Below are positions 1 through 64,000 of a DNA stretch of 64,000 bases, piece after piece. Source of the DNA: Paenibacillus donghaensis (GTDB lineage: Bacteria > Bacillota > Bacilli > Paenibacillales > Paenibacillaceae); the NCBI RefSeq assembly GCF_002192415.1, contig NZ_CP021780.1:8246001-8310000 (forward strand). Reading direction: 5' to 3'. The position numbers and the translations under genes are program-made. The stretch's first letter is position 1, and the number at the start of each line of letters is the position of its first letter. The notes under the pieces were generated by a model. The model was not told the DNA's origin. It did no database searches and was given only the letters and a program-made list of their open reading frames with translations.

Positions 1-1398
1 GGCTCCAATTTCGTGAACCTTCAGGTCAGGGGCCTGCTTCAGCAGCTGCTTGGCCTTGCGGATGCGGATTTCGATAATGTAATCGGTAAGTGTGAGTCCA
101 GTCTCCTGCTTGAACAGCTTGCTTAAATAACTGGGTGTCAGATACACCATATGGGCCAGCGCATTCAGCTCCGAGTGCTGGTTGTAGTTGGCTGCGATCC
201 AGCGCTTTACGGTTTCTATTGCCGTGCCGGACATTTCCAGGCGGCTGGTGCGGATCGCGTGAAGGGCGGCCGAGAACACAGAGCTAAACGTGGTCTCCAT
301 GTCAGTAAAAGCCATGCAGGACTCGAGCCGCTCCTCCAGCTGCCGTCCTGCGAAACTCCTGTAGAGCGGTTCGAATTCCTGCAGCTCGGCTGCAGCAGTT
401 TCCTCCAGCAGCCGGCAGACACGGATGATCTGCTCCGTTGAGGCCTTCTGCGATTGTAGCATACAGAACAACTGGCGGATACGTTCCATTACGCCGGCGA
501 CATCGAGAATCTGCAGGTCATGGATCAGCCCCTCCCGGCGCGAAGCAAAGGGGTCGACGTTCGTTCTTTTGAGCGGGTGGAGCTGCTCAAAACCTGCATA
601 ATACAGCGGTTCCGGGCTGAAAATGCCGGCATCGCAAGCCGCTCCCGCTTCCAGATAGGCCTGTCTGAGCTGTTCCGGACTGGAATACGAGCGGCTATAG
701 CCGACATGGAGCTGTTGCCCGTTGACGGCAAGCAGCCGGCTGCGGATAGCAGCCAGAGCCTCGTCACCCAGCGGCTCTGGAGAGTACCAGATCCAGGCCT
801 GCCGTCCCTGGCGGAGCTCCAGCAGATCGAACAGCCCGTCCTGCTCCTGACGCAGCCGGATGGAGCAGGCATCCAGGACTTCTGACGAGCCTGCCTTCAG
901 CACCAGCAGCAAGAAATGAGGCTGGGGCAAGGTTAGGCCGGACAAAAGCGTGGGGGAAGGCTCCTCCAGATGCAGAAGTGTAAGCAGCAGCCCGGAGCGC
1001 TGGCGCTGCTCTGTGTCACGCAGAAGCCGCCGCTCCTCGTCCAGACTGTACAGCAGCTCGAACAGCTGCTCTTTGTTGATCGGCTTAAGCAGGTAGTCGA
1101 CTGCCGAGCTGCGGATGGCTTCCCGGGCGTAGTTGAATTCAACGAAGCCGCTCATCAGGATGCAGCGGATTCGCGGATGGGTGGCTTTGAGCTGCTTGAT
1201 CAGCTCCAGCCCGTCAATCTGCGGCATACGGATATCAGTAATCACGACATCAACATGAGCAGGATCAAGCTCATCCAGCAGCAGCTTCCCGTCACCATAG
1301 GTTCCGGTGACCTGAAACTCCCGGCTCTCCTTGGCAATCATGCGGGCCAGACCTTCCCGAATCAGGACCTCATCATCCACAATTACAATCTGCAGCAA
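1..1398 (-). CDS. YesN-type response regulator, AraC output domain (3' end cut by window)
   Basis: Cytoplasmic DNA-binding response regulator. The N-terminus reads LQIVIVDDE, a receiver-domain start with the acidic pair, and the phospho-acceptor Asp lies in VITDIRMPQIDG. A long middle region follows, then an AraC-type helix-turn-helix around residues 400-466 (YLTPSYLSKLFKQETGLT), which runs off the window start about 30 residues short of the usual end. I chose the TTG at 1398 because GAGAGGGG stands about 9 nt before it. An ATG at 1407 is in frame but abuts that ribosome site. The gene lies 31 bp downstream of the sensor kinase in the same operon and probably controls the transporter operon behind it and perhaps the divergent mannosidase/galactosidase genes. 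Being open at the window edge, it has no stop codon in view. Domain assignment is strong; the regulated target is inferred from position. Confidence 0.9.
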   Translation of the reverse strand, partial: MLQIVIVDDEVLIREGLARMIAKESREFQVTGTYGDGKLLLDELDPAHVDVVITDIRMPQIDGLELIKQLKATHPRIRCILMSGFVEFNYAREAIRSSAVDYLLKPINKEQLFELLYSLDEERRLLRDTEQRQRSGLLLTLLHLEEPSPTLLSGLTLPQPHFLLLVLKAGSSEVLDACSIRLRQEQDGLFDLLELRQGRQAWIWYSPEPLGDEALAAIRSRLLAVNGQQLHVGYSRSYSSPEQLRQAYLEAGAACDAGIFSPEPLYYAGFEQLHPLKRTNVDPFASRREGLIHDLQILDVAGVMERIRQLFCMLQSQKASTEQIIRVCRLLEETAAAELQEFEPLYRSFAGRQLEERLESCMAFTDMETTFSSVFSAALHAIRTSRLEMSGTAIETVKRWIAANYNQHSELNALAHMVYLTPSYLSKLFKQETGLTLTDYIIEIRIRKAKQLLKQAPDLKVHEIGA

Positions 1399-1429
1399 TC
1401 CGCCCATCCCCTCTCTGTAATGAAATTAT

Positions 1430-3250
1430 TCATTCTCCCTCATAGGCAGAGCCATCTTCGATCCGCAGCGTGACCCGGGTCCCGGCTCCGGGCTTGCTCT
1501 CGACGCTTAGTCCAAAGCAACTGCCGTAATGCAGCCGGACCCGTTCATTCACATTTCGCAGGCCAATGCCGAACATCTCACCGGTGGCACCATCCTTCAG
1601 ACTTCCGTTCAGGGAGCGGAGGGTGTCCTCATCCATGCCAACCCCGTTGTCCTCTACACAGAATACGGCGTTGCCGTTCTCGTTCCAGGCGGAGATAGCC
1701 AGCGTGCCCGGCCCTTCCTTACGCTCCAGCCCATGAAATACCGCATTCTCAACAATCGGCTGAAACACCAGCTTGATCACAGGCAGCGGAAGGAAACGGT
1801 CCGGCACTTCTATACTTAAGTTGAATTTACCGGGGAAGCGGATCTGCAGCAGGTCAAGGTAGTTGCGCACATGCTCCAGCTCTTCCCTGATCGTGACAGT
1901 CTCATCGCTGCGGGTGATGCTGTACCGCATCTGCAGGCCGAGCAGATAGGTCAGCTTGGCTACCCGCGGATCATCGCTGCTCTCCGCCAGCATCCGGATC
2001 GATTCCAGCGTGTTGTAGATGAAATGGGGGTTGATCTGATTCTGGAGTGCGCGCATATCGGCCTTCTGCTTGCGTTTCTCCGTAAGAGAGACCTCCTGCA
2101 GCAGGTCCTTGACCCGGATAATCATCCGGTTGAAGTGGCTGCCAAGCATCCCGATCTCATCATTGTACCTTGGCTTAAGCCAGACCTCCAGATTGCCGTG
2201 CTGCACCTGCTTCATCAGGCGGACCATCGATTTCAGCGGCTTCGTCAGCGCATGAGAGATCACAGTAGCCACAAACAGCGCAAAGGCAATGATGATCAGG
2301 GTCGTGATAATCAGCATGTTGCGGTTTCGCTCCACAGGTGAAAGAATGCGGGAGCGCGGAATGGTGACCAATGTGGTCCAACCGGTCTGTTTGGAAACGG
2401 TATATACAGCCAGATAGGACTGTCCCTCCAAATCGAGCTCGAAGTGGCCTTCGGGCTGTGTCACCTGCGCCAGCAGCTGGGGGAGATGCAGCTTCTCCAT
2501 GTCGTCCCGCTGTAACGGATTATCCTGGCTATCACTGGCATACATCAATTCCCCTGAATGATCGACAATCAGCGTATTCCCCTGCGTTACAGCGTTGACT
2601 GTTTCGGTGATGCCCTTGAACAGGTTGATATCGACATCAAACACGAGAATGCCGATATTCTTCAGTGTGCTTACAGAGGAAACTGTACGTAAGATGCTGA
2701 ATACGTCGCGCTGCTCATTCGAATTGACCCGGATCGTGTGTCTGCCTTGGATGACAGGCGCGACCCCGGCCGCTTCGCTGAGTATTCTCCATTTGGCCAG
2801 CCGTTCTGCCGGGAAGAGCTGGTTGATGCTTGCATCCTTGTCATAGAATACTGAGCCATACAGGTCGACCAGATATACGGCTGCGATCTCTTCCTTGGTG
2901 TGGTTCAGGTAGCTCAGGAACATGGACATTGTGGTATTCTTGCCCCAGTCGGTAATCTGCTGCTCCAGATAGAACTGCACATCGGTATTGTACAGGGGCA
3001 GTGCCGTATTGCGCTTAAGGTCCGCAATGTAGCGGTCAATGGTGCCCGAGGCGTTGGCTGTCATCTGGCCGGCGCTGTCGGTTGCATTGACCAGTACAGT
3101 GTTGAACATGGAGCGGGAGGAGAGGTAGCTGACATATGTAATCGGCAGCGAGATCAGGAAGATGAAGACGACAATCAGCTTGCGTTCCATCGGCAGGTTG
3201 GCCAGGAATAACCACAGGTTGCGAATGAAGCCACGAAGAGAGGATACCAT
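1430..3250 (-). CDS. YesM-type sensor histidine kinase
   Basis: Membrane sensor kinase of 606 residues, a usual length for YesM proteins. A first membrane helix (about 24-46) is followed by a roughly 265-residue extracytoplasmic sensor region of the dCache kind, a second helix (about 312-334), a HAMP segment, and a His_kinase domain with QINPHFIYNTLES (His 409). A C-terminal HATPase carries DNGVGMD and GIGLRNVNERV. AAAGGAAT precedes the ATG by about 8 nt. The gene lies between the second permease (with a palindromic repeat in the gap) and the response regulator, so ligand sensing, regulation and import are encoded together. Family knowledge predicts response to an extracellular oligosaccharide or its binding protein. 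The actual ligand cannot be read from the sequence; a mannose- or galactose-containing oligosaccharide is inferred from the adjacent glycosidases. Confidence 0.93.
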   Translation of the reverse strand: MVSSLRGFIRNLWLFLANLPMERKLIVVFIFLISLPITYVSYLSSRSMFNTVLVNATDSAGQMTANASGTIDRYIADLKRNTALPLYNTDVQFYLEQQITDWGKNTTMSMFLSYLNHTKEEIAAVYLVDLYGSVFYDKDASINQLFPAERLAKWRILSEAAGVAPVIQGRHTIRVNSNEQRDVFSILRTVSSVSTLKNIGILVFDVDINLFKGITETVNAVTQGNTLIVDHSGELMYASDSQDNPLQRDDMEKLHLPQLLAQVTQPEGHFELDLEGQSYLAVYTVSKQTGWTTLVTIPRSRILSPVERNRNMLIITTLIIIAFALFVATVISHALTKPLKSMVRLMKQVQHGNLEVWLKPRYNDEIGMLGSHFNRMIIRVKDLLQEVSLTEKRKQKADMRALQNQINPHFIYNTLESIRMLAESSDDPRVAKLTYLLGLQMRYSITRSDETVTIREELEHVRNYLDLLQIRFPGKFNLSIEVPDRFLPLPVIKLVFQPIVENAVFHGLERKEGPGTLAISAWNENGNAVFCVEDNGVGMDEDTLRSLNGSLKDGATGEMFGIGLRNVNERVRLHYGSCFGLSVESKPGAGTRVTLRIEDGSAYEGE

Positions 3251-3286
3251 CGTTGTTATTCCTTTCCGGTAGGTTGCACGCTATAA

Positions 3287-3392
3287 TTTATCCTTCTATT
3301 TCTCGCTGAAACGGATGCCTGAAAGCGATACGTAGTATCGCTGCTTCGGAAGCATATGCTCTTGCAGAGGACGGCGAAGCCGTTTCTACTTG
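3287..3392. repeat. Dispersed palindromic repeat, GAAACGG/CCGTTTC family, long form
   Basis: Arms GAAACGG and CCGTTTC enclose a perfect inner hairpin, AGCGATAC-gta-GTATCGCT, followed by GCTTCGGAAGC. The element fills the gap between the permease and kinase genes and its end overlaps the permease stop codon. A second long-form copy lies at 26523-26633 and two short-form copies at 23620-23805. In this position the transcript would form a stable intercistronic stem-loop that could protect or terminate the upstream transporter message. Confidence 0.8.
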
Positions 3393-4219
3393 ACTGCCCC
3401 GCTGGTTACACCTTCAAAGATATAGCGCTGCAGGAAGAAATACAGCACCACCGTCGGCAGCAGGATCAGCAGGATTGCGGCACAGATCATGTTCCATTCT
3501 CCAGAATTCACGCCCTGAAAGCGCATGAGGATGGTGGTGACCACACCCAGGCTCTGCTTGGGCATATAGAGGTAAGGAATGTACATATCGTTATAGATGC
3601 TGATCGTTTTGAGAATCACCAGTGTGGCTGTTGCCGGAGCTAGCAGCGGGAAGATGATCGAACGGTATATTTTGAACAGGGATGCTCCTTCAACCATGGC
3701 GTTCTCATCCAGATCTACGGGAATATTGCGGATGAACTGCAGATATAGAATGATCTGGATCACGTCGGCACCAATGTACAATACAATCGGCGCTCCCAGT
3801 GTGTTGTAGAGTCCCATATTCTTGATGATGCCAAACGTCGCCACCTGCGTAGTGATGCTGGGGATAACCGTTGCCACCAGATAAGCGCCGAACACTAGCG
3901 GCTTCAGCTTGAAAGAGAAGCGGCCCAGCACATACGCTACCATTGTCCCAAAGAGAATGTTCAGGGTCAATGTAATTATTATAATCACCAGCACATTGCC
4001 GAACCCGGAGAGCAGTCCCCCGCGCTGGAAGACGGCAACGAAATTGTCAAAGTTGAGGAAGCTCTTCGGCAGAGCCATCGAGCTGCTGCTGTTGAATTCA
4101 TCCGTAGATTTGAAGGCGTTGATGATAACCACATAGGGGGGGAAGAGGACGACGAACACGCCAATCAGCAGCGACAGGTATTTAAAGAAATCGGTAAGGC
4201 GGAATTTAGAGTGTGTCAT
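3386..4219 (-). CDS. CUT1 sugar ABC transporter permease, MalG type
   Basis: Inner-membrane permease of 277 residues with about six hydrophobic segments. The ATPase-docking loop reads ENAMVEGASLFKIYRSI, the EAA-type motif of binding-protein-dependent importers, and the C-terminus ends in the usual RYIFEGVTSGAVK. It begins 2 bp after the stop of the partner permease, and its ribosome site GGAGGAGA lies inside that gene's last codons, so the two are translationally coupled. It works with the permease at 4222-5115 and the binding protein at 5209-6558. No ATPase gene accompanies them. The substrate is probably an oligosaccharide of mannose and galactose, judged only from the divergent GH2/GH36 genes. 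Confidence 0.93.
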   Translation of the reverse strand: MTHSKFRLTDFFKYLSLLIGVFVVLFPPYVVIINAFKSTDEFNSSSSMALPKSFLNFDNFVAVFQRGGLLSGFGNVLVIIIITLTLNILFGTMVAYVLGRFSFKLKPLVFGAYLVATVIPSITTQVATFGIIKNMGLYNTLGAPIVLYIGADVIQIILYLQFIRNIPVDLDENAMVEGASLFKIYRSIIFPLLAPATATLVILKTISIYNDMYIPYLYMPKQSLGVVTTILMRFQGVNSGEWNMICAAILLILLPTVVLYFFLQRYIFEGVTSGAVK

Positions 4220-4221
4220 AT

Positions 4222-5115
4222 CTACTTATCTCCTCCCCGGCTGAGCACCAATTGCTGAACAAGCAGAACCACTACTACAAAAAACAGCAGGATAATACTC
4301 ATAGCTGAAGCCAAGCCGTAATTGTTAAAAGCGAATGCGGTATCGACGACACGCTGCACGTAGGTCTGACTCGCACCGGCAGGTCCGCCTTTGGTCAGGA
4401 CGAAGGGCAGATCGAACACTTCGAGCGCTCCGGTAACGGTGAGGAACAGATTCAGCTGAATAACAGTCTTCATGTTGGGCAGCGTGATTCTCCACAAGGT
4501 CTGGAGCGAACTGGCCCCGTCAATCTTGGAGGCTTCATAAATATCACGTGGAATGGCCTGCAGCGAAGCGATGTAAATGACCATGTTATAGCCCATGAAC
4601 CGCCAGAGGCCGGTGGAGGCCAGCGAATAGTTGACCAAGGTCTCGGTGCCGAGCCAGCTGGTCTGGCCAAGTCCGGTGAGTCCGATGCTGTTCAGGAACA
4701 GGTTGAGCGAGCCGTTGGTGGTGTCAAAAACATATCCGAACATAAAAGCTACGGCGACCCCATTCATAATATAAGGCAGGAAAAGCATGATCCGGAACGC
4801 GTTTTTGCCGCGCAGCTTGCTGTTCAGCAACACCGCGAAATAGATCGCAACAATGTTCTGGATGAGGCCCATCACGAAATAAGCGAAGTTATGGGTGAAC
4901 ACCTTGAAGATATCGGGATTGGAGAAGACCTCCTTGTAATTGTCGAGGCCCACCCAGGGCTTCTCGGGGCTGTAGCCGTCCCAATTCGTAAAGCTGTAGT
5001 AGACCAGCTTAAGCGCCGGATAATACGTGAACGTCCCCAGCAGTATCAGTGGAATCAGCAGGAACGATACGATAATGATCGTCTTCTGTTTGTTATAGGA
5101 TAATGTTCCGAACAT
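4222..5115 (-). CDS. CUT1 sugar ABC transporter permease, MalF type
   Basis: Inner-membrane permease of about 297 residues. Hydrophobic segments begin with TIIIVSFLLIPLILLG and the EAA loop reads EASKIDGASSLQTLWRITLP. A periplasm-side stretch carries VLTKGGPAGAS, typical of MalF-like subunits. An ATG 18 bp upstream (5133) is also open, but AGAAGGG sits about 7 nt before the ATG at 5115, and that start gives the usual short cytoplasmic N-terminus. Its stop almost touches the start of the MalG-type partner. A 10-bp perfect stem-loop separates it from the binding-protein gene upstream, which would favour more binding protein than permease. Confidence 0.92.
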   Translation of the reverse strand: MFGTLSYNKQKTIIIVSFLLIPLILLGTFTYYPALKLVYYSFTNWDGYSPEKPWVGLDNYKEVFSNPDIFKVFTHNFAYFVMGLIQNIVAIYFAVLLNSKLRGKNAFRIMLFLPYIMNGVAVAFMFGYVFDTTNGSLNLFLNSIGLTGLGQTSWLGTETLVNYSLASTGLWRFMGYNMVIYIASLQAIPRDIYEASKIDGASSLQTLWRITLPNMKTVIQLNLFLTVTGALEVFDLPFVLTKGGPAGASQTYVQRVVDTAFAFNNYGLASAMSIILLFFVVVVLLVQQLVLSRGGDK

Positions 5116-5159
5116 CGCTAACCCTTCTTTCATCGTAGCCTTGGGAGTATGACAGCAAA

Positions 5160-5188
5160 ATGGATTATCCAGGAAGGCGATAATCCAT
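5160..5188 (-). terminator. Intercistronic stem-loop between binding protein and permease
   Basis: ATGGATTATC and GATAATCCAT form a perfect 10-bp stem around a 9-nt loop in the gap after the binding-protein stop codon. On the minus strand only a short TTTT tract follows. It may act as a partial terminator or as an mRNA end protector. Function is inferred. Confidence 0.55.
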
Positions 5189-5208
5189 TCTGCCGGATCA
5201 ATTAGGGT

Positions 5209-6558
5209 CTAATGGCCGAGGTCTTTTTTGGCTTTGGCCCAGGCTTTATTCCATTTGTCAAAGACGGTTTGCGGGTCCTTGGCCAATACGAATTCCTGCA
5301 GAACAGCCGGTAGGTCAAGCTGTGCCTTGTTGCTGATCTCGGTAACCGTGGCATTGTCCACCGTGCCTTCCTGCAGCACCACTCCGGTCGATTGGAATTC
5401 CTTCAGCTGAGGCAATGTGGACTCTTTGCCCTTCAGCGGGGAGATGAAGCCGGCGAAATCCTCGTAGCCTGACTCTTCAATCATCCATTTCACAAAAGCC
5501 TTGGCGGCATCCACATGCTTGCTGTCTTTGGCAACGGCATAGAAGAAATCCGGGCTGAGCGGTGCGACAGGTGTGCCGGAATTGTCATAAGGCAATGGGA
5601 AGAAGCCTACATTGTCAGAGGTAGTGCCGGCACCGGTGATCTGGTTGATCACCCAGTTGCCCAGGAAGTACATGGCGAATTTGCCGGAAGCGATATCCTT
5701 CTTCGATTGCTCCCAGTTGGTGGAGTTGATGTCTTTCTCCAGATAACCCTTTTCGTTAAGCTCTCTGAGCAGACTGAACGATTTGCCGTACCCGTTGTCC
5801 ATGGTAAAAGGAGTATCACTGCCCAGCTTGTCGTTCGGGAAATCGGCCTTGCCTTCAATGATGCGGGGCACAGCATATACCCAGTCGTTCAGCGGCCATT
5901 TATCCTTGAAGTTGGAGGCCAGCGGAATGACACCATTGGCTTTCAGCTTCTCGCAGGCGGCCAGGAAGTCATCCCAGGTCTTCGGCACTTCGGTAATGCC
6001 GGCATCGGCAAAGGCTTTTTTGTTATAAACAATGCCTGAAGTGGAGTTCCCTGTGGTAATGCCGTAGAGCTTGCCTTCGAAGGACTTGAAGTCTTTGAAG
6101 GTAATTTGATCGTTCAAGCCCAGATCATCCAGCTCTGCGAAATATTTCGGCAGGTCGGAGTTCGGGATCGTAGGGATAAACATGATATCCGGCAGCTCCC
6201 CGCTGGCCATTCTTACTTTAGACTGTTGGTTGTAGTCGGTCTGGGAAGCTTCCAGCTCGACCTCAATGTTCGGATATTTCTCATTAAAGCGCTTTAAATA
6301 TTCGTCGTATTCTTTGCCGATCATGTCTGTGCGGTTGGTCAGGAAGGTGATTTTGCCGCTGATGTCGGCACCGCCCGCAGCCGGTTCTTTTGTGGCTTCA
6401 GCGGGAGCATTCGTTGCAGTTTCGGGAGCCGTTGTAGCTACAGGCTGCTCAGTTGCTGCAGCGCCAGTATTGTTATTGTTGTTTGAACCACAGCCGGTAA
6501 GGGCTGTTGATAAGGAAAGTGCCATAACAAAAGATAACGAAAATAACTTGTTTCTCAT
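5209..6558 (-). CDS. Extracellular solute-binding lipoprotein, sugar ABC transporter
   Basis: Membrane-anchored binding protein of 449 residues. The signal peptide ends in the lipobox LTGC with the lipidated Cys at 23. An Ala/Thr/Pro/Glu-rich linker (to about residue 65) leads to a type 1 solute-binding domain beginning ISGKITFLTNRTDMIG. PDIMFIPTIPNSDLPKYFAE and GKFAMYFLGNWVINQI are typical of CUT1 sugar-binding proteins. AAAGGGGA lies about 8 nt before the ATG. It is first in its operon and has a cre-like site just upstream. It would capture oligosaccharide at the cell surface for the two following permeases. Substrate identity is inferred only from the mannosidase and galactosidase across the divergent promoter region. 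Confidence 0.93.
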   Translation of the reverse strand: MRNKLFSLSFVMALSLSTALTGCGSNNNNNTGAAATEQPVATTAPETATNAPAEATKEPAAGGADISGKITFLTNRTDMIGKEYDEYLKRFNEKYPNIEVELEASQTDYNQQSKVRMASGELPDIMFIPTIPNSDLPKYFAELDDLGLNDQITFKDFKSFEGKLYGITTGNSTSGIVYNKKAFADAGITEVPKTWDDFLAACEKLKANGVIPLASNFKDKWPLNDWVYAVPRIIEGKADFPNDKLGSDTPFTMDNGYGKSFSLLRELNEKGYLEKDINSTNWEQSKKDIASGKFAMYFLGNWVINQITGAGTTSDNVGFFPLPYDNSGTPVAPLSPDFFYAVAKDSKHVDAAKAFVKWMIEESGYEDFAGFISPLKGKESTLPQLKEFQSTGVVLQEGTVDNATVTEISNKAQLDLPAVLQEFVLAKDPQTVFDKWNKAWAKAKKDLGH

Positions 6559-6581
6559 TGAGTTTTCCCCTTTTCGCTTAT

Positions 6582-6596
6582 TTGTTAGCGTTTACA
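6582..6596 (-). promoter_or_regulatory. Candidate catabolite-responsive element (cre)
   Basis: Read on the minus strand, TGTAAACGCTAACA fits the CcpA cre consensus TGNAANCGNWNNCA at every fixed position. It lies about 25-40 bp upstream of the binding-protein start, where bound CcpA would block transcription when a preferred sugar is present. A LacI-type regulator other than CcpA could also use it. Confidence 0.6.
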
Positions 6597-6760
6597 TGAA
6601 TATTATAGCGCGATATCAGTAGTTATTAAATGGATTCAATTATTATTTATTGTCTTTATTTGTTTTCTTTAAGAGGGTATAATTAGCGGGTAAATAACGA
6701 TAAGATAACAAAACACAAGGAAATACAGCAAACTCAACTAAGTATCCTTCAGGAGGTATC

Positions 6761-9304
6761 ATGAAAACAATCAAGCTAGAGAACTGGGAATTTAGAGCCT
6801 GTGACAATGAAACGTGGCTTCCGGCGGTTGTGCCGGGAACCGTACACACTGATCTGCTGCGCAATGAACTCATTTCGCAACCTTTCATTGGAAAGAACGA
6901 GCACGAACTGCAATGGATCGACAAGATAGAATGGGAGTACAGAAGCAAACTGCGGCTGGAAAAGGATTGGCAGAGTCTGGCTATTACGGAACTGGTCTTT
7001 GCGGGTCTGGACACCTATGCCGATGTTTATGTGAATCAGGTCCATGTGCTGTCAGCAGACAACATGTTCCGGTCCTGGACTGTAAACGTCAAAGGCCTGC
7101 TGGCAGCTGGTGATAATGAGATTCTTGTAAGATTCCGTTCTGTGGTTAAGGAAGACCTGCCTAAGCTGGCTCAGCTGGGTTATGATCTGCCGGCCCCTAA
7201 TGATCAATCAGAGCTGGGCGGACTTGAGGCGAAACGGATTAGTGTGTTTGCGCGCAAAGCCCCATATCATTATGGCTGGGACTGGGGCCCGAGACTTCTG
7301 ACCAGCGGAATCTGGCGGGAGGCTGTGCTGCAAGGCCGGGATACTGCAGTAATTACGGATCTCTATATCCGTCAGAATGCAGTCAAGCAGGAAGAGGCGC
7401 GGCTTACGGCTGTCGTGGAAGTGGACACGCCGGAGGTGTGGGAGGGCATGCTGCGGATCACTGCGGAAGGACAGGAATGGATGCAAACGGTTACTCTTCC
7501 TTCTGGCAAGCGTACAGTGGAACTGGAGCTCGTAATTGATCATCCGCGCCTGTGGTGGTGCAATGGACTAGGAGCGCCTGAATTAACCTCAATCCAGGCG
7601 GAGCTGCTGCAGAGCGGGACGGCAGTAGACCGTGCTGAAGTGACCACCGGACTGCGGGAGATCAAGCTGATCCGCAAACCGGATGACCGGGGCGCTTCGT
7701 TTCATTTTGAGCTGAACGGTGTTCCGGTGTTCGCCAAGGGCGCAAACCATATTCCGAACGATAGCTTCATCACGGAAGTAACTGAGGAACGCTACCGGCA
7801 CGAGATCGCGACAGCGGTAGAGTCGAACATGAACATGCTGCGGGTGTGGGGCGGCGGGATTTATGAGGAAGAGCCCTTTTATCGGCTGTGTGATGAGTAT
7901 GGGCTGTTGGTTTGGCAGGATTTCATGTTTGCCTGCAGCATGTACCCGGGAGATGAGTCTTTTCTTGATAATGTGCGGAAAGAAGCGGAATACAACGTGC
8001 GCAGATTACGCAATCACCCCTGCATCGCCCTGTGGTGCGGCAACAATGAGATTGACTCTGCCTGGTCTCATTATGAGGACGATAAGGGCTGGGGCTGGAA
8101 AGAAGGCTACAGCAGCGAAATCCGCGAGACGCTCTGGGGTTATTACGAGGAGATCTTCCACCGTATTCTGCCGGAAGCGGTAGCGGCCTATCATCCGGGT
8201 GCCGATTACTGGCCATCCTCTCCGCTGCGTGAGCTTACTAAGGATATAAACCAGCATGCAACACGGATCATGGGTGAGGGAGATATTCATTACTGGGGCG
8301 TGTGGCACGGGATGGAGCCTTTTGAGAATTATAACGTCAAGGTGGGCCGCTTCATGAGCGAATACGGCTTTCAGTCCTTCCCTGAGCTGAAATCAGTGCT
8401 GAGTTACGCGGAGGAAGCGGATATGGAGCTGGAATCTGAAGTCATGCTGGCGCACCAGAAGAACGGACGCGGCAATCTGCTTATTAAAGAATATATGGAC
8501 ATCTATCTGCCGCAGCCTAAGGACTTCAGGTCATTCCTGTATATGAGCCAGATTCTTCAGGCGGAGGCGATGAGAATCGCGATTGAGAGCCATAGAAGAA
8601 ACAAGCCTTATTGCATGGGCACCTTGTATTGGCAGATGAACGACTGCTGGCCGGTAGCCTCTTGGGCGAGCATGGATTACTACGGACGTTGGAAAGCACT
8701 GCAATATACCGTGCGCCGAAGCTTCCAGGATGTCCTGCTCTCCATTGAAGAGATGGACGGGGTGAACCTGCAAGTACATGCCGTTTCAGATCTTCGGAAG
8801 CCGCTGGCTGGTGAACTGGTACTCCGGCTGCATGATTTCAGCGGTTCGCTATTGCGGGAATGGAAGCAGCCGGTTCAGCTGGAGGCCGATTCGGCGGCGG
8901 TGGTATTTACAGTGCCGACTGCGGAATTACTGGAGGGCTGCGATCCATGCCAAGTGGTGTTGCTGGCTTCTCTAATGGCGGATGGCTCTCTACTGGAGCG
9001 GAAGGAGCACTACTTCGATGTGGGCAAGGACATCAAGCTTAGCCGGCCGGTTCTAACGGTAACGGAGATTCCGGGCAGCGTGGGCTTTATGGTCAGCAGC
9101 GACGTGCTGGCCAGAGGGGTGTATCTGACAGCCGAAGAGGAAGGCGTCTTCTCGGACAACTTCTTCGATCTGCTTCCGGGCGAGCCGAAGACGGTACAGT
9201 TTATGCTGCGGGGCAATCGAGAGCAGGCCTTCATACCGGCTGCGCCGAAGGGGCTTGAGATTCGTTCGATGGCTGACTATGTACAGGAAGATTTACTGGG
9301 CTAA
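6761..9304 (+). CDS. GH2 family beta-mannosidase
   Basis: Cytoplasmic exo-acting glycosidase of 847 residues with no signal peptide. It removes terminal beta-mannose from manno-oligosaccharides. The N-terminal sugar-binding domain has VVPGTVHTDLL and GLDTYADVYVN. YHYGWDWGPR is characteristic of beta-mannosidases rather than beta-galactosidases. The acid/base Glu is at about residue 430 in WCGNNEID and the nucleophile Glu at about 534 in FMSEYGFQSF. AGGAGG lies about 6 nt before the ATG. The gene is divergent from the transporter operon and is followed 26 bp later by a GH36 alpha-galactosidase, which fits intracellular degradation of galactomannan fragments brought in by that importer. Pathway linkage is inferred; family assignment is strong. 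Confidence 0.93.
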   Translation: MKTIKLENWEFRACDNETWLPAVVPGTVHTDLLRNELISQPFIGKNEHELQWIDKIEWEYRSKLRLEKDWQSLAITELVFAGLDTYADVYVNQVHVLSADNMFRSWTVNVKGLLAAGDNEILVRFRSVVKEDLPKLAQLGYDLPAPNDQSELGGLEAKRISVFARKAPYHYGWDWGPRLLTSGIWREAVLQGRDTAVITDLYIRQNAVKQEEARLTAVVEVDTPEVWEGMLRITAEGQEWMQTVTLPSGKRTVELELVIDHPRLWWCNGLGAPELTSIQAELLQSGTAVDRAEVTTGLREIKLIRKPDDRGASFHFELNGVPVFAKGANHIPNDSFITEVTEERYRHEIATAVESNMNMLRVWGGGIYEEEPFYRLCDEYGLLVWQDFMFACSMYPGDESFLDNVRKEAEYNVRRLRNHPCIALWCGNNEIDSAWSHYEDDKGWGWKEGYSSEIRETLWGYYEEIFHRILPEAVAAYHPGADYWPSSPLRELTKDINQHATRIMGEGDIHYWGVWHGMEPFENYNVKVGRFMSEYGFQSFPELKSVLSYAEEADMELESEVMLAHQKNGRGNLLIKEYMDIYLPQPKDFRSFLYMSQILQAEAMRIAIESHRRNKPYCMGTLYWQMNDCWPVASWASMDYYGRWKALQYTVRRSFQDVLLSIEEMDGVNLQVHAVSDLRKPLAGELVLRLHDFSGSLLREWKQPVQLEADSAAVVFTVPTAELLEGCDPCQVVLLASLMADGSLLERKEHYFDVGKDIKLSRPVLTVTEIPGSVGFMVSSDVLARGVYLTAEEEGVFSDNFFDLLPGEPKTVQFMLRGNREQAFIPAAPKGLEIRSMADYVQEDLLG

Positions 9305-9330
9305 AAAAATTAGAGAGAAGGAAGCGGACC

Positions 9331-11487
9331 GTGGCAATTTGGATACAGGAAGACAAGGGAACCTTTCATTTACAAAGCAAGGGTATGAGTTATATTATCA
9401 GCCTGGTCAATAACTATCCGGTGCATGTATATTGGGGCAAAAAACTGCGCCAGGACGGCAATCTGGACGGACTGCCGCATCTGGCGGGCAACACCGCCCT
9501 GGACCGGCTTCCGCAGGAATATCCGCAGTACGGCACGGGAGATTTCCGCGTGCCGGCCTATCAGGTCAAGCTGGGAGACGGCACGCGGATTACCGAGCTG
9601 CGCTACAGCGGATACCGGGTGTTGCCGGGCAAACCGAAGCTTGCAGGGCTTCCGGCGGTGTACGTTGAGTCTCCGGAGGAAGCGGATACGCTGGAGCTTG
9701 TCCTGCGCGACGATTATGCGTCGCTGAACGTTATATTGCGCTATACCGTCTACCGCGACACGGATGTCATCACCCGTTCGGTAGAATTCGTGAACGACGG
9801 CCCGGCCGCGCTTGAGCTGCTGCGCGCGCTGAGCGCCTCTGTCGATTTCCCGGAAGACGGCGAGTTTGATCTGATCTATCTGTCCGGCGGCTGGTCCCGG
9901 GAAGCGAACCTGACCCGCAGACGCCTGGTGCAGGGTACCACGGCGCTCCAGTCCCGCCGCGGAATGAGCAGCCATCAGCACAATCCGTTTGCCGCGCTGG
10001 CCAAGCCCGGTGCAGATGAGCACCAGGGTGAGGTATACGGCTTCTCGCTGGTCTACAGCGGCGGATTCGCGGCTGAAGCCGAGGTGGACGCCTTCGGCGC
10101 GACCCGTCTCTGCATTGGCCTGAATCCCTTTGATTTCTCCTGGCATCTGGCTGCAGGAGAAAGCTTCCAGACCCCCGAAGCCGTTATGGTCTACTCGGAT
10201 GAAGGACTCGGGGGCATGTCGCGGATTTACCACCGCCTGTACCGCACCCGCTTGGTGAGGGGGATGTACCGCGACAAGGAGCGGCCGATTCTGGTGAACA
10301 ACTGGGAGGCGACCTATTTCAATTTCGATGCCGACAAGCTGGTGGAGATCGCCGCCGAAGGCTCGAAGCTGGGCATCGAGCTGTTTGTGCTAGACGACGG
10401 CTGGTTCGGCAAGCGCGATTCCGACAACTCTTCGCTCGGCGACTGGACCGAGGACCTGCGTAAGCTACCGGGCGGACTGGCAGATGTAGCGAAGCGGGTC
10501 AACGACCTTGGCATGCAATTCGGCCTGTGGGTGGAGCCGGAAATGATCTCGCCGGACAGCGAGCTGTACCGCGCCCATCCGGACTGGTGCCTTCATGTGC
10601 CGGGACGCCGCCGCACCGAAGCCCGCTGGCAGCTCGTGCTGGACTTCACCCGTGAGGAGGTCCGGCAGTACATCTATGATGCGCTGAGCCGGATCTTCTC
10701 CACCGTGCCGGTCTCTTATGTCAAATGGGATATGAACCGCAATCTGACGGAGATCGGCTCGGCCTGCCTGCCGGCTGAGCGCCAGGGGGAAACCGCTCAC
10801 CGCTATGTGCTGGGCCTGTATGAGCTGATTGAGCGCCTGACAACGGACTTCCCGCATATTCTGTTCGAGAGCTGCTCCAGCGGCGGCGGCCGCTTCGATC
10901 CGGGCCTGCTCTACTACATGCCGCAGACCTGGACCAGCGACGACACCGACGCTGCGGAACGCCTGAAGATCCAGTACGGCACCAGCCTGGTGTATCCGGT
11001 CAGCTCGATGGGCGCGCATGTCTCGGCAGTTCCGAATCACCAGGTCGGACGTGTCACGCCGCTGTCCTTCCGTGGGGATGTGGCCATGTCCGGCAACTTC
11101 GGTTATGAGCTTGACCTGACGAAGTTCACGGATGAGGAGAAGGAGCTGGTGAAAGAGCAGGTAGCGAATTACAAGGGAATTCGCGGCCTTGTGCAGCAGG
11201 GTAACCTGTACCGGCTGCAGAGTCCGTTCGAGGGCAACGAGACGGCCTGGATGTTCGTCTCGGACGATCAGCGAGAGGCGCTGGTGTATTACTTCCGGGT
11301 AATGGCCGTGCCTTACCCGCCGCGCCGGACGCTGAAGCTCCGGGGATTGAACCCGCACATCGACTACTCGGTGCAAGGCAGCGGCGAGGTCTATGGCGGC
11401 GACCGGCTGATGCAGGCCGGGCTGGCGCTGCCGGACATCCAGCAAGACTACGTCAGCGGATGCTATCGGTTGAGCGCACGGCTATAG
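9331..11487 (+). CDS. GH36 family alpha-galactosidase
   Basis: Cytoplasmic retaining alpha-galactosidase of 718 residues, close to the usual 720-740, with no signal peptide. It removes alpha-1,6-galactose from galacto-manno-oligosaccharides or raffinose-type sugars. FVLDDGWFGKRD opens the catalytic barrel. The nucleophile Asp is at residue 467 in YVKWDMNRN, and CSSGGGRFDPG is the conserved substrate loop. The acid/base Asp is at about 537 in WTSDDTDAAERLK. Translation starts at a GTG preceded by GAAGGAAG. It is noticeably GC-rich compared with the AT-rich cassette downstream and lies in one operon with the beta-mannosidase. A 33-bp sequence at 12010 resembles part of this gene (see there). 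Confidence 0.94.
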   Translation: MAIWIQEDKGTFHLQSKGMSYIISLVNNYPVHVYWGKKLRQDGNLDGLPHLAGNTALDRLPQEYPQYGTGDFRVPAYQVKLGDGTRITELRYSGYRVLPGKPKLAGLPAVYVESPEEADTLELVLRDDYASLNVILRYTVYRDTDVITRSVEFVNDGPAALELLRALSASVDFPEDGEFDLIYLSGGWSREANLTRRRLVQGTTALQSRRGMSSHQHNPFAALAKPGADEHQGEVYGFSLVYSGGFAAEAEVDAFGATRLCIGLNPFDFSWHLAAGESFQTPEAVMVYSDEGLGGMSRIYHRLYRTRLVRGMYRDKERPILVNNWEATYFNFDADKLVEIAAEGSKLGIELFVLDDGWFGKRDSDNSSLGDWTEDLRKLPGGLADVAKRVNDLGMQFGLWVEPEMISPDSELYRAHPDWCLHVPGRRRTEARWQLVLDFTREEVRQYIYDALSRIFSTVPVSYVKWDMNRNLTEIGSACLPAERQGETAHRYVLGLYELIERLTTDFPHILFESCSSGGGRFDPGLLYYMPQTWTSDDTDAAERLKIQYGTSLVYPVSSMGAHVSAVPNHQVGRVTPLSFRGDVAMSGNFGYELDLTKFTDEEKELVKEQVANYKGIRGLVQQGNLYRLQSPFEGNETAWMFVSDDQREALVYYFRVMAVPYPPRRTLKLRGLNPHIDYSVQGSGEVYGGDRLMQAGLALPDIQQDYVSGCYRLSARL

Positions 11488-11498
11488 GACAGGTTGGA

Positions 11499-11524
11499 GC
11501 ACAGCCCAACCGGGGAGGCTGTGC
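11499..11524 (+). terminator. Stem-loop after the alpha-galactosidase
   Basis: GCACAGCC and GGCTGTGC pair perfectly, starting 11 bp after the galactosidase stop. No T-run follows, so efficient intrinsic termination is uncertain. Confidence 0.5.
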
Positions 11525-11716
11525 TGTGCGCGAAGGAATAGCGGGATTTGTTATTGATCCCGTGAATTCCGGTCGGCGCGGGTGAGGGCGCAGAAAATAT
11601 TAGTCTGAATTGGTTTGTGAGAACTTGCATAAGGGCTGGAATTATTACTAATGTTAGGCTTAATCTGCTGAGGTATAGTGTAGAACAGATTGTAAAAGTA
11701 ACCTGATTTGTTTAAT

Positions 11717-11821
11717 TATATAAGATGAACTTAAGAATGGAGTAGTGGAGTTGCCAGAAAGCCTGCTACATAGAGCTTCCTGGCAACTTCGCATGTCACA
11801 TTCTTAAGTTCACGTTCTATA
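11717..11821. repeat. ~105-bp palindromic MITE-like element, copy A
   Basis: Ends TATATAAGATGAACTTAAG and the reverse complement of TATAGAACGTGAACTTAAG form terminal inverted repeats, each continuing to AATG. An inner stem GAGTTGCCAG/CTGGCAACTT surrounds a variable loop. Four more copies (15969, 16664, 26296, 52903) and an end fragment (63101) occur in the window. It has no coding capacity. It resembles a miniature inverted-repeat element mobilised in trans, or a structured RNA element. Confidence 0.8.
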
Positions 11822-12009
11822 GTTGTTAATAATATGAAGAGTGGGAATATCGCAAAGTACTGCGCCTGACAGCGACTAGGAGAACCTGAGTTTGTTGGAA
11901 GCTGATCTTCGCAGGACTGGATTCTGGCAGTTCTTGAAGGCTTGCGGGTAACTTCAATGCCGGATTACATGAGATAAACTTATGTGATTTTTTACATTTG
12001 TAGAGCAGT

Positions 12010-12042
12010 GGGATGAGTAGCCATCAGTTGAATCCTTTTGCA
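12010..12042 (+). pseudogene. Short alpha-galactosidase-like remnant
   Basis: This stretch matches positions 9961-9993 inside the GH36 gene at 26 of 33 bases. The in-frame translation is GMSSHQLNPFA against GMSSHQHNPFA. Nothing recognisable continues on either side. It may be the last trace of a second, decayed alpha-galactosidase gene, or a chance match. Confidence 0.4.
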
Positions 12043-12296
12043 ACGTGTGGACTGGTTAAATAAATCAAGGAGGTTACAATTCAGACGCTGTGAGCATCTG
12101 AAATATCCCGTGGACCGTTCGGAGTAATTAGATGTGAAAGTGGTTACTACTTAGTAGGTCAGCAAGGAATTAGAGGGGATTTCTACTACTAGTATTTTCA
12201 ATATAATGCTCACAATGCCATGAACGAACCTATGAAACCTACACGTAGCCAAGTCTATTATATTCTCATCGTACTGCGCCTTAATTCGTAAAGAGA

Positions 12297-12337
12297 AATA
12301 ACCCTCAGGAATTCAAATTCCCTCAGGGTTATTTTTT
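12297..12337. terminator. Bidirectional-looking intrinsic terminator
   Basis: AACCCTCAGGAATT and AATTCCCTCAGGGTT pair strongly. A T-rich tract (ATTTTTTAT) follows on the plus strand and a weaker one (ATTTCTCTTT) on the minus strand. It lies just beyond the stop of the small secreted protein gene and would end its transcript. Confidence 0.75.
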
Positions 12338-12358
12338 ATACGATTATGATAATTGCGT

Positions 12359-12778
12359 TTAGTTACTTCTCCAATTACCTGTAATAAGTACGGGGCCTTG
12401 GAATAAGCCTGTACTAAATTGTAAATGTACACTTGATCCTGACAATTGTGGACTATCAATATCTCCATAAGTAACGCTAGAGGTTACTCCGTCTTTCCAA
12501 CTACCGTTTCCATTGGGGGATTCAGTGCGTACATCTAGTGATGCTCCACCTGTTGAGTTAATCTGTAATCCTGCATTTGCTCCTGAAGTAGTTTTTGTTT
12601 GAGATCCAGTTTCACCTTCAGAGTTATTTACATTATTTCCAGGTACTTTTAAATCAAATGATTGGTAAGTCGTTCCAAATGTTACATATTCAGTATCGGC
12701 CAAAGCAACAGAGAGTCCACTTGTTAATAAAATTGCTGCTACTAAACTACTTGAAATAATTTTACTTTTCTTGAACAT
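12359..12778 (-). CDS. Small secreted protein of unknown function, next to an ABC exporter
   Basis: Predicted 139-residue secreted protein. The N-terminus KKSKIISSSLVAAILLTSG plus LSVALA is a classical Sec signal peptide with a likely cut after ALA (about residue 27), leaving about 112 residues. The mature part is rich in Ser, Thr, Gly and Asn, has no Cys, and ends in ITGNWRSN. It is AT-rich, has AAGGAGATGATT before the start, and is divergent from a three-gene ABC transporter 165 bp away. The layout of a small secreted product beside a two-permease plus ATPase exporter resembles Lactococcin-972-like or DUF2712-type peptide loci, but I see no diagnostic motif. Toxin, signal or exporter substrate remain open, so the function is unknown. 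Confidence 0.75.
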   Translation of the reverse strand: MFKKSKIISSSLVAAILLTSGLSVALADTEYVTFGTTYQSFDLKVPGNNVNNSEGETGSQTKTTSGANAGLQINSTGGASLDVRTESPNGNGSWKDGVTSSVTYGDIDSPQLSGSSVHLQFSTGLFQGPVLITGNWRSN

Positions 12779-12942
12779 TATTTAAAATCATCTCCTTTTT
12801 TTAATTACATCCATAATTATACATGACAAATTATAGGGAAATAACCCCTTTTTTAAAATATTTATTTATGGTATATTGAAAGAGTTGTTAAATATTAGTA
12901 TTATATTTTAAAAATGTAAGTTGCATAGAGAGGAAGAGATGA

Positions 12943-13749
12943 ATGCTTAAAGAAGCAATGCAGGAAGTTAGAAGCAAGATTACGCCTAAGTTTCTAATTT
13001 TATCACTTTTGTTGATTGTCGCTATAATTTCTTCTGCCGTATACAGGAGCCAAAACTATGAATTAAGAGATGGACTTAATTTTTTCACATTTACATTGGA
13101 CGGAACATTGCCTATTTCTTTTCCGATTATTACCGTTTTGGTATACGCAGCTTCGTTCTCTGAGGAAGTTCATCATCGGTTTCTAACCTACACCCGTATG
13201 CGCAGGCCAATTATAGAAACGATTTATATCAAACTGATAGCCAATGTAATACTTACATGTCTGTTCTTTTTTATTTTGGTTTATGTTTGTTTTACATTTG
13301 CTTATTATATTGAGCCATTATTGGGAATCGCAAAATATGATCCGGAAGGTTACGGTTTGACACAAGAAAACATAGCAGCAGACACGTACACCCGTCATAC
13401 TTTTACACAACTTCTTCGGTATGGCACTTTTACTTACAGCATCTTATATTCGCTTTGGGTGGGAATAAACGCTGCCGTATACTCGGCGATCAGCTTTTGT
13501 CTGGTGATTCTGCTTAAGAACCGTTTTCTGGCCCTGTCTCTGCCTTATATCACTTATATAGTAGTTACACTATCGTTCGCATCATTGGGTTTAAATACCT
13601 ATCGGCCCACTTATGCTCTGTTTCCATTTGATTACATGCAAAGCCCGATTTGGACTGCATGTGTACCCTTCCTTGTTCTTGCAGGAACTCTAGCACTGCT
13701 AATCTTATACCTTAGACCAACCCTCTCGAAGGCAGATAGCTTAATATGA
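12943..13749 (+). CDS. Integral membrane protein, putative ABC-2-like permease subunit
   Basis: Protein of 268 residues with about six hydrophobic segments, starting FLILSLLLIVAIISSAVY and ending LVLAGTLALLILYL. AT-rich. AGAGGAAGAG lies about 5 nt before the ATG. Its stop overlaps the start of the next membrane protein by 4 bp (ATGA), and an ATPase gene closes the operon, so it is most likely one of two dissimilar membrane subunits of an export-type ABC transporter. Such unequal pairs occur in immunity or peptide export systems. No substrate motif is visible. The divergent small secreted protein is the obvious candidate partner. Confidence 0.78.
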   Translation: MLKEAMQEVRSKITPKFLILSLLLIVAIISSAVYRSQNYELRDGLNFFTFTLDGTLPISFPIITVLVYAASFSEEVHHRFLTYTRMRRPIIETIYIKLIANVILTCLFFFILVYVCFTFAYYIEPLLGIAKYDPEGYGLTQENIAADTYTRHTFTQLLRYGTFTYSILYSLWVGINAAVYSAISFCLVILLKNRFLALSLPYITYIVVTLSFASLGLNTYRPTYALFPFDYMQSPIWTACVPFLVLAGTLALLILYLRPTLSKADSLI

Positions 13750-15269
13750 GGTATAGGAGAAAATTGCTTGATGAAATGCAAACATGGAAGTGGTCCTTTT
13801 TATTCATTTTAATCTTTGTTTTTGCCTGGAGTGCACGGCGGAACTTGCTGGAATCCTCGCTGTTTATTAAATCAGGGATCAATCAATGGGATATGTTCAT
13901 TGGTATCACCGGTGACCCATTTATGCTGCTGTATTTGATTCTCCCGGTCACTCTGTTGTTATCCTGTCTAAGCATCAGAGACACCCACCATACAAGCTCG
14001 CTGATCCGTGTGCAAAGCTGGCAGAAGTGGGTCCTCTATTCAGTTAAAAATTTCAGTCCGGTCATTTTAGTCACTGTCATCTTGCTTGCAATTACCTCTC
14101 TGATCATGACGGCTGGATTACCTTATGAGAGTAGCTGGAGTTCTTTTAGTAAAGTAGAGCTAACCACTTTTAACTATATGAGTTCCTTCTCTTATCAGTC
14201 TAATTTGTCACCCTTTGCAGTTCTTATTGTTCAGCTATGCTTGCTTATTTTATTTTTTCTGGTGATGCATGCAGTGAATTCTGCCATTTACCTTTATTTT
14301 GTCAATCTGCTTTTTTTGGGAGCATTCAGTTTTGCTGTCTTGTTATATTCTTTGATTTCCTTTCGATATTTTCCGGATTATCCAAGTCTAATTGCATTTA
14401 ATTATATGAGCTTTCCATCAAGCTATGGAACGTATCATCAGGTTTATCCGGCATTTATATGTTTGATTGGAGCTCTAATCTTATCTATTTATGGTATTCC
14501 GCTCTTAAAAAAATGGAGTTTGGTACCCATACAAATGTGGTTTAAAAATTATTATCCGTATGTAATCTACACCATGTTATGTCTGCTGGGCATCGCCAGT
14601 CCGCAGCTAACGCTGGCAACACAATCAGTGACGGTATGGGATACGCTATATCTTCGTTTCTATGGTATATCACCAGAGGGAAGTTTTTCTTTAATATCTT
14701 TCCTATTTTATGTAGTGGTAACTAACGGTTTTGTATATTTGTTTCAGGTTTACATTACAGATTATTTATCCGGCCGTTTCTATTACATGGTCATTCGCTA
14801 TTCTTCAACATACCGCTGGTTCGCTTCTTTAGGGAGTAGGCTTGGACTGTGGGCGGCGTTATGGCTTGCATGCTTAATGATGCTAACGATCAGCAGCGGA
14901 CTAATCTTTGGACAATCCATCAATCCACTGGTTACGGTACAAACTAATGTCAGTATGAGTCAGATTATGTATCATTTTCTGATCAACGGTTGGTTGCAGA
15001 TTTTAAATGGAGTACTACTTGTATTTCTCATTGCCTGGGTATTTACCGAGGTCACTATGGGCCTTATAGCATTGGCAGTACTAGTACTTGCCGCTCTACC
15101 AATGATTAATGTTGGAGGCTGGCTACCCGCTGGTCTGAGCAGTATGGGGTATTTAAACGGCCAATGGGAAGATGTACTTAGAATTACCGGACTGCTTCTT
15201 ATAACGTTATTATTTCAATTAAGCTTGATTCTGCTAGTGATCAGGAACAAGGATATAGCATTCCATTAA
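13746..15269 (+). CDS. Large integral membrane protein, second subunit of putative ABC exporter
   Basis: Protein of 507 residues with about eleven to twelve hydrophobic segments spread over its length, for example WSFLFILIFVFAWSARR, ILPVTLLLSCLSIRD and LLLITLLFQLSLILLVIR. It begins inside the end of the upstream membrane protein gene and is followed 21 bp later by the ATPase gene. It lacks the permease EAA loop of importers, consistent with an export-type system. Codon use is AT-rich like its two partners and unlike the galactosidase or thrC genes, which supports acquisition of the operon as a block. I do not recognise a named family, so the role is inferred from context. Confidence 0.75.
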   Translation: MRYRRKLLDEMQTWKWSFLFILIFVFAWSARRNLLESSLFIKSGINQWDMFIGITGDPFMLLYLILPVTLLLSCLSIRDTHHTSSLIRVQSWQKWVLYSVKNFSPVILVTVILLAITSLIMTAGLPYESSWSSFSKVELTTFNYMSSFSYQSNLSPFAVLIVQLCLLILFFLVMHAVNSAIYLYFVNLLFLGAFSFAVLLYSLISFRYFPDYPSLIAFNYMSFPSSYGTYHQVYPAFICLIGALILSIYGIPLLKKWSLVPIQMWFKNYYPYVIYTMLCLLGIASPQLTLATQSVTVWDTLYLRFYGISPEGSFSLISFLFYVVVTNGFVYLFQVYITDYLSGRFYYMVIRYSSTYRWFASLGSRLGLWAALWLACLMMLTISSGLIFGQSINPLVTVQTNVSMSQIMYHFLINGWLQILNGVLLVFLIAWVFTEVTMGLIALAVLVLAALPMINVGGWLPAGLSSMGYLNGQWEDVLRITGLLLITLLFQLSLILLVIRNKDIAFH

Positions 15270-15290
15270 TACAGAACAGGGGATGAGAAG

Positions 15291-15938
15291 ATGAAGCTGA
15301 TCGAAATGGCTAATGTGAGTAAATCATTTAAAGGTAATCTATTGTTAAGCGAGGTGAACGCGACTTTTGAGCAAGGTAAGATTTATGGAATTACAGGTCC
15401 GAATGGTTCGGGCAAATCGGTCCTGTTCAAGTTAATTTGTGGGTTCATCAAGCCGGATCACGGAGAAGTGTGGATTCATCCCGATTACCGTATGAAGAAT
15501 AGTGATTTCCCCAGTAACTTTGGAATTATTATTGACCGTCCTGGTTATTTGGCGGGGCAGACCGGCTTTGAAAATTTAAGAAGATGGGCAGAGATTCAGC
15601 ATAAAATTAGCGACAGGGAGATTCAAAATACGATGCGTCTTGTAGGATTAGATCCTGCTGCCCGTCAAAAGATGAGAAGCTATTCTCTGGGAATGAAACA
15701 AAAGATCGCGCTGGCCCAGGCCATTATGGAGAAACAGGAAGTGCTGATTCTGGATGAACCCTTCAACGCTCTGGACAGTGATAGTGTAAAATCTGTACGT
15801 GAACTGCTCCTGAGCTATAAACAAGAGGGTAGAACCATACTGTTAACGAGTCATAACCAGGAAGATATTGATCTGCTGTGTGATCAGGTATTTAAAATCC
15901 GCAGACAAATGCTGGAGGTTGTTTACACATTGACTTGA
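15291..15938 (+). CDS. ABC transporter ATP-binding protein
   Basis: Cytoplasmic ATPase of 215 residues that powers the two membrane proteins encoded upstream. Walker A is GPNGSGKS (about residues 36-43), the signature is SLGMKQKIALAQA, Walker B is EVLILDEPF, and the switch His lies in LLTSHNQED. This is the BcrA/CcmA-like exporter class. GGGGATGAG stands about 5 nt before the ATG. It is the last gene of the AT-rich operon. The next palindromic element starts 31 bp after its stop, placing the whole secreted-protein/ABC module between two copies of that element. Confidence 0.93.
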   Translation: MKLIEMANVSKSFKGNLLLSEVNATFEQGKIYGITGPNGSGKSVLFKLICGFIKPDHGEVWIHPDYRMKNSDFPSNFGIIIDRPGYLAGQTGFENLRRWAEIQHKISDREIQNTMRLVGLDPAARQKMRSYSLGMKQKIALAQAIMEKQEVLILDEPFNALDSDSVKSVRELLLSYKQEGRTILLTSHNQEDIDLLCDQVFKIRRQMLEVVYTLT

Positions 15939-15968
15939 AGAGGCCTCGCCCCTATGATGATTAATAAC

Positions 15969-16073
15969 TATATAAGATGAACTTAAGAATGGGGTAGTGG
16001 AGTTGCCAGGAAACCTGATGCTTAGGCTTCTGGCAACTCCGTATGTAACATTCTTAAGTTCACGTTCTATATA
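15969..16073. repeat. ~105-bp palindromic MITE-like element, copy B
   Basis: The terminal inverted repeats match copy A. The inner stem GGAGTTGCCAG/CTGGCAACTCC is perfect over 11 bp. It lies directly after the ABC ATPase and ends at the 5' edge of the CYTH gene, whose ribosome site begins about 10 bp later. Confidence 0.82.
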
Positions 16074-16098
16074 AATGCATCTTAAGGGGAGAAACAGC

Positions 16099-16599
16099 GT
16101 GGCTATGGAGATTGAACGCAAATTTCTGCTGCCGGAGTATCCGCAGCAGCTGATCAATGAAGGGGCGCTGCGTATTATAACGCGCCACAGTATTGACCAG
16201 ACTTATCTGGCGATTGACGGCGGCCAGGAGCTGAGAGTGCGCAAGATTACGGATCTCGATACAGGAGAGATCACGTTTACGCATACGTTTAAGGATGGCA
16301 AGGGAATCAGCCGCGAAGAGATTGAATATGGCATCTCGGCAGGTCTGTATAACCAGATGATCGAAGCCGTCAAGGCAATCCCCCTCGTCAAGGAGCGCAT
16401 TACGGGCGAGTGGAACGGAGTTACCGTGGAGATTGATCTGTACACCCAGCTGGAACTATCGGTGCTTGAGGTGGAATTTGAGTCGCTGGAGGCCGCAGTA
16501 AGCTTCGTAGCGCCGGAGTGGTTCGGTGAGGATGTCAGCACAGAGCGACAGTACAGCAACAAGACGGTTTGGAAAGCCCTCCAGAGTCAAAAAGCTTAG
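16099..16599 (+). CDS. CYTH-domain protein (triphosphate tunnel metalloenzyme superfamily)
   Basis: Cytoplasmic protein of about 166 residues. The N-terminal EIERKFLL is the ExExK signature of CYTH proteins, which bind triphosphates and divalent metal in a beta-barrel tunnel. Further charged strands follow (ELRVRKI, TFTHTFKDG, SREEIEYGI, VEIDLY, LEVEFE) as expected for the tunnel. Related enzymes act as triphosphatases or adenylyl cyclases; which applies here is unknown. A GTG at 16099 has TAAGGGGAG about 7 nt upstream. An ATG 6 bp later is also possible. An upstream in-frame ATG at 16075 lies inside the end of the palindromic element and lacks a ribosome site. Confidence 0.85.
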   Translation: MAMEIERKFLLPEYPQQLINEGALRIITRHSIDQTYLAIDGGQELRVRKITDLDTGEITFTHTFKDGKGISREEIEYGISAGLYNQMIEAVKAIPLVKERITGEWNGVTVEIDLYTQLELSVLEVEFESLEAAVSFVAPEWFGEDVSTERQYSNKTVWKALQSQKA

Positions 16600-16663
16600 G
16601 TTCGAGCGTATGCAGGCCTAGTTCTACACAGACAATTCACGGACTTTAACGCGTAAACGTGGT

Positions 16664-16770
16664 ACTATAAGATGAACTTAAGAAGGAAAAAGTGGAGTGT
16701 TCAGAATGCCTGATGGATCAGACGTTCTGAACACTCCGAAGTTAACCTTCTTAAGTTCATGTTCTATATA
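16664..16770. repeat. ~105-bp palindromic MITE-like element, copy C
   Basis: Same termini as copies A and B, but the inner stem is GGAGTGTTCAGAA/TTCTGAACACTCC. It differs from A and B on both arms and still pairs perfectly over 13 bp. It lies between the CYTH gene and thrC, upstream of the thrC ribosome site. Confidence 0.82.
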
Positions 16771-16805
16771 TAGCTTAAATAACACAGGGGTTTAGGAGGA
16801 TGAGT

Positions 16806-18194
16806 ATGAAATTTATAAGCACAAGAGGCAATGTGGAGCCGAAGGGCTTTATCGATACGGTTCTGATGGGACTGGCGGATGATGGCGGGCTGATGGTGCC
16901 ATCCGAGATTCCGCAGGTCTCGGCAGCTACGCTTGCGGAATGGAGAACGCTCAGCTACCAGGAGCTGTTCCTGAAGATTGTTACCCTATATACCAATGAC
17001 GAGATTCCATATGAGGATCTGAAGCAGATGGCTTATACCAGCTACGGCAATTTCCGCGCGCCGGAAGTGACGCCTCTTCATAAGGTAAGTGATTCGCTGC
17101 ATGTGCTGGAGCTGTTCCACGGGCCGACCTTTGCCTTCAAGGACGTGGCCCTGCAGTTTATGGGTGAGCTGTATTCCTATATTTCCAAAAAACGCGGCGA
17201 GATCATCCACATCCTGGGCGCAACCTCAGGCGATACTGGGGCGGCGGCGATCCAGGGCGTGCGCGGCAAGGAAGGCATCAAGATCTGTATTCTGCATCCC
17301 CACGGCAAAGTCAGCAAGGTGCAGGAGCTGCAGATGACCACCGTTGATGACAGCAATGTGCTGAACCTGTCGGTGGAAGGCAACTTCGATGATTGCCAGC
17401 AGGTGATCAAGGAGCTGTTCGGCGATCTGGACTTCAAGAGCCGGTATCACCTGCGGGCGATTAACTCGATTAACTTCGTGCGGATTCTGGCGCAGACGGT
17501 TTACTATTTCTATGCCTACCTGCAGATAGACGGCAGTGCGGACAAGCAGATCAACTTCAGTGTGCCTTCCGGCAACTTCGGCAATATTTTCTCCGGCTAT
17601 CTGGCCAAAAGAATGGGGCTGCCCATCCGCAAGCTGATGATCGCCACGAACGAAAACAATATTCTGGAGCGCTTCGTGAACACGGGCGAATACAAGCCCG
17701 GCGGCTTCACCAGCACCTACAGCCCGTCGATGGACATCCAGGTGGCAAGCAACTTTGAACGTTACCTGTATTATCTTGTGGGCGAAGATTCCGCGAAGCT
17801 GTCCGCCTATATGAGCGGGCTGCAGCGTGAGGGGAGTATTACCGTTTCGGGTGCGGACCTGCAGCGGGTGCAGGCGGATTTCTCCGCGCTTGGCGTGAAG
17901 AACGCCCAGTGTCTGGAGACCATCACCAAATACAGCGGCGAGAGCGGATATCTGCTCGACCCGCATACGGCCTGCGGCGTTGCCGCCTACGAGGCCTTGG
18001 GCGGCCCGGATGAAACTACGATAACGTTCGCTACCGCGCATCCTGCCAAATTTAATGAAGCGATTCAGCTGACGGGTATCGGACAGGAGTTCCCGGCCCC
18101 GATTCAGGCACTGTTCGAAATGCCGCAGCATCAGACCTTGGTTGATTACGACAAAGCGGAGATTGTGCGGCAGCTGCAGGCTTTCTACGGCTAA
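16806..18194 (+). CDS. thrC: Threonine synthase
   Basis: PLP enzyme converting O-phosphohomoserine to threonine, last step of threonine synthesis, cytoplasmic. About 462 residues, the longer type seen in enterobacteria and clostridia. The N-terminus MKFISTRGN and GLADDGGLMVP are typical. The PLP lysine lies in HGPTFAFKDVALQFMG, and GATSGDTGAAAIQG and PSGNFGNIFSGYLAK bind substrate and phosphate. AGGAGG lies 6 nt before the ATG at 16806, so I prefer it over the ATG at 16800, which abuts the ribosome site. It appears monocistronic, ending at a stem-loop shared with the convergent regulator gene. No T-box or leader peptide is evident upstream, only the palindromic element. Confidence 0.95.
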   Translation: MKFISTRGNVEPKGFIDTVLMGLADDGGLMVPSEIPQVSAATLAEWRTLSYQELFLKIVTLYTNDEIPYEDLKQMAYTSYGNFRAPEVTPLHKVSDSLHVLELFHGPTFAFKDVALQFMGELYSYISKKRGEIIHILGATSGDTGAAAIQGVRGKEGIKICILHPHGKVSKVQELQMTTVDDSNVLNLSVEGNFDDCQQVIKELFGDLDFKSRYHLRAINSINFVRILAQTVYYFYAYLQIDGSADKQINFSVPSGNFGNIFSGYLAKRMGLPIRKLMIATNENNILERFVNTGEYKPGGFTSTYSPSMDIQVASNFERYLYYLVGEDSAKLSAYMSGLQREGSITVSGADLQRVQADFSALGVKNAQCLETITKYSGESGYLLDPHTACGVAAYEALGGPDETTITFATAHPAKFNEAIQLTGIGQEFPAPIQALFEMPQHQTLVDYDKAEIVRQLQAFYG

Positions 18195-18247
18195 ACAAGG
18201 CAGCATGAGGCTGAACTAAGCACCTTTGATTCATATAAACGATAAGA

Positions 18248-18281
18248 ACCCCCGTTCTTCAGGTGAAGAATGGGGGTCTTT
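18248..18281 (+). terminator. Intrinsic terminator after thrC
   Basis: ACCCCCGTTCTTC and GAAGAATGGGGGT pair around a short loop, followed by CTTT. It lies about 54 bp after thrC and before the end of the convergent regulator gene. The T-run is short. Confidence 0.65.
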
Positions 18282-18358
18282 GCGATGTGCAACGTCCGCT
18301 GAAAGGCAGCACGGTGTGTCCGCTGCCATTCAGTCCCCAAAAGGCAGCGATGTCCGGA

Positions 18359-19642
18359 TCACCGCAAATGCTGTGCAACCTGCTGCTGTTCCCTGGCTTT
18401 CTCGCAGAAATCCGCGACCTTGTAGGAGACGTAATAGGCCAGCATTTTTTCCGAATCGGAGAAGTCGGTATCCAGCAGTCTGGCGATATGTTCCAGTTTA
18501 TATCTGAGCGTATTCCGGTGAATATACAGTTCCTCGGAAGCGAGCTGCATATTCCGGTTGTTTTTGAGATAAACAAAAAAGGTGTGGTACAGGGTGGACT
18601 GGTGGGTGGCATCGTATTCCTGCAGCATGAGCAATTCGGGATCACGGTATACCTGCGCCTCGCCGGACAGCACATCGGCTGAAAGCAGCTCATAGAGCTG
18701 GATATCGGTATAGTACGTCAGCTGCTGCCCGGGGCAGAGAATCTGGCCGATGCGGATTGCGCTTAAGGCTTGCAGGTAGTGTATTCTGCACTGGGTCAGA
18801 CTGGAGAACATACTGCTGAGACCTATGGTGATGCCGGTCTGGTTGAGAAATTGCTGCAGCGGCTTGCTGCGGACAAGCTCTTTGGAGAGGGTTCCATCAT
18901 GGATCATCATAATCCGCCCCTCGTAATAGGTGCAGGGACTGCCGGGGAAAAAATGTTGTAAACGCTCTCTTAAATAGTCGTCATAACGACCCGAGCCTTC
19001 ATAGCGGGTTAGGTCGAACAGCAGCACAAGCAGCTGTGTTCCGAACTTTAAGCCTGCAGACAACATCCGGTCCCGGATGGTGCATAGATCCTGTGGCTGC
19101 TGGTCCAGCAGTCCGCAGATGAAATCCTCCACCTTTATATTTTTGGCGTTGCGGTAGTAGCTGCTCTTGCCCATTTCTTCCGCAAGGATGGTGGCGGCAA
19201 TCGCCAGCAGTTCAGGATCTCTGGGCCGGAAAGGGATCTTGCAGCCGAGCAGCAGGATGTTGCCGATTTGTTTGCCGCCTACATTTATTTTGGAGATCAG
19301 CTTGGTATTTGCCGTTTCCTCGCAGGCGACTTCATAGGAGGCATCGGTTTGCTTCCCCCGCCGGACACTTTCCATTCTGTTCACAGCTGCAATAAAGTCA
19401 TAAGAGCAATAGCCCTTGCGGATATTCTCACGCCATATGTAATCGTCTATATCTTCCTGGCTGGAGTGGGCCACAATCTTGAAGCTTGCGTCAACCACGA
19501 TAACGGGATTTCCCAGCAGCTCTGCTGCTGTGTTCACAATTGCCGAAAGGCCTGCGCCAGAAATGTATGCCGTGAACAACGATGCGGTGTAATGCTCGAT
19601 TTCGATTCTTTCACGCTGCAGCTCATTTAAGGTAACATCCAT
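18359..19642 (-). CDS. PucR/CdaR-type transcriptional regulator
   Basis: Cytoplasmic DNA-binding regulator of about 427 residues. The N-terminal half resembles the ligand-sensing part of PucR-type regulators (AAELLGNPVIVVDASFKIVAH). The C-terminal HTH_30 domain carries ASEELYIHRNTLRYKLEHI, the family's recognition region. AGGGGG lies about 7 nt before the ATG at 19642; an upstream in-frame ATG at 19672 overlaps the operator palindrome and is rejected. It is divergent from the flavin oxidoreductase cluster. A perfect 19-bp inverted repeat sits 22 bp before its start, so autoregulation and control of that cluster are likely. The effector is unknown. Confidence 0.88.
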   Translation of the reverse strand: MDVTLNELQRERIEIEHYTASLFTAYISGAGLSAIVNTAAELLGNPVIVVDASFKIVAHSSQEDIDDYIWRENIRKGYCSYDFIAAVNRMESVRRGKQTDASYEVACEETANTKLISKINVGGKQIGNILLLGCKIPFRPRDPELLAIAATILAEEMGKSSYYRNAKNIKVEDFICGLLDQQPQDLCTIRDRMLSAGLKFGTQLLVLLFDLTRYEGSGRYDDYLRERLQHFFPGSPCTYYEGRIMMIHDGTLSKELVRSKPLQQFLNQTGITIGLSSMFSSLTQCRIHYLQALSAIRIGQILCPGQQLTYYTDIQLYELLSADVLSGEAQVYRDPELLMLQEYDATHQSTLYHTFFVYLKNNRNMQLASEELYIHRNTLRYKLEHIARLLDTDFSDSEKMLAYYVSYKVADFCEKAREQQQVAQHLR

Positions 19643-19663
19643 TGGTATCGCCCCCTTGTTATC

Positions 19664-19682
19664 ATAGTGCAATGTGCACTAT
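19664..19682. promoter_or_regulatory. Perfect palindromic operator between divergent genes
   Basis: ATAGTGCA-atg-TGCACTAT is a perfect 8+3+8 inverted repeat in the gap between the PucR-type regulator and the oxidoreductase gene. It is the natural candidate operator for the regulator. It is unlike the MITE-like palindromes elsewhere. Confidence 0.7.
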
Positions 19683-19761
19683 AAAGAAGTGATTTTTGGC
19701 GCTTGTAAATATATTCACAAAGTACCTGGAGCCTTACACTAGAGGTGGAGGTGCTGAGCAG

Positions 19762-21702
19762 ATGAAATATGAGAAACTGTTTGCAGCAGGTGAAATAGGA
19801 CGTCTTACACTGAAGAACCGGATCGTAATGCCGGCGATGGGCACGTCACTGGCAGCGGCCAGCGGCGAAGCCTCGGACGAAATGATTGCCTTCTATGAAG
19901 AACGCGCCGCCGGCGGCTGCGGCCTGATTATTACAGAGATTACCCGGGTGGACAACGAGACGGGTGTGGGAACCCCCAACCAGCTGAACGCAAGCGATCT
20001 GCTGTTCGTTCCGCGGCTGGAGAAGCTGGCCAGGGCTGTACACCGCCATGACAGCAAGATTTTTCTCCAGCTCCAGCATCCGGGACGGCAGAATCACGGG
20101 CGGCTGATCGGCGGCAAGCAGATTGTGGCTCCAAGCGCGGTTATGTCCTCGGCGATTGGTGAAATGCCCCGGGAGCTGTCTACGGAAGAGGTTGAAGGTC
20201 TGGTGCGCAAATTCGTATTCGGCGCGGTGATCGCCCAAACTGCGGGGATCGACGGTGTGGAAATCCACGGAGCCCACGGGTATCTGATTGGACAGTTTCT
20301 AAGCCCGTTGACCAATCTGCGGACCGACAAATACGGAGGTTCGCTGGAAGGCAGGATGCTGTTCCTGAGCGAGATCGTTCAAGGAATCAAGCTGGCCTGC
20401 GGGGCCGGGTTCCCGGTATCCGTCCGCATCGACGGGGATGAATTTGTTCCCGGGGGCATTGTGCTGGAAGAAGCGTTGCTCACGGCGAAACATCTGGAAC
20501 AGCTTGGCGTGGACTGCATAAATGTAAGCGCTGGTACCTATGAGTCGTCGAATGCAATCATTGAGCCGATATCCTATCCGCAAGGGTGGAAAAAGCATCT
20601 GGCTGCCGCCATGAAGCAGGCCGTTCAAATTCCGGTGATCGCTTGCGACGTGATCCGCAAACCCGATTTTGCGGAGAGCCTGCTCCAGGAGGGAAACACG
20701 GATTTCGTGGCACTCGGCAGAGCTCAGCTGGCCGATCCGGAGTGGGGAAACAAAGCGGCTGAAGGCCGGGAGGCTGAAATCAGAACCTGCATCTCCTGCC
20801 TGTACTGCATCCAGGAGGTGATGGAGTGCAAGGTCATTAAATGCGCCGTCAATGCGCGGGCAGGACGGGAGCTTGAATTCGCCGAGCCGCCCCGGGATGG
20901 CGGCGGCAAGGTTATCGCCGTGATCGGCGGCGGTCCGGCGGGCATGGAGGCAGCGCGGATTCTGGCGCTGCGGGAGTTTAGGCCGGTGCTGTTTGAAGCG
21001 CGTGACGTGCTTGGAGGCAGCGTGGAGCTGGGAAGCCGCCCGCCGCTCAAGGAGAAGCTGAACTGGTTCATCGCCAATATGCAGCATCAGCTGGAGCAGT
21101 TGAATGTGGATGTCCGGCTCTCGGCGAAACCTACACTGGAGCAGTTGAAGGCTCTGAATCCCTATGCGGTATTTGTCGCCGCCGGGGCAAGGCCAATTGT
21201 GCCTGGCATTCCGGGAGTGGACAAGGCAGCAGTCTGCACGGTTGTCGACGTGCTTAGCGGAGCTGTTGAAATCAAGAACAAACGGGCCGTGGTTATCGGC
21301 TCCGGCATGACCGGACTGGAGACGGCGGAATATCTGGCCGACCTCGGGAATCAGGTCACAGTAGTGGAAATGCAGAAGCGGGTTGGCCCGGATGCGTATC
21401 TTCCGAACCTGATCGACATGGTCACCCGGTTGAAAAAGAGCGGAGTAGAACTGCTGGCATCGACGAAGCTGGTTGAAGTTCAGGATGGAGCCATTGTGCT
21501 TGAGAACAGTGCCACGGGTGAAACCTCAGTGAGAGAAGCGGACGCCGTAGTGCTGTCCATTGGAGTTGCGCCTGATCGTTCATTCGCGGAAGAGCTTAAG
21601 CAGGCGTTCCCTAAGGTGAAAGTGATTGGCGATGCCGGCAAGCCCGGCAGAATCGGGCAGGCGATTCAGTCCGGCTTCGAGACGGCTTTTGTACTGAACT
21701 GA
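19762..21702 (+). CDS. Old Yellow Enzyme-type NADH:flavin oxidoreductase with FeS and FAD domains
   Basis: Cytoplasmic enzyme of about 646 residues, the size of 2,4-dienoyl-CoA reductase/BaiCD-type proteins. The N-terminal FMN barrel (to about 370) has LTLKNRIVMPAMGT, HPGRQNHG and GVEIHGAHGYLIGQFLSP. Cysteines in CISCLYCIQEVMECKVIKC form the 4Fe-4S site. The C-terminal half carries two dinucleotide-binding folds, VIAVIGGGPAGMEAAR and AVVIGSGMTGLETAEYLADLG. Such enzymes reduce enoate C=C bonds with electrons from NAD(P)H. The start at 19762 has GGAGGTG about 9 nt upstream; an earlier in-frame start at 19696 is weaker. It heads a cluster with a decarboxylase-like protein and an SDR, suggesting catabolism of an unsaturated or cyclic keto acid. 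Substrate unknown. Confidence 0.9.
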   Translation: MKYEKLFAAGEIGRLTLKNRIVMPAMGTSLAAASGEASDEMIAFYEERAAGGCGLIITEITRVDNETGVGTPNQLNASDLLFVPRLEKLARAVHRHDSKIFLQLQHPGRQNHGRLIGGKQIVAPSAVMSSAIGEMPRELSTEEVEGLVRKFVFGAVIAQTAGIDGVEIHGAHGYLIGQFLSPLTNLRTDKYGGSLEGRMLFLSEIVQGIKLACGAGFPVSVRIDGDEFVPGGIVLEEALLTAKHLEQLGVDCINVSAGTYESSNAIIEPISYPQGWKKHLAAAMKQAVQIPVIACDVIRKPDFAESLLQEGNTDFVALGRAQLADPEWGNKAAEGREAEIRTCISCLYCIQEVMECKVIKCAVNARAGRELEFAEPPRDGGGKVIAVIGGGPAGMEAARILALREFRPVLFEARDVLGGSVELGSRPPLKEKLNWFIANMQHQLEQLNVDVRLSAKPTLEQLKALNPYAVFVAAGARPIVPGIPGVDKAAVCTVVDVLSGAVEIKNKRAVVIGSGMTGLETAEYLADLGNQVTVVEMQKRVGPDAYLPNLIDMVTRLKKSGVELLASTKLVEVQDGAIVLENSATGETSVREADAVVLSIGVAPDRSFAEELKQAFPKVKVIGDAGKPGRIGQAIQSGFETAFVLN

Positions 21703-21743
21703 TGTTATTTGTAACTCACTGATACTAAATAAAGGAGGGTTCA

Positions 21744-22568
21744 ATGATGGGGAGTTTTGTGAAAAGTTATGCGGATATTCAGAAGTACGGAGGCAGACCA
21801 ACCACCTTTTATGATGCGGAGATGCTTACGGTGTATTGGGAGACGAAGCCGGAGATTATCGAACGCCTGCTGCCGAAGCCGCTGAAGCCGTCCAGCCGTC
21901 CGCTCGTAAATGCGTTTGTGGCCAACTATCCGGCAACGAACTTTTGCCCGCCTTACCGTGAAGCCGGATTGTTCGTGCTGGCCGACTACAACGGTCAACT
22001 GGGCAACTATTGCCTGTCGATGCCGATTACGAGCGATATCGGCATGGCGATGGGCCGCGAGGTCTGCGGCCTGCCCAAGAAAATGGCCGATGTCCGCATG
22101 ACCAGTCTTGATGGTGCCATCGAAGGGGCAATCAACCGGCATGGCGTTGACTTTTTCAGCGTCAATGCCCGTATGGGGGACCGGTTCAATGACGATGGGG
22201 CCGGAGGGGTTCTGGAGGAGTTTTACGGCAAGGACATCCCTTTATACAACATCAAGTACGCCAATGCCGTTGACGGAAGCGGTTTCGATCTGCTGCCGGT
22301 GCTGGTGACTCAGCGGCTGGTCAGTGATGTCAAGGTGTATAAGGCTGCTGAAGCTTCTATTGTCTTTCAGGAATCTCCGCATGATCCATGGAGCGAGCTT
22401 GAAGTTGTGAACATGCTGGGAGCGGTCTATACCGTCAGCACGAATGTGCTGGAGAAAGGCAAGGTGCTGGAGCCGCTGAATCCAATGGAGTTCCTGCCCT
22501 ATTGTTATCTCCGTTGGGATTGGTGGGAGAACAAGCTGCAGCCGGAGCATGAGGAGGCGTCCGTATAA
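21744..22568 (+). CDS. Acetoacetate decarboxylase-family protein
   Basis: Cytoplasmic protein of 274 residues of the ADC family. The hallmark GREVCGLPKKMADV contains the lysine pair whose first member forms the Schiff base in true acetoacetate decarboxylases. MLTVYWETKPEIIERLLP and the C-terminal ADC-type strands are also present. Some family members decarboxylate other beta-keto acids or catalyse aldol or dehydration steps, so the substrate is open. AAAGGAGGG precedes two possible ATGs, 21744 and 21747, and both fit. It lies 41 bp after the flavin oxidoreductase and before a short-chain dehydrogenase, with a tandem repeat in the following gap. Confidence 0.88.
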   Translation: MMGSFVKSYADIQKYGGRPTTFYDAEMLTVYWETKPEIIERLLPKPLKPSSRPLVNAFVANYPATNFCPPYREAGLFVLADYNGQLGNYCLSMPITSDIGMAMGREVCGLPKKMADVRMTSLDGAIEGAINRHGVDFFSVNARMGDRFNDDGAGGVLEEFYGKDIPLYNIKYANAVDGSGFDLLPVLVTQRLVSDVKVYKAAEASIVFQESPHDPWSELEVVNMLGAVYTVSTNVLEKGKVLEPLNPMEFLPYCYLRWDWWENKLQPEHEEASV

Positions 22569-22572
22569 GTCG

Positions 22573-22790
22573 GCTTACAAAACTTAGGTGTATGCTTTCG
22601 AAGCGGATTTTGTCGAAGGATGTCAAAGAAGCTTAGGCTTACAAAACTTAGGTGTATGCTTTCGAAGATGAGTTTTGTACGAAGGATGTCAAAGAAGCTT
22701 AGGCTTACAAAACTTAGGTGTATGCTTTCGAAGCGAGTTTTGTCGAAGGATGTCAAAGAAGCTTAGGCTTACAAAACTTTTAGGAGGAGT
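22573..22790 (+). repeat. Three-and-a-bit tandem copies of a 64-66 bp repeat before the SDR gene
   Basis: Units beginning GCTTACAAAACTTAGGTG start at 22573, 22637 and 22703, and a partial fourth at 22767 runs into the ribosome site of the SDR gene. Each unit contains CTTTCGAAGC and GTCGAAGG, short inverted matches, and ends AAAGAAGCTTAG. Units differ by a few bases and by a 2-bp length change. Each copy could place a similar start signal or hairpin before the downstream gene. Confidence 0.88.
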
Positions 22791-22794
22791 TGCG

Positions 22795-23568
22795 ATGAAC
22801 AATCTTTTTGATTTAACGGGGAAAACAGCGATTGTGGCGGGTGCATCCAGCGGGATCGGTGTGCAGTTTGCAGAAATGCTCGCGGATCAAGGGGCGGATG
22901 TGGCTATATTGGCCAGAAGGTATGACAAATTGGCAGCGGTGGCACAGGAGATTGGGGCGAAGTATCCGGAACGCCGGATTATCCCGATTGAATGTGATGT
23001 AAGAAAAGAAGAGCAGATTATCGCAGCCGTCCAAAAGGTTATCGCCGAGTTCGGCAAAATTGATATCCTGCTGAACAATGCCGGTGTCGTTGATTCCGTG
23101 CCGATTGAGGCGCTGGAGGAGGAGGCCTGGGACCGGGTGCTTGATACCGATCTGAAGGGCGTGTTCCTGATGTCCAAACATGTCATTCGCCATATGAAGG
23201 AACGGAAATACGGCCGGATTGTCAATACCGCCTCCATGCTGGGGCTTACCGCTTCGGCTTCCATACCTACACATTCCTATAACGCGGCTAAGGGCGGAGT
23301 AATCCATCTGACCCGGGGGGTGGCAGCAACGTATGCGAAGCACGGAATTACTGTCAATGCGATTGGACCGAGCCTGTTCAAAAGCGAAATGACCGAGAAC
23401 ACGCTGTTCACGGAGCAAGCATTGAAAATGTACAACGCCGTATGCCCGATGGGGCGCCCCGGAAATCCCGGTGAGCTGAATGGAGCCGTGCTGTATTTTG
23501 CCTCGGATGCTTCCAGCTACACCACCGGACAAACGTTGTTCGTCGACGGAGGCTGGACGGTTATATAA
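22795..23568 (+). CDS. Short-chain dehydrogenase/reductase, 3-oxoacyl reductase-like
   Basis: Cytoplasmic NAD(P)-dependent oxidoreductase of 257 residues, the classical SDR length. The Rossmann motif is VAGASSGIG (about residues 14-22), the NNAG motif follows, the catalytic Ser is in NTASMLG, and the Tyr/Lys pair is in YNAAK. The C-terminal DASSYTTGQTLFVDGGW is typical of FabG-like members. TTAGGAGGAG lies about 4-8 nt before the ATG at 22795. A longer frame reaching back into the tandem repeat is not a sensible start. It completes the oxidoreductase/decarboxylase/SDR cluster and probably interconverts a ketone and an alcohol in that pathway. Confidence 0.92.
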   Translation: MNNLFDLTGKTAIVAGASSGIGVQFAEMLADQGADVAILARRYDKLAAVAQEIGAKYPERRIIPIECDVRKEEQIIAAVQKVIAEFGKIDILLNNAGVVDSVPIEALEEEAWDRVLDTDLKGVFLMSKHVIRHMKERKYGRIVNTASMLGLTASASIPTHSYNAAKGGVIHLTRGVAATYAKHGITVNAIGPSLFKSEMTENTLFTEQALKMYNAVCPMGRPGNPGELNGAVLYFASDASSYTTGQTLFVDGGWTVI

Positions 23569-23590
23569 TGAAAAGCGGTTTCTGGAAGAG

Positions 23591-23617
23591 GCACCTGCAT
23601 TTATGCAGGTGCTTTTA
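23591..23617 (+). terminator. Intrinsic terminator after the SDR gene
   Basis: GCACCTGCAT and ATGCAGGTGC form a perfect 10-bp stem with a 2-nt gap, followed by TTTTA, 22 bp after the stop codon. Confidence 0.8.
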
Positions 23618-23619
23618 TA

Positions 23620-23805
23620 GGTTTCACGCCATCCATTATCCTTCTATTTCTCGCAGAAACGGATGCCGCCTCTTTCAGAGGACGGCGAAGCCGTTTCTTC
23701 TTGAAATATAAGAATGTATAGGTTTCACGCCATCCATTATCCTTCTATTTCACGCAGAAACGGATGCCGCCTCTTTCAGAGGACGGCGAAGCCGTTTCTT
23801 CTTGC
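23620..23805. repeat. Two tandem copies of the GAAACGG/CCGTTTC repeat, short form
   Basis: Copies start at 23620 and 23721 (101-bp period) with GGTTTCACGCCATCC, then TCCTTCTATTTC, and a hairpin GAAACGGATGCCGCCTCT...AGAGG...CCGTTTC. They differ by one base in the lead (CTCGC/CACGC). They fill most of the gap between the SDR terminator and the oxidoreductase gene; nothing coding is seen there. Confidence 0.85.
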
Positions 23806-23921
23806 ATACAGTAATTATCGGAATTTGTCGGAAATTTGCCTTAAAAAGTAGACATAGCTACCCTTGAATGAGAAAATAGCAGATAGAGACAGTGAGAACA
23901 AAAAAAGGACGGGATATCATC

Positions 23922-24908
23922 ATGACAATTCGATTTGGGGTCATAGGGACAAATTTCATTACTGACCGCTTCGTGCGGGCAGGCTTGGAGAATGAAGAGT
24001 TTATCCTGAGCGCGGTGTATTCCCGTACGCAGGAGAAGGGCGAAGCTTTTGCCGAGAAATTTGCCGGTGCGACGATCTACACCAGTCTGGAGCAGCTGGT
24101 GGCCAGTCCCGATGTGGACGCGGTGTACATCGCCAGCCCCAACTCGATGCATGCCCAGCAGGCAATTCTCTGCCTGAATCATGGCAAGCATGTGCTCTGC
24201 GAGAAGCCGATTGCTTCTAACAGTGCGGAGCTGGCAGCGATGATTGAAGCGGCGCGCAACAACAATGTGCTGCTGATGGAAGCGATGAAATCAACCTTTA
24301 TGCCTAATTTCAGGATAATCCGCGACAATCTGTACAAGATCGGCCAGGTGCGCCGTTATGTCGCCAGCTATGGACAATATTCCTCCAGATATGACGCCTA
24401 CCGCCAGGGGACGGTGCTGAATGCTTTTAATCCGGAGTTCTCGAATGGTTCGCTGATGGATCTGGGCATCTATTGTCTGTATCCGATGGTGGTGCTGTTC
24501 GGCAAACCGCAGCTGGTGCGTGCGACAGGGCTGATGCTTGCCTCCGGCGTGGACGGTGAAGGCAGCCTGATCATGCAGTACCCGGATATGGAAGCGGTCG
24601 TGATGCATTCGAAGATAGCCGATTCCTATCTGCCTGCCGAGATTCAGGGTGAGAACGGCACGCTGGTGATCGACAAGATCAATCAGCCGTACCAGGTCAA
24701 AATTCATTACCGCGACGGAACGGTTGAGGAGCTTACCCTGCCGCAGGTGTATGAGCCGATGTATTATGAAATTGAGGAATTTATTAATCTGCTGACAAGC
24801 GGCCAGCGTGAGAGCACGGTCAACAGCCATGCCAATTCGATGGCCGTAGCGGAGGTCATGGAGGAAGCGCGGGCGCAGATTGGCTTGCGTTTCACTACAG
24901 ACTTATAG
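23922..24908 (+). CDS. Gfo/Idh/MocA-family oxidoreductase
   Basis: Cytoplasmic NAD(P)-dependent sugar or cyclitol oxidoreductase of about 328 residues. The N-terminus IRFGVIGTNFITDRFV is the nucleotide-binding fold. HVLCEKPIASN holds the conserved EKP motif with the catalytic lysine. The C-terminal half is the alpha/beta substrate domain (DLGIYCLYPMVVLFG). The ATG at 23922 has AAAAGGACGGG upstream; an earlier GTG at 23892 is in frame but less well placed. The next gene, a radical SAM protein, begins 25 bp after its stop, so the two look co-transcribed. Substrate is unknown. Confidence 0.9.
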   Translation: MTIRFGVIGTNFITDRFVRAGLENEEFILSAVYSRTQEKGEAFAEKFAGATIYTSLEQLVASPDVDAVYIASPNSMHAQQAILCLNHGKHVLCEKPIASNSAELAAMIEAARNNNVLLMEAMKSTFMPNFRIIRDNLYKIGQVRRYVASYGQYSSRYDAYRQGTVLNAFNPEFSNGSLMDLGIYCLYPMVVLFGKPQLVRATGLMLASGVDGEGSLIMQYPDMEAVVMHSKIADSYLPAEIQGENGTLVIDKINQPYQVKIHYRDGTVEELTLPQVYEPMYYEIEEFINLLTSGQRESTVNSHANSMAVAEVMEEARAQIGLRFTTDL

Positions 24909-24933
24909 AACGGATGGAAGCGGGGAGCAGAGC

Positions 24934-25809
24934 TTGAAGACGTTTAAAAAGGTATACATCGAGATTACAAGTGTCTGCAACCTGGCCTGCAGCTTCTGTC
25001 CGCAAACAGCGCGGCAGAAGAACTTCATGAAGCTGGACACCTTCAACACCATTCTGGATCAGGTGAAGCCGCACACCAGCCATATCTACCTGCATGTCAA
25101 GGGAGAGCCGCTGCTGCATCCGAAGATCGGCGAGCTGCTTGACGCGGCTCATGCCAAGGGGTTCAAGGTGAATATTACGACCAACGGCACGCTGATTCAC
25201 AAGGCTGGACCGAAGATTCTCGGCAAGCCGGCGTTGCGCCAGATGAACTTCTCGCTGCACAGCTTTGACGGGCATGAAGGCTCGGAGAACCGTGCCGGTT
25301 ACGTGGCGGAGATTATTTCGTTTGTGCGGCAGGCGGCGGAGCAGGGTGTGCTAATTTCTTTCCGGCTGTGGAATCTGACCGAGGATAACCTGACCAACCT
25401 TGAGCGCGAGCGCAACCGCGAGACGTTGGCTTTGCTGGAGGAAGCTTTCGCGCTGGATTTCAAGATCGATGAGAAGGTCGTGCCGGGCAGCGGTGTCCGA
25501 ATCGCTCCGCGCATCTATCTCAATCAGGATCACGAGTTCAGATGGCCGAGTCTGAATGAGCCGGAGGACGACGGCAAAGGCTTCTGCCACGCGCTGCGCA
25601 GCCAGGCGGCGGTACTGGTGGACGGCACGGTGGTGCCGTGCTGCCTGGACGGCGAAGGGGTGATCAACCTCGGCAACATCCATGAGAAGCCCTTCTCCGA
25701 GATTGTGGAGGGCGAGCGGGCGAACAACCTGTTCTACGGCTTCTCCCGCAGGGAAGCTGTAGAAGAACTGTGCCGCAAATGCGGATACAGGCAGCGCTTC
25801 GGCACCTAA
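24934..25809 (+). CDS. Radical SAM protein with SPASM-like C-terminus
   Basis: Cytoplasmic iron-sulfur enzyme of about 291 residues. CNLACSFC near residue 15 is the CxxxCxxC cluster site that cleaves S-adenosylmethionine. HVKGEPLLHP and ITTNGTL follow the usual radical SAM order. The C-terminal part has CHALRSQAAVLVDGTVVPCC, FSEIVEG and CRKCGY, a SPASM/twitch-like set for auxiliary clusters. Translation probably starts at TTG 24934, with GGGGAGC about 6 nt upstream. Members of this group modify peptides or small metabolites. No peptide substrate gene is seen nearby, so the target is unknown. It ends at a strong terminator. Confidence 0.88.
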   Translation: MKTFKKVYIEITSVCNLACSFCPQTARQKNFMKLDTFNTILDQVKPHTSHIYLHVKGEPLLHPKIGELLDAAHAKGFKVNITTNGTLIHKAGPKILGKPALRQMNFSLHSFDGHEGSENRAGYVAEIISFVRQAAEQGVLISFRLWNLTEDNLTNLERERNRETLALLEEAFALDFKIDEKVVPGSGVRIAPRIYLNQDHEFRWPSLNEPEDDGKGFCHALRSQAAVLVDGTVVPCCLDGEGVINLGNIHEKPFSEIVEGERANNLFYGFSRREAVEELCRKCGYRQRFGT

Positions 25810-25829
25810 TCCTTTGCAGCCGCTGTACC

Positions 25830-25866
25830 AAAAAGAGAACCAGGACGCTCTGGTTCTCTTTTTTTT
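25830..25866 (+). terminator. Strong intrinsic terminator after the radical SAM gene
   Basis: AAAGAGAACCAG and CTCTGGTTCTCTTT pair over about 13 bp, followed by a run of eight T residues. Confidence 0.93.
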
Positions 25867-25959
25867 GAAAATATAAGAAATTATAGGTTCTACACTATTA
25901 TTTAGGCTCAATCTAAAAATCAGCGGTTGACTATACGAGTGAACAGAGCGGAGGGCCTT

Positions 25960-26430
25960 ACATAGTAACATATAGCTCATCAAATAAGCCTCTCTTCCGC
26001 TATAGGAAGAGAGGCTTATTCTCACATTTCGTTACTGCTTAGGATTCAGCCAGGATTTAGAGTGTTGCCCTGGAACCTTCGGAGTAATTAGATGCGAAAC
26101 TGCAACAAATTTCAGCCGAAACATCCATTATCAGGATAATAAGTGCATATCTGCAACTAAATTCGAGTAAAACAAGCTTATTACGCTCAAAATCCTAAAT
26201 TAGGTGCATTTTCGCACTTATTTCCTCCAAAACAGAAAAAAATGGCTAAATAGATGCAGTTTCGCAACTAATTCTTTGGACTAGACATATGAGACTATAT
26301 AAGATGAACTTAAGAATGAAACGGTCAAGTTGTCAGAATGCCTGGTGCATAGGGCTACCCGGACCACTCGAATATAACATTCTTAAGTTCACGTTCTATA
26401 TCATGGAACTGAATCTGCAGGTTACAATCA
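25960..26430. repeat. Long inverted duplicate, intact copy (partner at 52880-54790)
   Basis: This non-coding stretch is found again in inverted orientation at 52880-53075 plus 54515-54790, where an IS256-type element has split it. It contains a perfect stem-loop at 25983-26020 (AATAAGCCTCTCTTCC and its complement), then alternating TAAGTGC/GCAACTAAATT units, then the palindromic element at 26296. Shared markers include TCACATTTCGTTACTGC, GTAAAACAAGCTTATTACG and GCAACTAATTCTTTGGAC. The overall match is high, by eye above 85 percent. No gene-like frame is seen. Confidence 0.82.
26296..26401. repeat. ~105-bp palindromic MITE-like element, copy D
   Basis: Same termini as copies A-C. The inner arms (AGTTGTCAG and CCGGACCACT) pair only partly. 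It is nearly identical to copy E at 52903, including flanks, because both lie in the long inverted duplicate. Confidence 0.78.
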
Positions 26431-26522
26431 GGAAATCGGGCTTTAACAGCGATCGGAAGAACCCTCCGAACCCGTAGCGGGCATCATTCACAAGGGGGCA
26501 ACCGCTGATTTTGGTTTTGAGC

Positions 26523-26633
26523 CATTATTTATCCTTCTATTTCTCGCAGAAACGGATACCTGAAAGCGATACGTAGTATCGCTACTTCGGAAGCATACGC
26601 TTTTCAGAGGGCGGCGAAGCCGTTTCTACTTGT
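26523..26633. repeat. Dispersed palindromic repeat, GAAACGG/CCGTTTC family, long form
   Basis: Matches 3287-3392 closely, including AGCGATACGTAGTATCGCT and CTTCGGAAGC. It lies just beyond the stop of the LacI-type regulator gene and may act as its 3' stem-loop. The flanking 26431-26522 stretch shows nothing recognisable. Confidence 0.8.
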
Positions 26634-26660
26634 GCAATAAAGACGTTCCGCTTATATCCG

Positions 26661-27671
26661 CTAGTCCCTGATGATAATATCTGCCTGTATAAGAATTTTT
26701 TCATAACTGGTGTCTGGATTAAGGATTCTCCATAGCATTTGATCTACAGCTCTTTTACCAAGCAGCTCTTTATTTACATTAACGGTTGCCAGGAACGGTA
26801 TGGAAGGGTGCGTATTATCGAAACCGGTAAATACCAGAGTGTCAGGAATAGGCATGCCCATTATTTCCATCGTCTCTATGGCGAACAAAGCGTAAATATC
26901 GTTTGCACATACAAAGACCTCAGGCAGTCCGTGTTCGGTAATAACAGCCGTGAATGTTTCTCTGAAGTTTTCAATATCGGGCCCGTTAAGTGAGGGGTTC
27001 TGCTTAAGTTCGATATCGTTATCTTCCAATGCTGCCCGAAAGGCAAGGAATCGTTCATAAAAGCTATGGGCATCACGTATATTTCCTAGAAACTGATAGT
27101 CTCGGTAGCCCTTGTTAATGACAAGGTTCATCATTTCTTTCATGCAGGACAGATTATCGGTAAAGATAGAATCGCATTGGAAGCTGGGGTCGAAGTGATC
27201 CACCATCATGACCGGAATGCCAAGACTTCTAATCTCTGCCAGAATAGGTGTTGAAATTGAACCTATAGTAATAACGCCCATGATTGCTTCAGGGTTAAGG
27301 AGCGAAAATACAGCATCATCCTTAGGCTCCGTCAAAGTTAATACGTTGATGCCCCGCTGATTTAATCTGGTAGAGATGCCGTTAAAAAGCGGGCCCCAAT
27401 ATAAAGATTCCGGGTTCTGGAAGCGGATGTTGGGAAATAAGACCAGAATTGTCCCGGACCATTTGCGGGCATCCAGATCTATCATTTCGCCTGGAGCTTT
27501 AGCTTGCGCACTCTTGGAGTCTTTAAAGTAACCGAGCTGCCCGGCGGCTTTGAATATCATATCTCGCGTCTGTGAGCTGACTCCGGGTTTGCCGGATAAC
27601 GCTCGTGACACTGCAAATTTCGATAGTCCCGTAAAATCTGCTATGGATTGTATAGTTACTTTACGTCGCAT
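26661..27671 (-). CDS. LacI-family transcriptional regulator
   Basis: Cytoplasmic repressor of 336 residues. The N-terminal helix-turn-helix and hinge read TIQSIADFTGLSKFAVSRAL then SGKPGVSSQTRDMI. The C-terminal two-lobed periplasmic-binding-like domain has GTILVLFPNI, IPVMMVDHFDP and VFVCANDIYALFAIETM. It is divergent from the large sugar-import and glycosidase operon starting at 28155, with about 480 bp between, which holds two LacI-type operator candidates (27792, 28089). It is therefore the likely local regulator of that operon and of itself. The inducing sugar is unknown; a beta-mannan or beta-glucan fragment is suggested by the GH26 and GH5 genes. Confidence 0.93.
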   Translation of the reverse strand: MRRKVTIQSIADFTGLSKFAVSRALSGKPGVSSQTRDMIFKAAGQLGYFKDSKSAQAKAPGEMIDLDARKWSGTILVLFPNIRFQNPESLYWGPLFNGISTRLNQRGINVLTLTEPKDDAVFSLLNPEAIMGVITIGSISTPILAEIRSLGIPVMMVDHFDPSFQCDSIFTDNLSCMKEMMNLVINKGYRDYQFLGNIRDAHSFYERFLAFRAALEDNDIELKQNPSLNGPDIENFRETFTAVITEHGLPEVFVCANDIYALFAIETMEIMGMPIPDTLVFTGFDNTHPSIPFLATVNVNKELLGKRAVDQMLWRILNPDTSYEKILIQADIIIRD

Positions 27672-27791
27672 AAAATCATCCTATTCTACTTTAATCAGAT
27701 TCTTGGGTAACTCCAGAAGTACATTACAATTTTACATGAATAAAGGGAGACTAACACTTGTTTTTTTACATGTAAAGGAGCATTGTCTTCA

Positions 27792-27806
27792 AACAAACGT
27801 TTTGTT
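27792..27806. promoter_or_regulatory. LacI-type operator candidate
   Basis: AACAAACGTTTTGTT is a 15-bp near-palindrome around a central CG, the usual architecture of LacI-family operators, 120 bp upstream of the regulator gene. Confidence 0.5.
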
Positions 27807-28088
27807 ATCTTTTTATAAGGTTTATTTAGTATTTTGTTTTGTTTGTTTGTTATTTTGATATGTAGAAAATACCATTATTATTACATAAATACAAGTTATA
27901 TACTATTTTTTATATAACTTGGCCTATTTTATACTAGAAATGAGCAGGATGTGGATAAAAAATGATTGACCGTTTATTTAAGTGGTGGTAATATCTGTTA
28001 TGTTAAGAAAAACAAAAAAATAACAAATGAAGGCGGTGTGCCAAACGAATGAAGGGAATTGTGCTGTTGGTATTTTTTTAACCGATTG

Positions 28089-28102
28089 TGTAAGCGCTTT
28101 AT
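28089..28102. promoter_or_regulatory. LacI/CcpA-type operator candidate before the binding-protein gene
   Basis: TGTAAGCGCTTTAT contains the palindromic core AAAGCGCTTA (reverse strand) and matches the cre consensus except near the end. It lies 53 bp before the ATG of the lipoprotein gene, a good place for repression. A related GTAAGCGCT occurs at 29601. Confidence 0.55.
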
Positions 28103-28154
28103 TTAGGGTGGTACAGCACTAACTTAATCATATTAATAACGGGAGGTTCGACAG

Positions 28155-29516
28155 ATGAGAAAGATAAAGGGGTATTCGATGTTATTGTTGTGCTTTGTTT
28201 TTTTATTAACAGCCTGCAGTGGTGGCAATAATGCTGCCAATAGTCCAAAGGTAAGCGCGACCACTGAACCTGTTGCAACAGAAGCAGCGGTGGAAGCGAC
28301 CGCAGAAGCAACGGCAGCACCCGTTGACATGGGCGGACGCATAATTAAGGTCGCAGCCTGGTGGGATCTGAAGCCTGCGGGAAATTCCGCTTCCGAGAAG
28401 GAACGTCTTGCCAAAATTGCTGAGGTAGAGAAAAAGTATAATTGCAAGTTCGAATTTGTAAATGTAACTTTCGAGGAGTTCATGCCTAAATTTACGGCTA
28501 CCGCTCTTACGGGTGAACCCTTTGCCGATATCCTTATTATGGAGTACAACTCGGCATGGCCTGCAATCCTCAAGGGACAGCTGCTGCCGGTAAGCGAATA
28601 TACTACAGCTGCTTCCAATATCAACAATGAAGCCACTCTGCTGGTTAAGGCACCTCAAATTGCAAACGAATACTATGCTTTCGCTGAACCAGGCACCGGC
28701 GGTGCCGGTATCCATTACAACCGTGACTTGTTCAAGAAACTGGGGCTTCCCGATTTGCAGGAGCTGTATACAAGCGGGCAATGGAATTGGGATAAATTCA
28801 TTGAAGTCGCTAAGCAAGCAACCAAAGACACAGATAATGACGGCAAAATCGATACGTATGGATTCTCAGGCTGGGCAATCGATATTCTGCGCAACTTCTC
28901 CGCGGCTAACGGAGGAAAGCTTGTCGACGAAGCTACAGGTACACAAGGTCTGACTGATCCGAAAGTCATCGAGACTGCTGAATTCATCAACCGTCTGTAC
29001 AATGTTGAGAATGTTATGAAGGTTAAAGGTACCGACAAAGTTGGCTATGATGAATTCAATACCTTCAAAGACGGTGATGTAGCCATGTTCCCCGCTCCAA
29101 TTTGGAATTTGGGCGATTTGACCTTTGAATTCGGTGTAGTTCCCTTCCCGAATGGCCCATCAGGCTCTCCTGAAGTTACCTATGCCGATAATGGCAAGAA
29201 TGCATTTTTCATTCCCAAAGGTGTAAAAGATCCACAGGCGGTCTACCAAGCTTTTGAAGATACCTATGATATTACCCAAACCGGAGATTTCCCGAGCCAA
29301 GAGTGGCTGGAAAGCATCTACACGCATGAAGAAGATGTAGCTATGATGCGCGATCATATCAACAACACAGGCCAGATTCTGCTGGAAACAGCTTATCCAG
29401 ACTTCCCGACCACCGGTTACATGAAGGACATTATTGTAGAGAATCAATCGGTTACTGCAACTGCCGAGAAATATAAGCCAGAGGCGGAGGCTTCCATTGC
29501 CAAGCTAGGCAAGTAA
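28155..29516 (+). CDS. Extracellular solute-binding lipoprotein
   Basis: Surface lipoprotein of 453 residues. The signal peptide ends in LTAC with the lipidated Cys at 21. A Thr/Glu/Ala-rich spacer of about 30 residues precedes a type 1 solute-binding domain (IIKVAAWWDLKPAG, EPFADILIMEYNSAW, DGDVAMFPAPIWNLG). GGGAGG lies about 8 nt before the ATG. It is the first gene of the long operon controlled by the divergent LacI-type regulator and would supply one of the two downstream permease pairs. A stem-loop and a second operator-like site separate it from the next gene, so its expression can differ from the rest. The likely ligand is a plant cell-wall oligosaccharide, inferred from the GH26/GH5 genes downstream. 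Confidence 0.93.
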   Translation: MRKIKGYSMLLLCFVFLLTACSGGNNAANSPKVSATTEPVATEAAVEATAEATAAPVDMGGRIIKVAAWWDLKPAGNSASEKERLAKIAEVEKKYNCKFEFVNVTFEEFMPKFTATALTGEPFADILIMEYNSAWPAILKGQLLPVSEYTTAASNINNEATLLVKAPQIANEYYAFAEPGTGGAGIHYNRDLFKKLGLPDLQELYTSGQWNWDKFIEVAKQATKDTDNDGKIDTYGFSGWAIDILRNFSAANGGKLVDEATGTQGLTDPKVIETAEFINRLYNVENVMKVKGTDKVGYDEFNTFKDGDVAMFPAPIWNLGDLTFEFGVVPFPNGPSGSPEVTYADNGKNAFFIPKGVKDPQAVYQAFEDTYDITQTGDFPSQEWLESIYTHEEDVAMMRDHINNTGQILLETAYPDFPTTGYMKDIIVENQSVTATAEKYKPEAEASIAKLGK

Positions 29517-29541
29517 TAGAAGCGGTTCGTATCGTCATGGC

Positions 29542-29573
29542 AACAGGGGGACGTCTTGGCGACTCCCCTTGTT
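29542..29573 (+). terminator. Stem-loop between the two binding-protein genes
   Basis: AACAGGGGGACGTC and GACTCCCCTTGTT pair imperfectly. No T-run follows. It may partly terminate or stabilise the upstream lipoprotein message. Confidence 0.5.
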
Positions 29574-29600
29574 GTATGAATTTAGATTTCACCACAGCAC

Positions 29601-29610
29601 GTAAGCGCTC
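29601..29610. promoter_or_regulatory. Half-conserved operator-like motif
   Basis: GTAAGCGCTC repeats the core of the 28089 site, 45 bp before the GTG start of the 977-residue gene. It may be an internal operator or cre. Weak on sequence alone. Confidence 0.35.
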
Positions 29611-29654
29611 CTATACAGGGAGAGAACCGCTTGCGCTTGTAAGGAGGACTTCTG

Positions 29655-32588
29655 GTGATAAGTAGAATTCGTCATTCCACAATAGCCAAGAATATAATGC
29701 TTGCTGTTATGGCAGGGTTACTCATGCTTCCAGCAGGCTTAAATGTACAGGTAGATGCAAGCGAGAAGGCTGCGCCCACGGAAGAGCAGGCACCCATGGA
29801 TACAACGGCTACAGCGGAGACAGCGGCTTTTAATGAAGATAAATACGTATCTTATGTGACTAAACATGAGGGGGCTCCCAGACCTGATCAAGAAATCGTA
29901 CTGGAGGCTGCTAATTATAGTCATGTTGAGGGTAGTGGCTTCGAGAAGCTGTCTGATTATGAAGGGATGGCAGGCCAATCGCTGTTAACGGGTGAATCCG
30001 GCAAGGCAGAGTGGACTGTTCAAGTCGGGGAAACGGGTTTCTACAATTTATCCATGCTCTATTATCCAGTCGAAGGGAAAAGCTCAGCTATCGAGCGCGC
30101 GTTATACATTGATGGTCAACTCCCTTTTCGGGAAGCTGCCTTCTTGCAGTTTGACCGGATTTGGGATGACCAATTGGACCAGCTTGTGGAGGACAATCAG
30201 GGCAATGACCTGAGGCCAAGACAGGTTGAGAAACCGCGCTGGAGCGAAAAAGCGTTCCAGGACTCCGATGGCTATGAGAATGAGCCCTTTTTATTTTATT
30301 TGTCTAAAGGCACACATACGTTAACCTTGGAATCTACAAGAGAGCCCGTCGTGATTAAGCAGTTGAAGCTGTACAAGCAGCCTGTACCGCTGCCGTATGA
30401 AGAAGTGAAGAAACAATTGGATGCCGAAGGTGCCCAGGACTCAAGCGGACAACTCCTGACAATTGAGGGTGAAGATGCAGCAGCCAAATCATCCCCAACC
30501 CTGTACCCGCTCAGCGAACGTTCCAGTGCCGCAGTTCATCCTTACAGTTCCTCCAAAATTAAAATCAATACCATTGGCGGACTCAATTGGCGAATACCTG
30601 GGCAGTGGATTGAATGGGAAATTGATGTTCCTGAGACCGGATTCTATAAAATGGCCTTTAAAACACAGCAAAATTATGTGAGAGGGATCTATTCCACCCG
30701 GAGACTGACCATCGATGGTGTAGTACCGTTTGCGGAAAATTCAAAGGTGCCCTTTCGATATAAAAGCTCCTACCGGTTGGACGTTATGGGTGGAAATGAC
30801 CCCTATTTATACAAGCTGGACAAGGGCAAACATCTTGTGAGGCTTGAGGTAAGCCTGGGCGAGTTCGCCCCTTTGATCCGCGAGGTGGAGGACAGCCTGT
30901 ACAATCTCAATTCCATGTACCGCAAGATCCTGATGATTACAGGGACCAAGCCGGACGAATACCGTGATTACCAGCTGGATAAAAAAGTGCCGGACCTGCT
31001 GGAAGTGTTCGCTGCCGAACGGGACCGCTTAGATGGGATTGCCAAGCGATTGGTCCAGCTGTCAGGGCAATCCAGTGATCAGGAAGCGCTCCTCAAAACC
31101 ATGGCAGAGCAGCTGGATGATTTGATTGATGATCCGGATACCATCCCAAGAAGACTTACCGCCTACAAGACGAATACCGGCGGGCTTGGCACATGGGTCC
31201 AAACCGCCAGAGAGCAGCCGCTTGAAGTAGATGCGCTGTATGTAGCTTCTCCTGACAAGAAGTTTCCCAAAAAAGGGATGGGCTTTGGCTCGAAGCTGAA
31301 GCATGAGACGGCCACCTTCGTCGCCTCCTTCTTTACCGATTACAACCAAATTGGAAACGTGTCTGAGCAGGATGACCAGAAATCCGTTACGGTATGGATC
31401 GGAAGCGGGCGGGATCAGGCGAACACGATGAAGGCCATGATCGATGAGACGTTTACCTCTGCCACCGGCATTAATGTCAATCTGAAGCTCGTCAACATGG
31501 GGACGTTGCTTCCGGCAACCTTAGCCGGGCAAGGACCCGATGTGGCTATGCAGATTGGTAATGATCTGCCTGTTAACTTCGCTATGCGTAATGCGGCGGC
31601 AGATTTGACGCAGTTCAGTGACTTTGCTGAAGTGAGCAGCCGTTTCCGTGAGAGCGCTGTTGTGCCTTACAGGTATGACAGCGGAGTGTATGCGTTACCT
31701 GAGACCCAGACCTTCAACATGCTCTTCTACCGTAAAGATATCCTGGAGGAGCTTCACCTGCAGGTGCCGCAGACTTGGGATGAGGTCTCCACTTTGCTTG
31801 CTGTGCTTAGCAAGAACCATATGCAGTTTGGCCTGCCGGTGGTGATTCAATCCGCCATACAAGGGCAGAACATCCCGCCTAACTCGATGTACGCAGCTCT
31901 GCTGTTTCAGAATGGCGGACAATTCTATCGGGATGGCGGACAGGAGTCCGATCTCGATTCCCGGACCGGAATGGAAACGTTCAAGCAGTGGACCGAGTTT
32001 TACACGGATTACAAGCTCGAACGCGAATATGATTTCGCCAATCGTTTCCGTACGGGGGAAATGCCTTTCGGCATAGCCGATTATACCCTCTATAATCAGC
32101 TGTCTGTATTTGCTCCGGAGATTAGAGGCATGTGGGGTTTCGTGCCGATTCCAGGAACCGTGCAAGAAGACGGCACATTGGACCGCACCGTATCCAGCGG
32201 GGGAAGTGGTGTCGTAATGATGGATAAGGCCAAGGACAAAGATGCGTCCTGGGAGTTCATGAAATGGTGGACGAGTGAAGAGACGCAAACGGTGTTCGGA
32301 CGTGAGATGGAAGGCCTGATGGGCGCTGCCGCACGTTATCCGACGGCTAACATCAAAGCACTGGACAGCTTGCCTTGGCCGATTGCCGATTATGATAATC
32401 TGAAAGCCCAGTTCGAGTGGGCAGAAGGTGTTCCTGAAGTTCCGGGCGGATATTTCACGGGCAGACATTTATTTAACGCGTTCTACAAAACGGTAGTCGG
32501 CAAAGTGGAAGCGCGGGAATCCATTATGGACTATGTCCAATATATTCAGGATGAGATCACCACCAAACGGAAAGAGTTTGGTCTATAG
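29655..32588 (+). CDS. 977-residue secreted fusion: carbohydrate-binding-like domains plus solute-binding domain
   Basis: Large extracellular protein. A signal peptide (to about residue 35, IMLAVMAGLLMLPAG) lacks a lipobox Cys. Two repeated beta-rich modules follow, each with an EAxxY/EGED-like start and a WTVQVGETGFYNL or WEIDVPETGFYKM core (about 75-245 and 265-400), resembling CBM35/CBM6-type domains. A helical linker (about 410-570) leads to a solute-binding domain (about 575-950; VTVWIGSGRDQ, GQGPDVAMQIGNDLP). Translation starts at GTG 29655 after AAGGAGG. It is followed immediately by a permease pair, so it probably serves as that importer's binding protein while also holding polymer through its extra modules. 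How it is kept at the surface is unclear, since it has no lipid, LPXTG or SLH anchor. Module names are inferred from pattern only. Confidence 0.85.
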   Translation: MISRIRHSTIAKNIMLAVMAGLLMLPAGLNVQVDASEKAAPTEEQAPMDTTATAETAAFNEDKYVSYVTKHEGAPRPDQEIVLEAANYSHVEGSGFEKLSDYEGMAGQSLLTGESGKAEWTVQVGETGFYNLSMLYYPVEGKSSAIERALYIDGQLPFREAAFLQFDRIWDDQLDQLVEDNQGNDLRPRQVEKPRWSEKAFQDSDGYENEPFLFYLSKGTHTLTLESTREPVVIKQLKLYKQPVPLPYEEVKKQLDAEGAQDSSGQLLTIEGEDAAAKSSPTLYPLSERSSAAVHPYSSSKIKINTIGGLNWRIPGQWIEWEIDVPETGFYKMAFKTQQNYVRGIYSTRRLTIDGVVPFAENSKVPFRYKSSYRLDVMGGNDPYLYKLDKGKHLVRLEVSLGEFAPLIREVEDSLYNLNSMYRKILMITGTKPDEYRDYQLDKKVPDLLEVFAAERDRLDGIAKRLVQLSGQSSDQEALLKTMAEQLDDLIDDPDTIPRRLTAYKTNTGGLGTWVQTAREQPLEVDALYVASPDKKFPKKGMGFGSKLKHETATFVASFFTDYNQIGNVSEQDDQKSVTVWIGSGRDQANTMKAMIDETFTSATGINVNLKLVNMGTLLPATLAGQGPDVAMQIGNDLPVNFAMRNAAADLTQFSDFAEVSSRFRESAVVPYRYDSGVYALPETQTFNMLFYRKDILEELHLQVPQTWDEVSTLLAVLSKNHMQFGLPVVIQSAIQGQNIPPNSMYAALLFQNGGQFYRDGGQESDLDSRTGMETFKQWTEFYTDYKLEREYDFANRFRTGEMPFGIADYTLYNQLSVFAPEIRGMWGFVPIPGTVQEDGTLDRTVSSGGSGVVMMDKAKDKDASWEFMKWWTSEETQTVFGREMEGLMGAAARYPTANIKALDSLPWPIADYDNLKAQFEWAEGVPEVPGGYFTGRHLFNAFYKTVVGKVEARESIMDYVQYIQDEITTKRKEFGL

Positions 32589-32608
32589 CGTAAGGGGGAG
32601 GGTCAAGC

Positions 32609-33514
32609 GTGCAAAATTGGTGGAGCCTGAAGTGGCATGAAGTAAGAGCCAATAAGCATTCGTATATTTTGATGGCGCCGTATATGATATTGTTCGCCGT
32701 ATTTACGGTATTGCCTGTCTTAGTCTCGATTGTGCTTAGCTTCACGTACTTCAATATGCTGGAATTTCCAAAGTTTATAGGCTGGCAGAACTATACCCGC
32801 TTATTTTTAGAAGATGATGTATTTCTGATCGCCCTCAAAAACACGCTGTTATTCGCTGTGATCACAGGGCCGATTAGTTATATCGCCTGTTTTGTGTTTG
32901 CCTGGATCATTAATGAGCTGTCTCCCAAGCTTAGAGCCGTGATGACACTCGTTTTCTATGCGCCGTCCATTTCCGGGAATGTTTATTTCATCTGGCTGAT
33001 GATCTTCTCCGGGGACCGGTACGGGATTATGAACGGGTTATTGCTGAAGTTTGGCTTCATTCTGGAGCCGATCCAGTGGCTCAAAACGGAAGGCTACATT
33101 ATGCCAATCATCATCCTTGTTCAATTATGGCTCAGCCTCGGAACGGGGTTCCTCGCGTTCATTGCAGGGCTGCAGACCGTCGATGGAACCTTATATGAAG
33201 CGGGAGCTGTAGACGGAATCAAGAACCGCTGGCAGGAGCTGTGGTACATAACCTTGCCTTCCATGCGTCCGCAGCTGATGTTTGGCGCCGTTATTCAGAT
33301 TACGACCGCATTTGCTGTAGCTGATGTTTCGATTGCACTGGCCGGGTTCCCGAGCGTGAACTACGCAGCCGAAACCATTGTAACGCATCTGATTGACTTC
33401 GGTACGACCAGGTTTGAGATGGGCTATGCTTCATCTATTGCGACAATATTGTTCCTGATTATGGTAGGGTCGAACCTTGTTGTTCAGAAACTTCTTAGAA
33501 AGGTGGGTGAATAG
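32609..33514 (+). CDS. CUT1 sugar ABC transporter permease, MalF type (pair 1)
   Basis: Inner-membrane permease of 301 residues. Hydrophobic segments start with YMILFAVFTVLPVLVSIVLS, and the docking loop reads EAGAVDGIKNRWQELWYITLP. It starts at GTG 32609 with AAGGGGGAGG about 6 nt upstream, 21 bp after the fusion binding protein. Its last codons carry the ribosome site of the next permease. It belongs to the first of two permease pairs in this operon and should partner the 977-residue binding protein. No ATPase gene is present in the operon. Confidence 0.92.
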   Translation: MQNWWSLKWHEVRANKHSYILMAPYMILFAVFTVLPVLVSIVLSFTYFNMLEFPKFIGWQNYTRLFLEDDVFLIALKNTLLFAVITGPISYIACFVFAWIINELSPKLRAVMTLVFYAPSISGNVYFIWLMIFSGDRYGIMNGLLLKFGFILEPIQWLKTEGYIMPIIILVQLWLSLGTGFLAFIAGLQTVDGTLYEAGAVDGIKNRWQELWYITLPSMRPQLMFGAVIQITTAFAVADVSIALAGFPSVNYAAETIVTHLIDFGTTRFEMGYASSIATILFLIMVGSNLVVQKLLRKVGE

Positions 33515-33518
33515 AGGC

Positions 33519-34421
33519 ATGAATCTCCCCTTTCAAATGAATGCCAAACAACGATTAAGCCGATCCATCCGAATGCCCAAAAAGCGGGTGAACCGGTCCA
33601 TATGGGGGACCCTTTCTTTATTCGCCCTGCTGACCGTGTTTGGAGCATTTATGATTCTGCCGCTCGTCTACGCTGTCAATAATGCGTTCAAGCCGCTGGA
33701 TGAGATCTTTATCTTCCCGCCGACGTTATTTGTCCGGCATCCGACGATGAATAACTTTATTGATCTGTTCAACCTGCTCGGCAATTCATGGGTTCCGTTC
33801 TCACGGTATGTGTTCAATACGGTATTTATTACCGGCGTGGGCATTGTCGGACACGTGTTGCTAGCCTCGGCTGCAGCGTATCCACTGGCTAAACATCATT
33901 TTCCCGGCAAAAAGATCCTGTTCAGCATCGTTGTCCTGTCGCTGATGTTCACGCCAGCTGTAACCGCCATGCCAAACTATATGATCATGTCCTGGCTGGG
34001 GCTCATCGACACGTACTGGGCCGTCATTATACCGGCGTTTGCCTATTCACTCGGGTTGTATTTAATGAAGCAATTCATGGAACAGATTCCGGATGTGCTG
34101 CTGGAAGCCGCCAAGATGGACGGCGCAAGTGAATACCGTATCTTCTGGTCCATCGTCATGCCTAACGTTAAGCCGGCTTGGCTGACGCTCATTATTCTAT
34201 TATTCCAGATTCTGTGGGGCAGTGACGGGAACGGGTTCATTTACAGCGAACAGCTGAAATCGCTTCACTTCGCAGCAGCCCAGGTAGTGGCCGGGGGAAT
34301 TGCCCGTTCCGGTGCGGCGGCGGCGGTCGCCCTCATTCTAATGAGCGTGCCCATTACGCTGTTTATTTTCTCGCAGAGCCGGATCATAGAGACGATGGCT
34401 ACTTCGGGAATGAAGGACTAA
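33519..34421 (+). CDS. CUT1 sugar ABC transporter permease, MalG type (pair 1)
   Basis: Inner-membrane permease of about 300 residues. After a basic 35-residue N-terminus come six hydrophobic segments, with the EAA loop EAAKMDGASEYRIFWSIVMP. The ATG at 33519 has AAAGGTGG upstream; an open frame reaching back to 33477 lies within the neighbouring gene and is not preferred. It starts 5 bp after the partner permease stop. The next gene, an NHL-repeat protein, begins 13 bp after its end, so the transporter and the surface proteins form one transcript. Confidence 0.92.
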   Translation: MNLPFQMNAKQRLSRSIRMPKKRVNRSIWGTLSLFALLTVFGAFMILPLVYAVNNAFKPLDEIFIFPPTLFVRHPTMNNFIDLFNLLGNSWVPFSRYVFNTVFITGVGIVGHVLLASAAAYPLAKHHFPGKKILFSIVVLSLMFTPAVTAMPNYMIMSWLGLIDTYWAVIIPAFAYSLGLYLMKQFMEQIPDVLLEAAKMDGASEYRIFWSIVMPNVKPAWLTLIILLFQILWGSDGNGFIYSEQLKSLHFAAAQVVAGGIARSGAAAAVALILMSVPITLFIFSQSRIIETMATSGMKD

Positions 34422-34434
34422 GGGGGGAAGGCAG

Positions 34435-35943
34435 TTGATAGCAAAAAAATGGCTGCTCGCGGTTATGGCAGCATCCCTGCTGTTATTTCATGCAGCTCCT
34501 GCGCCGGCGTATGCTGAGTCTACGCCCTATGAGAGCTACAACTATAATTACTGGGAAGAAGCAGTACCTGCACCTGCTGCTTATATACCGGATCGCACCC
34601 TTTCAGGCAAGGATCTTGGGGTAGGCGATTTTCGGGATCCTGGCGACATGGTCGTTGCGGCAAGTGGACTGATCTATATTGTCGATAGCGGAAACGGACG
34701 GATTGTCTGCCTGGATAGTGACTGGAAGGTTAACAAGGTCATCAGCGGCTTTGATAACCAAGGCAAGGCAGATACATTCAAGAATCCAAGCGGATTATAC
34801 GTTAATCATGAAGGCAATTTATTTGTTGCCGATACGGATAACGGACGTATTGTTGTTCTATCCCAGGATGGCGTTTTGCTCCGGATGATAGAGCAGCCGC
34901 AATCTGATATTTTACCGGCTGACTTCAAGTTTATTCCCGTCAAGGTGACCGTGGATCAGGCTGAACGGGTCTATGTCATTGCTAAGGGGATATTCGAAGG
35001 AATAATGCAGTTTGATCAGAACGGTGACTTTATCGGTTATGTAGGTACGAACAAGGTGAAGCGTGACTATACCGAATATGTATGGCGGATGCTCTCAACC
35101 AAAGCGCAGAAAGCGCAAATGGCGCTGTTTGTGCCTACAGAGTTCTCCAATATCGATGTGGATTCCAAAGGGTTTCTGTATGCCACCAATATTGATCCGG
35201 GCTCGAAGGAACCCATCAAGCGTCTTAATCCATCCGGCGAGGATGTGCTGAAGCGGTTCGGATACTTCGATATTAAGGGTGATATCCGGTTCCGGTTGTC
35301 GGTAGGACCTTCGAAGTTCACAGATATTAAGGTTCTTGCGAACGGGATGTACAGTGCTCTAGATGCTAACCAGGGCAAAGTATTCACCTACAATGATGAA
35401 GGCGATCTTCTCTATGTATACGGCGGCAAGGGCAACCAGGTGGGAACCTTCAAAATACCGGTAGCGGTAGAATTCTCTGGCGGGAACCAGCTTGTTCTGG
35501 ACCGGGGAAAAGGAAACATAGTCATCTTCAAGCCAACCCGGTTTGGCACCCGTGTGAATCAAGCAGTGGGGTATCACTATAATGGTGAAGATGCCCAGGC
35601 TGTCCCGGTGTGGAGGGAAGTTCTGCAGCTGAATTCCAACTATGATATCGCTTATATCGGCATTGGCAAATCATTGCTGATGGAGAAAAACAATAAAGAG
35701 GCGCTGGAATATTTCGAGCTCGGAATGGACCGCGACGGTTATTCTGTAGCCTTCAAACGGTACCGCAGAGAAGTCATGCAGGAGCACTTCGGAACATTTT
35801 TGACAGCGATAATGGTCCTGGCGGCCGTATGGATTGCTTTCAAGCTCTTTAGCTTCTGGAGAAGAAAGCGGCTGTCCGAAACATCCAAGCAGGCTTCGCA
35901 GAACCTTAAGGAGGGTAAAGCCCATGAGGCAGGATTTCATTAA
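34435..35943 (+). CDS. Membrane-anchored NHL-repeat protein with a TPR-like segment
   Basis: Exported protein of 502 residues with a signal peptide (LLAVMAASLLLFHAAPAPAYA) and a C-terminal membrane helix (TAIMVLAAVWIAFKLFSF) followed by a basic tail. In between are NHL-type beta-propeller blades such as FRDPGDMVVAASGLIYIVDS and FKNPSGLYVNHEGNLFVADT, then a short TPR-like helix pair (YDIAYIGIGKSLLMEKNNKEALEYFELG). Start is TTG 34435 after GGGGGGAAGG. The propeller would sit outside the membrane, where such folds bind proteins or sugars. Its place between two permease pairs suggests a scaffold or substrate-binding role in import. That role is inference; I know of no characterised homologue. Confidence 0.8.
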   Translation: MIAKKWLLAVMAASLLLFHAAPAPAYAESTPYESYNYNYWEEAVPAPAAYIPDRTLSGKDLGVGDFRDPGDMVVAASGLIYIVDSGNGRIVCLDSDWKVNKVISGFDNQGKADTFKNPSGLYVNHEGNLFVADTDNGRIVVLSQDGVLLRMIEQPQSDILPADFKFIPVKVTVDQAERVYVIAKGIFEGIMQFDQNGDFIGYVGTNKVKRDYTEYVWRMLSTKAQKAQMALFVPTEFSNIDVDSKGFLYATNIDPGSKEPIKRLNPSGEDVLKRFGYFDIKGDIRFRLSVGPSKFTDIKVLANGMYSALDANQGKVFTYNDEGDLLYVYGGKGNQVGTFKIPVAVEFSGGNQLVLDRGKGNIVIFKPTRFGTRVNQAVGYHYNGEDAQAVPVWREVLQLNSNYDIAYIGIGKSLLMEKNNKEALEYFELGMDRDGYSVAFKRYRREVMQEHFGTFLTAIMVLAAVWIAFKLFSFWRRKRLSETSKQASQNLKEGKAHEAGFH

Positions 35944-36544
35944 ATTTCCGCTGCACCTCATTGTGCATCCGTTTGATAGCTTTTGGGATATGAAGTATGA
36001 AGGGAAAGGTAAAATCCGGGTAACCCTGACGATTCTGCTTCTGGTAGTCATTTCGATGATTCTAAAGAATCAGTTCGCCGGTTTCCTTGTCAATTATAAT
36101 GATCCCCGCCACTTAAACAGCATCACGCAATTATTTACGATTGTATTTCCCTTCTTTCTGTGGTGCCTGTCGAACTGGGCGATCACCACGTTAATGGACG
36201 GGGAAGGGAAATTCAAGGAAATTATGATGGCCACAGGTTATGCGCTCGTTCCCATTGTGATTATTTATACGCCGATGGTTATTGCAAGCCGGTTTATGGC
36301 TGAGGAAGAGACGACCTTCTATTATTTGATGATGACGATATCGTCCATATGGTTTGTAGCCCTATTGTTCGTCGGCATTATGACAGTCCATCAATATACC
36401 GTACCCAAAGCCATTGTAACGATGCTGCTCACGGTGGTTGTCATGGGAATTGTCGTATTTCTCGGAGCGCTCGTATTAAGTATGCTCCAGCAAATTATAG
36501 AGTTCTTCGTTAACATTTATCGGGAATTAACTTTCCGTACGTAA
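35924..36544 (+). CDS. YIP1-family integral membrane protein
   Basis: Protein of about 206 residues with five hydrophobic segments, including VTLTILLLVVISMIL, LFTIVFPFFLWCLSNWAI and IVTMLLTVVVMGIVVFLGALVLS. The N-terminal IVHPFDSFWDMKYEGKGK and overall layout match YIP1-type proteins that occur beside DUF5696 genes in Paenibacillaceae. The ATG at 35924 has AAGGAGGG about 8 nt upstream and overlaps the end of the NHL gene by 20 bp, so the two are probably translated together. A longer open frame from 35834 would overlap more and is not used. Its function in these operons is not known. Confidence 0.82.
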   Translation: MRQDFIKFPLHLIVHPFDSFWDMKYEGKGKIRVTLTILLLVVISMILKNQFAGFLVNYNDPRHLNSITQLFTIVFPFFLWCLSNWAITTLMDGEGKFKEIMMATGYALVPIVIIYTPMVIASRFMAEEETTFYYLMMTISSIWFVALLFVGIMTVHQYTVPKAIVTMLLTVVVMGIVVFLGALVLSMLQQIIEFFVNIYRELTFRT

Positions 36545-36558
36545 AGGAGGCCGCACCT

Positions 36559-39138
36559 GTGAAAAATCGTAAAATACTGGTTGCGGTGCTGGCCTGTGCC
36601 GCAGCTGTCTGTATCCTTGCCGCTTCTGCCTTATTCTTCACCTCCCGCGGAGTCAAGGCTGTTGAAGCCTCTTCCTATATGGAAGTAACTGCTGAGCTTG
36701 AAGCCGGAAGCGAGCTGACTGCACTGCCTGATTCGTCGAAGGGTGTACCGGGAATGCAGCTGGTAGCAGATGATGCAGAGCTGTCCTTATACTACAATCC
36801 TGAAACAACGGAAGTAGCAGTTAAGGATAAACGTCAAGGCCATATCTGGTACAGCAATCCGGTCAACCGTGATGAGGATGCTCTGGCTTCAGGATTCGAG
36901 AAGGAGCTGCTGTCATCGCAGTTAACGGTACTGTTCCGTGACGCTGTAGGTACGCTGGAATCCTATACCAACTTCGCCCAGAGCATCAGCAGCAAACAGT
37001 TTACTGCCGAGAGGATTAAGAATGGGCTTCGTATTGTATATACCATTGGGGATACGTCGATTGGAATCGATGCTCTGCCTAAGTATATAAGTGTAACGAG
37101 AATGGAAGAGAGGGTTCTGTCCAAGCTGGATGAGTCTAGTGCTAAATATGTAAGACTGCGCTATTACCCCAAAGAGGGCAGCCCGGAGGTTCTGGAACGG
37201 ATTGATGCCCAAGTCTCCAAAGCGCTGGTTCTGGGTAAAATGACAGCCGCTTTTACGAAGTCCGGTTATTCTGCGGAAGATCTGGCCTTCGATAATGAGG
37301 AGAATGGAATAGGCGGCGGTGCCGGATCGACCAAGCCAAACTTCGTTATTCCGCTGGAATACCGGTTAGATGGAGGATCACTGGTTGTATCCGTCCCCGT
37401 GAACCAGGTCAAGGAAAGCGGAGAGTATCAGATACGCAGCCTTGAGGTGCTCAATATGTTTGGGGCTGCAGATCAGCAGACAGATGGCTACATGCTCGTT
37501 CCTGACGGCTCTGGCAGCCTGATTTATTTGAATAATGGAAAAGTGAAGGAAGAGCAGTATGTACAGCGTGTGTATGGCCCGGACCCTAACGATAACAGCT
37601 ACAGACGCGGGCAGGTCAGTGAGAATGCAAGAATGCCGGTGTATGGATTAAAGGCCGGTGATGCTGCGTGGTTCGCCGTGATCGAGAAAGGAGATGCCAT
37701 AGCCAGCATAGCCGCCGATATCAGCGGCAAGAAGAACTCATACAATTTCATTCACAGCAGCTACACCTTGCGGGGGGAGGATGAGCTTGAGCTGTACACA
37801 GGCTCTACAATCCAGGAGATACAGCTGCTGAATGAAGAAATATACAAAGGTGATATTCAGGTTCGCTATAGCTTCCTGAGCAAGGACAAGGCCAGCTATT
37901 CAGGAATGGCAGAGCTGTACCGGAATAAGCTGGTGACGGAGGAATCGCTGCAGCCTTTAGAGGAGGAGCAGAACATTCCTTTTTATCTGGGTATGCTGGG
38001 GGCTGTCGATAAACAGAAGTCATTTCTTGGCGTCCCTTACCGGTCCGAGATTGCAATGACCTCCTTCGGGCAGGCTGCGCAAATTGCGGATCAATTGAAG
38101 CAGGATGGCATTGACCGGTTGCTTATGCGGTATACGGGCTGGTCTGAAAAAGGCGTAAACCACGCTACACCAAATAAGCTGAAGACTGAAAGTGTTGTGG
38201 GAAGCAAATCGGAGCTCCTTGAATTAACGAAGAAGCTGGAACAGTCAGGCGGGACGTTATTCCCGGATGTGGCTTTCCAGCAGATTTATCATGATGATGG
38301 CGGCTTTACACCCTCCTCCGACGCAGCAAGATTCGTGACAAGGGAAGAGGCAGAGCTTTATCCTTACAATCGGGCATTTAACAGGATGGATATGACGCTC
38401 GGAAGCTACTATTTATTGTCTCCTGCCAAGCTGCCTTATTATGTTGACACGTTTATGAACAAGTATAAATCCTATGAAATGAAAGGAGTATCCCTGCGGG
38501 ATCTCGGCAGTGTGCTCAGCTCGGACTTCCGGGTTAGCCGGGTCATTCAGCGGGAAACGGCCAAACAAATCGTGGAAGAACAGTTGGGTAAACTTAATCA
38601 GAACATCGGCCAAACCATGATCGCAGGGGGAAATGCCTACGCATGGCCCTACTCCGACAATCTGATCAATGTACCCACATCCTCCAGTGGATTCGTACTG
38701 ACAGATGAAGAAATCCCTTTCTATGAAATGGTCATTCATGGCTTCATCAACTACGCAGGGGCTGCGGTTAATCTGAGTGATGAACAGGATATCAGGCAGC
38801 AGCTGCTTCGCTCGGTTGAGCTTGGTGCGGCACCGCATTTCTCTTGGTCGTATGAACCCTCCTCCAAGCTGAAGTTCACTCATTTTGACAGCATGTATGC
38901 AACCTATTACAAGGATTGGTACGATCAGGCGGTTTCGATGTACAAGGAAGTCAATAACGTGCTCTCCCCCGTACAGAATGCGCAAATCGTGAACCATATA
39001 CGCCATCAGGAGGGTGTTGTGGAGGTAGAGTACAGCAACGGTATAACAATCTATGTCAATTACACTGATGAGGATGTCTCCGTCCAAGGATTCACAATCG
39101 GAGCCGGACAATATGGGATAGAAGGTGGGCAGTCATGA
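36559..39138 (+). CDS. DUF5696-like extracellular protein
   Basis: Exported protein of 859 residues. An N-terminal hydrophobic stretch (ILVAVLACAAAVCILAASALFF) acts as signal or anchor. A beta-rich half (about 60-430) contains MLVPDGSGSLIYLNNG. The C-terminal half (about 480-830) alternates strands and helices, with IDRLLMRYTGWSEKG, TLFPDVAFQQIYHDDGGF and MIAGGNAYAWPYSDNLINVP, a pattern like a glycosidase-type barrel. I recall such features from DUF5696 proteins; enzymatic activity has not been assigned as far as I know. GTG 36559 follows AAAGGAGG. Its end overlaps the next permease start by 4 bp. A surface enzyme or binding protein for the imported glycan is an inference. Confidence 0.8.
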   Translation: MKNRKILVAVLACAAAVCILAASALFFTSRGVKAVEASSYMEVTAELEAGSELTALPDSSKGVPGMQLVADDAELSLYYNPETTEVAVKDKRQGHIWYSNPVNRDEDALASGFEKELLSSQLTVLFRDAVGTLESYTNFAQSISSKQFTAERIKNGLRIVYTIGDTSIGIDALPKYISVTRMEERVLSKLDESSAKYVRLRYYPKEGSPEVLERIDAQVSKALVLGKMTAAFTKSGYSAEDLAFDNEENGIGGGAGSTKPNFVIPLEYRLDGGSLVVSVPVNQVKESGEYQIRSLEVLNMFGAADQQTDGYMLVPDGSGSLIYLNNGKVKEEQYVQRVYGPDPNDNSYRRGQVSENARMPVYGLKAGDAAWFAVIEKGDAIASIAADISGKKNSYNFIHSSYTLRGEDELELYTGSTIQEIQLLNEEIYKGDIQVRYSFLSKDKASYSGMAELYRNKLVTEESLQPLEEEQNIPFYLGMLGAVDKQKSFLGVPYRSEIAMTSFGQAAQIADQLKQDGIDRLLMRYTGWSEKGVNHATPNKLKTESVVGSKSELLELTKKLEQSGGTLFPDVAFQQIYHDDGGFTPSSDAARFVTREEAELYPYNRAFNRMDMTLGSYYLLSPAKLPYYVDTFMNKYKSYEMKGVSLRDLGSVLSSDFRVSRVIQRETAKQIVEEQLGKLNQNIGQTMIAGGNAYAWPYSDNLINVPTSSSGFVLTDEEIPFYEMVIHGFINYAGAAVNLSDEQDIRQQLLRSVELGAAPHFSWSYEPSSKLKFTHFDSMYATYYKDWYDQAVSMYKEVNNVLSPVQNAQIVNHIRHQEGVVEVEYSNGITIYVNYTDEDVSVQGFTIGAGQYGIEGGQS

Positions 39139-40034
39139 GGGGGAATAAGCTCAGCTTAAATCACAAGCGCTCTTTTCTGGGTATAGCCTTTATTACGCCA
39201 TGGCTGCTAGGATTCGTGTTCCTGTTCGCGACTCCGCTCATTCAGTCCATTAAATTCAGCTTCAGCAAATTAACCGTAGATCCATCCGGATTCTCACTGA
39301 ACTGGGTGGGCTGGTCTAACTTCAACAATGCGTTGTTCATAGATGCGTCCTTTAACCGCGTATTAACCGAATCCGTCAGGGATATGGTGCTTAACGTTCC
39401 GATGATCCTGTTCTTCAGCCTCTTCTCGGCAACGCTGCTGAATCAGAAATTCCGGGGGAGAATTCTGGCCCGTGCGATATTCTTTCTGCCGGTTATTCTG
39501 GCCTCCAACGCGATATCGGCGGCAGAAGCATCCGGACTGATCAATCTGGTTGGCGATGCTACGGCTGTGAACGAATTGGGTCAGTCGGGCTCACAGTATA
39601 ATGTCATGTCGATGGTTATGATTCTGAGTGATATCGGTTTGCCGCTGTCGTTCGTGGATTATATTGTGGACGCCATCCTGCGGATCTATGAGATTATTAC
39701 GAGTTCGGGTGTACAGATTCTGATCTTTCTGGCTGCGCTGCAGTCTGTTCCCGGGGCCATGTATGAGGTAGCCAAGATTGAAGGGGCAACCGCCTATGAA
39801 TCCTTCTGGAAAATTACATTTCCGTTAGTGAGCCCGCTCATCCTGACCAACGTTATTTATACCATTATTGACTCTTTCTCGGGCAGTACGGTGACCCGGA
39901 TGATATTTACAACCGCGTTCACCACACAGAATTTCGGTCTCAGTGCGGCGATGTCCTGGATTTATACGCTGATTATCAGCCTTATCCTGATCATTGTGGG
40001 TTATGGGCTATCCAAAAGAGTGCATTACAACTGA
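39135..40034 (+). CDS. CUT1 sugar ABC transporter permease, MalF type (pair 2)
   Basis: Inner-membrane permease of 299 residues with docking loop EVAKIEGATAYESFWKITFP. Compared with the first-pair MalF subunit it has a different N-terminus and an extra stretch of about 40 residues between hydrophobic segments 3 and 4 (about residues 135-185, VGDATAVNELGQSGSQYN onward). Its ATG overlaps the stop of the DUF5696-like gene (ATGA). It starts the second permease pair of the operon. Which binding protein it uses, the 453-residue lipoprotein or one elsewhere, cannot be told from the sequence. Confidence 0.9.
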   Translation: MRGNKLSLNHKRSFLGIAFITPWLLGFVFLFATPLIQSIKFSFSKLTVDPSGFSLNWVGWSNFNNALFIDASFNRVLTESVRDMVLNVPMILFFSLFSATLLNQKFRGRILARAIFFLPVILASNAISAAEASGLINLVGDATAVNELGQSGSQYNVMSMVMILSDIGLPLSFVDYIVDAILRIYEIITSSGVQILIFLAALQSVPGAMYEVAKIEGATAYESFWKITFPLVSPLILTNVIYTIIDSFSGSTVTRMIFTTAFTTQNFGLSAAMSWIYTLIISLILIIVGYGLSKRVHYN

Positions 40035-40057
40035 TAAATAGCAAAGGAGGTACGGCT

Positions 40058-41062
40058 ATGCAATCTCCACTACCTGTTCGTAAAGAGGCGAATCACTATA
40101 GAGTCCAGAAGGCGAGAGGTAAGGCAGTAGATATTCTGTATTCACTGTTTCGCTATGCGCTTGTCATCGGGATTTCATTCATTATTGTTTACCCGCTGAT
40201 TATGAAATTCTCGATCGCCTTCAAAGACAAAACGGACATTTATAATCCGACAATTTATTTGATACCGGTGCACTTTACGCTTGATAACATTAAGATGGCG
40301 ATGCAGATCCTGGACTACTTCCCGCTGCTGGGGAATACGCTGCTCTTCGTCGTAGTAACCACGCTGCTAACCACTGCTTCCTGCGCCTTGGCGGGTTACG
40401 GCTTTGCCCGATTCTCCTTTCCGGGAAGCAACATCCTGTTCGCGCTCGTCGTTCTGACCTTGCTTGTACCCACCAGCACGCTGATGGTGCCGATGTATCT
40501 GCATTTCAGAAGCTTTGATATTCTGGGACTTGTGCAGCTGTTCACAGGCAAAGACGGGATCAATCTGCTCAATACGTATTGGCCTTCCGTTATTACATCG
40601 GCGACAGCTATCGGGTTAAAAGCGGGCTTGTTCATCTATATTTTCCGCCAATTCTTCAAAGGAATGCCGAAGGAAATAGAAGAAGCCGCTCTGATTGACG
40701 GTGCGGGAGGCGTTAAAACCTTCTTGCGGATTATGCTGCCGAATGCAGTCTCCCCAATGATTACCGTCATTCTGTTCTGCTTCGTCTGGCAGTATAACGA
40801 TACCTTCTTCACCTCCCTCTTCATGAGTGAGGTGGCGCTTATGCCTACGAAGGTCAGTTCGTTAGCGGCTCAGGCGAATGCATTGCTTCCGGGCCTGCTG
40901 GGGACAGGGGCGGGCGGTTCGAATATTAAGGCAGATCCAAACCATGTAGCCATGATTATCGATACCGGCATATTGCTGGCCATTATCCCGCTTATTCTGC
41001 TGTATATGGTGGTGCAGCGTTACTTCGTAGAGAGCGTCGAGCGGAGCGGTATTATTGGCTAA
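40058..41062 (+). CDS. CUT1 sugar ABC transporter permease, MalG type (pair 2)
   Basis: Inner-membrane permease of 334 residues, longer than usual because of a basic N-terminus of about 35 residues and an extra segment near the C-terminus (QANALLPGLLGTGAGGSNIK). The docking loop is EAALIDGAGGVKTFLRIMLP. AAAGGAGG stands about 8 nt before the ATG, 23 bp after the partner permease. The GH26 gene follows 34 bp later. It completes the second import channel of the operon. The long MalG form with the Gly-rich insertion differs clearly from the first-pair subunit, so the two pairs are not a recent duplication. Confidence 0.9.
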   Translation: MQSPLPVRKEANHYRVQKARGKAVDILYSLFRYALVIGISFIIVYPLIMKFSIAFKDKTDIYNPTIYLIPVHFTLDNIKMAMQILDYFPLLGNTLLFVVVTTLLTTASCALAGYGFARFSFPGSNILFALVVLTLLVPTSTLMVPMYLHFRSFDILGLVQLFTGKDGINLLNTYWPSVITSATAIGLKAGLFIYIFRQFFKGMPKEIEEAALIDGAGGVKTFLRIMLPNAVSPMITVILFCFVWQYNDTFFTSLFMSEVALMPTKVSSLAAQANALLPGLLGTGAGGSNIKADPNHVAMIIDTGILLAIIPLILLYMVVQRYFVESVERSGIIG

Positions 41063-41096
41063 CCGATTGATGAAGAAGGATGGAGGAACCTTTAAA

Positions 41097-42122
41097 ATGT
41101 ACAATCAAAGCGATTCCAGATATACAGTGGACCCTAAACTCGTGAATCCGCGAGCAGATGCGAATGCCCGCAGACTGATGAAATATCTATGTGACATCTA
41201 TGGGTCCCGCATATTAACTGGCCAGCAGATTGGAGTCGAATCGACCCCCGAGCTTGATATCCTATACGGGGTAACCGGTAAGTACCCGGCTGTATATGGC
41301 TTTGACTTCATGAACTACTCGCCCTCCCGAACGGAACGGGGGGCAGAGTGCAGGGATACCGACACGGCCATCGATTGGTGGAAGAGCGGGGGGATCGTCA
41401 CCTTTTGCTGGCATTGGAATGCTCCCAAGGATCTCATCGATCTTCCTCCAGACAAGAACTGGGATACCGGATTCTATACCAAGGCAACTACCTTTGACAT
41501 TACGCAGGCGATGGACCATCCGGAATCGGAGGAGTTTCAATTGCTCCTTCGGGATATGGATGTTATAGCGCTGCAGTTGAAACGGCTGCAGGATGCCGGG
41601 GTGCCCGTACTATGGAGGCCATTGCATGAGGCATCGGGTGGCTGGTTCTGGTGGGGAGCGCATGGCGCAGATCCTTGTATCCGGCTGTGGAAACTGATGT
41701 ACGACCGGATGACGAATATGCATAAGCTGAACAATCTGATCTGGGTATGGAATGGCCAGCATGCCGATTGGTACCCGGGTGACGAATACGTCGATATTAT
41801 CGGAGAGGATCTGTATCCTTCAGTCAGGGATTACAGCTCACAGCAGGAGCATTTTCAGAAAGCAAGGACTTATACGAAGCAGAACAAAGTGATAGCCTTA
41901 TCGGAGAACGGCGTATTGCCAGACCCGGATTTGATGCTGAAGGATCAAGCCCTGTGGGCCTGGAACTGCACATGGTACGGCACGTTTGTCTATGTGACAG
42001 AAGATGGCCGAAGAGAATACAGCAGTGCATACACGGAGAGGGAACAGCTGATCAAATATTATGATCATCCTCTTACGGTGACCAAGGATGAGCTTCCAAA
42101 TCTGATAGAATACGATATCTAA
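41097..42122 (+). CDS. GH26-family beta-mannanase-like enzyme, intracellular
   Basis: Glycoside hydrolase of about 341 residues without signal peptide. ILTGQQ near the N-terminus, GFDFM and FCWHWNAPKD fit GH26. The acid/base Glu is at about 178 in LWRPLHEASGGWFWWG and the nucleophile Glu at about 270 in VIALSENGVLPD. Characterised relatives cut beta-1,4-mannans. The lack of export signal points to hydrolysis of imported manno-oligosaccharides. The ATG at 41097 has GGAGG about 9 nt upstream; an open frame from 41055 overlaps the permease end and is not used. It follows the second permease pair directly. A stem-loop after it separates it from the GH5 gene. Confidence 0.9.
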   Translation: MYNQSDSRYTVDPKLVNPRADANARRLMKYLCDIYGSRILTGQQIGVESTPELDILYGVTGKYPAVYGFDFMNYSPSRTERGAECRDTDTAIDWWKSGGIVTFCWHWNAPKDLIDLPPDKNWDTGFYTKATTFDITQAMDHPESEEFQLLLRDMDVIALQLKRLQDAGVPVLWRPLHEASGGWFWWGAHGADPCIRLWKLMYDRMTNMHKLNNLIWVWNGQHADWYPGDEYVDIIGEDLYPSVRDYSSQQEHFQKARTYTKQNKVIALSENGVLPDPDLMLKDQALWAWNCTWYGTFVYVTEDGRREYSSAYTEREQLIKYYDHPLTVTKDELPNLIEYDI

Positions 42123-42163
42123 GACCAGTGCGTTTTGCGCAGGGCGGATACATTTTAGACATG

Positions 42164-42206
42164 AAATGCTGGAGACCCGCTTAAATTGGCCCTCCGGCAT
42201 TTTTAT
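42164..42206 (+). terminator. Stem-loop with T-rich tail between GH26 and GH5 genes
   Basis: AATGCTGGAG and CTCCGGCATT pair with one G-T, followed by TTTTATTT. It could end the long operon or attenuate read-through into GH5. Confidence 0.7.
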
Positions 42207-42227
42207 TTAAGGGAAGGGAGTTGAATC

Positions 42228-44117
42228 ATGTTGCTTAAACGCTTGTTCGTCATTACTTGTATGTTGCTGCTTGCTGTTATGGTGACGGATCTTCCTGTGC
42301 ATGCAGAAACCATAGAAAAGAGGAGTGCCATGCAAGCCTACGTTGAAGCTATCGGGCCAGGCTGGAATTTAGGAAATACCTTTGAGGCTGCCGGGGAAGA
42401 AACCTCATGGGGAAATCCGAGTACAACCCGGGCTTTCATTAACCAAATTGCTGCTGAAGGCTACCGAAGCATCCGTATCCCCATTACATGGAAGCACCGG
42501 ATGGGCGACGCTCCTGATTATGTGATCCAGAACGAATTTATGACTAGAATTCAAGACATTGTTGATTGGTCTCTGGACGCGGATCTTCACGTCATCATTA
42601 ACCTTCATCACGATACAAACTGGATCTTGAACATGGAGACGGAGCATGATGAGGTGGTTGCCAGATTTAATGCGGCCTGGACGCAGATTGCGGAGCATTT
42701 CAAGGATTATCCGGACACCTTGATGTTTGAGAGTCTGAATGAACCACGCTTCTCCGAAGATTGGAGCAAGGACGCCCCTGAATATTTTGAAATGCTGGAT
42801 GAGCTGAACGTTTCTTTCCATACCATCGTTCGTCATTCCGGAGGGCATAACAATAAGCGTCCACTCGTACTCTCTACCCTTACGGCCTCCCCGACGGAGG
42901 CCAGGCTGGATGAGTTAGCCAGCACAATAACGAAATTGAAGGACGACAACCTTATTGCAACGTTCCACTATTATGGATATTATCCGTTCAGTGTGAACCT
43001 GGGAGGTTCAACAACGTTCGATGACAAGGCCAGGGAGGATCTGATTCAAGCCTTCGACCGGGCTTATGATACCTTCACGGCTCAAGGCATACCGGTCATT
43101 GTGGGGGAATTCGGGCTGCTCGGGTTCGATAAATCGCTGGACACCGTTCATCACGGTGAAATCTTGAAGTTTTTTGAATACCTCACCTATTATGCCCAGG
43201 AAAAAAAGATGCCGCTGATGCTGTGGGATAACGGCCAGCATTTCGACAGACGCACCCTCAAGTGGGTGGATGAGGACCTTCATCAGGTTATGAAGCAGGG
43301 GCTTAAGCGCCGTTCCTCCAACGCAGAGACCGATTCTATCTATATTAAAAAGGATTCGGAAATCAAGGACGTGACGATCCCCTTGAATTTGAACGGGAAC
43401 ACCTTCACTGCCCTGATCTACGAGGAACAGGCATTAGTAAAAGGAACGGATTACGAGCTTGACGGGGATAACTTAATCGTTAAATCTGCGTTGCTGCAGA
43501 GGCTTGTTACGAAGCAGAACGGCATCAATGCAACAGTAACTTCCACTTTCAGTGCGGGGGTTGACTGGACTATAAATGTTATTTATTATGACACACCAAG
43601 CCTGACAAGGTCGCAAGGGCCTGAAGGGATCTTCACTATCCCGGCCCAGTTCAATGGGGACAGCCTGGCTACTATGGAAGCGGTCTATACCCAAGGGGGC
43701 AATGCCGGTCCCAATGATTGGACTCCCTTCAAGGAGTACAACCGTACCTTCTATCCGGACTATACCACTGGAGAGATTAAGTTCACGGACGAATTCTGGA
43801 GAGATGTGAAGGATGGGGAAGTGCAGCTGAAGTTGCATTTCTGGAGCGGCGAAGTGATCCCCTATACGATTACAAAAGAAAGCGGGAAAATCGTAGGGGT
43901 ATCCGCAGACGATGCGAAGGAGAAAGCAGCAGAACAAGCAGCCGACACACCGGCAGACTCTGGAAATTCAGCAGCTGCAGCAGTTTCAGCACAGCCCTCC
44001 GGGGATGTTCCCCAATCAGAGGAGGATAACAATAACAGTAGTTTCCTACTGCCGGTATCGGCATTGCTAGTCTTGGCAGGAGCGCTTATCTACTGGAGAA
44101 AGGCAAGAAGGAAATAA
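42228..44117 (+). CDS. Secreted GH5-CBM_X2-CBM46 endo-glucanase/xyloglucanase with C-terminal membrane anchor
   Basis: Exported enzyme of 629 residues. A signal peptide (to about 26, VHA) precedes a GH5 barrel (30-360) beginning GPGWNLGNTFEA. The acid/base Glu is at 172 in SLNEPRF and the nucleophile Glu at 294 in VGEFGLLG. An X2-type domain follows (about 370-465, DVTIPLNLNGNTF), then a CBM46-like domain (about 470-570, FTIPAQFNGDSLATMEAVY), an Ala/Asp/Ser-rich linker and a terminal helix LLPVSALLVLAGALIYW with basic tail. This order matches Bacillus GH5_4 enzymes acting on beta-glucan and xyloglucan. The end resembles a wall-sorting tail without an LPXTG motif, so it is probably membrane-held. 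GGGAAGGGAG precedes the ATG. Confidence 0.9.
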   Translation: MLLKRLFVITCMLLLAVMVTDLPVHAETIEKRSAMQAYVEAIGPGWNLGNTFEAAGEETSWGNPSTTRAFINQIAAEGYRSIRIPITWKHRMGDAPDYVIQNEFMTRIQDIVDWSLDADLHVIINLHHDTNWILNMETEHDEVVARFNAAWTQIAEHFKDYPDTLMFESLNEPRFSEDWSKDAPEYFEMLDELNVSFHTIVRHSGGHNNKRPLVLSTLTASPTEARLDELASTITKLKDDNLIATFHYYGYYPFSVNLGGSTTFDDKAREDLIQAFDRAYDTFTAQGIPVIVGEFGLLGFDKSLDTVHHGEILKFFEYLTYYAQEKKMPLMLWDNGQHFDRRTLKWVDEDLHQVMKQGLKRRSSNAETDSIYIKKDSEIKDVTIPLNLNGNTFTALIYEEQALVKGTDYELDGDNLIVKSALLQRLVTKQNGINATVTSTFSAGVDWTINVIYYDTPSLTRSQGPEGIFTIPAQFNGDSLATMEAVYTQGGNAGPNDWTPFKEYNRTFYPDYTTGEIKFTDEFWRDVKDGEVQLKLHFWSGEVIPYTITKESGKIVGVSADDAKEKAAEQAADTPADSGNSAAAAVSAQPSGDVPQSEEDNNNSSFLLPVSALLVLAGALIYWRKARRK

Positions 44118-44219
44118 AACCTGATTCAAACGGCTGGCAGCAGGCCTATGATATAGTGAGAGTTACTATTGTCAGATGACATTTTAGTATTCTTGATCTA
44201 TTACATAAGGAGGTTCTAC

Positions 44220-46340
44220 ATGCTGAAATCCCTGCATGCCATTGAAGCCTACCGGGAGAGCGGGCAGCTCTCCGGCGGAAGCTATCCCTGGCTGGACGCT
44301 ATCGCTCAGGCGGAAGAAACGATTGTTAATCTGGAACGGGTAGAATCGCTGCATGAACTGGAATACCTCAATCCGGTGCTGGATTATGTGGAGCGCAGTC
44401 TGCGTCTGCTGGACAGTCTGCCACTCTCTTACTGGATTAAAGAGCTGGTGGAAGAGACGCTCGTCTGGTCGGAAACGGCCAAAGGGGGCACGTTGCGCCA
44501 GCGGCGGCAGTGGCAGGCGGAGGGCGTTAATATTTTTGTCCACAATATCGGTTCGGCCCAGCTCTATTGGCGCCATGTAAGTGGAATCGGGGAGCATGGC
44601 CTGCAGTTTGCCGGCGCGACGGAACCGGGCGGTGCGGAAGCGGACCAAAAAGTAATTGTACATCGGCTGATCGAAACCCACGGCCTGATCGGACAGCAGA
44701 TCCGGGGTGAGGTGCCTCCGCTTGTGAACCGCCCGCTATCTGCGATGGTGGAGGACGGGCTGCTGACTGCCGATGAGCTGGAGCGGCTGCTGTTCGCATT
44801 GAATCACTGCATTATATCCGCCGTTTCGCCGGAGCTGTGGCAGGAGGTGCGGGTACAGGTCATGGAGCTGATTGCTGTAATCGCTTCGGGTGATCTTCAT
44901 GCTGTACTGCCAATGAAGGAGCGGCTGCGGAGAATGCGTGCGGGTGCGATTGTCCAGGGTGAGGATTATGATACGGAATGGAGTCTTCTTGTGCAGGAAG
45001 GCTTCAATCCCGAGGTGCTGGAGCCTATGCAGCCCATGACCTTCTGGTATGTGGAATCGGCGTTGCAGACCTTCTCGCTGGAGCAGTTTCTGAAGGTGAT
45101 GGCGCTCACAGCCTGCGGCAGCAAGTTATCCGGCCTGAACCATATCAGTTATGAAACGGTAATGAACAGTATTTATTATGACTACAAGGGCGTTAAGAAA
45201 ATCAATGTGTACAAGAAGCGGATTATCGAGAAATACCTCTCCGGGCTGGCCTGGCCGGATATTCTGAACGGCTTCACTCCACCGGGCAATCCGCATCTGA
45301 TTCACCGGCTGGGCCGGGAGGACCACCTGCCGGACACGCTGTTTGTTCATTTCGAATTCTCTCCTGCGGCAGAGAAGTTGATCGAATTCTGTATGGAAGC
45401 TGAGAAATCAGCGCTCTATGAGCGGGCCGTACTGCTGTTGTTCGATCTGTTCGATCTGCGCCGGGATGCCTTCGACCGTTTCCACAATGAAGACACGTAT
45501 TTAAGTCAAATGAATGATACTGCAGATTACAAAGCCGTCATTCTGGAGTATGTCACCGGCCGTAAAGTGCTGGATATCGGCCCGGGCGGAGGTGTGCTGT
45601 TGGATCTGATCGAGGAGCGTATGCCGGGAGTGATTCCGGTCGGCATTGATATTTCCAGTAATGTGGTTGAAGCACTGCGCCAGAAGAAGCAGCGGGAGGG
45701 CCGCCTCTGGGAGGTGCTGCAGGGCGATGCGCTGAACCTGAAGGACTTCGTGGAGCCAGGCACGGTGGATACAGTAATCTTCTCCTCCATTCTGCATGAG
45801 CTGTATTCCTATGTGCCACTGAACGGCGCCAAATTCAACCATGACACTGTAGGTGCAGCGCTGCGCAGCAGCTATGAGGTGCTGGCGGCCGGGGGCGCGA
45901 TCATTATCCGCGACGGCATTATGACCGAGCCGGAGAGCCAGCGGCGGCGGGTACGGTTTCTTGAACCGGGAGGAATGGCTTCACTGGAGCGTTATGCGAA
46001 GGATTTTGCCGGACGGACCCTTCAGGTTGAGCAGGTTAATGAGCATGAGGTGCTGATGCCTGTGAATGATGCGATGGAATTTCTCTACACCTACACCTGG
46101 GGAGAGGAAGCTTATATTCATGAGGTGCAGGAGCAGTTCGGCTATTTCACTCCATCGCAATATGAGGCTTTCATTCACCGCACCTTGGGTGAGCGGGCCA
46201 AGATTGAAGTGTTCCGCCACTATTTGCAGGAAGGGTATACCGAGGCACTGCAGGGCAGGGTAGTGATCATGGATGAGCAGGGGCAAAGGGTTGCGCTGCC
46301 GGACAGCACCTGCTTCATTGTAATACGGAAGGAAGGCTGA
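44220..46340 (+). CDS. Large SAM-dependent methyltransferase with an unassigned N-terminal region
   Basis: Cytoplasmic protein of about 706 residues. A class I methyltransferase domain occupies about 440-600: VLDIGPGGGVLLDLI is the SAM-binding motif I, VGIDISSNVVEAL motif II, and VDTVIFSSILHELYSY motif IV. The first 430 residues are mostly helical with no domain I recognise. The ATG at 44220 has AAGGAGG about 7 nt upstream; an open frame from 44169 lacks such a site. It stands alone, about 100 bp after the GH5 gene and before repeats and an IS element, with no clear functional link to its neighbours. Target unknown. Confidence 0.85.
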   Translation: MLKSLHAIEAYRESGQLSGGSYPWLDAIAQAEETIVNLERVESLHELEYLNPVLDYVERSLRLLDSLPLSYWIKELVEETLVWSETAKGGTLRQRRQWQAEGVNIFVHNIGSAQLYWRHVSGIGEHGLQFAGATEPGGAEADQKVIVHRLIETHGLIGQQIRGEVPPLVNRPLSAMVEDGLLTADELERLLFALNHCIISAVSPELWQEVRVQVMELIAVIASGDLHAVLPMKERLRRMRAGAIVQGEDYDTEWSLLVQEGFNPEVLEPMQPMTFWYVESALQTFSLEQFLKVMALTACGSKLSGLNHISYETVMNSIYYDYKGVKKINVYKKRIIEKYLSGLAWPDILNGFTPPGNPHLIHRLGREDHLPDTLFVHFEFSPAAEKLIEFCMEAEKSALYERAVLLLFDLFDLRRDAFDRFHNEDTYLSQMNDTADYKAVILEYVTGRKVLDIGPGGGVLLDLIEERMPGVIPVGIDISSNVVEALRQKKQREGRLWEVLQGDALNLKDFVEPGTVDTVIFSSILHELYSYVPLNGAKFNHDTVGAALRSSYEVLAAGGAIIIRDGIMTEPESQRRRVRFLEPGGMASLERYAKDFAGRTLQVEQVNEHEVLMPVNDAMEFLYTYTWGEEAYIHEVQEQFGYFTPSQYEAFIHRTLGERAKIEVFRHYLQEGYTEALQGRVVIMDEQGQRVALPDSTCFIVIRKEG

Positions 46341-46517
46341 GCTTTTTGCTGATTCCGATTACCTAATTGGATTGCAGTCGCCACAATAGTCCAACACCGA
46401 TTTAAGTGCGAAAACGCATCTAATTCACCGATTTTTTCTGTTTTGGAGCAAATAAGTGCGAAAACGCATCTAATTTCGAGTTGTGAGCGCTACAGAGTCA
46501 ATTTTCCCCGAAATAGT
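46341..46517. repeat. TAAGTGC/CGCAT interspersed repeat units, left of the IS4-type element
   Basis: Two units TAAGTGCGAAAACGCATCTAAT (split as TAAGTGCGAAAACG plus CATCTAAT) lie at about 46405 and 46455, with TTTTTTCTGTTTTGGAGC between. The same family occurs at 25960-26290, 48063-48150 and 54515-55190. The IS element has inserted at its end and duplicated CGAAATAGT (46509-46517). Confidence 0.75.
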
Positions 46518-48062
46518 CAGTAATTTTGCAAAGAACCTGACATCAAAGCAGTCAGGGAATATTTACAAAAAAAAGAGACTCCATTATCGTAGAAGTATAC
46601 ACACACCCACGAAAGGAGATCTCTTGGTTAATAAAGTAGCTGAAAAGGTGTTGTTATGTCAAGTCACCCAATGGTTAGATCGCAATGCTTCCTTGCTGCT
46701 CGGCGACCGTTATGCCAAAAAACTTCACTGGGGCAACACGGTGTTTCTCTTTTTAGAGGCCATATTTAGAGGACGAAAAGGGACTCAAGAGATTGCAGAT
46801 CATGTAGAGAGTTCTACGTGGATGCAAGAATGCACCGGAATTCAATCCATTCACCAGTCGTCCTTGAACCGCAAGCTCGGCGAACTGCCCCCGGAGGTGC
46901 TCCGTGAGCTATACCTCTCTCGCCTGGAGCATCTGTTGGAACAGGAAGGACCGTCCCTGCCTAAAAAACTGAAAAAGTTGGGCCCCCTCGCAGCAGTCGA
47001 TTCCACCAGCCTGACGCTGGGGCGGGTTCGCGGCCAATGGGCCTACCAGCAAACTGGAAAAAACGCCGTCAAGATGCATACCTGCTTGCACCTGACGGGC
47101 GAGCACTCGGCGATTCCCATGGCTCCGGTGCTTTCTACCGCGACGGTGGCCGATATGGACACTGATGTGCTAGCGGCATTGGTTTGGCAAACAGGGATTA
47201 CGTATTTGTTCGACCGGGGGTATATTCACTACACTCAATATCTACAATGGCTCCAGGCAGGTATTCTGTTCGTCGCTCGCCTCAAGCAAAATAGCAAAGT
47301 GAAGGTGCTTAAAACGCGGAAGGTGAAGGCAGCGGGACTGGTGCTGGATGCGGATGTGGAGCTGACGTGTCCGAAGACGGGGAAAACCGGTGTATTTCGG
47401 CTCGTGGAGTACAAGTATACGGACAAGAAAAAGAAGGCTCACCTGGTTCGTGTTCTCACCAATCGCTGGGATATCACGGCTCTCGAAGTCGCACAGCTGT
47501 ACCGCTACCGCTGGAAAGTAGAACTCTTTTTTAAATGTATGAAATCCAACTTACACCTGAAAAAAATCTATAGCAGCCGGAACCCGGAAGCCGTATGGAA
47601 CCTGATCTACCTCTACCTGATTGCGTATGTGCTCTGCGAAGAGCTCCGTCTGTGTTATGCACCGAAGCAGCGAATCGGCCGGGTGCTAGCCGTGTTCCGC
47701 TTGTATATAAAAGGAACGTTGGCGGATTTCCTGAAGCATCTAAACCGACCGAAAGAGCGAACGAGCAAAGGGCGAAGGAACAAGGGAGGCAGACCAGCGA
47801 CTCGGCCGAAAGTGTTGAAGCCTAAGCCTATCCAATTTTAGGTAAGTTACAAGTGATGAACAACTGAAGCTAGACCAATCCAAAAAAATGAGGTGTGTGT
47901 AGGCTTAAGTGGAGGTGGCTTTTTTTTGCTTTTTTTGAGTAGACCCCAGACGCGTTCGCCTGGGGCCAGGGAAAGTGTACAAAATACGCCCCTCCCAAAA
48001 CGTAACTTACAGTAAATAAGCCTACCACGCCTCCTCGTGTGATGTTCTTTGCAAAATTACTG
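46518..48062 (+). mobile_element. Complete IS4-family insertion sequence
   Basis: The element is 1545 bp. The terminal inverted repeat CAGTAATTTTGCAAAGAAC at the left end is found as its complement at 48044-48062. The 9-bp sequence CGAAATAGT flanks both sides (46509-46517 and 48063-48071) as a target duplication. It holds one intact transposase gene and about 220 bp of non-coding tail with a T-rich stretch. It splits a pre-existing interspersed repeat between the methyltransferase and AraC genes. The intact ends and duplication suggest a fairly recent, possibly still active insertion. Confidence 0.93.
46624..47841 (+). CDS. IS4-family DDE transposase
   Basis: Transposase of about 405 residues that cuts and joins the ends of the surrounding element. 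The first Asp of the DDE triad is in AAVDSTSLTLGR, the second in TYLFDRGYIHY, and the Glu in the IS4 signature Y-x2-R-x3-E-x6-K, seen as YRYRWKVELFFKCMK. The C-terminus is basic (KGRRNKGGRPATRPK). I place the start at TTG 46624 because AAAGGAG stands about 5 nt upstream. The reading frame is open back to an ATG at 46483, but that lies outside the left terminal repeat and cannot belong to the element. Intact and full length. Confidence 0.92.
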   Translation: MVNKVAEKVLLCQVTQWLDRNASLLLGDRYAKKLHWGNTVFLFLEAIFRGRKGTQEIADHVESSTWMQECTGIQSIHQSSLNRKLGELPPEVLRELYLSRLEHLLEQEGPSLPKKLKKLGPLAAVDSTSLTLGRVRGQWAYQQTGKNAVKMHTCLHLTGEHSAIPMAPVLSTATVADMDTDVLAALVWQTGITYLFDRGYIHYTQYLQWLQAGILFVARLKQNSKVKVLKTRKVKAAGLVLDADVELTCPKTGKTGVFRLVEYKYTDKKKKAHLVRVLTNRWDITALEVAQLYRYRWKVELFFKCMKSNLHLKKIYSSRNPEAVWNLIYLYLIAYVLCEELRLCYAPKQRIGRVLAVFRLYIKGTLADFLKHLNRPKERTSKGRRNKGGRPATRPKVLKPKPIQF

Positions 48063-48160
48063 CGAAATAGTTGCAGATTCGCACTTATTTGCCCGATAAC
48101 CGGAGTCTTAACTGAGATTAGATGCAGTCTCGCATCTATTTTCTCTGAGAGCTCAATAAA
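48063..48160. repeat. Interspersed repeat units, right of the IS4-type element
   Basis: Contains TTGCAGATTCGCACTTATT and TTAGATGCAGTCTCGCATCTA. It is the continuation of the repeat region left of the element at 46341. No gene is seen. Confidence 0.7.
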
Positions 48161-48165
48161 TATTC

Positions 48166-49083
48166 TTACGGATATAACTGGCCCTGTGCGGAGGACTGCC
48201 CCTCTCCCTTGCGGAATTGGGAGGGGGAGCATTTCATCGTCTTGCGGAACACTTTAATGAAGTAACTGACATTGTCGAATCCGACCTCGAGTGCGATGTC
48301 GGATATTTTGCGTTCACTCTGGCGCAACAATTCGGCGGCCTGGCGGATGCGGTAGGAATTGATATAGTCAACAGGCGTCTTGCGGGTCATGGCTTTGAAG
48401 AAGCGGAAGAACTGGCCTTCGCTCATCGGAATTAGCTCGGACAGCTCATGGGTGCGGATCGGCTCGCGGTAGTTCTCCTGGATATAGAGGATTACCTTCT
48501 TCAGTCGGTTGATCTTGGTGGTATCGGCATCATCTGACAGGCTGCGGTTCTCGAACCGGCCCTCGGGCGCGATGATCGACAGCATGATTAACAGCGTGCC
48601 TTTCATAAATGCTTCGAATCCGGGCATTTTATGATCATAGGCTTCCATCAGGGCGTTCAGCCCTTTCAACAGCTCCCCCTGCCAGGGAATGGCCGGGGTA
48701 ATATGTCTTGGGAAGGTCTGGCGTTTCTCCTGGAGCGGCAGAATCGTCTGCTGCTGGATCACATCATATTGGGCGCTGGCGAGCAGATCCGGATGGAAGA
48801 CCAATGCGCAGAAGCGGCAAGGCCCTTCACTTGCCACATAGGCAGCATGGATATCTCCTGATTCAATGAACACGGCTTCTCCCACCCGCAGCGGGAAATA
48901 GTCCGTATCCACCTGGAACAGGATCTCCCCCTCCAGCAGCAGGAAGAACTCAGCCTCCTCATGCCAATGGGTATCCAGCACCGGCGTTCCGGCAGGCAGC
49001 TCGATCCAGTAGGCAGCCAGTGGAAACATAACATCACCATGCACGCGGTCTTCCTTGAGCAAACGCTGGGAGCTGTGGTCCAT
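48166..49083 (-). CDS. AraC-family regulator with cupin sensor domain
   Basis: Cytoplasmic regulator of about 305 residues. The N-terminal cupin half has DTHWHEEAEFFLLLEGEI and GEAVFIESGDIHAAY, a sugar-sensing barrel. The C-terminal pair of helix-turn-helix units reads HELSELIPMSEGQFFRFFKAM and ISDIALEVGFDNVSYFIKVF. The ATG at 49083 has TAGGAG about 8 nt upstream; the ATG 18 bp earlier is in frame but overlaps that site. It is divergent from the GH31 alpha-xylosidase gene, with 123 bp between, and most likely activates it. The inducer is presumably a xylose-bearing oligosaccharide, inferred from the neighbour. Confidence 0.92.
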   Translation of the reverse strand: MDHSSQRLLKEDRVHGDVMFPLAAYWIELPAGTPVLDTHWHEEAEFFLLLEGEILFQVDTDYFPLRVGEAVFIESGDIHAAYVASEGPCRFCALVFHPDLLASAQYDVIQQQTILPLQEKRQTFPRHITPAIPWQGELLKGLNALMEAYDHKMPGFEAFMKGTLLIMLSIIAPEGRFENRSLSDDADTTKINRLKKVILYIQENYREPIRTHELSELIPMSEGQFFRFFKAMTRKTPVDYINSYRIRQAAELLRQSERKISDIALEVGFDNVSYFIKVFRKTMKCSPSQFRKGEGQSSAQGQLYP

Positions 49084-49160
49084 CGGAAAGTCTCCTATCA
49101 TATATCAGAATAGTGTTATAAATAAGCTATATTATAGTAGTTTTATCGCTTTTTTATCGT

Positions 49161-49166
49161 TATAAT
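49161..49166 (+). promoter_or_regulatory. Candidate -10 box before the GH31 gene
   Basis: A perfect TATAAT lies 41 bp before the GH31 start, preceded by two direct TTTTATCG units (49141 and 49152), which may bind the divergent AraC regulator. No good -35 hexamer is seen, which fits activator dependence. Confidence 0.45.
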
Positions 49167-49206
49167 GCAACTATAAACAACAAATTGAAGGGTGGCAAGT
49201 GCAGAT

Positions 49207-51528
49207 ATGAAATTTACAGACGGTCTTTGGCTGGTTCGCGACGGGATCACGATCAATGGCGCAGTGCAGAATTATGCAGTAGAGCAAACCTCTGAGGGTT
49301 TAACTGCGATTACCCAGACTACTCCGATTACAGGACGTTCAGCAACGCTGAACTCGACACTTTTGACTGTGAAATTCCATTCCCCGCTTCCGGGTGTAGT
49401 AGGCGTTAAGATCATTCATAATGAGGGTGTAATCGAACGCGGTCCGGTCTTCGAATTGACTAAGGGAACTGGCGATCACGTACAAATCGAAGAAACCGAA
49501 GCACAAACCGTACTGATCAGCGGCGGGCTTCGTGTAGTTATCAACAAAGGCACTCACTGGTCCGTGGATTTCTACCGGGGTGACGAGCGCATTACCGGCA
49601 GTGGTTTCAAATCGATGGCTTATATCACTGACCAGAACGGCAACACGTTCATGCGTGAAGAGCTGGATATCGGTGTAGGCGAATTCGTTTATGGTCTGGG
49701 CGAGCGCTTTACCGCTTTTGTGAAAAATGGACAGGTAGTTGATCTCTGGAACAAGGATGGCGGCACCAGCTCCGAGCAGGCGTACAAGAACATTCCGTTC
49801 TACGTAACAAGCAAAGGCTACGGTGTATTCGTCAACCATCCTGAGCTGGTTTCCTACGAAATCGGTTCGGAGAAGGTGAAGAAAGCCCAGTTCAGTGTAG
49901 CTGGGGAGAGCCTGGAATATTTCGTGATTGAAGGACCTACGATCAAAGAGGTCATCAGTAAATATACTTCCCTTACCGGCAAGCCTGCGCTTCCACCGGC
50001 ATGGACCTTCGGCCTGTGGCTGACGACTTCGTTCACCACCGACTATGATGAAGCTACTGTAAATTCCTTCGTAGAAGGCATGGCTGAGCGTGATCTGCCG
50101 CTGCATGTCTTCCACTTCGACTGTTTCTGGATGCGTGAATACCAATGGACGGATTTCCAGTGGGACTCGCGTGTATTCCCGGACCCGGTGGGCATGCTGA
50201 AACGCCTGAAGGAAAAAGGCCTTAAGATCTGCGTGTGGATCAACTCCTATATCGGCCAGCGTTCGCCGTTGTTTGAAGAAGGCAAGAAAAACGGCTATCT
50301 GATCAAAAAAGCAAACGGCGACGTATACCAGACGGATCTCTGGCAGGCGGGCATGGGAATTGTCGATTTCACGAACCCTGCTGCTTGTGAATGGTATGCC
50401 GGTTACCTGCGCGGTCTAGTGGATATGGGCGTAGACAGCTTCAAGACTGACTTCGGTGAACGGATTCCAACCGATGTCGTCTATTTCGACGGCTCCGATC
50501 CGAATAAAATGCACAACTATTACACTCAGATGTACAACAAGGTTGTCTTCGAAGTATTGGAAGAGAAGCTTGGCAAGAATGAAGCAGCTCTCTTCGCACG
50601 TTCGGCAACCGCCGGCGGGCAGCAGTTCCCGGTTCACTGGGGCGGCGATTGCTACGCGGATTATGAGTCAATGGCAGAGAGCCTTCGCGGCGGACTGTCG
50701 TTAGGACTCTCCGGCTTCGGCTTCTGGAGCCATGATATCGGCGGCTTCGAGAATACGGCTCCGGCACATGTCTTCAAACGCTGGCTGGCCTTCGGACTTC
50801 TCTCCAGCCATAGCCGTCTGCATGGCAGCACCTCGTACCGTGTGCCTTGGGCATATGATGACGAAGCGGTAGATGTTACCCGGTTCTTCACCAAGCTCAA
50901 ATGCAGTCTGATGCCGTACCTCTATGATGTGGCCGGACAGGCGCATGAGCAGGGCTGGGCATCGATGCGTGCGATGGTAATGGAATTCCCGGAAGATCCG
51001 ACGTGCGAAGTATTGGACCGTCAATATATGCTTGGCGATTCTCTGCTGGTAGCTCCAATCTTCCAGGAGAATGGCGAAGTAAAATATTACCTGCCGGCTG
51101 GACGCTGGACTCACCTGCTGAGCGGGAAGACTGTGCAGGGTGGAGCATGGCGCAAGGAAACACATGATTTCTTCAGCCTGCCGGTTTATGTTCGTCCTAA
51201 TTCACTGCTCGCAATCGGCAGCGTGGATACTAAGCCGGATTACGATTTCGCTGAAGGTGTGAAATTCGGCCTGTATTCTCTGGAAGACGGCGCAGCAGCT
51301 ACAGCTACTGTCCGCGATTTGACAGGTGCTCCTGAGCTGACCGTGAAGGCTGAACGCAGCGGTAGCAAGATTACGGTTACTGCTGAAGGCAGCGGCAAGG
51401 CCTTCACCTTCGCTGTGAAGGACCTAGGCGCTATTGCATCCGTTAGTGGTGCAGAGCAGGCAGACGAGACTACCGTAACGGTAGCTGCAGGCAGCAAATC
51501 GGTATCGTTCAGCGTGGAACTGAAGTAG
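49207..51528 (+). CDS. yicI: GH31-family alpha-xylosidase, YicI type
   Basis: Cytoplasmic exo-glycosidase of 773 residues, as long as YicI (772), without signal peptide. It releases alpha-xylose from isoprimeverose and xyloglucan oligosaccharides. The nucleophile Asp is at about 415 in FKTDFGERIPTD, identical to the YicI motif, and the acid/base Asp at about 481 in HWGGDCYADYESM. GFGFWSHDIGGFE and SHSRLHGS line the pocket. The C-terminal 90 residues form a beta-rich tail. The ATG at 49207 is chosen because GAAGGGTGG lies about 7-10 nt before it and the family start MKFTDGLW follows; a GTG at 49192 abuts that site. It probably answers to the divergent AraC regulator and ends at a terminator. 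Confidence 0.93.
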   Translation: MKFTDGLWLVRDGITINGAVQNYAVEQTSEGLTAITQTTPITGRSATLNSTLLTVKFHSPLPGVVGVKIIHNEGVIERGPVFELTKGTGDHVQIEETEAQTVLISGGLRVVINKGTHWSVDFYRGDERITGSGFKSMAYITDQNGNTFMREELDIGVGEFVYGLGERFTAFVKNGQVVDLWNKDGGTSSEQAYKNIPFYVTSKGYGVFVNHPELVSYEIGSEKVKKAQFSVAGESLEYFVIEGPTIKEVISKYTSLTGKPALPPAWTFGLWLTTSFTTDYDEATVNSFVEGMAERDLPLHVFHFDCFWMREYQWTDFQWDSRVFPDPVGMLKRLKEKGLKICVWINSYIGQRSPLFEEGKKNGYLIKKANGDVYQTDLWQAGMGIVDFTNPAACEWYAGYLRGLVDMGVDSFKTDFGERIPTDVVYFDGSDPNKMHNYYTQMYNKVVFEVLEEKLGKNEAALFARSATAGGQQFPVHWGGDCYADYESMAESLRGGLSLGLSGFGFWSHDIGGFENTAPAHVFKRWLAFGLLSSHSRLHGSTSYRVPWAYDDEAVDVTRFFTKLKCSLMPYLYDVAGQAHEQGWASMRAMVMEFPEDPTCEVLDRQYMLGDSLLVAPIFQENGEVKYYLPAGRWTHLLSGKTVQGGAWRKETHDFFSLPVYVRPNSLLAIGSVDTKPDYDFAEGVKFGLYSLEDGAAATATVRDLTGAPELTVKAERSGSKITVTAEGSGKAFTFAVKDLGAIASVSGAEQADETTVTVAAGSKSVSFSVELK

Positions 51529-51567
51529 CATGCTGCAATAAGCAGCAGGATGTAAATAGAATGCAAT

Positions 51568-51619
51568 AAACCTCTCTGATAGAGGCGGGCTGATGCCTGC
51601 ATTAATCGGAGAGGTTTTT
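51568..51619 (+). terminator. Intrinsic terminator after the alpha-xylosidase
   Basis: AACCTCTCTGAT pairs with ATCGGAGAGGTT and is followed by TTTTA. A smaller hairpin (AGGCGGGCTGATGCCT) lies inside the loop. Confidence 0.85.
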
Positions 51620-51666
51620 ATGCAAACAGCCATGGGTTTGAATCCGGAAGAAGGAGACTGAGAGGG

Positions 51667-52845
51667 ATGTACAGCGAACAAGAGAGAAAGGCAGGAGTGC
51701 GCAGTGAACGGGGCTACACTTCAGCCACGGTGCTGTCCACGGCCGCCAATTATATCATGAACACCACGGAATCATTCACCCATACTTACCGGACTTATAT
51801 CCGATTGCGGGAGAACGGGGAGCTGAAGCTGAAGTTCTGGCACAGCAATACGGTAGACTCGACATGGGATCTGGGACAGGAATCCGCAGGAAGCGAGCCG
51901 GGCGGGGAATGGAGTATCGAAGCAGCCTATGTAGCCGACGGAGGCTTGGAACCGGACGGCAGCCTTGCTGCGGGTACACAGGTTCCGGTTACCTTCGCGG
52001 GCAGGGCGTGCAAGCAGGTGGCTGCGGGTGAAGTTTTTTGGAGCGACGAGGCCGTGCTGAAGCTGCCCGAAGGGCATGTTCTGGCCTTCACCTGGACCCT
52101 GAAGACACGGGCATCCGGCAAGAGCATACCGTTCAATGTGGAGGGAATGCTGGTTTCGGCTTATGATGCTCCCGGCCAGCTTGCAAGCCAGGATACGGCG
52201 GATGGCTTCAGCGTATCGGATAAACTGCTGGTGCTGCCCAGTTATATAGGATACAAGAAAGAGGTAACCAAGGAGCTGGTGTTCTTGGGGGATTCGATTA
52301 CCCAGGGCGTGCGCACAGAGAAGGACAAATATGATTATTGGGCCGCGGGAATTGCCGAAGGGCTGGGGCCGGATTATGGTCTGTGGAATATCGGCTCCGG
52401 CTGGGGCCGGGCGTATGATGTAGCCACTGAAGGCGCTTGGCTGCACAAAGCTCTGCGAGGCAATGAGGTCTTGATTGTGCTCGGGGTCAATGATCTGGAT
52501 ATCGGTAAGCGTTCGGCTGAAGAGCTGCTTCAGGATCTGGCGTTTATCATCTCCAAGATCAAGGAGGCGAATCCTGAAACAGCAGTCCTCCTGAGCACCG
52601 TGCCGCCGTTCAATTTCGAAGGGGAGCGGGAAGCAGCCTGGCGCAGCGTCAACACCCAGATCCTTGCAAGCCCGCCAGCGGGAGTCAGCCGTGTGTTTGA
52701 CATGGCCGCTGTGCTGTCTATGCCTTCTCCCGTTGATCACAGAATCCGCCCTGAATATATGAGTAACAGTGATGACCCGCATCCGAACGGCACCGCGGGC
52801 AAGGCGGTGGCTGAGTCTTTCCTGGACTGGTATTTTAAAGTATAA
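51667..52845 (+). CDS. SGNH/GDSL-type esterase with beta-rich N-terminal domain
   Basis: Protein of 392 residues without a signal peptide. The first 190 residues are beta-rich, like the N-terminal jelly-roll of CE2-type esterases. The SGNH domain follows: block I VFLGDSITQG holds the nucleophile Ser, block II has the Gly in NIGSGWGRA, block III is VLGVNDLDIG with the Asn, and block V is DDPHPNG with the catalytic Asp and His. Such enzymes remove acetyl groups from hemicellulose sugars. Following an alpha-xylosidase, it may deacetylate imported xyloglucan pieces. A GGAG lies about 10 nt before the ATG. The gene lies between a terminator and the inverted duplicate region. Confidence 0.87.
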   Translation: MYSEQERKAGVRSERGYTSATVLSTAANYIMNTTESFTHTYRTYIRLRENGELKLKFWHSNTVDSTWDLGQESAGSEPGGEWSIEAAYVADGGLEPDGSLAAGTQVPVTFAGRACKQVAAGEVFWSDEAVLKLPEGHVLAFTWTLKTRASGKSIPFNVEGMLVSAYDAPGQLASQDTADGFSVSDKLLVLPSYIGYKKEVTKELVFLGDSITQGVRTEKDKYDYWAAGIAEGLGPDYGLWNIGSGWGRAYDVATEGAWLHKALRGNEVLIVLGVNDLDIGKRSAEELLQDLAFIISKIKEANPETAVLLSTVPPFNFEGEREAAWRSVNTQILASPPAGVSRVFDMAAVLSMPSPVDHRIRPEYMSNSDDPHPNGTAGKAVAESFLDWYFKV

Positions 52846-52879
52846 GAATGTTACTATGTAGGACTCCGTAGGATAAGAA

Positions 52880-53075
52880 CACTTCAGATTCAGTTCCATG
52901 AGATAGAACGTGAACTTAAGAATGTTATATTCGAGTGGTCCGGGTAGCCCTATGCACCAGTCATTCTGACAACTCCACCGTTTCATTCTAAAGTTCAGCT
53001 TATATAGTCTCATAGGTCCAGTCCAAAGAATTAGTTGCGAAACTGCATCTATTTAGCCGTTTTTTTCTGTGTTGG
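52880..53075. repeat. Long inverted duplicate, split copy, part 1
   Basis: Reverse complement of about 26230-26430, including palindromic element copy E. Shared stretches are CAGTTCCATG, GTAGCCCTATGCACCAG and GTCCAAAGAATTAGTTGCG. It ends at the left end of the IS256-type element. Confidence 0.82.
52903..53006. repeat. ~105-bp palindromic MITE-like element, copy E (inverted)
   Basis: Opposite orientation to copies A-D. Closest to copy D, with point differences such as CTTTAGAATG for CTTAAGAATG in one terminal repeat. Part of the inverted duplicate. Confidence 0.78.
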
Positions 53076-54514
53076 GATGGCGTAAAATAGTTTGTGTAAG
53101 GACCGGGGAGTCTAGTAAACGACAAAAAAGTAGGGTATCCTTGGGATTGCGAAAGTCACCAAGAAAAGGAGCCCTACTCAATGACAAGTATACAACAAAA
53201 CCCGTTCCATGATCTACTCGAAAATAGCATCCAAAGTTTTCTGAAAGAAAAGATTGAACTCATGCTCCGCGAAGAAATCAAAAATTACCTCGGTGTCGAA
53301 CATCCGGAAGACTCCAATACTCGCAACGGATATTACACCCGCACCTGGGAAACACGCCACGGCCTGATCCCCGACCTGAACGTCCCACGGGATCGGCAGG
53401 GTCAATTCCAAACGGAGCTCTTTGAGCCCTACCAGCGCCGGGAGGCGTGGCTGGAAGACACCGTGATCCACATGTATAAAGGGGGCATGAGCACCCGGGA
53501 TATCGCCTCGTTTATCGAAAAAATGTTCGGGACCTCGTACTCGCCAACCACCGTGAGCAACATCACCGGCACGGTGCTGGAAGATGTTGCCGCCTGGCAA
53601 AATCGTCCGCTCTCTAAGCGTTACTCGGTCATCTATCTGGATGGCATGTACGTCAAACTGAAGCGTCAAACCGTGGCCAGTGAAGTCATCTACATCGCGA
53701 TGGGGATCGACGAAGACGGGCACCGGGAAATTCTCAGCTTCGCTATTGGCGGCAAGGAGAGCGCGTATGGCTGGCGGGAAGTGCTGCAAGACCTGCACCG
53801 CAGAGGCGTGCATGAGGTGCTGCTGGGCGTCTTTGACGGGCTGGCCGGGCTGGAGGAAGCCTTCAAGGAAACCTACCCCAAAGCCGATGTCCAGCGCTGT
53901 GTGACCCACAAGATGCGCAACACGCTGCCCAAAATTCGGGATACCCACAAGACCGAGATGGTCGGCGATTTGAAGACCATTTACACCGCACCGGATAAGG
54001 ATGTGGCCCTGGCCAACTTTGATGTGGTGCTGAAGAAATGGGGCAAAATCTATCCCAAGGAACTAGAGTCCTGGGGGGACAGCTGGATGTGTTGCTACGC
54101 TTTTACGACTACCCACCCCAGATCTGGTACGCCATTTACACGTCCAACCCGATCGAGCGAACCAACAAAGAAATCCGCAAACGGCTGCGTCCCATGAACA
54201 GTTTGACCCATATGGATGCCGCCGAAAAGATTGTCTATTTGGAAGCGATGGGGTACAACGAGAGATGGAGCCGACGTGTCCTGCGGGGGTTTGGGGACCC
54301 CCAGACGAAAGCCGCTTTGAGTAAAAAGTTTGCGGAAAAGTATCCCCCAGCCCAAGACAGCTAAGAACAAAACCGACGGCAGACGCAACTGGATATGAAA
54401 GGAAATTTTCGCAGGGGGGATCCCCCCTGACCCTTTGAAAACCAATCATATCCATTGTCCCAATGGATATCCTACAACCCTTAAAAATAATTACACAAAC
54501 TTCTTGACGCTACC
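53076..54514 (+). mobile_element. IS256-family insertion sequence
   Basis: The element is 1439 bp. Left end GATGGCGTAAAATAGTTTGTGTAA matches the complement of the right end (GGTAGCGTCAAGAAGTTTGTGTAA) at about 20 of 24 positions. Imperfect direct repeats (TGTGTTGG left, TGTGTTTGG right) flank it, close to the 8-9 bp duplication expected. It carries one transposase gene broken by a frameshift, and lies inside the inverted duplicate, whose sequence resumes on both sides. Confidence 0.88.
53181..54364 (+). pseudogene. IS256-family mutator-type transposase, frameshifted
   Basis: Transposase reading frame in two pieces. The first (from ATG 53181) covers the N-terminal part and two catalytic Asp sites, IYLDGMYVKL and LGVFDGLAGLEEA. 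The second, in the -1 frame, continues LLRFYDYPPQIWYAIYTSNP and holds the catalytic Glu in IERTNKEIRKRL, ending at 54364. The break lies at a run of six G residues near 54075. Joined there, the product would be about 394 residues, the normal IS256 length. Family members are usually a single uninterrupted gene, so this is most likely a one-base loss or a sequencing error, with programmed slippage less likely. AAAAGGAG lies about 12 nt before the start. Confidence 0.88.
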
Positions 54515-54790
54515 TGTGTTTGGAGGAAATAAGTGCGAAAACGCACCTAATTTAGGATTTTGAGCGTAATAAGCTTGCTTTACTCGAATTTAGTTGCAGA
54601 TATGCACTTATTATCCTGATAATGGGTGTTTCGGCTGAAATTAGTTGCAGTTTCGCATCTAATTACTCCGAAGATTCCAGGGCAACACTCTAAATCCTGG
54701 CTGAATCCTAAGCAGTAACGAAATGTGAGAACAAACCTCTCTTCCTGTAGCGGATGAGAGGCTTGTTTGATGAGGTATAGGTTACTACGT
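54515..54790. repeat. Long inverted duplicate, split copy, part 2
   Basis: Reverse complement of about 25960-26245. The stem-loop at about 54734-54772 (AACAAACCTCTCTTCC and its near-complement) keeps its fold although several bases differ from the 25983 copy. Together with 52880-53075 it forms one duplicate interrupted by the IS element. Confidence 0.82.
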
Positions 54791-55200
54791 AAGGCCCCTT
54801 ATCTTCTGATAGTGGTTTTAGCTTTCTAAGGAGTAACGTGTAGGGTGGCTATGGGGAACTACTGTTAATCCCACGGCTAAGGTTCAGTTGCTTTTGCATA
54901 TGGGGAAAAGTCACCGCTAATTCGTCCATTCATGGCATTTTAGATCGGATAGGAGGTAATTAGTGGTAGGAATTCCCTATAACTACCTTGAATCCCCATT
55001 CTGAGACCAACTAGCGGTAAGAAATCCCTCTAATTTGCCGCTGGACCTAAATAGTAACCGAAAAGGCACTTAATTTCCGCGTTTGGGCATAATAAGCCTG
55101 ACTTACAGGAAATTAGTTACACATTCGCACTTATTCTCTCTCTATGAGTAGATTCGATTGAATTTAGATGCAGATTTGGTTACTACTTAGAGCCCCCTTG
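54791..55200. other. Non-coding repeat-rich region
   Basis: No gene-like frame. It contains degenerate units of the TTAGTTGCA/TGCACTTATT family (AATTAGTTACACATTCGCACTTATT near 55120) and related pieces such as TTTAGATGCAGATTTGGTTACTACTTAG near 55160, which also occurs near 12130. Confidence 0.6.
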
Positions 55201-55245
55201 TGTTCCATGTGTTCCATGTGTTCCATGTGTTCCATGTGTTCCATG
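55201..55245 (+). repeat. Five perfect tandem copies of a 9-bp unit
   Basis: TGTTCCATG occurs five times in a row, followed by TGTTA. A short-tandem-repeat tract; no gene overlaps it. Confidence 0.95.
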
Positions 55246-55725
55246 TGTTACTCGTCCGAGCCAGTCATACCACACCGCGCGACAAGGAGGCTGAGCATAA
55301 CCAAAGGAAGGCTGTCACCCGTAACCAGCGATTAACTTTCAGACTATTAACGGACTGAGGAGCCCCTATGTGCTGTACAAAGGCTGTTTTGCAGCTCTAA
55401 CGGACTCAGGAGCCCCTATTCAAGCCAAAACCCACTAGTTAAGGCCTGTTTTTCCGATATAGAGGCTATGCGGTCCGTTACATTCCAAACCAGCGCAGAA
55501 ATGAGGAAATAGGAGCTATACGGTCCGTTGGGACGTAGGTTACCTGAAGTTCGGGAGGGGGAGGGTTTGGATTACGGTAGTGCGATCGCCTAACCTTCGC
55601 AAGTAAACCTTCTCTATCCTCGCAGGGTCCTAAGTAGTAACCAGATTTGCACCTATTGCTTCGAACGAGCCAAGAGTACCTGTTAAGTGCTCGCTGGGAG
55701 CTAAGCAGTAACCTAAGGATTAAGC
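55246..55725. other. Non-coding region with inverted 20-bp motifs
   Basis: AACGGACTGAGGAGCCCCTA (near 55349) and AACGGACTCAGGAGCCCCTA (near 55401) are direct copies. GAGGCTATGCGGTCCGTT (near 55462) and AGGAGCTATACGGTCCGTT (near 55512) are related motifs in inverted orientation. The pair sets could fold into large stem-loops. No gene is seen. Confidence 0.6.
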
Positions 55726-56154
55726 TCTTGCGCATTCCGCAGGAACAGCCCGCTTTTGCCCTTAAGGCTCTTGCGTATTCCAAAGGAACAGCTGCTTTTG
55801 CCCTTAAGGGTCTTGCGCATTCCGCAGGAACAGCCCGCCCTAGACCTACCCGCCTTTTGCCTTAAAGATCTTGCGCATTCCGAAGGAACAGCCGGCCCTA
55901 GACTTACCCGCCTTTGCCCTTAAGGTCTTGCGCATTCCGAAGGAACAGCCGGCCCTAGACTTACCCGCCTTTGCCCTTAAGGTCTTGCGCATTCCGCAGG
56001 AACAGCCGGCCCTAGACTTACCCGCCTTTGCCCTTAAGGGTCTTGCGCATTCCGCAGGAACAGCCCGCCCTAGACTTACCCGCCTTTGCCCTTAAGGTCT
56101 TGCGCATTCCGCAGGAACAGCCTGCCCTAGACTTACCCGCCTTTGCCCTTAAGA
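55726..56154 (+). repeat. Minisatellite: two 42-43 bp and six 57-58 bp units
   Basis: Units begin TCTTGCGCATTCCG at 55726, 55769, 55811, 55869, 55926, 55983, 56041 and 56098. The longer units contain GGAACAGCCNGCCCTAGACTTA then CCCGCCTTTGCCCTTAAG. The first two lack the CCTAGACTTACCCG part. Length changes of one base between units break any long reading frame, so a coding role is unlikely. Units differ at CAGG/AAGG and CCGG/CCCG positions. Confidence 0.93.
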
Positions 56155-56310
56155 GGTCTTTGCCCTTACCAGTCGGGCGCGCATCCCGTCAGGGATAGCG
56201 GGCTCACCCATGCGGCGTTCAAGCGGTCCCGCAGGGATAAGCGCTCCTACCACCCCAGCCTCCTAATCACAGTACCGCCAGACTCATTCGCCAAACTTGC
56301 AGGTGTCCAG

Positions 56311-56349
56311 AGGGTGCAACCCTTTGGGGCCCTCCCTTGGAAGGGAGGG
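56311..56349. terminator. Two adjacent stem-loops beyond the YesN-type gene
   Basis: AGGGTTGCACCCT-type hairpin (AGGGTGCAACCCT at 56311-56323) and CCCTCCCTTGGAAGGGAGGG (56330-56349) lie just downstream of the response regulator stop. No T-run, so termination is uncertain. Confidence 0.5.
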
Positions 56350-56370
56350 TTTGGGAGGGATCGAAATCCC

Positions 56371-58026
56371 CTAATTGAGCTCTGCCCGATAATCCTTCGG
56401 CGTTTGCCCGACCTGCTTTTTGAAGACCTTGCTGAAATATTTCACATCGTGGAAGCCAACCATTTCCGAGATTTGCGACAGCTTCAGGTGGGGATTCTGC
56501 AGCAGCAGCTTGGCTTTCTCGATACGGACGCTACTGATATAATCGGAGAAGTTAATACCGTACTCCTGCTTGAACCTGCGTGAGACATACTCGCGGCTAA
56601 CATAGAATTTGCCGGCAACTTCCTGCAGGGAGAGGTCGGACGGATAATTCTGCTCGATATATTTCACAATGTCCGTAATGGGGTTCCGTTCTTTGATCTG
56701 TCTGACCAAGATCACCCGTGACAGGCTCCGCATCAGAGCAAGGGACCAGTCGCGCCAGGCGAATAAGGAGAAGGAATAGCCGCTCGGCAACGGTGCGGGA
56801 TGCTGTTTGTCATCCAGCTCAAGCTCAGCCAGGGCGCTGTCGGCCTCGCTGCCTAGAGCTTCCCGGACCAGCCGGGAACGGAACAGCAGGGCATCAGCTT
56901 TCCAGGAATTCAGCATTTGCGGCGTAACGACGCCCCGGCGGCTGAGTTCATGGGTCCAATGCTGCGCGGCGTCCGACAAACCTTCAGGGTTGCCACTGAT
57001 CACAGCCATTCTCCAATCCTCCTGGACATCGGCGAAATTGAGCGGTGTTCCAGAAACGGAGGGGTTGGACTCCCGGCTGCCAGCAGCCTTGTTGTCCTCT
57101 CCCGCAGCAGGGAAATGGCAGTAATCCTCATGTCTCAATAGATTCCGCCGAAGCAGTGTTTCGGCGGCTTCTGTGCGTTGTGCCGGCAGTTGTCCCGGGA
57201 AGGCGCCTGCCGTGCTGATCCCGAAATGCATGCGGAACTGCAGGGTCCGGTATATTCCCTGATTGATCCGGCTGATCAGCTCCACTATGGACTCCTCCGG
57301 ATTCCAGAGAATGATCGCGATCTCTGGAGGCCCGCCCCAATAGCGGAAGGCTATGCCTTTGTTAGGCTGGTGCAGAAATTCATTGCAGATGTTGACAATG
57401 GCGTAGTAGAGCAACTCGTTGTCGCCGCCAAATCTTTGCAAGAGCGGATTGTTGCCGCTGTCCGTCTGCACCAGAATCAGCCGCGAGGTCTCGGCGTCCT
57501 TCGCGATGATACCGTCGCCGGTGAGTCTGCGCAGCGATGCCTCAGCGTTGATCGGATCGTCAATCAGCGCCGATAGCAGCTTCTCTCCGTAGATTGGCTT
57601 GATCTCGTTCAACCGGATGCTCTGGCGCTGGCGGTGGCTGCGTTCCTCTTCTTCGGAGCGCCAGGCGGCGACCGCCTTGGACACCGCATGATTGATCATA
57701 TCTGCTTCAATCGGTTTCAGAATGTAGTCGATCCCGCCGTGGCGGACAGTCTGGCGTACAAAGTCAAAATCATTATGTCCGCTGACCACAATAAATTTGG
57801 TGCTGCCCGCGAACTCATTCACCCAGGTCATAAGCTCGATCCCATTGCCCGATTCCATCATCATATCCATAATCACCAGGGCCGGCTTGTCCTTGCGGAT
57901 CAGTTGGATGGCTTCATTGCCGTTCCCCGCTTCCAGAATCTCGTCAATTTGATGGGCCTCCCAGTCAACCAGCAGTCTGACCGCTTTTCTGACTCTTGCT
58001 TCATCATCCACAATAAGCGCCTTCAT
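56371..58026 (-). CDS. YesN-type response regulator, AraC output domain
   Basis: Cytoplasmic regulator of 551 residues. The receiver domain starts KALIVDDEARVRKAVRLLV, with phospho-acceptor Asp in LVIMDMMMESGNG and the Lys in DYILKPIEAD. A long middle region (about 130-440) follows. The C-terminal AraC domain has LSLQEVAGKFYVSREYVSRRF and LKLSQISEMVGFHDVKYFSKVF. Its ATG overlaps the stop of the sensor kinase by 4 bp, so the two are translated together. The pair is divergent from the transporter operon at 59998 and is its probable activator. Confidence 0.94.
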   Translation of the reverse strand: MKALIVDDEARVRKAVRLLVDWEAHQIDEILEAGNGNEAIQLIRKDKPALVIMDMMMESGNGIELMTWVNEFAGSTKFIVVSGHNDFDFVRQTVRHGGIDYILKPIEADMINHAVSKAVAAWRSEEEERSHRQRQSIRLNEIKPIYGEKLLSALIDDPINAEASLRRLTGDGIIAKDAETSRLILVQTDSGNNPLLQRFGGDNELLYYAIVNICNEFLHQPNKGIAFRYWGGPPEIAIILWNPEESIVELISRINQGIYRTLQFRMHFGISTAGAFPGQLPAQRTEAAETLLRRNLLRHEDYCHFPAAGEDNKAAGSRESNPSVSGTPLNFADVQEDWRMAVISGNPEGLSDAAQHWTHELSRRGVVTPQMLNSWKADALLFRSRLVREALGSEADSALAELELDDKQHPAPLPSGYSFSLFAWRDWSLALMRSLSRVILVRQIKERNPITDIVKYIEQNYPSDLSLQEVAGKFYVSREYVSRRFKQEYGINFSDYISSVRIEKAKLLLQNPHLKLSQISEMVGFHDVKYFSKVFKKQVGQTPKDYRAELN

Positions 58027-59864
58027 ATCCGTTCACTCTCCACTAATATATCAATTTCCAATCTGACGATCACTCCGCCAGCCTTAAGATTATCCACGGT
58101 CAGCACCGCATCATCGCCGCATACCAGCCGCAGCCGTGCCAGCACATTACCGAGGCCAATGCCGGCGCCCGGAGCATCGCGTTTGCTGTAGTGGTCCTGG
58201 TCCTGCTCGGGTTTCTTCAGAGGGTCGATGCCCAGGCGTGAAGGCTGCTCAAGCTCCTGCCGCAGTGCTTCCAGCTTGGCCGCCGGAATGGCTTGGCCGT
58301 TGTTCTGAATATTGATTTCCATCCGTCCTGAATCCAGCTTAGCTGCCGTGATCTCAATTAAACCGTCGGTGCGGGCGAGATTAAACCCATGCTTGAAGTA
58401 ATTTTCCACGATCGGCTGCAGGATCATCTTGGGCATCATCGCGTTCAGCAGCGATTCATCCATATCGTAGCGGAAACTGAATTTATTTTCAAAACGTTCC
58501 TTTTGCAGCTCTATATAGGCTTTGACATGGTCCAGCTCGTTCTGTATAGTTACGATCTTCTCATCATTATACATGCTGTAGCGCATCATCTTGGCAAGTG
58601 CCGAGAGCAGGGCATAAACCTGCGGCGCCTTCAGTTCCAGGGCAAGTGTGCCGATAATCTGCAGGGTGTTGTTCAGGAAATGAGGATTGATCTGCGATTG
58701 CAGCGCCCTTAGCTCATTGGTTTTGTTGGACAGCTCAAGCCGGTACTCCCGCAGAATCAGGTTGTTGATTGTATCCATCATGCTGCGGAAGCGTTCTATG
58801 ACAACGCCGATTTCGTCTTTGCCCGTAGGCTGGATATCAATCTCAAGATTACCCGTCTGCACCTGGTTCATGTATCGGGTCAACTGCTTGATCGGAGCCG
58901 TTATCCGGAAAGAAATCAGAATGGTCAAGGTGATGATCATGATTAGCAGCAGCACCAGCAGTAGAACATTGATCTGGGCCGCCTCCTTGGCTTCACGGAA
59001 CAGGTAGGAGACCGGGATTTGTTTGACGAGCGTCCAGCTTAGACCGGGACTCTCTATTTTCTGATAAATAAATACCGAGCCGTCTTCTTCAAAATATCCC
59101 TGCGAGCGTTCATTGGCTGCAATCTGCTTATCATACCAGGAAGCGTTCAGCGGTTTGCCCACAGCGTCGTTGTCATGGCTGTAGACCAGTGTGCCGCTGC
59201 CGTCCACCAGATAGATGTTCTCCTGATCCTGTTCATATAACTGATCTACAATATCGGTAAGGGCGGTCAGCTTGACATCAATCGACAAATAGCCGAGCGC
59301 ATCGGGAGAAGGAATTTGCTCGATCCTTCTGTGCAGCGTGAACACCGGCTCCGAAACCAGCTGCGGGATCGGTGAATTCAGCCCGTAAGTGCTGCTCATA
59401 TGCGTACCTTGGACTGAAACGGGATAGTCAGCGGTAATCAGAGAATCGCTATAAGGGGGAACGCCCTGCCAGCGTTTCGGAGTGGTGCTCCCGGTGACCA
59501 GGGTTGCCTTGCTGTCTTTGACTCCGTACAAATAGACCTGGGATATATCGGGCATAGAGGTAGAAATATAATTCAGCGAGGAATAAATCCGGATATTGGC
59601 CGACATGTCGTCGTAGCCGGCTTCCAGAAGCCTGTAGAATTCCGAGTCTGAATACACGATCAGGGACAGCCTGTTCACCTCTTGAATCAGACTGTTAATA
59701 TTCTTGTAGCCCTGATACAGTAGATTCTTATTCTCATCGACAGCCCGGGTTCTTAGCGACTTCGTCGTGTAAGAATAGCTGATGAACATAGTAGCCATAA
59801 TACAGATTATTGTTGGCAGGAGCAAAAAAACGATCAGTTTCGTGCGTATACTGTTCCATTTCAT
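58023..59864 (-). CDS. YesM-type sensor histidine kinase
   Basis: Membrane sensor kinase of 613 residues. Helix 1 (about 9-31, TKLIVFLLLPTIICIMATMF), an extracytoplasmic sensor region (about 32-300) with YLSIDVKLTALTDIVDQLY, helix 2 (INVLLLVLLLIMIITLTILI), HAMP, then the phospho-acceptor motif LQSQINPHFLNNTLQIIG and a HATPase with IQNNGQAIPA and GIGLGNVLARLRL. It overlaps the response regulator start. It lies 133 bp from the divergent transporter operon. It differs clearly in sequence from the kinase at 1430, so the two systems probably sense different ligands. Confidence 0.94.
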   Translation of the reverse strand: MKWNSIRTKLIVFLLLPTIICIMATMFISYSYTTKSLRTRAVDENKNLLYQGYKNINSLIQEVNRLSLIVYSDSEFYRLLEAGYDDMSANIRIYSSLNYISTSMPDISQVYLYGVKDSKATLVTGSTTPKRWQGVPPYSDSLITADYPVSVQGTHMSSTYGLNSPIPQLVSEPVFTLHRRIEQIPSPDALGYLSIDVKLTALTDIVDQLYEQDQENIYLVDGSGTLVYSHDNDAVGKPLNASWYDKQIAANERSQGYFEEDGSVFIYQKIESPGLSWTLVKQIPVSYLFREAKEAAQINVLLLVLLLIMIITLTILISFRITAPIKQLTRYMNQVQTGNLEIDIQPTGKDEIGVVIERFRSMMDTINNLILREYRLELSNKTNELRALQSQINPHFLNNTLQIIGTLALELKAPQVYALLSALAKMMRYSMYNDEKIVTIQNELDHVKAYIELQKERFENKFSFRYDMDESLLNAMMPKMILQPIVENYFKHGFNLARTDGLIEITAAKLDSGRMEINIQNNGQAIPAAKLEALRQELEQPSRLGIDPLKKPEQDQDHYSKRDAPGAGIGLGNVLARLRLVCGDDAVLTVDNLKAGGVIVRLEIDILVESERI

Positions 59865-59997
59865 GGGGTCTTGTCACATCCGATCAATATTTTACACCTG
59901 AAAGATCACTTGCGTAGGTGTAAGCGAACCTTCTAAAAATAGATAATATGTTTAGATCATAAACAAGTAAGTGAGTAAAAGAAAGGGGGCTGGGTAA

Positions 59998-60879
59998 ATG
60001 CGCGGCAATAAGTTGTCCCAATTTGGTCAACAGCTTTTTTTCGTTGGTCCAGCACTATTGTTTTTTACCCTAATCACGATTATTCCATTTCTGATGGGAA
60101 TGTATTATTCCTTCACTGATTGGAACGGAGTATCGGGTAATGTAAGCTGGGTAGGCATCAGTAACTTTACATCGATTTTTACCAATGATCCGGACTTCTG
60201 GTCATCCTTCTGGTTTACAGTGAGATTCACTGTACTAGGGGTCGTTCTGACCAATGTAGTAGGCTTCTTCCTGGCCTATCTGTTAACCAAACCTTTAAAA
60301 ACACGCAATATGCTCCGTACGATATTCTTTATGCCGAATGTCATTGGAGGCTTGTTGCTTGGGTTTATATGGCAGTTCATCTTCATCAAGGGTTTCGCCA
60401 CGATGGGCGATATCACAGGCTGGTCCTTTTTCAACCTTCCTTGGCTGGGTGATGCGACAACGGGCTTCTGGGCGATCGTCATGGTGTTTGTGTGGCAGTC
60501 CTCCGGTTATCTGATGGTTATCTACATCGCTTCGTTAAGCAATGTGTCCAAAGAGGTGCTTGAAGCCGCTGAGATTGATGGCGCATCCCGGATGCAGGTG
60601 CTTCGCAACATTATAATTCCGCTTATCATGCCTGCGGTAACTATCGGGCTGTTCCTGGCCATTTCCTGGTCCTTCAAGATGTTCGACCTGAATCTGTCGC
60701 TGACCAAAGGCGGACCGTTCAAATCGACGGAATCCGTTGCTATGAACATTTACAATGAAGCCTTCCTGAACAATCGTTATGGACTGGGTACTGCAAAAGC
60801 GCTGTTGTTCTTCGTAATTGTTGCGCTGATTACGGTCATTCAGGTCCGTGTTACGAAGAGCAAGGAGGTAGAAGCTTAA
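59998..60879 (+). CDS. CUT1 sugar ABC transporter permease, MalF type
   Basis: Inner-membrane permease of 293 residues, six hydrophobic segments (ALLFFTLITIIPFLMGMYYS first), docking loop EAAEIDGASRMQVLRNIIIP, and SLTKGGPFKSTES typical of MalF subunits. GAAAGGGGG precedes the ATG. Its stop overlaps the next start (TAATG), coupling the pair. It is the first gene of a three-gene import operon with the binding protein last, the reverse of the order at 1-6.6 kb. No ATPase gene is present. Confidence 0.94.
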   Translation: MRGNKLSQFGQQLFFVGPALLFFTLITIIPFLMGMYYSFTDWNGVSGNVSWVGISNFTSIFTNDPDFWSSFWFTVRFTVLGVVLTNVVGFFLAYLLTKPLKTRNMLRTIFFMPNVIGGLLLGFIWQFIFIKGFATMGDITGWSFFNLPWLGDATTGFWAIVMVFVWQSSGYLMVIYIASLSNVSKEVLEAAEIDGASRMQVLRNIIIPLIMPAVTIGLFLAISWSFKMFDLNLSLTKGGPFKSTESVAMNIYNEAFLNNRYGLGTAKALLFFVIVALITVIQVRVTKSKEVEA

Positions 60880-61712
60880 TGAATGCAAAATCCAAAGGCA
60901 GATGGAATATCGTCATTGAAGTGATTATGATTCTTCTGGCGCTTCTGTTCCTCTCGCCATTCTATTTCTTGCTGGCGAACTCGGTGAAATCCTTCGGTGA
61001 AATCCTGAGCAATGCGGCAAGCTGGCCGCAGGAATTCATGTGGTCGAACTATTCCAATGCATGGAAGCTGGCCCGTTTCAGTGAAGCCTTCCGGAATTCG
61101 TTCATTGTTACAGTAATCAGTGTTATTCTGATCTCGCTGTTCAGTGCGATGGCAGCCTACCGTATGGTTCGTGCCAACACACGATTCAACCAAGTTCTGC
61201 TGCTTCTGTTCGTGGCAGCCATGGTGGTTCCGTTCCAGACGATCATGATTCCAATCCTGAAGGTCGTAAATATTGTTGGAGTGAACAATTCCTTCGCAGG
61301 TCTGATTATTACGAACCTGGGGATCAGCGTTCCCATGGCGATCTTCCTGTTCCATGGTTTCATCAAATCAGTGCCTCTTGAGATTGAAGAGGCGGCAACC
61401 GTAGATGGCTGTAATCCGATCTCGGCATTCTTCCGGATCGTGCTTCCCTTGCTGAAACCGATGCTTATGACGATCATCGTCCTTAATGCGCTTGGGATAT
61501 GGAATGACTACCTGCTTCCGTCGTTGATTCTTCAGGCGCCCGAGCTGCGTACGATCCCGCTGGCAACCTTCTCGTTCTTCGGACAATATACGAAGCAATG
61601 GGATATGGCGCTTCCGGCGCTTACGCTCGGAGTGGCTCCAATCGTAATTTTCTATCTGTTCATGCAGCGTTACATTGTTGAGGGAATAGCGGCTGGCTCG
61701 GTGAAAGGTTAA
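60879..61712 (+). CDS. CUT1 sugar ABC transporter permease, MalG type
   Basis: Inner-membrane permease of 277 residues, with hydrophobic segments from VIMILLALLFLSPFYFLLAN on and docking loop EAATVDGCNPISAFFRIVLP. The C-terminus RYIVEGIAAGSVKG is typical. AAGGAGG lies about 8 nt before the ATG, inside the end of the partner gene. A 58-bp gap with its own ribosome site leads to the binding-protein gene. The substrate is unknown; regulation by the divergent YesN/YesM pair is likely. Confidence 0.94.
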   Translation: MNAKSKGRWNIVIEVIMILLALLFLSPFYFLLANSVKSFGEILSNAASWPQEFMWSNYSNAWKLARFSEAFRNSFIVTVISVILISLFSAMAAYRMVRANTRFNQVLLLLFVAAMVVPFQTIMIPILKVVNIVGVNNSFAGLIITNLGISVPMAIFLFHGFIKSVPLEIEEAATVDGCNPISAFFRIVLPLLKPMLMTIIVLNALGIWNDYLLPSLILQAPELRTIPLATFSFFGQYTKQWDMALPALTLGVAPIVIFYLFMQRYIVEGIAAGSVKG

Positions 61713-61770
61713 CACCGAGCCTTACGTTCCAAATATAACAGCAGTTAAATTATTCAAGGGGGAAATTAGA

Positions 61771-63078
61771 ATGATGAAGAAACGTTCTGCACTGGTAATG
61801 TCATCTGTAATGCTGATGACAGTTGTGCTTGCGGCATGTGGCGGAAATTCCAATAATACTGCAACAAATACTGGCTCAAATGGAAGCGCTGGCAAACCTG
61901 CCGGTGAAGTGAAAACGGTTAAGATTTTCCAGTTCAAGACTGAAATTGTTGAAGGACTCAATGAGCTGAAGGTTGAATTCGAAAAAGAAAACCCTAACAT
62001 CAAGCTGGATATCCAAACCGTCGGCGGTGGCGCAGACTATGGAGCAGCCCTCAAAACTAAATTCGCTTCCGGCGATGCACCTGACATTTTCTCTAACGGC
62101 GGATATGCCGAAATGGGTCTGTGGGCCGATAAATTGGAAGACCTGTCCGATCAGCCTTGGGTTAAGGATCTGATTCCAATGGCTGCAGAGCCAATGACCA
62201 AAGACGGCAAAACCTACGGCATGCCGATGAACCTTGAAGGTATCGGATATGTATACAATAAAGATTTGTTCGAAAAAGCCGGTATCACCGAAACTCCAAA
62301 AACGATCACTGAGCTTGAAGAAGCTGCTAAAAAACTGCAGGCTATCGACGTTATTCCTTTCGGAAACGCCTACCAGGAATGGTGGCTGCTGGGCAACCAG
62401 GGTATCAGCGTAGCTTTTGCCCAGCAAGACAATGTGGATGAATTCATCAGCGGGCTGAATGCCGGCACTTCTACTATCGTAGGCAACCCCGTATTCAAGG
62501 AATGGAGCAACCTGCTGAAATTGACCGTGAAATACGGACAGAAGAACCCGCTGACAACGGATGCCAACACACACCTGGCCATGTTCGCCAATGGTGAAAC
62601 AGCGATGATGCAAGAAGGCAACTGGGCGCAAACGCTGGTTGACAATATCAAACCTGATATGAACATTGGCATGTTCCCTATGCCGATCAATGATAACGCC
62701 GAGAAAAATAACAAATTGACTGTTGGGATTCCTGCCAACCTGGTTGTGAACAAAGAATCAGGCTCTAAGGAAGAAGCCAAGACCTTCCTGAACTGGCTTG
62801 TAACCTCCGACATGGGTAAAGAATACATCACCAAAAAGTGGAAGTTCATCCCTGCACTGTCCACTATCGAAGCTACGCCTGAAGATATCGGAAAGCTTGG
62901 CTCCGATGTATGGCAATATGTGAAGGATGGCAAGGTATACGGTCTGCAATCCTCTAAATTCCCTGATGGTGTAACCCAAGAATTCGCTAGCGTAATCCAA
63001 CAGCTGATTGCTGACAAAGTAGATGAAGCTGGCTGGGAACAAGGTATGCAAGCCGCTTGGGACAAGCTGAAGAAATAA
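61771..63078 (+). CDS. Extracellular solute-binding lipoprotein
   Basis: Surface lipoprotein of 435 residues. Lipobox LAAC with the lipidated Cys at 23, an Asn/Thr/Gly-rich spacer, then a type 1 sugar-binding domain (VKIFQFKTEIVEGLNELK, FASGDAPDIFSNGGYAEMGL, MFANGETAMMQEGNWAQ). CAAGGGGG lies about 10 nt before the start; a second ATG follows directly and is equally possible. Codon use is strongly biased towards preferred codons, as expected for a highly expressed binding protein. It completes the importer with the permeases at 59998 and 60879 and ends in a strong terminator. Ligand unknown; no glycosidase gene adjoins this operon. Confidence 0.94.
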   Translation: MMKKRSALVMSSVMLMTVVLAACGGNSNNTATNTGSNGSAGKPAGEVKTVKIFQFKTEIVEGLNELKVEFEKENPNIKLDIQTVGGGADYGAALKTKFASGDAPDIFSNGGYAEMGLWADKLEDLSDQPWVKDLIPMAAEPMTKDGKTYGMPMNLEGIGYVYNKDLFEKAGITETPKTITELEEAAKKLQAIDVIPFGNAYQEWWLLGNQGISVAFAQQDNVDEFISGLNAGTSTIVGNPVFKEWSNLLKLTVKYGQKNPLTTDANTHLAMFANGETAMMQEGNWAQTLVDNIKPDMNIGMFPMPINDNAEKNNKLTVGIPANLVVNKESGSKEEAKTFLNWLVTSDMGKEYITKKWKFIPALSTIEATPEDIGKLGSDVWQYVKDGKVYGLQSSKFPDGVTQEFASVIQQLIADKVDEAGWEQGMQAAWDKLKK

Positions 63079-63100
63079 AAGGTTATAAACAAAAGCTATA

Positions 63101-63116
63101 GGTTCACGTTCTATAT
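63101..63116. repeat. Fragment of the ~105-bp palindromic element
   Basis: GGTTCACGTTCTATAT matches one terminal repeat of the family. The rest is missing. It lies between the binding-protein gene and its terminator. Confidence 0.5.
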
Positions 63117-63130
63117 CGGTTGCAAACAGC

Positions 63131-63183
63131 AGAGCTGCTCTTCTCGCTTCATCCCAATAGATGAAGCAGAGAGCAGCTTTTTC
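63131..63183 (+). terminator. Intrinsic terminator after the transporter operon
   Basis: AGAGCTGCTCT and AGAGAGCAGCT pair, with an inner stem CTTCATC/GATGAAG, followed by TTTTT. Confidence 0.88.
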
Positions 63184-63258
63184 GTGTAAGATTTGGATCT
63201 GGATGTGGCTGCCTTCGATTACTATCCGAACACTTCCCGTAACTCCCAGTGCATGCCC

Positions 63259-63864
63259 TTAACCCTTGCGGGTTAAGTTAATATGATCCAGATCGGTGCT
63301 GTTGTTGAAGATGAACTCCAGTTTATAGTCGCCACGGATATAGGTAAGTTTGGTCTGCTTGACCTTGCCGGTTGTGATTGTAGTTGTGGAGCTTGGCGCG
63401 TACCATTGCTGCTTCAGAATCTTCATGGTGATGCCGCCGATATTCGTCTGGCGCTCTACATGGGTGCCGAAATATCGCATTTCACTCAGCGTGTTCGATT
63501 TATAAGCAAAAGCATATCCGGGATTCCCCATATTTGCGCCGTACGCATCGAAGCCAGTGGCACTGCTGCGCGGCACATCGGGACTGCCAAAGGAGCGGAG
63601 AATGTCAGCTCTTGCTGTTTGGCCGATGGTGAATTTCGCTGCCCGTCCTGGGAATTGGCCTTTGAGTGCAGGTTTATAGAAGCTGTTCAGTGTTTCTACA
63701 GCATGCTCCGTATCGCTAGCCGTTGGAGCCGGTTGTCTGCTGCTGGCCGCTGATGCCTGGTGCGCAGGTGCTAACAGATCATTGAAGCCCAAGGTTCCGG
63801 CAACGGCTGCTCCGGTTATTATGGCAGCAAGGGCTGCTTTGGTTATAGTTCTCACGAAGTTCAT
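63259..63864 (-). CDS. yjgB: YjgB-like (DUF4309) secreted protein
   Basis: Exported protein of 201 residues with a signal peptide (ITKAALAAIITGAAVAGTLG, likely cleaved near ASA, about residue 40). The mature part contains GRAAKFTIGQTARADILRSFG then YGANMGNPGYAFAYK and ends FNNSTDLDHINLTRKG, as in YjgB-type proteins, which are about 190-210 residues. The function of that family is unknown. AAGGAGGAG lies about 8 nt before the ATG. Two direct repeats containing TTGACA lie upstream, one of which could be the -35 box. It is convergent with the transporter operon and not obviously linked to it. Confidence 0.85.
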   Translation of the reverse strand: MNFVRTITKAALAAIITGAAVAGTLGFNDLLAPAHQASAASSRQPAPTASDTEHAVETLNSFYKPALKGQFPGRAAKFTIGQTARADILRSFGSPDVPRSSATGFDAYGANMGNPGYAFAYKSNTLSEMRYFGTHVERQTNIGGITMKILKQQWYAPSSTTTITTGKVKQTKLTYIRGDYKLEFIFNNSTDLDHINLTRKG

Positions 63865-63915
63865 TAGTATCTCCTCCTTGTAAACATGTTGATGTAATTA
63901 ACTCAACTTTCCCTA

Positions 63916-63969
63916 TGTCAATTTTTGATAGGCGGAATTTCTGTGGATAAGTCGGGTGTCAATTTTTGA
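63916..63969 (-). promoter_or_regulatory. Direct repeats with TTGACA upstream of the YjgB-like gene
   Basis: TCAAAAATTGACA (minus strand) occurs at 63916-63928 and 63957-63969, 41 bp apart. The inner copy gives a -35 TTGACA with a TAATTA about 15 bp on. TTATCCACA, a DnaA-box match, lies between them. Promoter assignment is tentative. Confidence 0.45.
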
Positions 63970-64000
63970 CGGGGGACTGAGATAATAAGGTTGTAGACTG

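What the first reader, a model, noticed from the sequence alone, without database searches (positions are those of the whole stretch)
26661..44117. Duplicated-importer surface operon with LacI control, DUF5696, YIP1 and NHL proteins
One operon encodes two binding proteins of very different size, two dissimilar CUT1 permease pairs, a membrane-anchored NHL propeller, a YIP1-like protein, a DUF5696-like extracellular protein, an intracellular GH26 and a surface GH5. Gene spacing (-20 to +34 bp) and overlaps through 32.6-42.1 kb argue for one transcript. The layout suggests a Gram-positive, cell-surface glycan capture and import machine, with propeller and DUF5696 proteins in roles that known systems do not explain. 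Parts are recognisable; the combined function is inferred.
Basis: partly seen in the sequence, partly recalled or inferred. Interest (0 to 1): 0.75.

Follow-up and report, generated by a model that had tools for sequence, protein, structure and literature searches.

The report
Conserved double sugar-importer operon core
This operon, from a Paenibacillus-like bacterium, carries an eight-part membrane gene set that stays together in many related Gram-positive genomes beside changing plant-fibre enzymes, and looks like a two-engine device for holding and importing plant cell-wall sugars.

Summary

Best reading: the constant core of a Gram-positive polysaccharide utilization locus, acting as a composite double ABC importer, here probably for beta-mannan or glucomannan pieces. 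Complex, transport and substrate are inferred. My paper searches listed no description of it.

The parts
26661..27671 (-). LacI-family regulator, divergent; optional part
   Evidence: Pfam LacI and Peripla_BP_3; LacI homologue upstream in 33 of 80 named loci
28089..28104 (+). cre-like or LacI-operator-like site TGTAAGCGCTTTATTT
   Evidence: pattern written from recall, found once between 27672 and 28154; not tested
28155..29516 (+). SBP1, lipoprotein-type solute-binding protein
   Evidence: SBP_bac_1; lipobox-like N-terminus visible
29535..29579 (+). hairpin between SBP1 and SBP2
   Evidence: fold of 29500-29655, z -2.78, 2 of 200 shuffles as stable
29655..32588 (+). SBP2: two beta-sandwich (CBM35/CBM6-like in relatives) domains, linker, SBP domain; no lipobox
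   Evidence: SBP_bac_8 at 598-880; relatives' N-terminal halves match CBM_35 in 14 of 20 at E<=1; profile hits in PDB; 0 of 127 lipobox
32609..33514 (+). P1a, CUT1-type permease
   Evidence: BPD_transp_1; EAA-like loop in 144 of 145 relatives
33477..34421 (+). P1b, CUT1-type permease (true start perhaps 33507 or 33519)
   Evidence: BPD_transp_1; EAA-like loop in 142 of 144; start codons
34435..35943 (+). NHL propeller - TPR - TM protein
   Evidence: PF01436 3.8e-12; profile and fold
35924..36544 (+). YIP1-family membrane protein
   Evidence: PF04893 4.8e-16; fused to NHL in 15 of 60 loci
36559..39138 (+). DUF5696, membrane-anchored GH129-fold protein
39135..40034 (+). P2a, CUT1-type permease
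   Evidence: BPD_transp_1; EAA-like loop in 144 of 148
40058..41062 (+). P2b, CUT1-type permease
   Evidence: BPD_transp_1; EAA-like loop in 141 of 145
41097..42122 (+). cytoplasmic GH26 (type-specific add-on)
   Evidence: PF02156 5.3e-84; nearest solved: endo-mannanase 3zm8, 3.4e-83
42228..44117 (+). surface GH5 with CBM_X2 and CBM46, C-terminal TM (type-specific add-on)
   Evidence: Pfam; nearest solved 4v2x endo-beta-1,4-glucanase, 1.5e-185

Best explanation
It is the constant core of a Gram-positive polysaccharide utilization locus: a composite glycan importer built of two interlocked modules. Module A is SBP2 (a non-lipidated binding protein with N-terminal sugar-binding-type beta-sandwich domains) plus the most conserved permease pair, P1a/P1b. 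Module B is the NHL-TPR-YIP1 membrane scaffold, the membrane-anchored GH129-fold DUF5696 protein and the permease pair P2a/P2b, probably served by the lipoprotein SBP1. Surface endo-enzymes (here GH5) cut the polysaccharide; SBP2 and the DUF5696 barrel hold or trim the chains beside the membrane; SBP1 and SBP2 hand oligosaccharides to their permeases, powered by a shared MalK/MsmX-type ATPase encoded elsewhere; cytoplasmic enzymes (here GH26) finish. The window's version is probably the beta-mannan or glucomannan type. Shown by sequence: conserved gene set, NHL-YIP1 fusion, GH129 fold, no lipobox on SBP2, type-specific enzymes, coherent inheritance of the set. Inferred: physical complex, transport, substrate, and what each permease pair carries.
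For: Core kept in 60 of 60 DUF5696-chosen loci for NHL, P2a and P2b, 54-55 of 60 for SBP2, P1a, P1b, and in 71 of 80 named loci, the other 9 being cut by contig ends. NHL-YIP1 fusion in 15 of 60. Same 26 of 299 genomes for DUF5696, NHL and SBP2. Coherent inheritance. Enzyme add-ons vary and track cassette type. All four permeases keep an EAA-like loop; two OB_MalK ATPases elsewhere in the genome. DUF5696 fold.
Against: No protein-protein or transport evidence. In 6 of 60 loci module B has no SBP2 and no complete P1 pair beside it, and five genomes have at least one module A without B nearby, so tight coupling in one complex is not proven. The window's own SBP2 N-terminus has no Pfam CBM match above cut-off. 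DUF5696's active site is not shown. 82 of 245 family genomes have no DUF5696 match over the cut-off.
Confidence: 0.6

Rival explanations
1. Two ordinary, independent CUT1 importers share an operon. NHL, YIP1 and DUF5696 form a separate surface adhesion or processing unit that never contacts the permeases; linkage is kept by co-regulation only.
For: Modules A and B can be encoded apart. SBP1 travels with module B in several loci. EAA-like loops in all four permeases suggest two complete importers.
Against: In 26 of 26 sampled genomes with DUF5696 all of DUF5696, NHL and SBP2 are present. Strict order with NHL, YIP1 and DUF5696 between the two permease pairs in most loci. Other permease/SBP groups in this window lack NHL and DUF5696.
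Confidence: 0.22
2. DUF5696 is an active exo-alpha-glycosidase and the locus is a standard gpPUL with one conserved debranching enzyme; NHL-YIP1 is its membrane anchor or chaperone.
Against: D648 is Asp in 13 of 23 and D570 in 14 of 23 diverse rows; no acidic barrel residue but E754 is invariant there. The enzyme set beside the core spans xylan, mannan and other glycans, which fits one alpha-glycosidase poorly.
Confidence: 0.1
3. The module A proteins (SBP2-P1) are a sensor that gates module B rather than an importer.
For: P1a and P1b are the most conserved components (mean distance 0.35 and 0.37 against 0.50-0.67 for the others), and module B outnumbers module A in 5 of 6 multi-copy genomes.
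Against: P1 keeps EAA-like loops in 142-144 of 144-145, as expected for ATP-driven import.
Confidence: 0.05
4. The cassette handles the cell's own envelope glycan, not plant material.
For: DUF5696 shares its fold with alpha-GalNAc and anhydrogalactose enzymes; the role of bacterial YIP1 proteins is unclear.
Against: Listed downstream families include GH10, GH43, GH30, GH26, GH67, and enzyme set tracks cassette type.
Confidence: 0.03

Closest known systems
Gram-positive polysaccharide utilization locus, gpPUL (PMC5320581, passages seen)
   Same: Has polysaccharide-degrading enzymes, a carbohydrate transport system and an adjacent regulator gene
   Different: The gpPUL definition does not require NHL, YIP1, DUF5696 or a second permease pair; here these are the constant part
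CUT1 ABC importers with a shared MalK/MsmX-type ATPase (general knowledge, recalled)
   Same: SBP plus two permeases with EAA-like loops, no own CUT1 ATPase recognised in 161 loci
   Different: Two permease pairs, a 977-aa unlipidated SBP2, and three conserved extra proteins
GH129 and GH129-like glycosidases (NagBb 5wzn; DagB 5opq)
   Different: Membrane-anchored, about 15-16% identical in the aligned part, catalytic residues not conserved family-wide
SusCD systems of Bacteroidota (general knowledge, recalled)
   Same: Works like: constant capture/import core with changing enzymes, about ten copies in some genomes
   Different: Unrelated proteins, cytoplasmic-membrane ABC permeases, no outer-membrane transporter

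Membership tests
gpPUL | at least one polysaccharide-degrading enzyme | tested here: met
   GH26 and GH5 in the operon
gpPUL | a carbohydrate transport system | tested here: met
   SBPs and CUT1-type permeases by family; transport itself not shown
gpPUL | a transcriptional regulator | tested here: met
   adjacent LacI-family gene; control of the operon not tested
CUT1 ABC importer | two permeases with EAA loops and an SBP | tested here: met
   my own loop pattern, written from recall
CUT1 ABC importer | MalK-type ATPase partner | tested here: inconclusive
   none recognised in the loci; two OB_MalK ATPases elsewhere in the genome; pairing not testable
GH129 glycosidase | GH129 fold | tested here: met
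GH129 glycosidase | catalytic Asp equivalent to NagBb Asp435 / DagB Asp486 | tested here: inconclusive
   D648 is only a positional candidate; profile of the catalytic half found no GH129 chain at E<=10
GH129 glycosidase | match to the Pfam GH129 model PF11308 | tested here: inconclusive
   DUF5696 matched only PF18952 at E<=0.001; a remote relative could miss the model
CBM35 (SBP2 N-terminus) | profile match to CBM_35 | tested here: inconclusive
   14 of 20 relatives at E<=1, best 1.9e-7, but not the window's own sequence
SusCD | TonB-dependent SusC and SusD lipoprotein | tested here: not met
   no such family among Pfam matches of the operon proteins; works-like analogy only

The most novel reading that the evidence does not exclude
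A new class of composite glycan importer: two CUT1 translocators, one constant (P1 with the unlipidated, sugar-binding-domain SBP2) and one substrate-specific (P2 with SBP1), locked into one extracytoplasmic assembly by an NHL-TPR-YIP1 scaffold and a glycosidase-derived, possibly non-catalytic DUF5696 chain holder. It would be the Gram-positive functional counterpart of SusCD, reused with swapped enzymes and expanded to about ten or more copies in some 2-3 Mb Bacillota genomes, where several B modules may share one A module.
Probability: 0.3. Interest if true: 0.88.

Novelty: new variant of a known kind. Interest (0 to 1): 0.72.

Why it matters
How Gram-positive bacteria hold long glycans at the membrane and feed them to ABC importers is far less understood than SusCD (general knowledge). 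DUF5696, the marker of this core, passes its cut-off in 163 of 245 sampled genomes of the window's family and in 26 of 299 across the phylum, with 10-17 NHL matches in four of six multi-copy genomes. Four conserved parts (NHL, YIP1, DUF5696, unlipidated SBP2) have no assigned role in glycan import in the papers my searches listed. The gene set is clear and can be deleted gene by gene in laboratory Paenibacillus strains, so its role is directly testable.

Tried and rejected
DUF5696 as a plain active alpha-glycosidase is not settled. A profile of its catalytic half (575-810) found no GH129 chain in the PDB at E<=10. The Pfam GH129 model rang in 0 of 10 genomes and in no control genome, so that search shows nothing. 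In drafting I had first equated T526 with a NagBb catalytic Asp; rechecking one search showed that T526 lines up with an Asp that is replaced in the 5wzq quadruple mutant (role not given by any search), while Asp330, which I recall as catalytic, would line up with the variable position 534 if chain and residue numbering agree. That argument is withdrawn.

GH26/GH5 as part of the machine: rejected. LacI as a core part: rejected. An ATPase inside the cassette: not found; four ABC ATPase-like ORFs in 161 loci were judged by me from their first 60 residues not to be MalK-type. YIP1 fold relatives: the propeller filled the list, so YIP1 is untested there. Promoter-like and terminator-like sites were near shuffle expectation (33 against 25.7 and 15 against 18.0) and are not used. 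The simple ORF caller mis-assigned some genes and was replaced by profiles on all frames. In some searches only 2-3 candidates per genome were scored, so copy numbers there are lower bounds; one search counts include gene pieces. The table shows 25 of 96 families.

Literature: no paper in the library names DUF5696. The listings (titles and abstract starts) held none that I recognised as describing this cassette. PMC12710961 has no occurrence of NHL, YIP1, permease, operon or DUF. Searches concerned GH129 only. The library lacks most subscription papers.
Full report
What is there. The window lies in an 8.54 Mb single-contig genome. The nearest named DUF5696 proteins are from Paenibacillus (85% identical in P. 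borealis). The operon reads LacI(-) / SBP1 - SBP2 - P1a - P1b - NHL - YIP1 - DUF5696 - P2a - P2b - GH26 - GH5. Genes from SBP2 to P2b are spaced -38 to +23 bp. Two gaps are larger: 138 bp between SBP1 and SBP2, which can form a hairpin (z -2.78), and 105 bp before GH5.

Is the association real. With profiles grown from the window's genes, NHL, P2a and P2b are present in 60 of 60, P1a in 55, SBP2 and P1b in 54, and a separate YIP1 gene in 45. All 15 loci without a separate YIP1 gene carry the YIP1 domain at the C-terminus of a longer NHL protein (157-276 bits). A second set of 80 named loci, partly the same genomes, has the whole core in 71; the other 9 lie on contigs that end inside the cassette. 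Their records are mostly Paenibacillus, with Cohnella, Lederbergia, Gracilibacillus, and Mahella, Lachnospiraceae, Clostridiaceae and other metagenome-assembled genomes.

Reciprocal searches agree. In 299 Bacillota genomes DUF5696 passes its cut-off in 26, with 7 more below it. The NHL profile at E<=1e-20 finds 28: the same 26 plus two partial matches, one of them at a contig end. The SBP2 profile at E<=1e-60 finds 34: the same 26 (one cut by its contig), two more whose SBP2-P1a runs off contigs of 3.8 and 4.3 kb, and six matching only from about position 530 on, that is, the SBP part. The NHL overlap has P = 2.0e-35 if genomes were independent, which they are not.

One inherited unit in two modules. 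Over 121 loci with DUF5696 below 95% identity, pairwise distances of the nine components correlate at 0.82-0.96, NHL with DUF5696 highest. In 113 loci grouped by DUF5696 type, each component's nearest neighbour lies in the same type in 85 or 86 of 86 testable loci, against 7-8 on average when labels are shuffled. Shared ancestry of the genomes contributes to both results. Cassettes in one genome stay distinct: in 12 of 13 same-genome pairs that I listed by hand (two of the 13 come from one genome under two names), SBP1 differs at 0.64-0.71, DUF5696 at 0.56-0.67 and P1a at 0.25-0.38; the thirteenth pair is close throughout. P1 is the constant part; SBP1, DUF5696 and NHL vary most.

Module A (SBP2-P1a-P1b) and module B (NHL-YIP1-DUF5696-P2a-P2b) can be encoded apart. 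Six of the 60 loci have B without SBP2 and without a complete P1 pair beside it. In 17 further SBP2 loci P1a and P1b follow SBP2 every time, and five genomes have at least one A without B in the stretch fetched (I had fetched 5 of 6, 4 of 4, 4 of 4, 3 of 4 and 2 of 3 of their long SBP2 genes). In six genomes of 2.1-3.0 Mb, NHL matches number 11, 10, 17, 3, 10 and 8 and long SBP2 genes are fewer in five and equal in one. SBP1 lies upstream of SBP2 in the window's family but after P2b in many loci of other families and in some module-B-only loci, which suggests that SBP1 serves P2.

What it is for. Of 79 genes sampled downstream of P2b, Pfam gave GH10 in 9, GH43 in 7, GH30 in 5, GH26 in 4, GH2 and GH42 in 2 each, and single cases of GH9, GH67, GH95, GH113 and Melibiase, plus regulators (first 25 of 96 families). 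The enzyme set tracks cassette type: a GH26 or GH5 relative on the same strand in 26 of 32 window-type loci against 3 of 93 others. Here GH26 is nearest to endo-mannanases and GH5 to an endo-beta-1,4-glucanase with the same layout. The window also holds a mannosidase-type GH2 and a GH36 and a YicI-like GH31. Beta-mannan or glucomannan is the likeliest substrate; xyloglucan is possible.

Controls. Two other permease/SBP groups in this window (3386-6558 and 59998-63078) have no NHL or DUF5696, of which this genome has one each. YIP1 was not searched genome-wide; none appeared among the neighbouring genes scanned. Against the reading: 82 of 245 family genomes have no DUF5696 over the cut-off, so the core is dispensable.

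Conclusion. The finding is real and stronger than first stated. By the definition in PMC5320581 (passages) the locus is a Gram-positive PUL, with a highly conserved core that my paper searches did not find described. I call it a new variant of a known kind; the bolder reading, a new class of composite importer, is not excluded.

Noticed in passing
window 3386-11487: An ordinary permease/SBP group on the - strand beside a mannosidase-type GH2 (6761-9304) and a GH36 (9331-11487); may belong to the same galactomannan or glucomannan diet.
   Followed up: partly
window 48166-51528: AraC-family regulator (-) and a GH31 very close to YicI (1094 bits to 8t7z): an alpha-xylosidase candidate, pointing to xyloglucan use.
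   Followed up: partly
window 46483-47841 and 53181-54197: Two transposase genes (DDE_Tnp_1; Transposase_mut) on either side of the GH31 gene.
   Followed up: no
window 44169-46340: A 723-aa protein with a methyltransferase domain follows GH5 and has strong homologues at the same place in L006 and L016; role unknown.
   Followed up: no
   Followed up: partly
P0136 and P0140: Two DUF5696 proteins also carry a precomputed PF10566 match, another family label on the same barrel.
   Followed up: no
L054, P1b gene: The P1b frame is split by about 1.6 kb holding an opposite-strand 442-aa ORF, perhaps an insertion.
   Followed up: no
window 23892-25809: GFO/IDH/MocA oxidoreductase overlapping a radical SAM protein with SPASM domain, just before the LacI gene.
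   Followed up: no
window 12943-15269: Two overlapping + strand ORFs (268 and 507 aa) without a Pfam match at E<=0.001.
   Followed up: no
window 29535-29579: Stable hairpin in the SBP1-SBP2 gap, possibly raising SBP1 over the rest of the operon.
   Followed up: no
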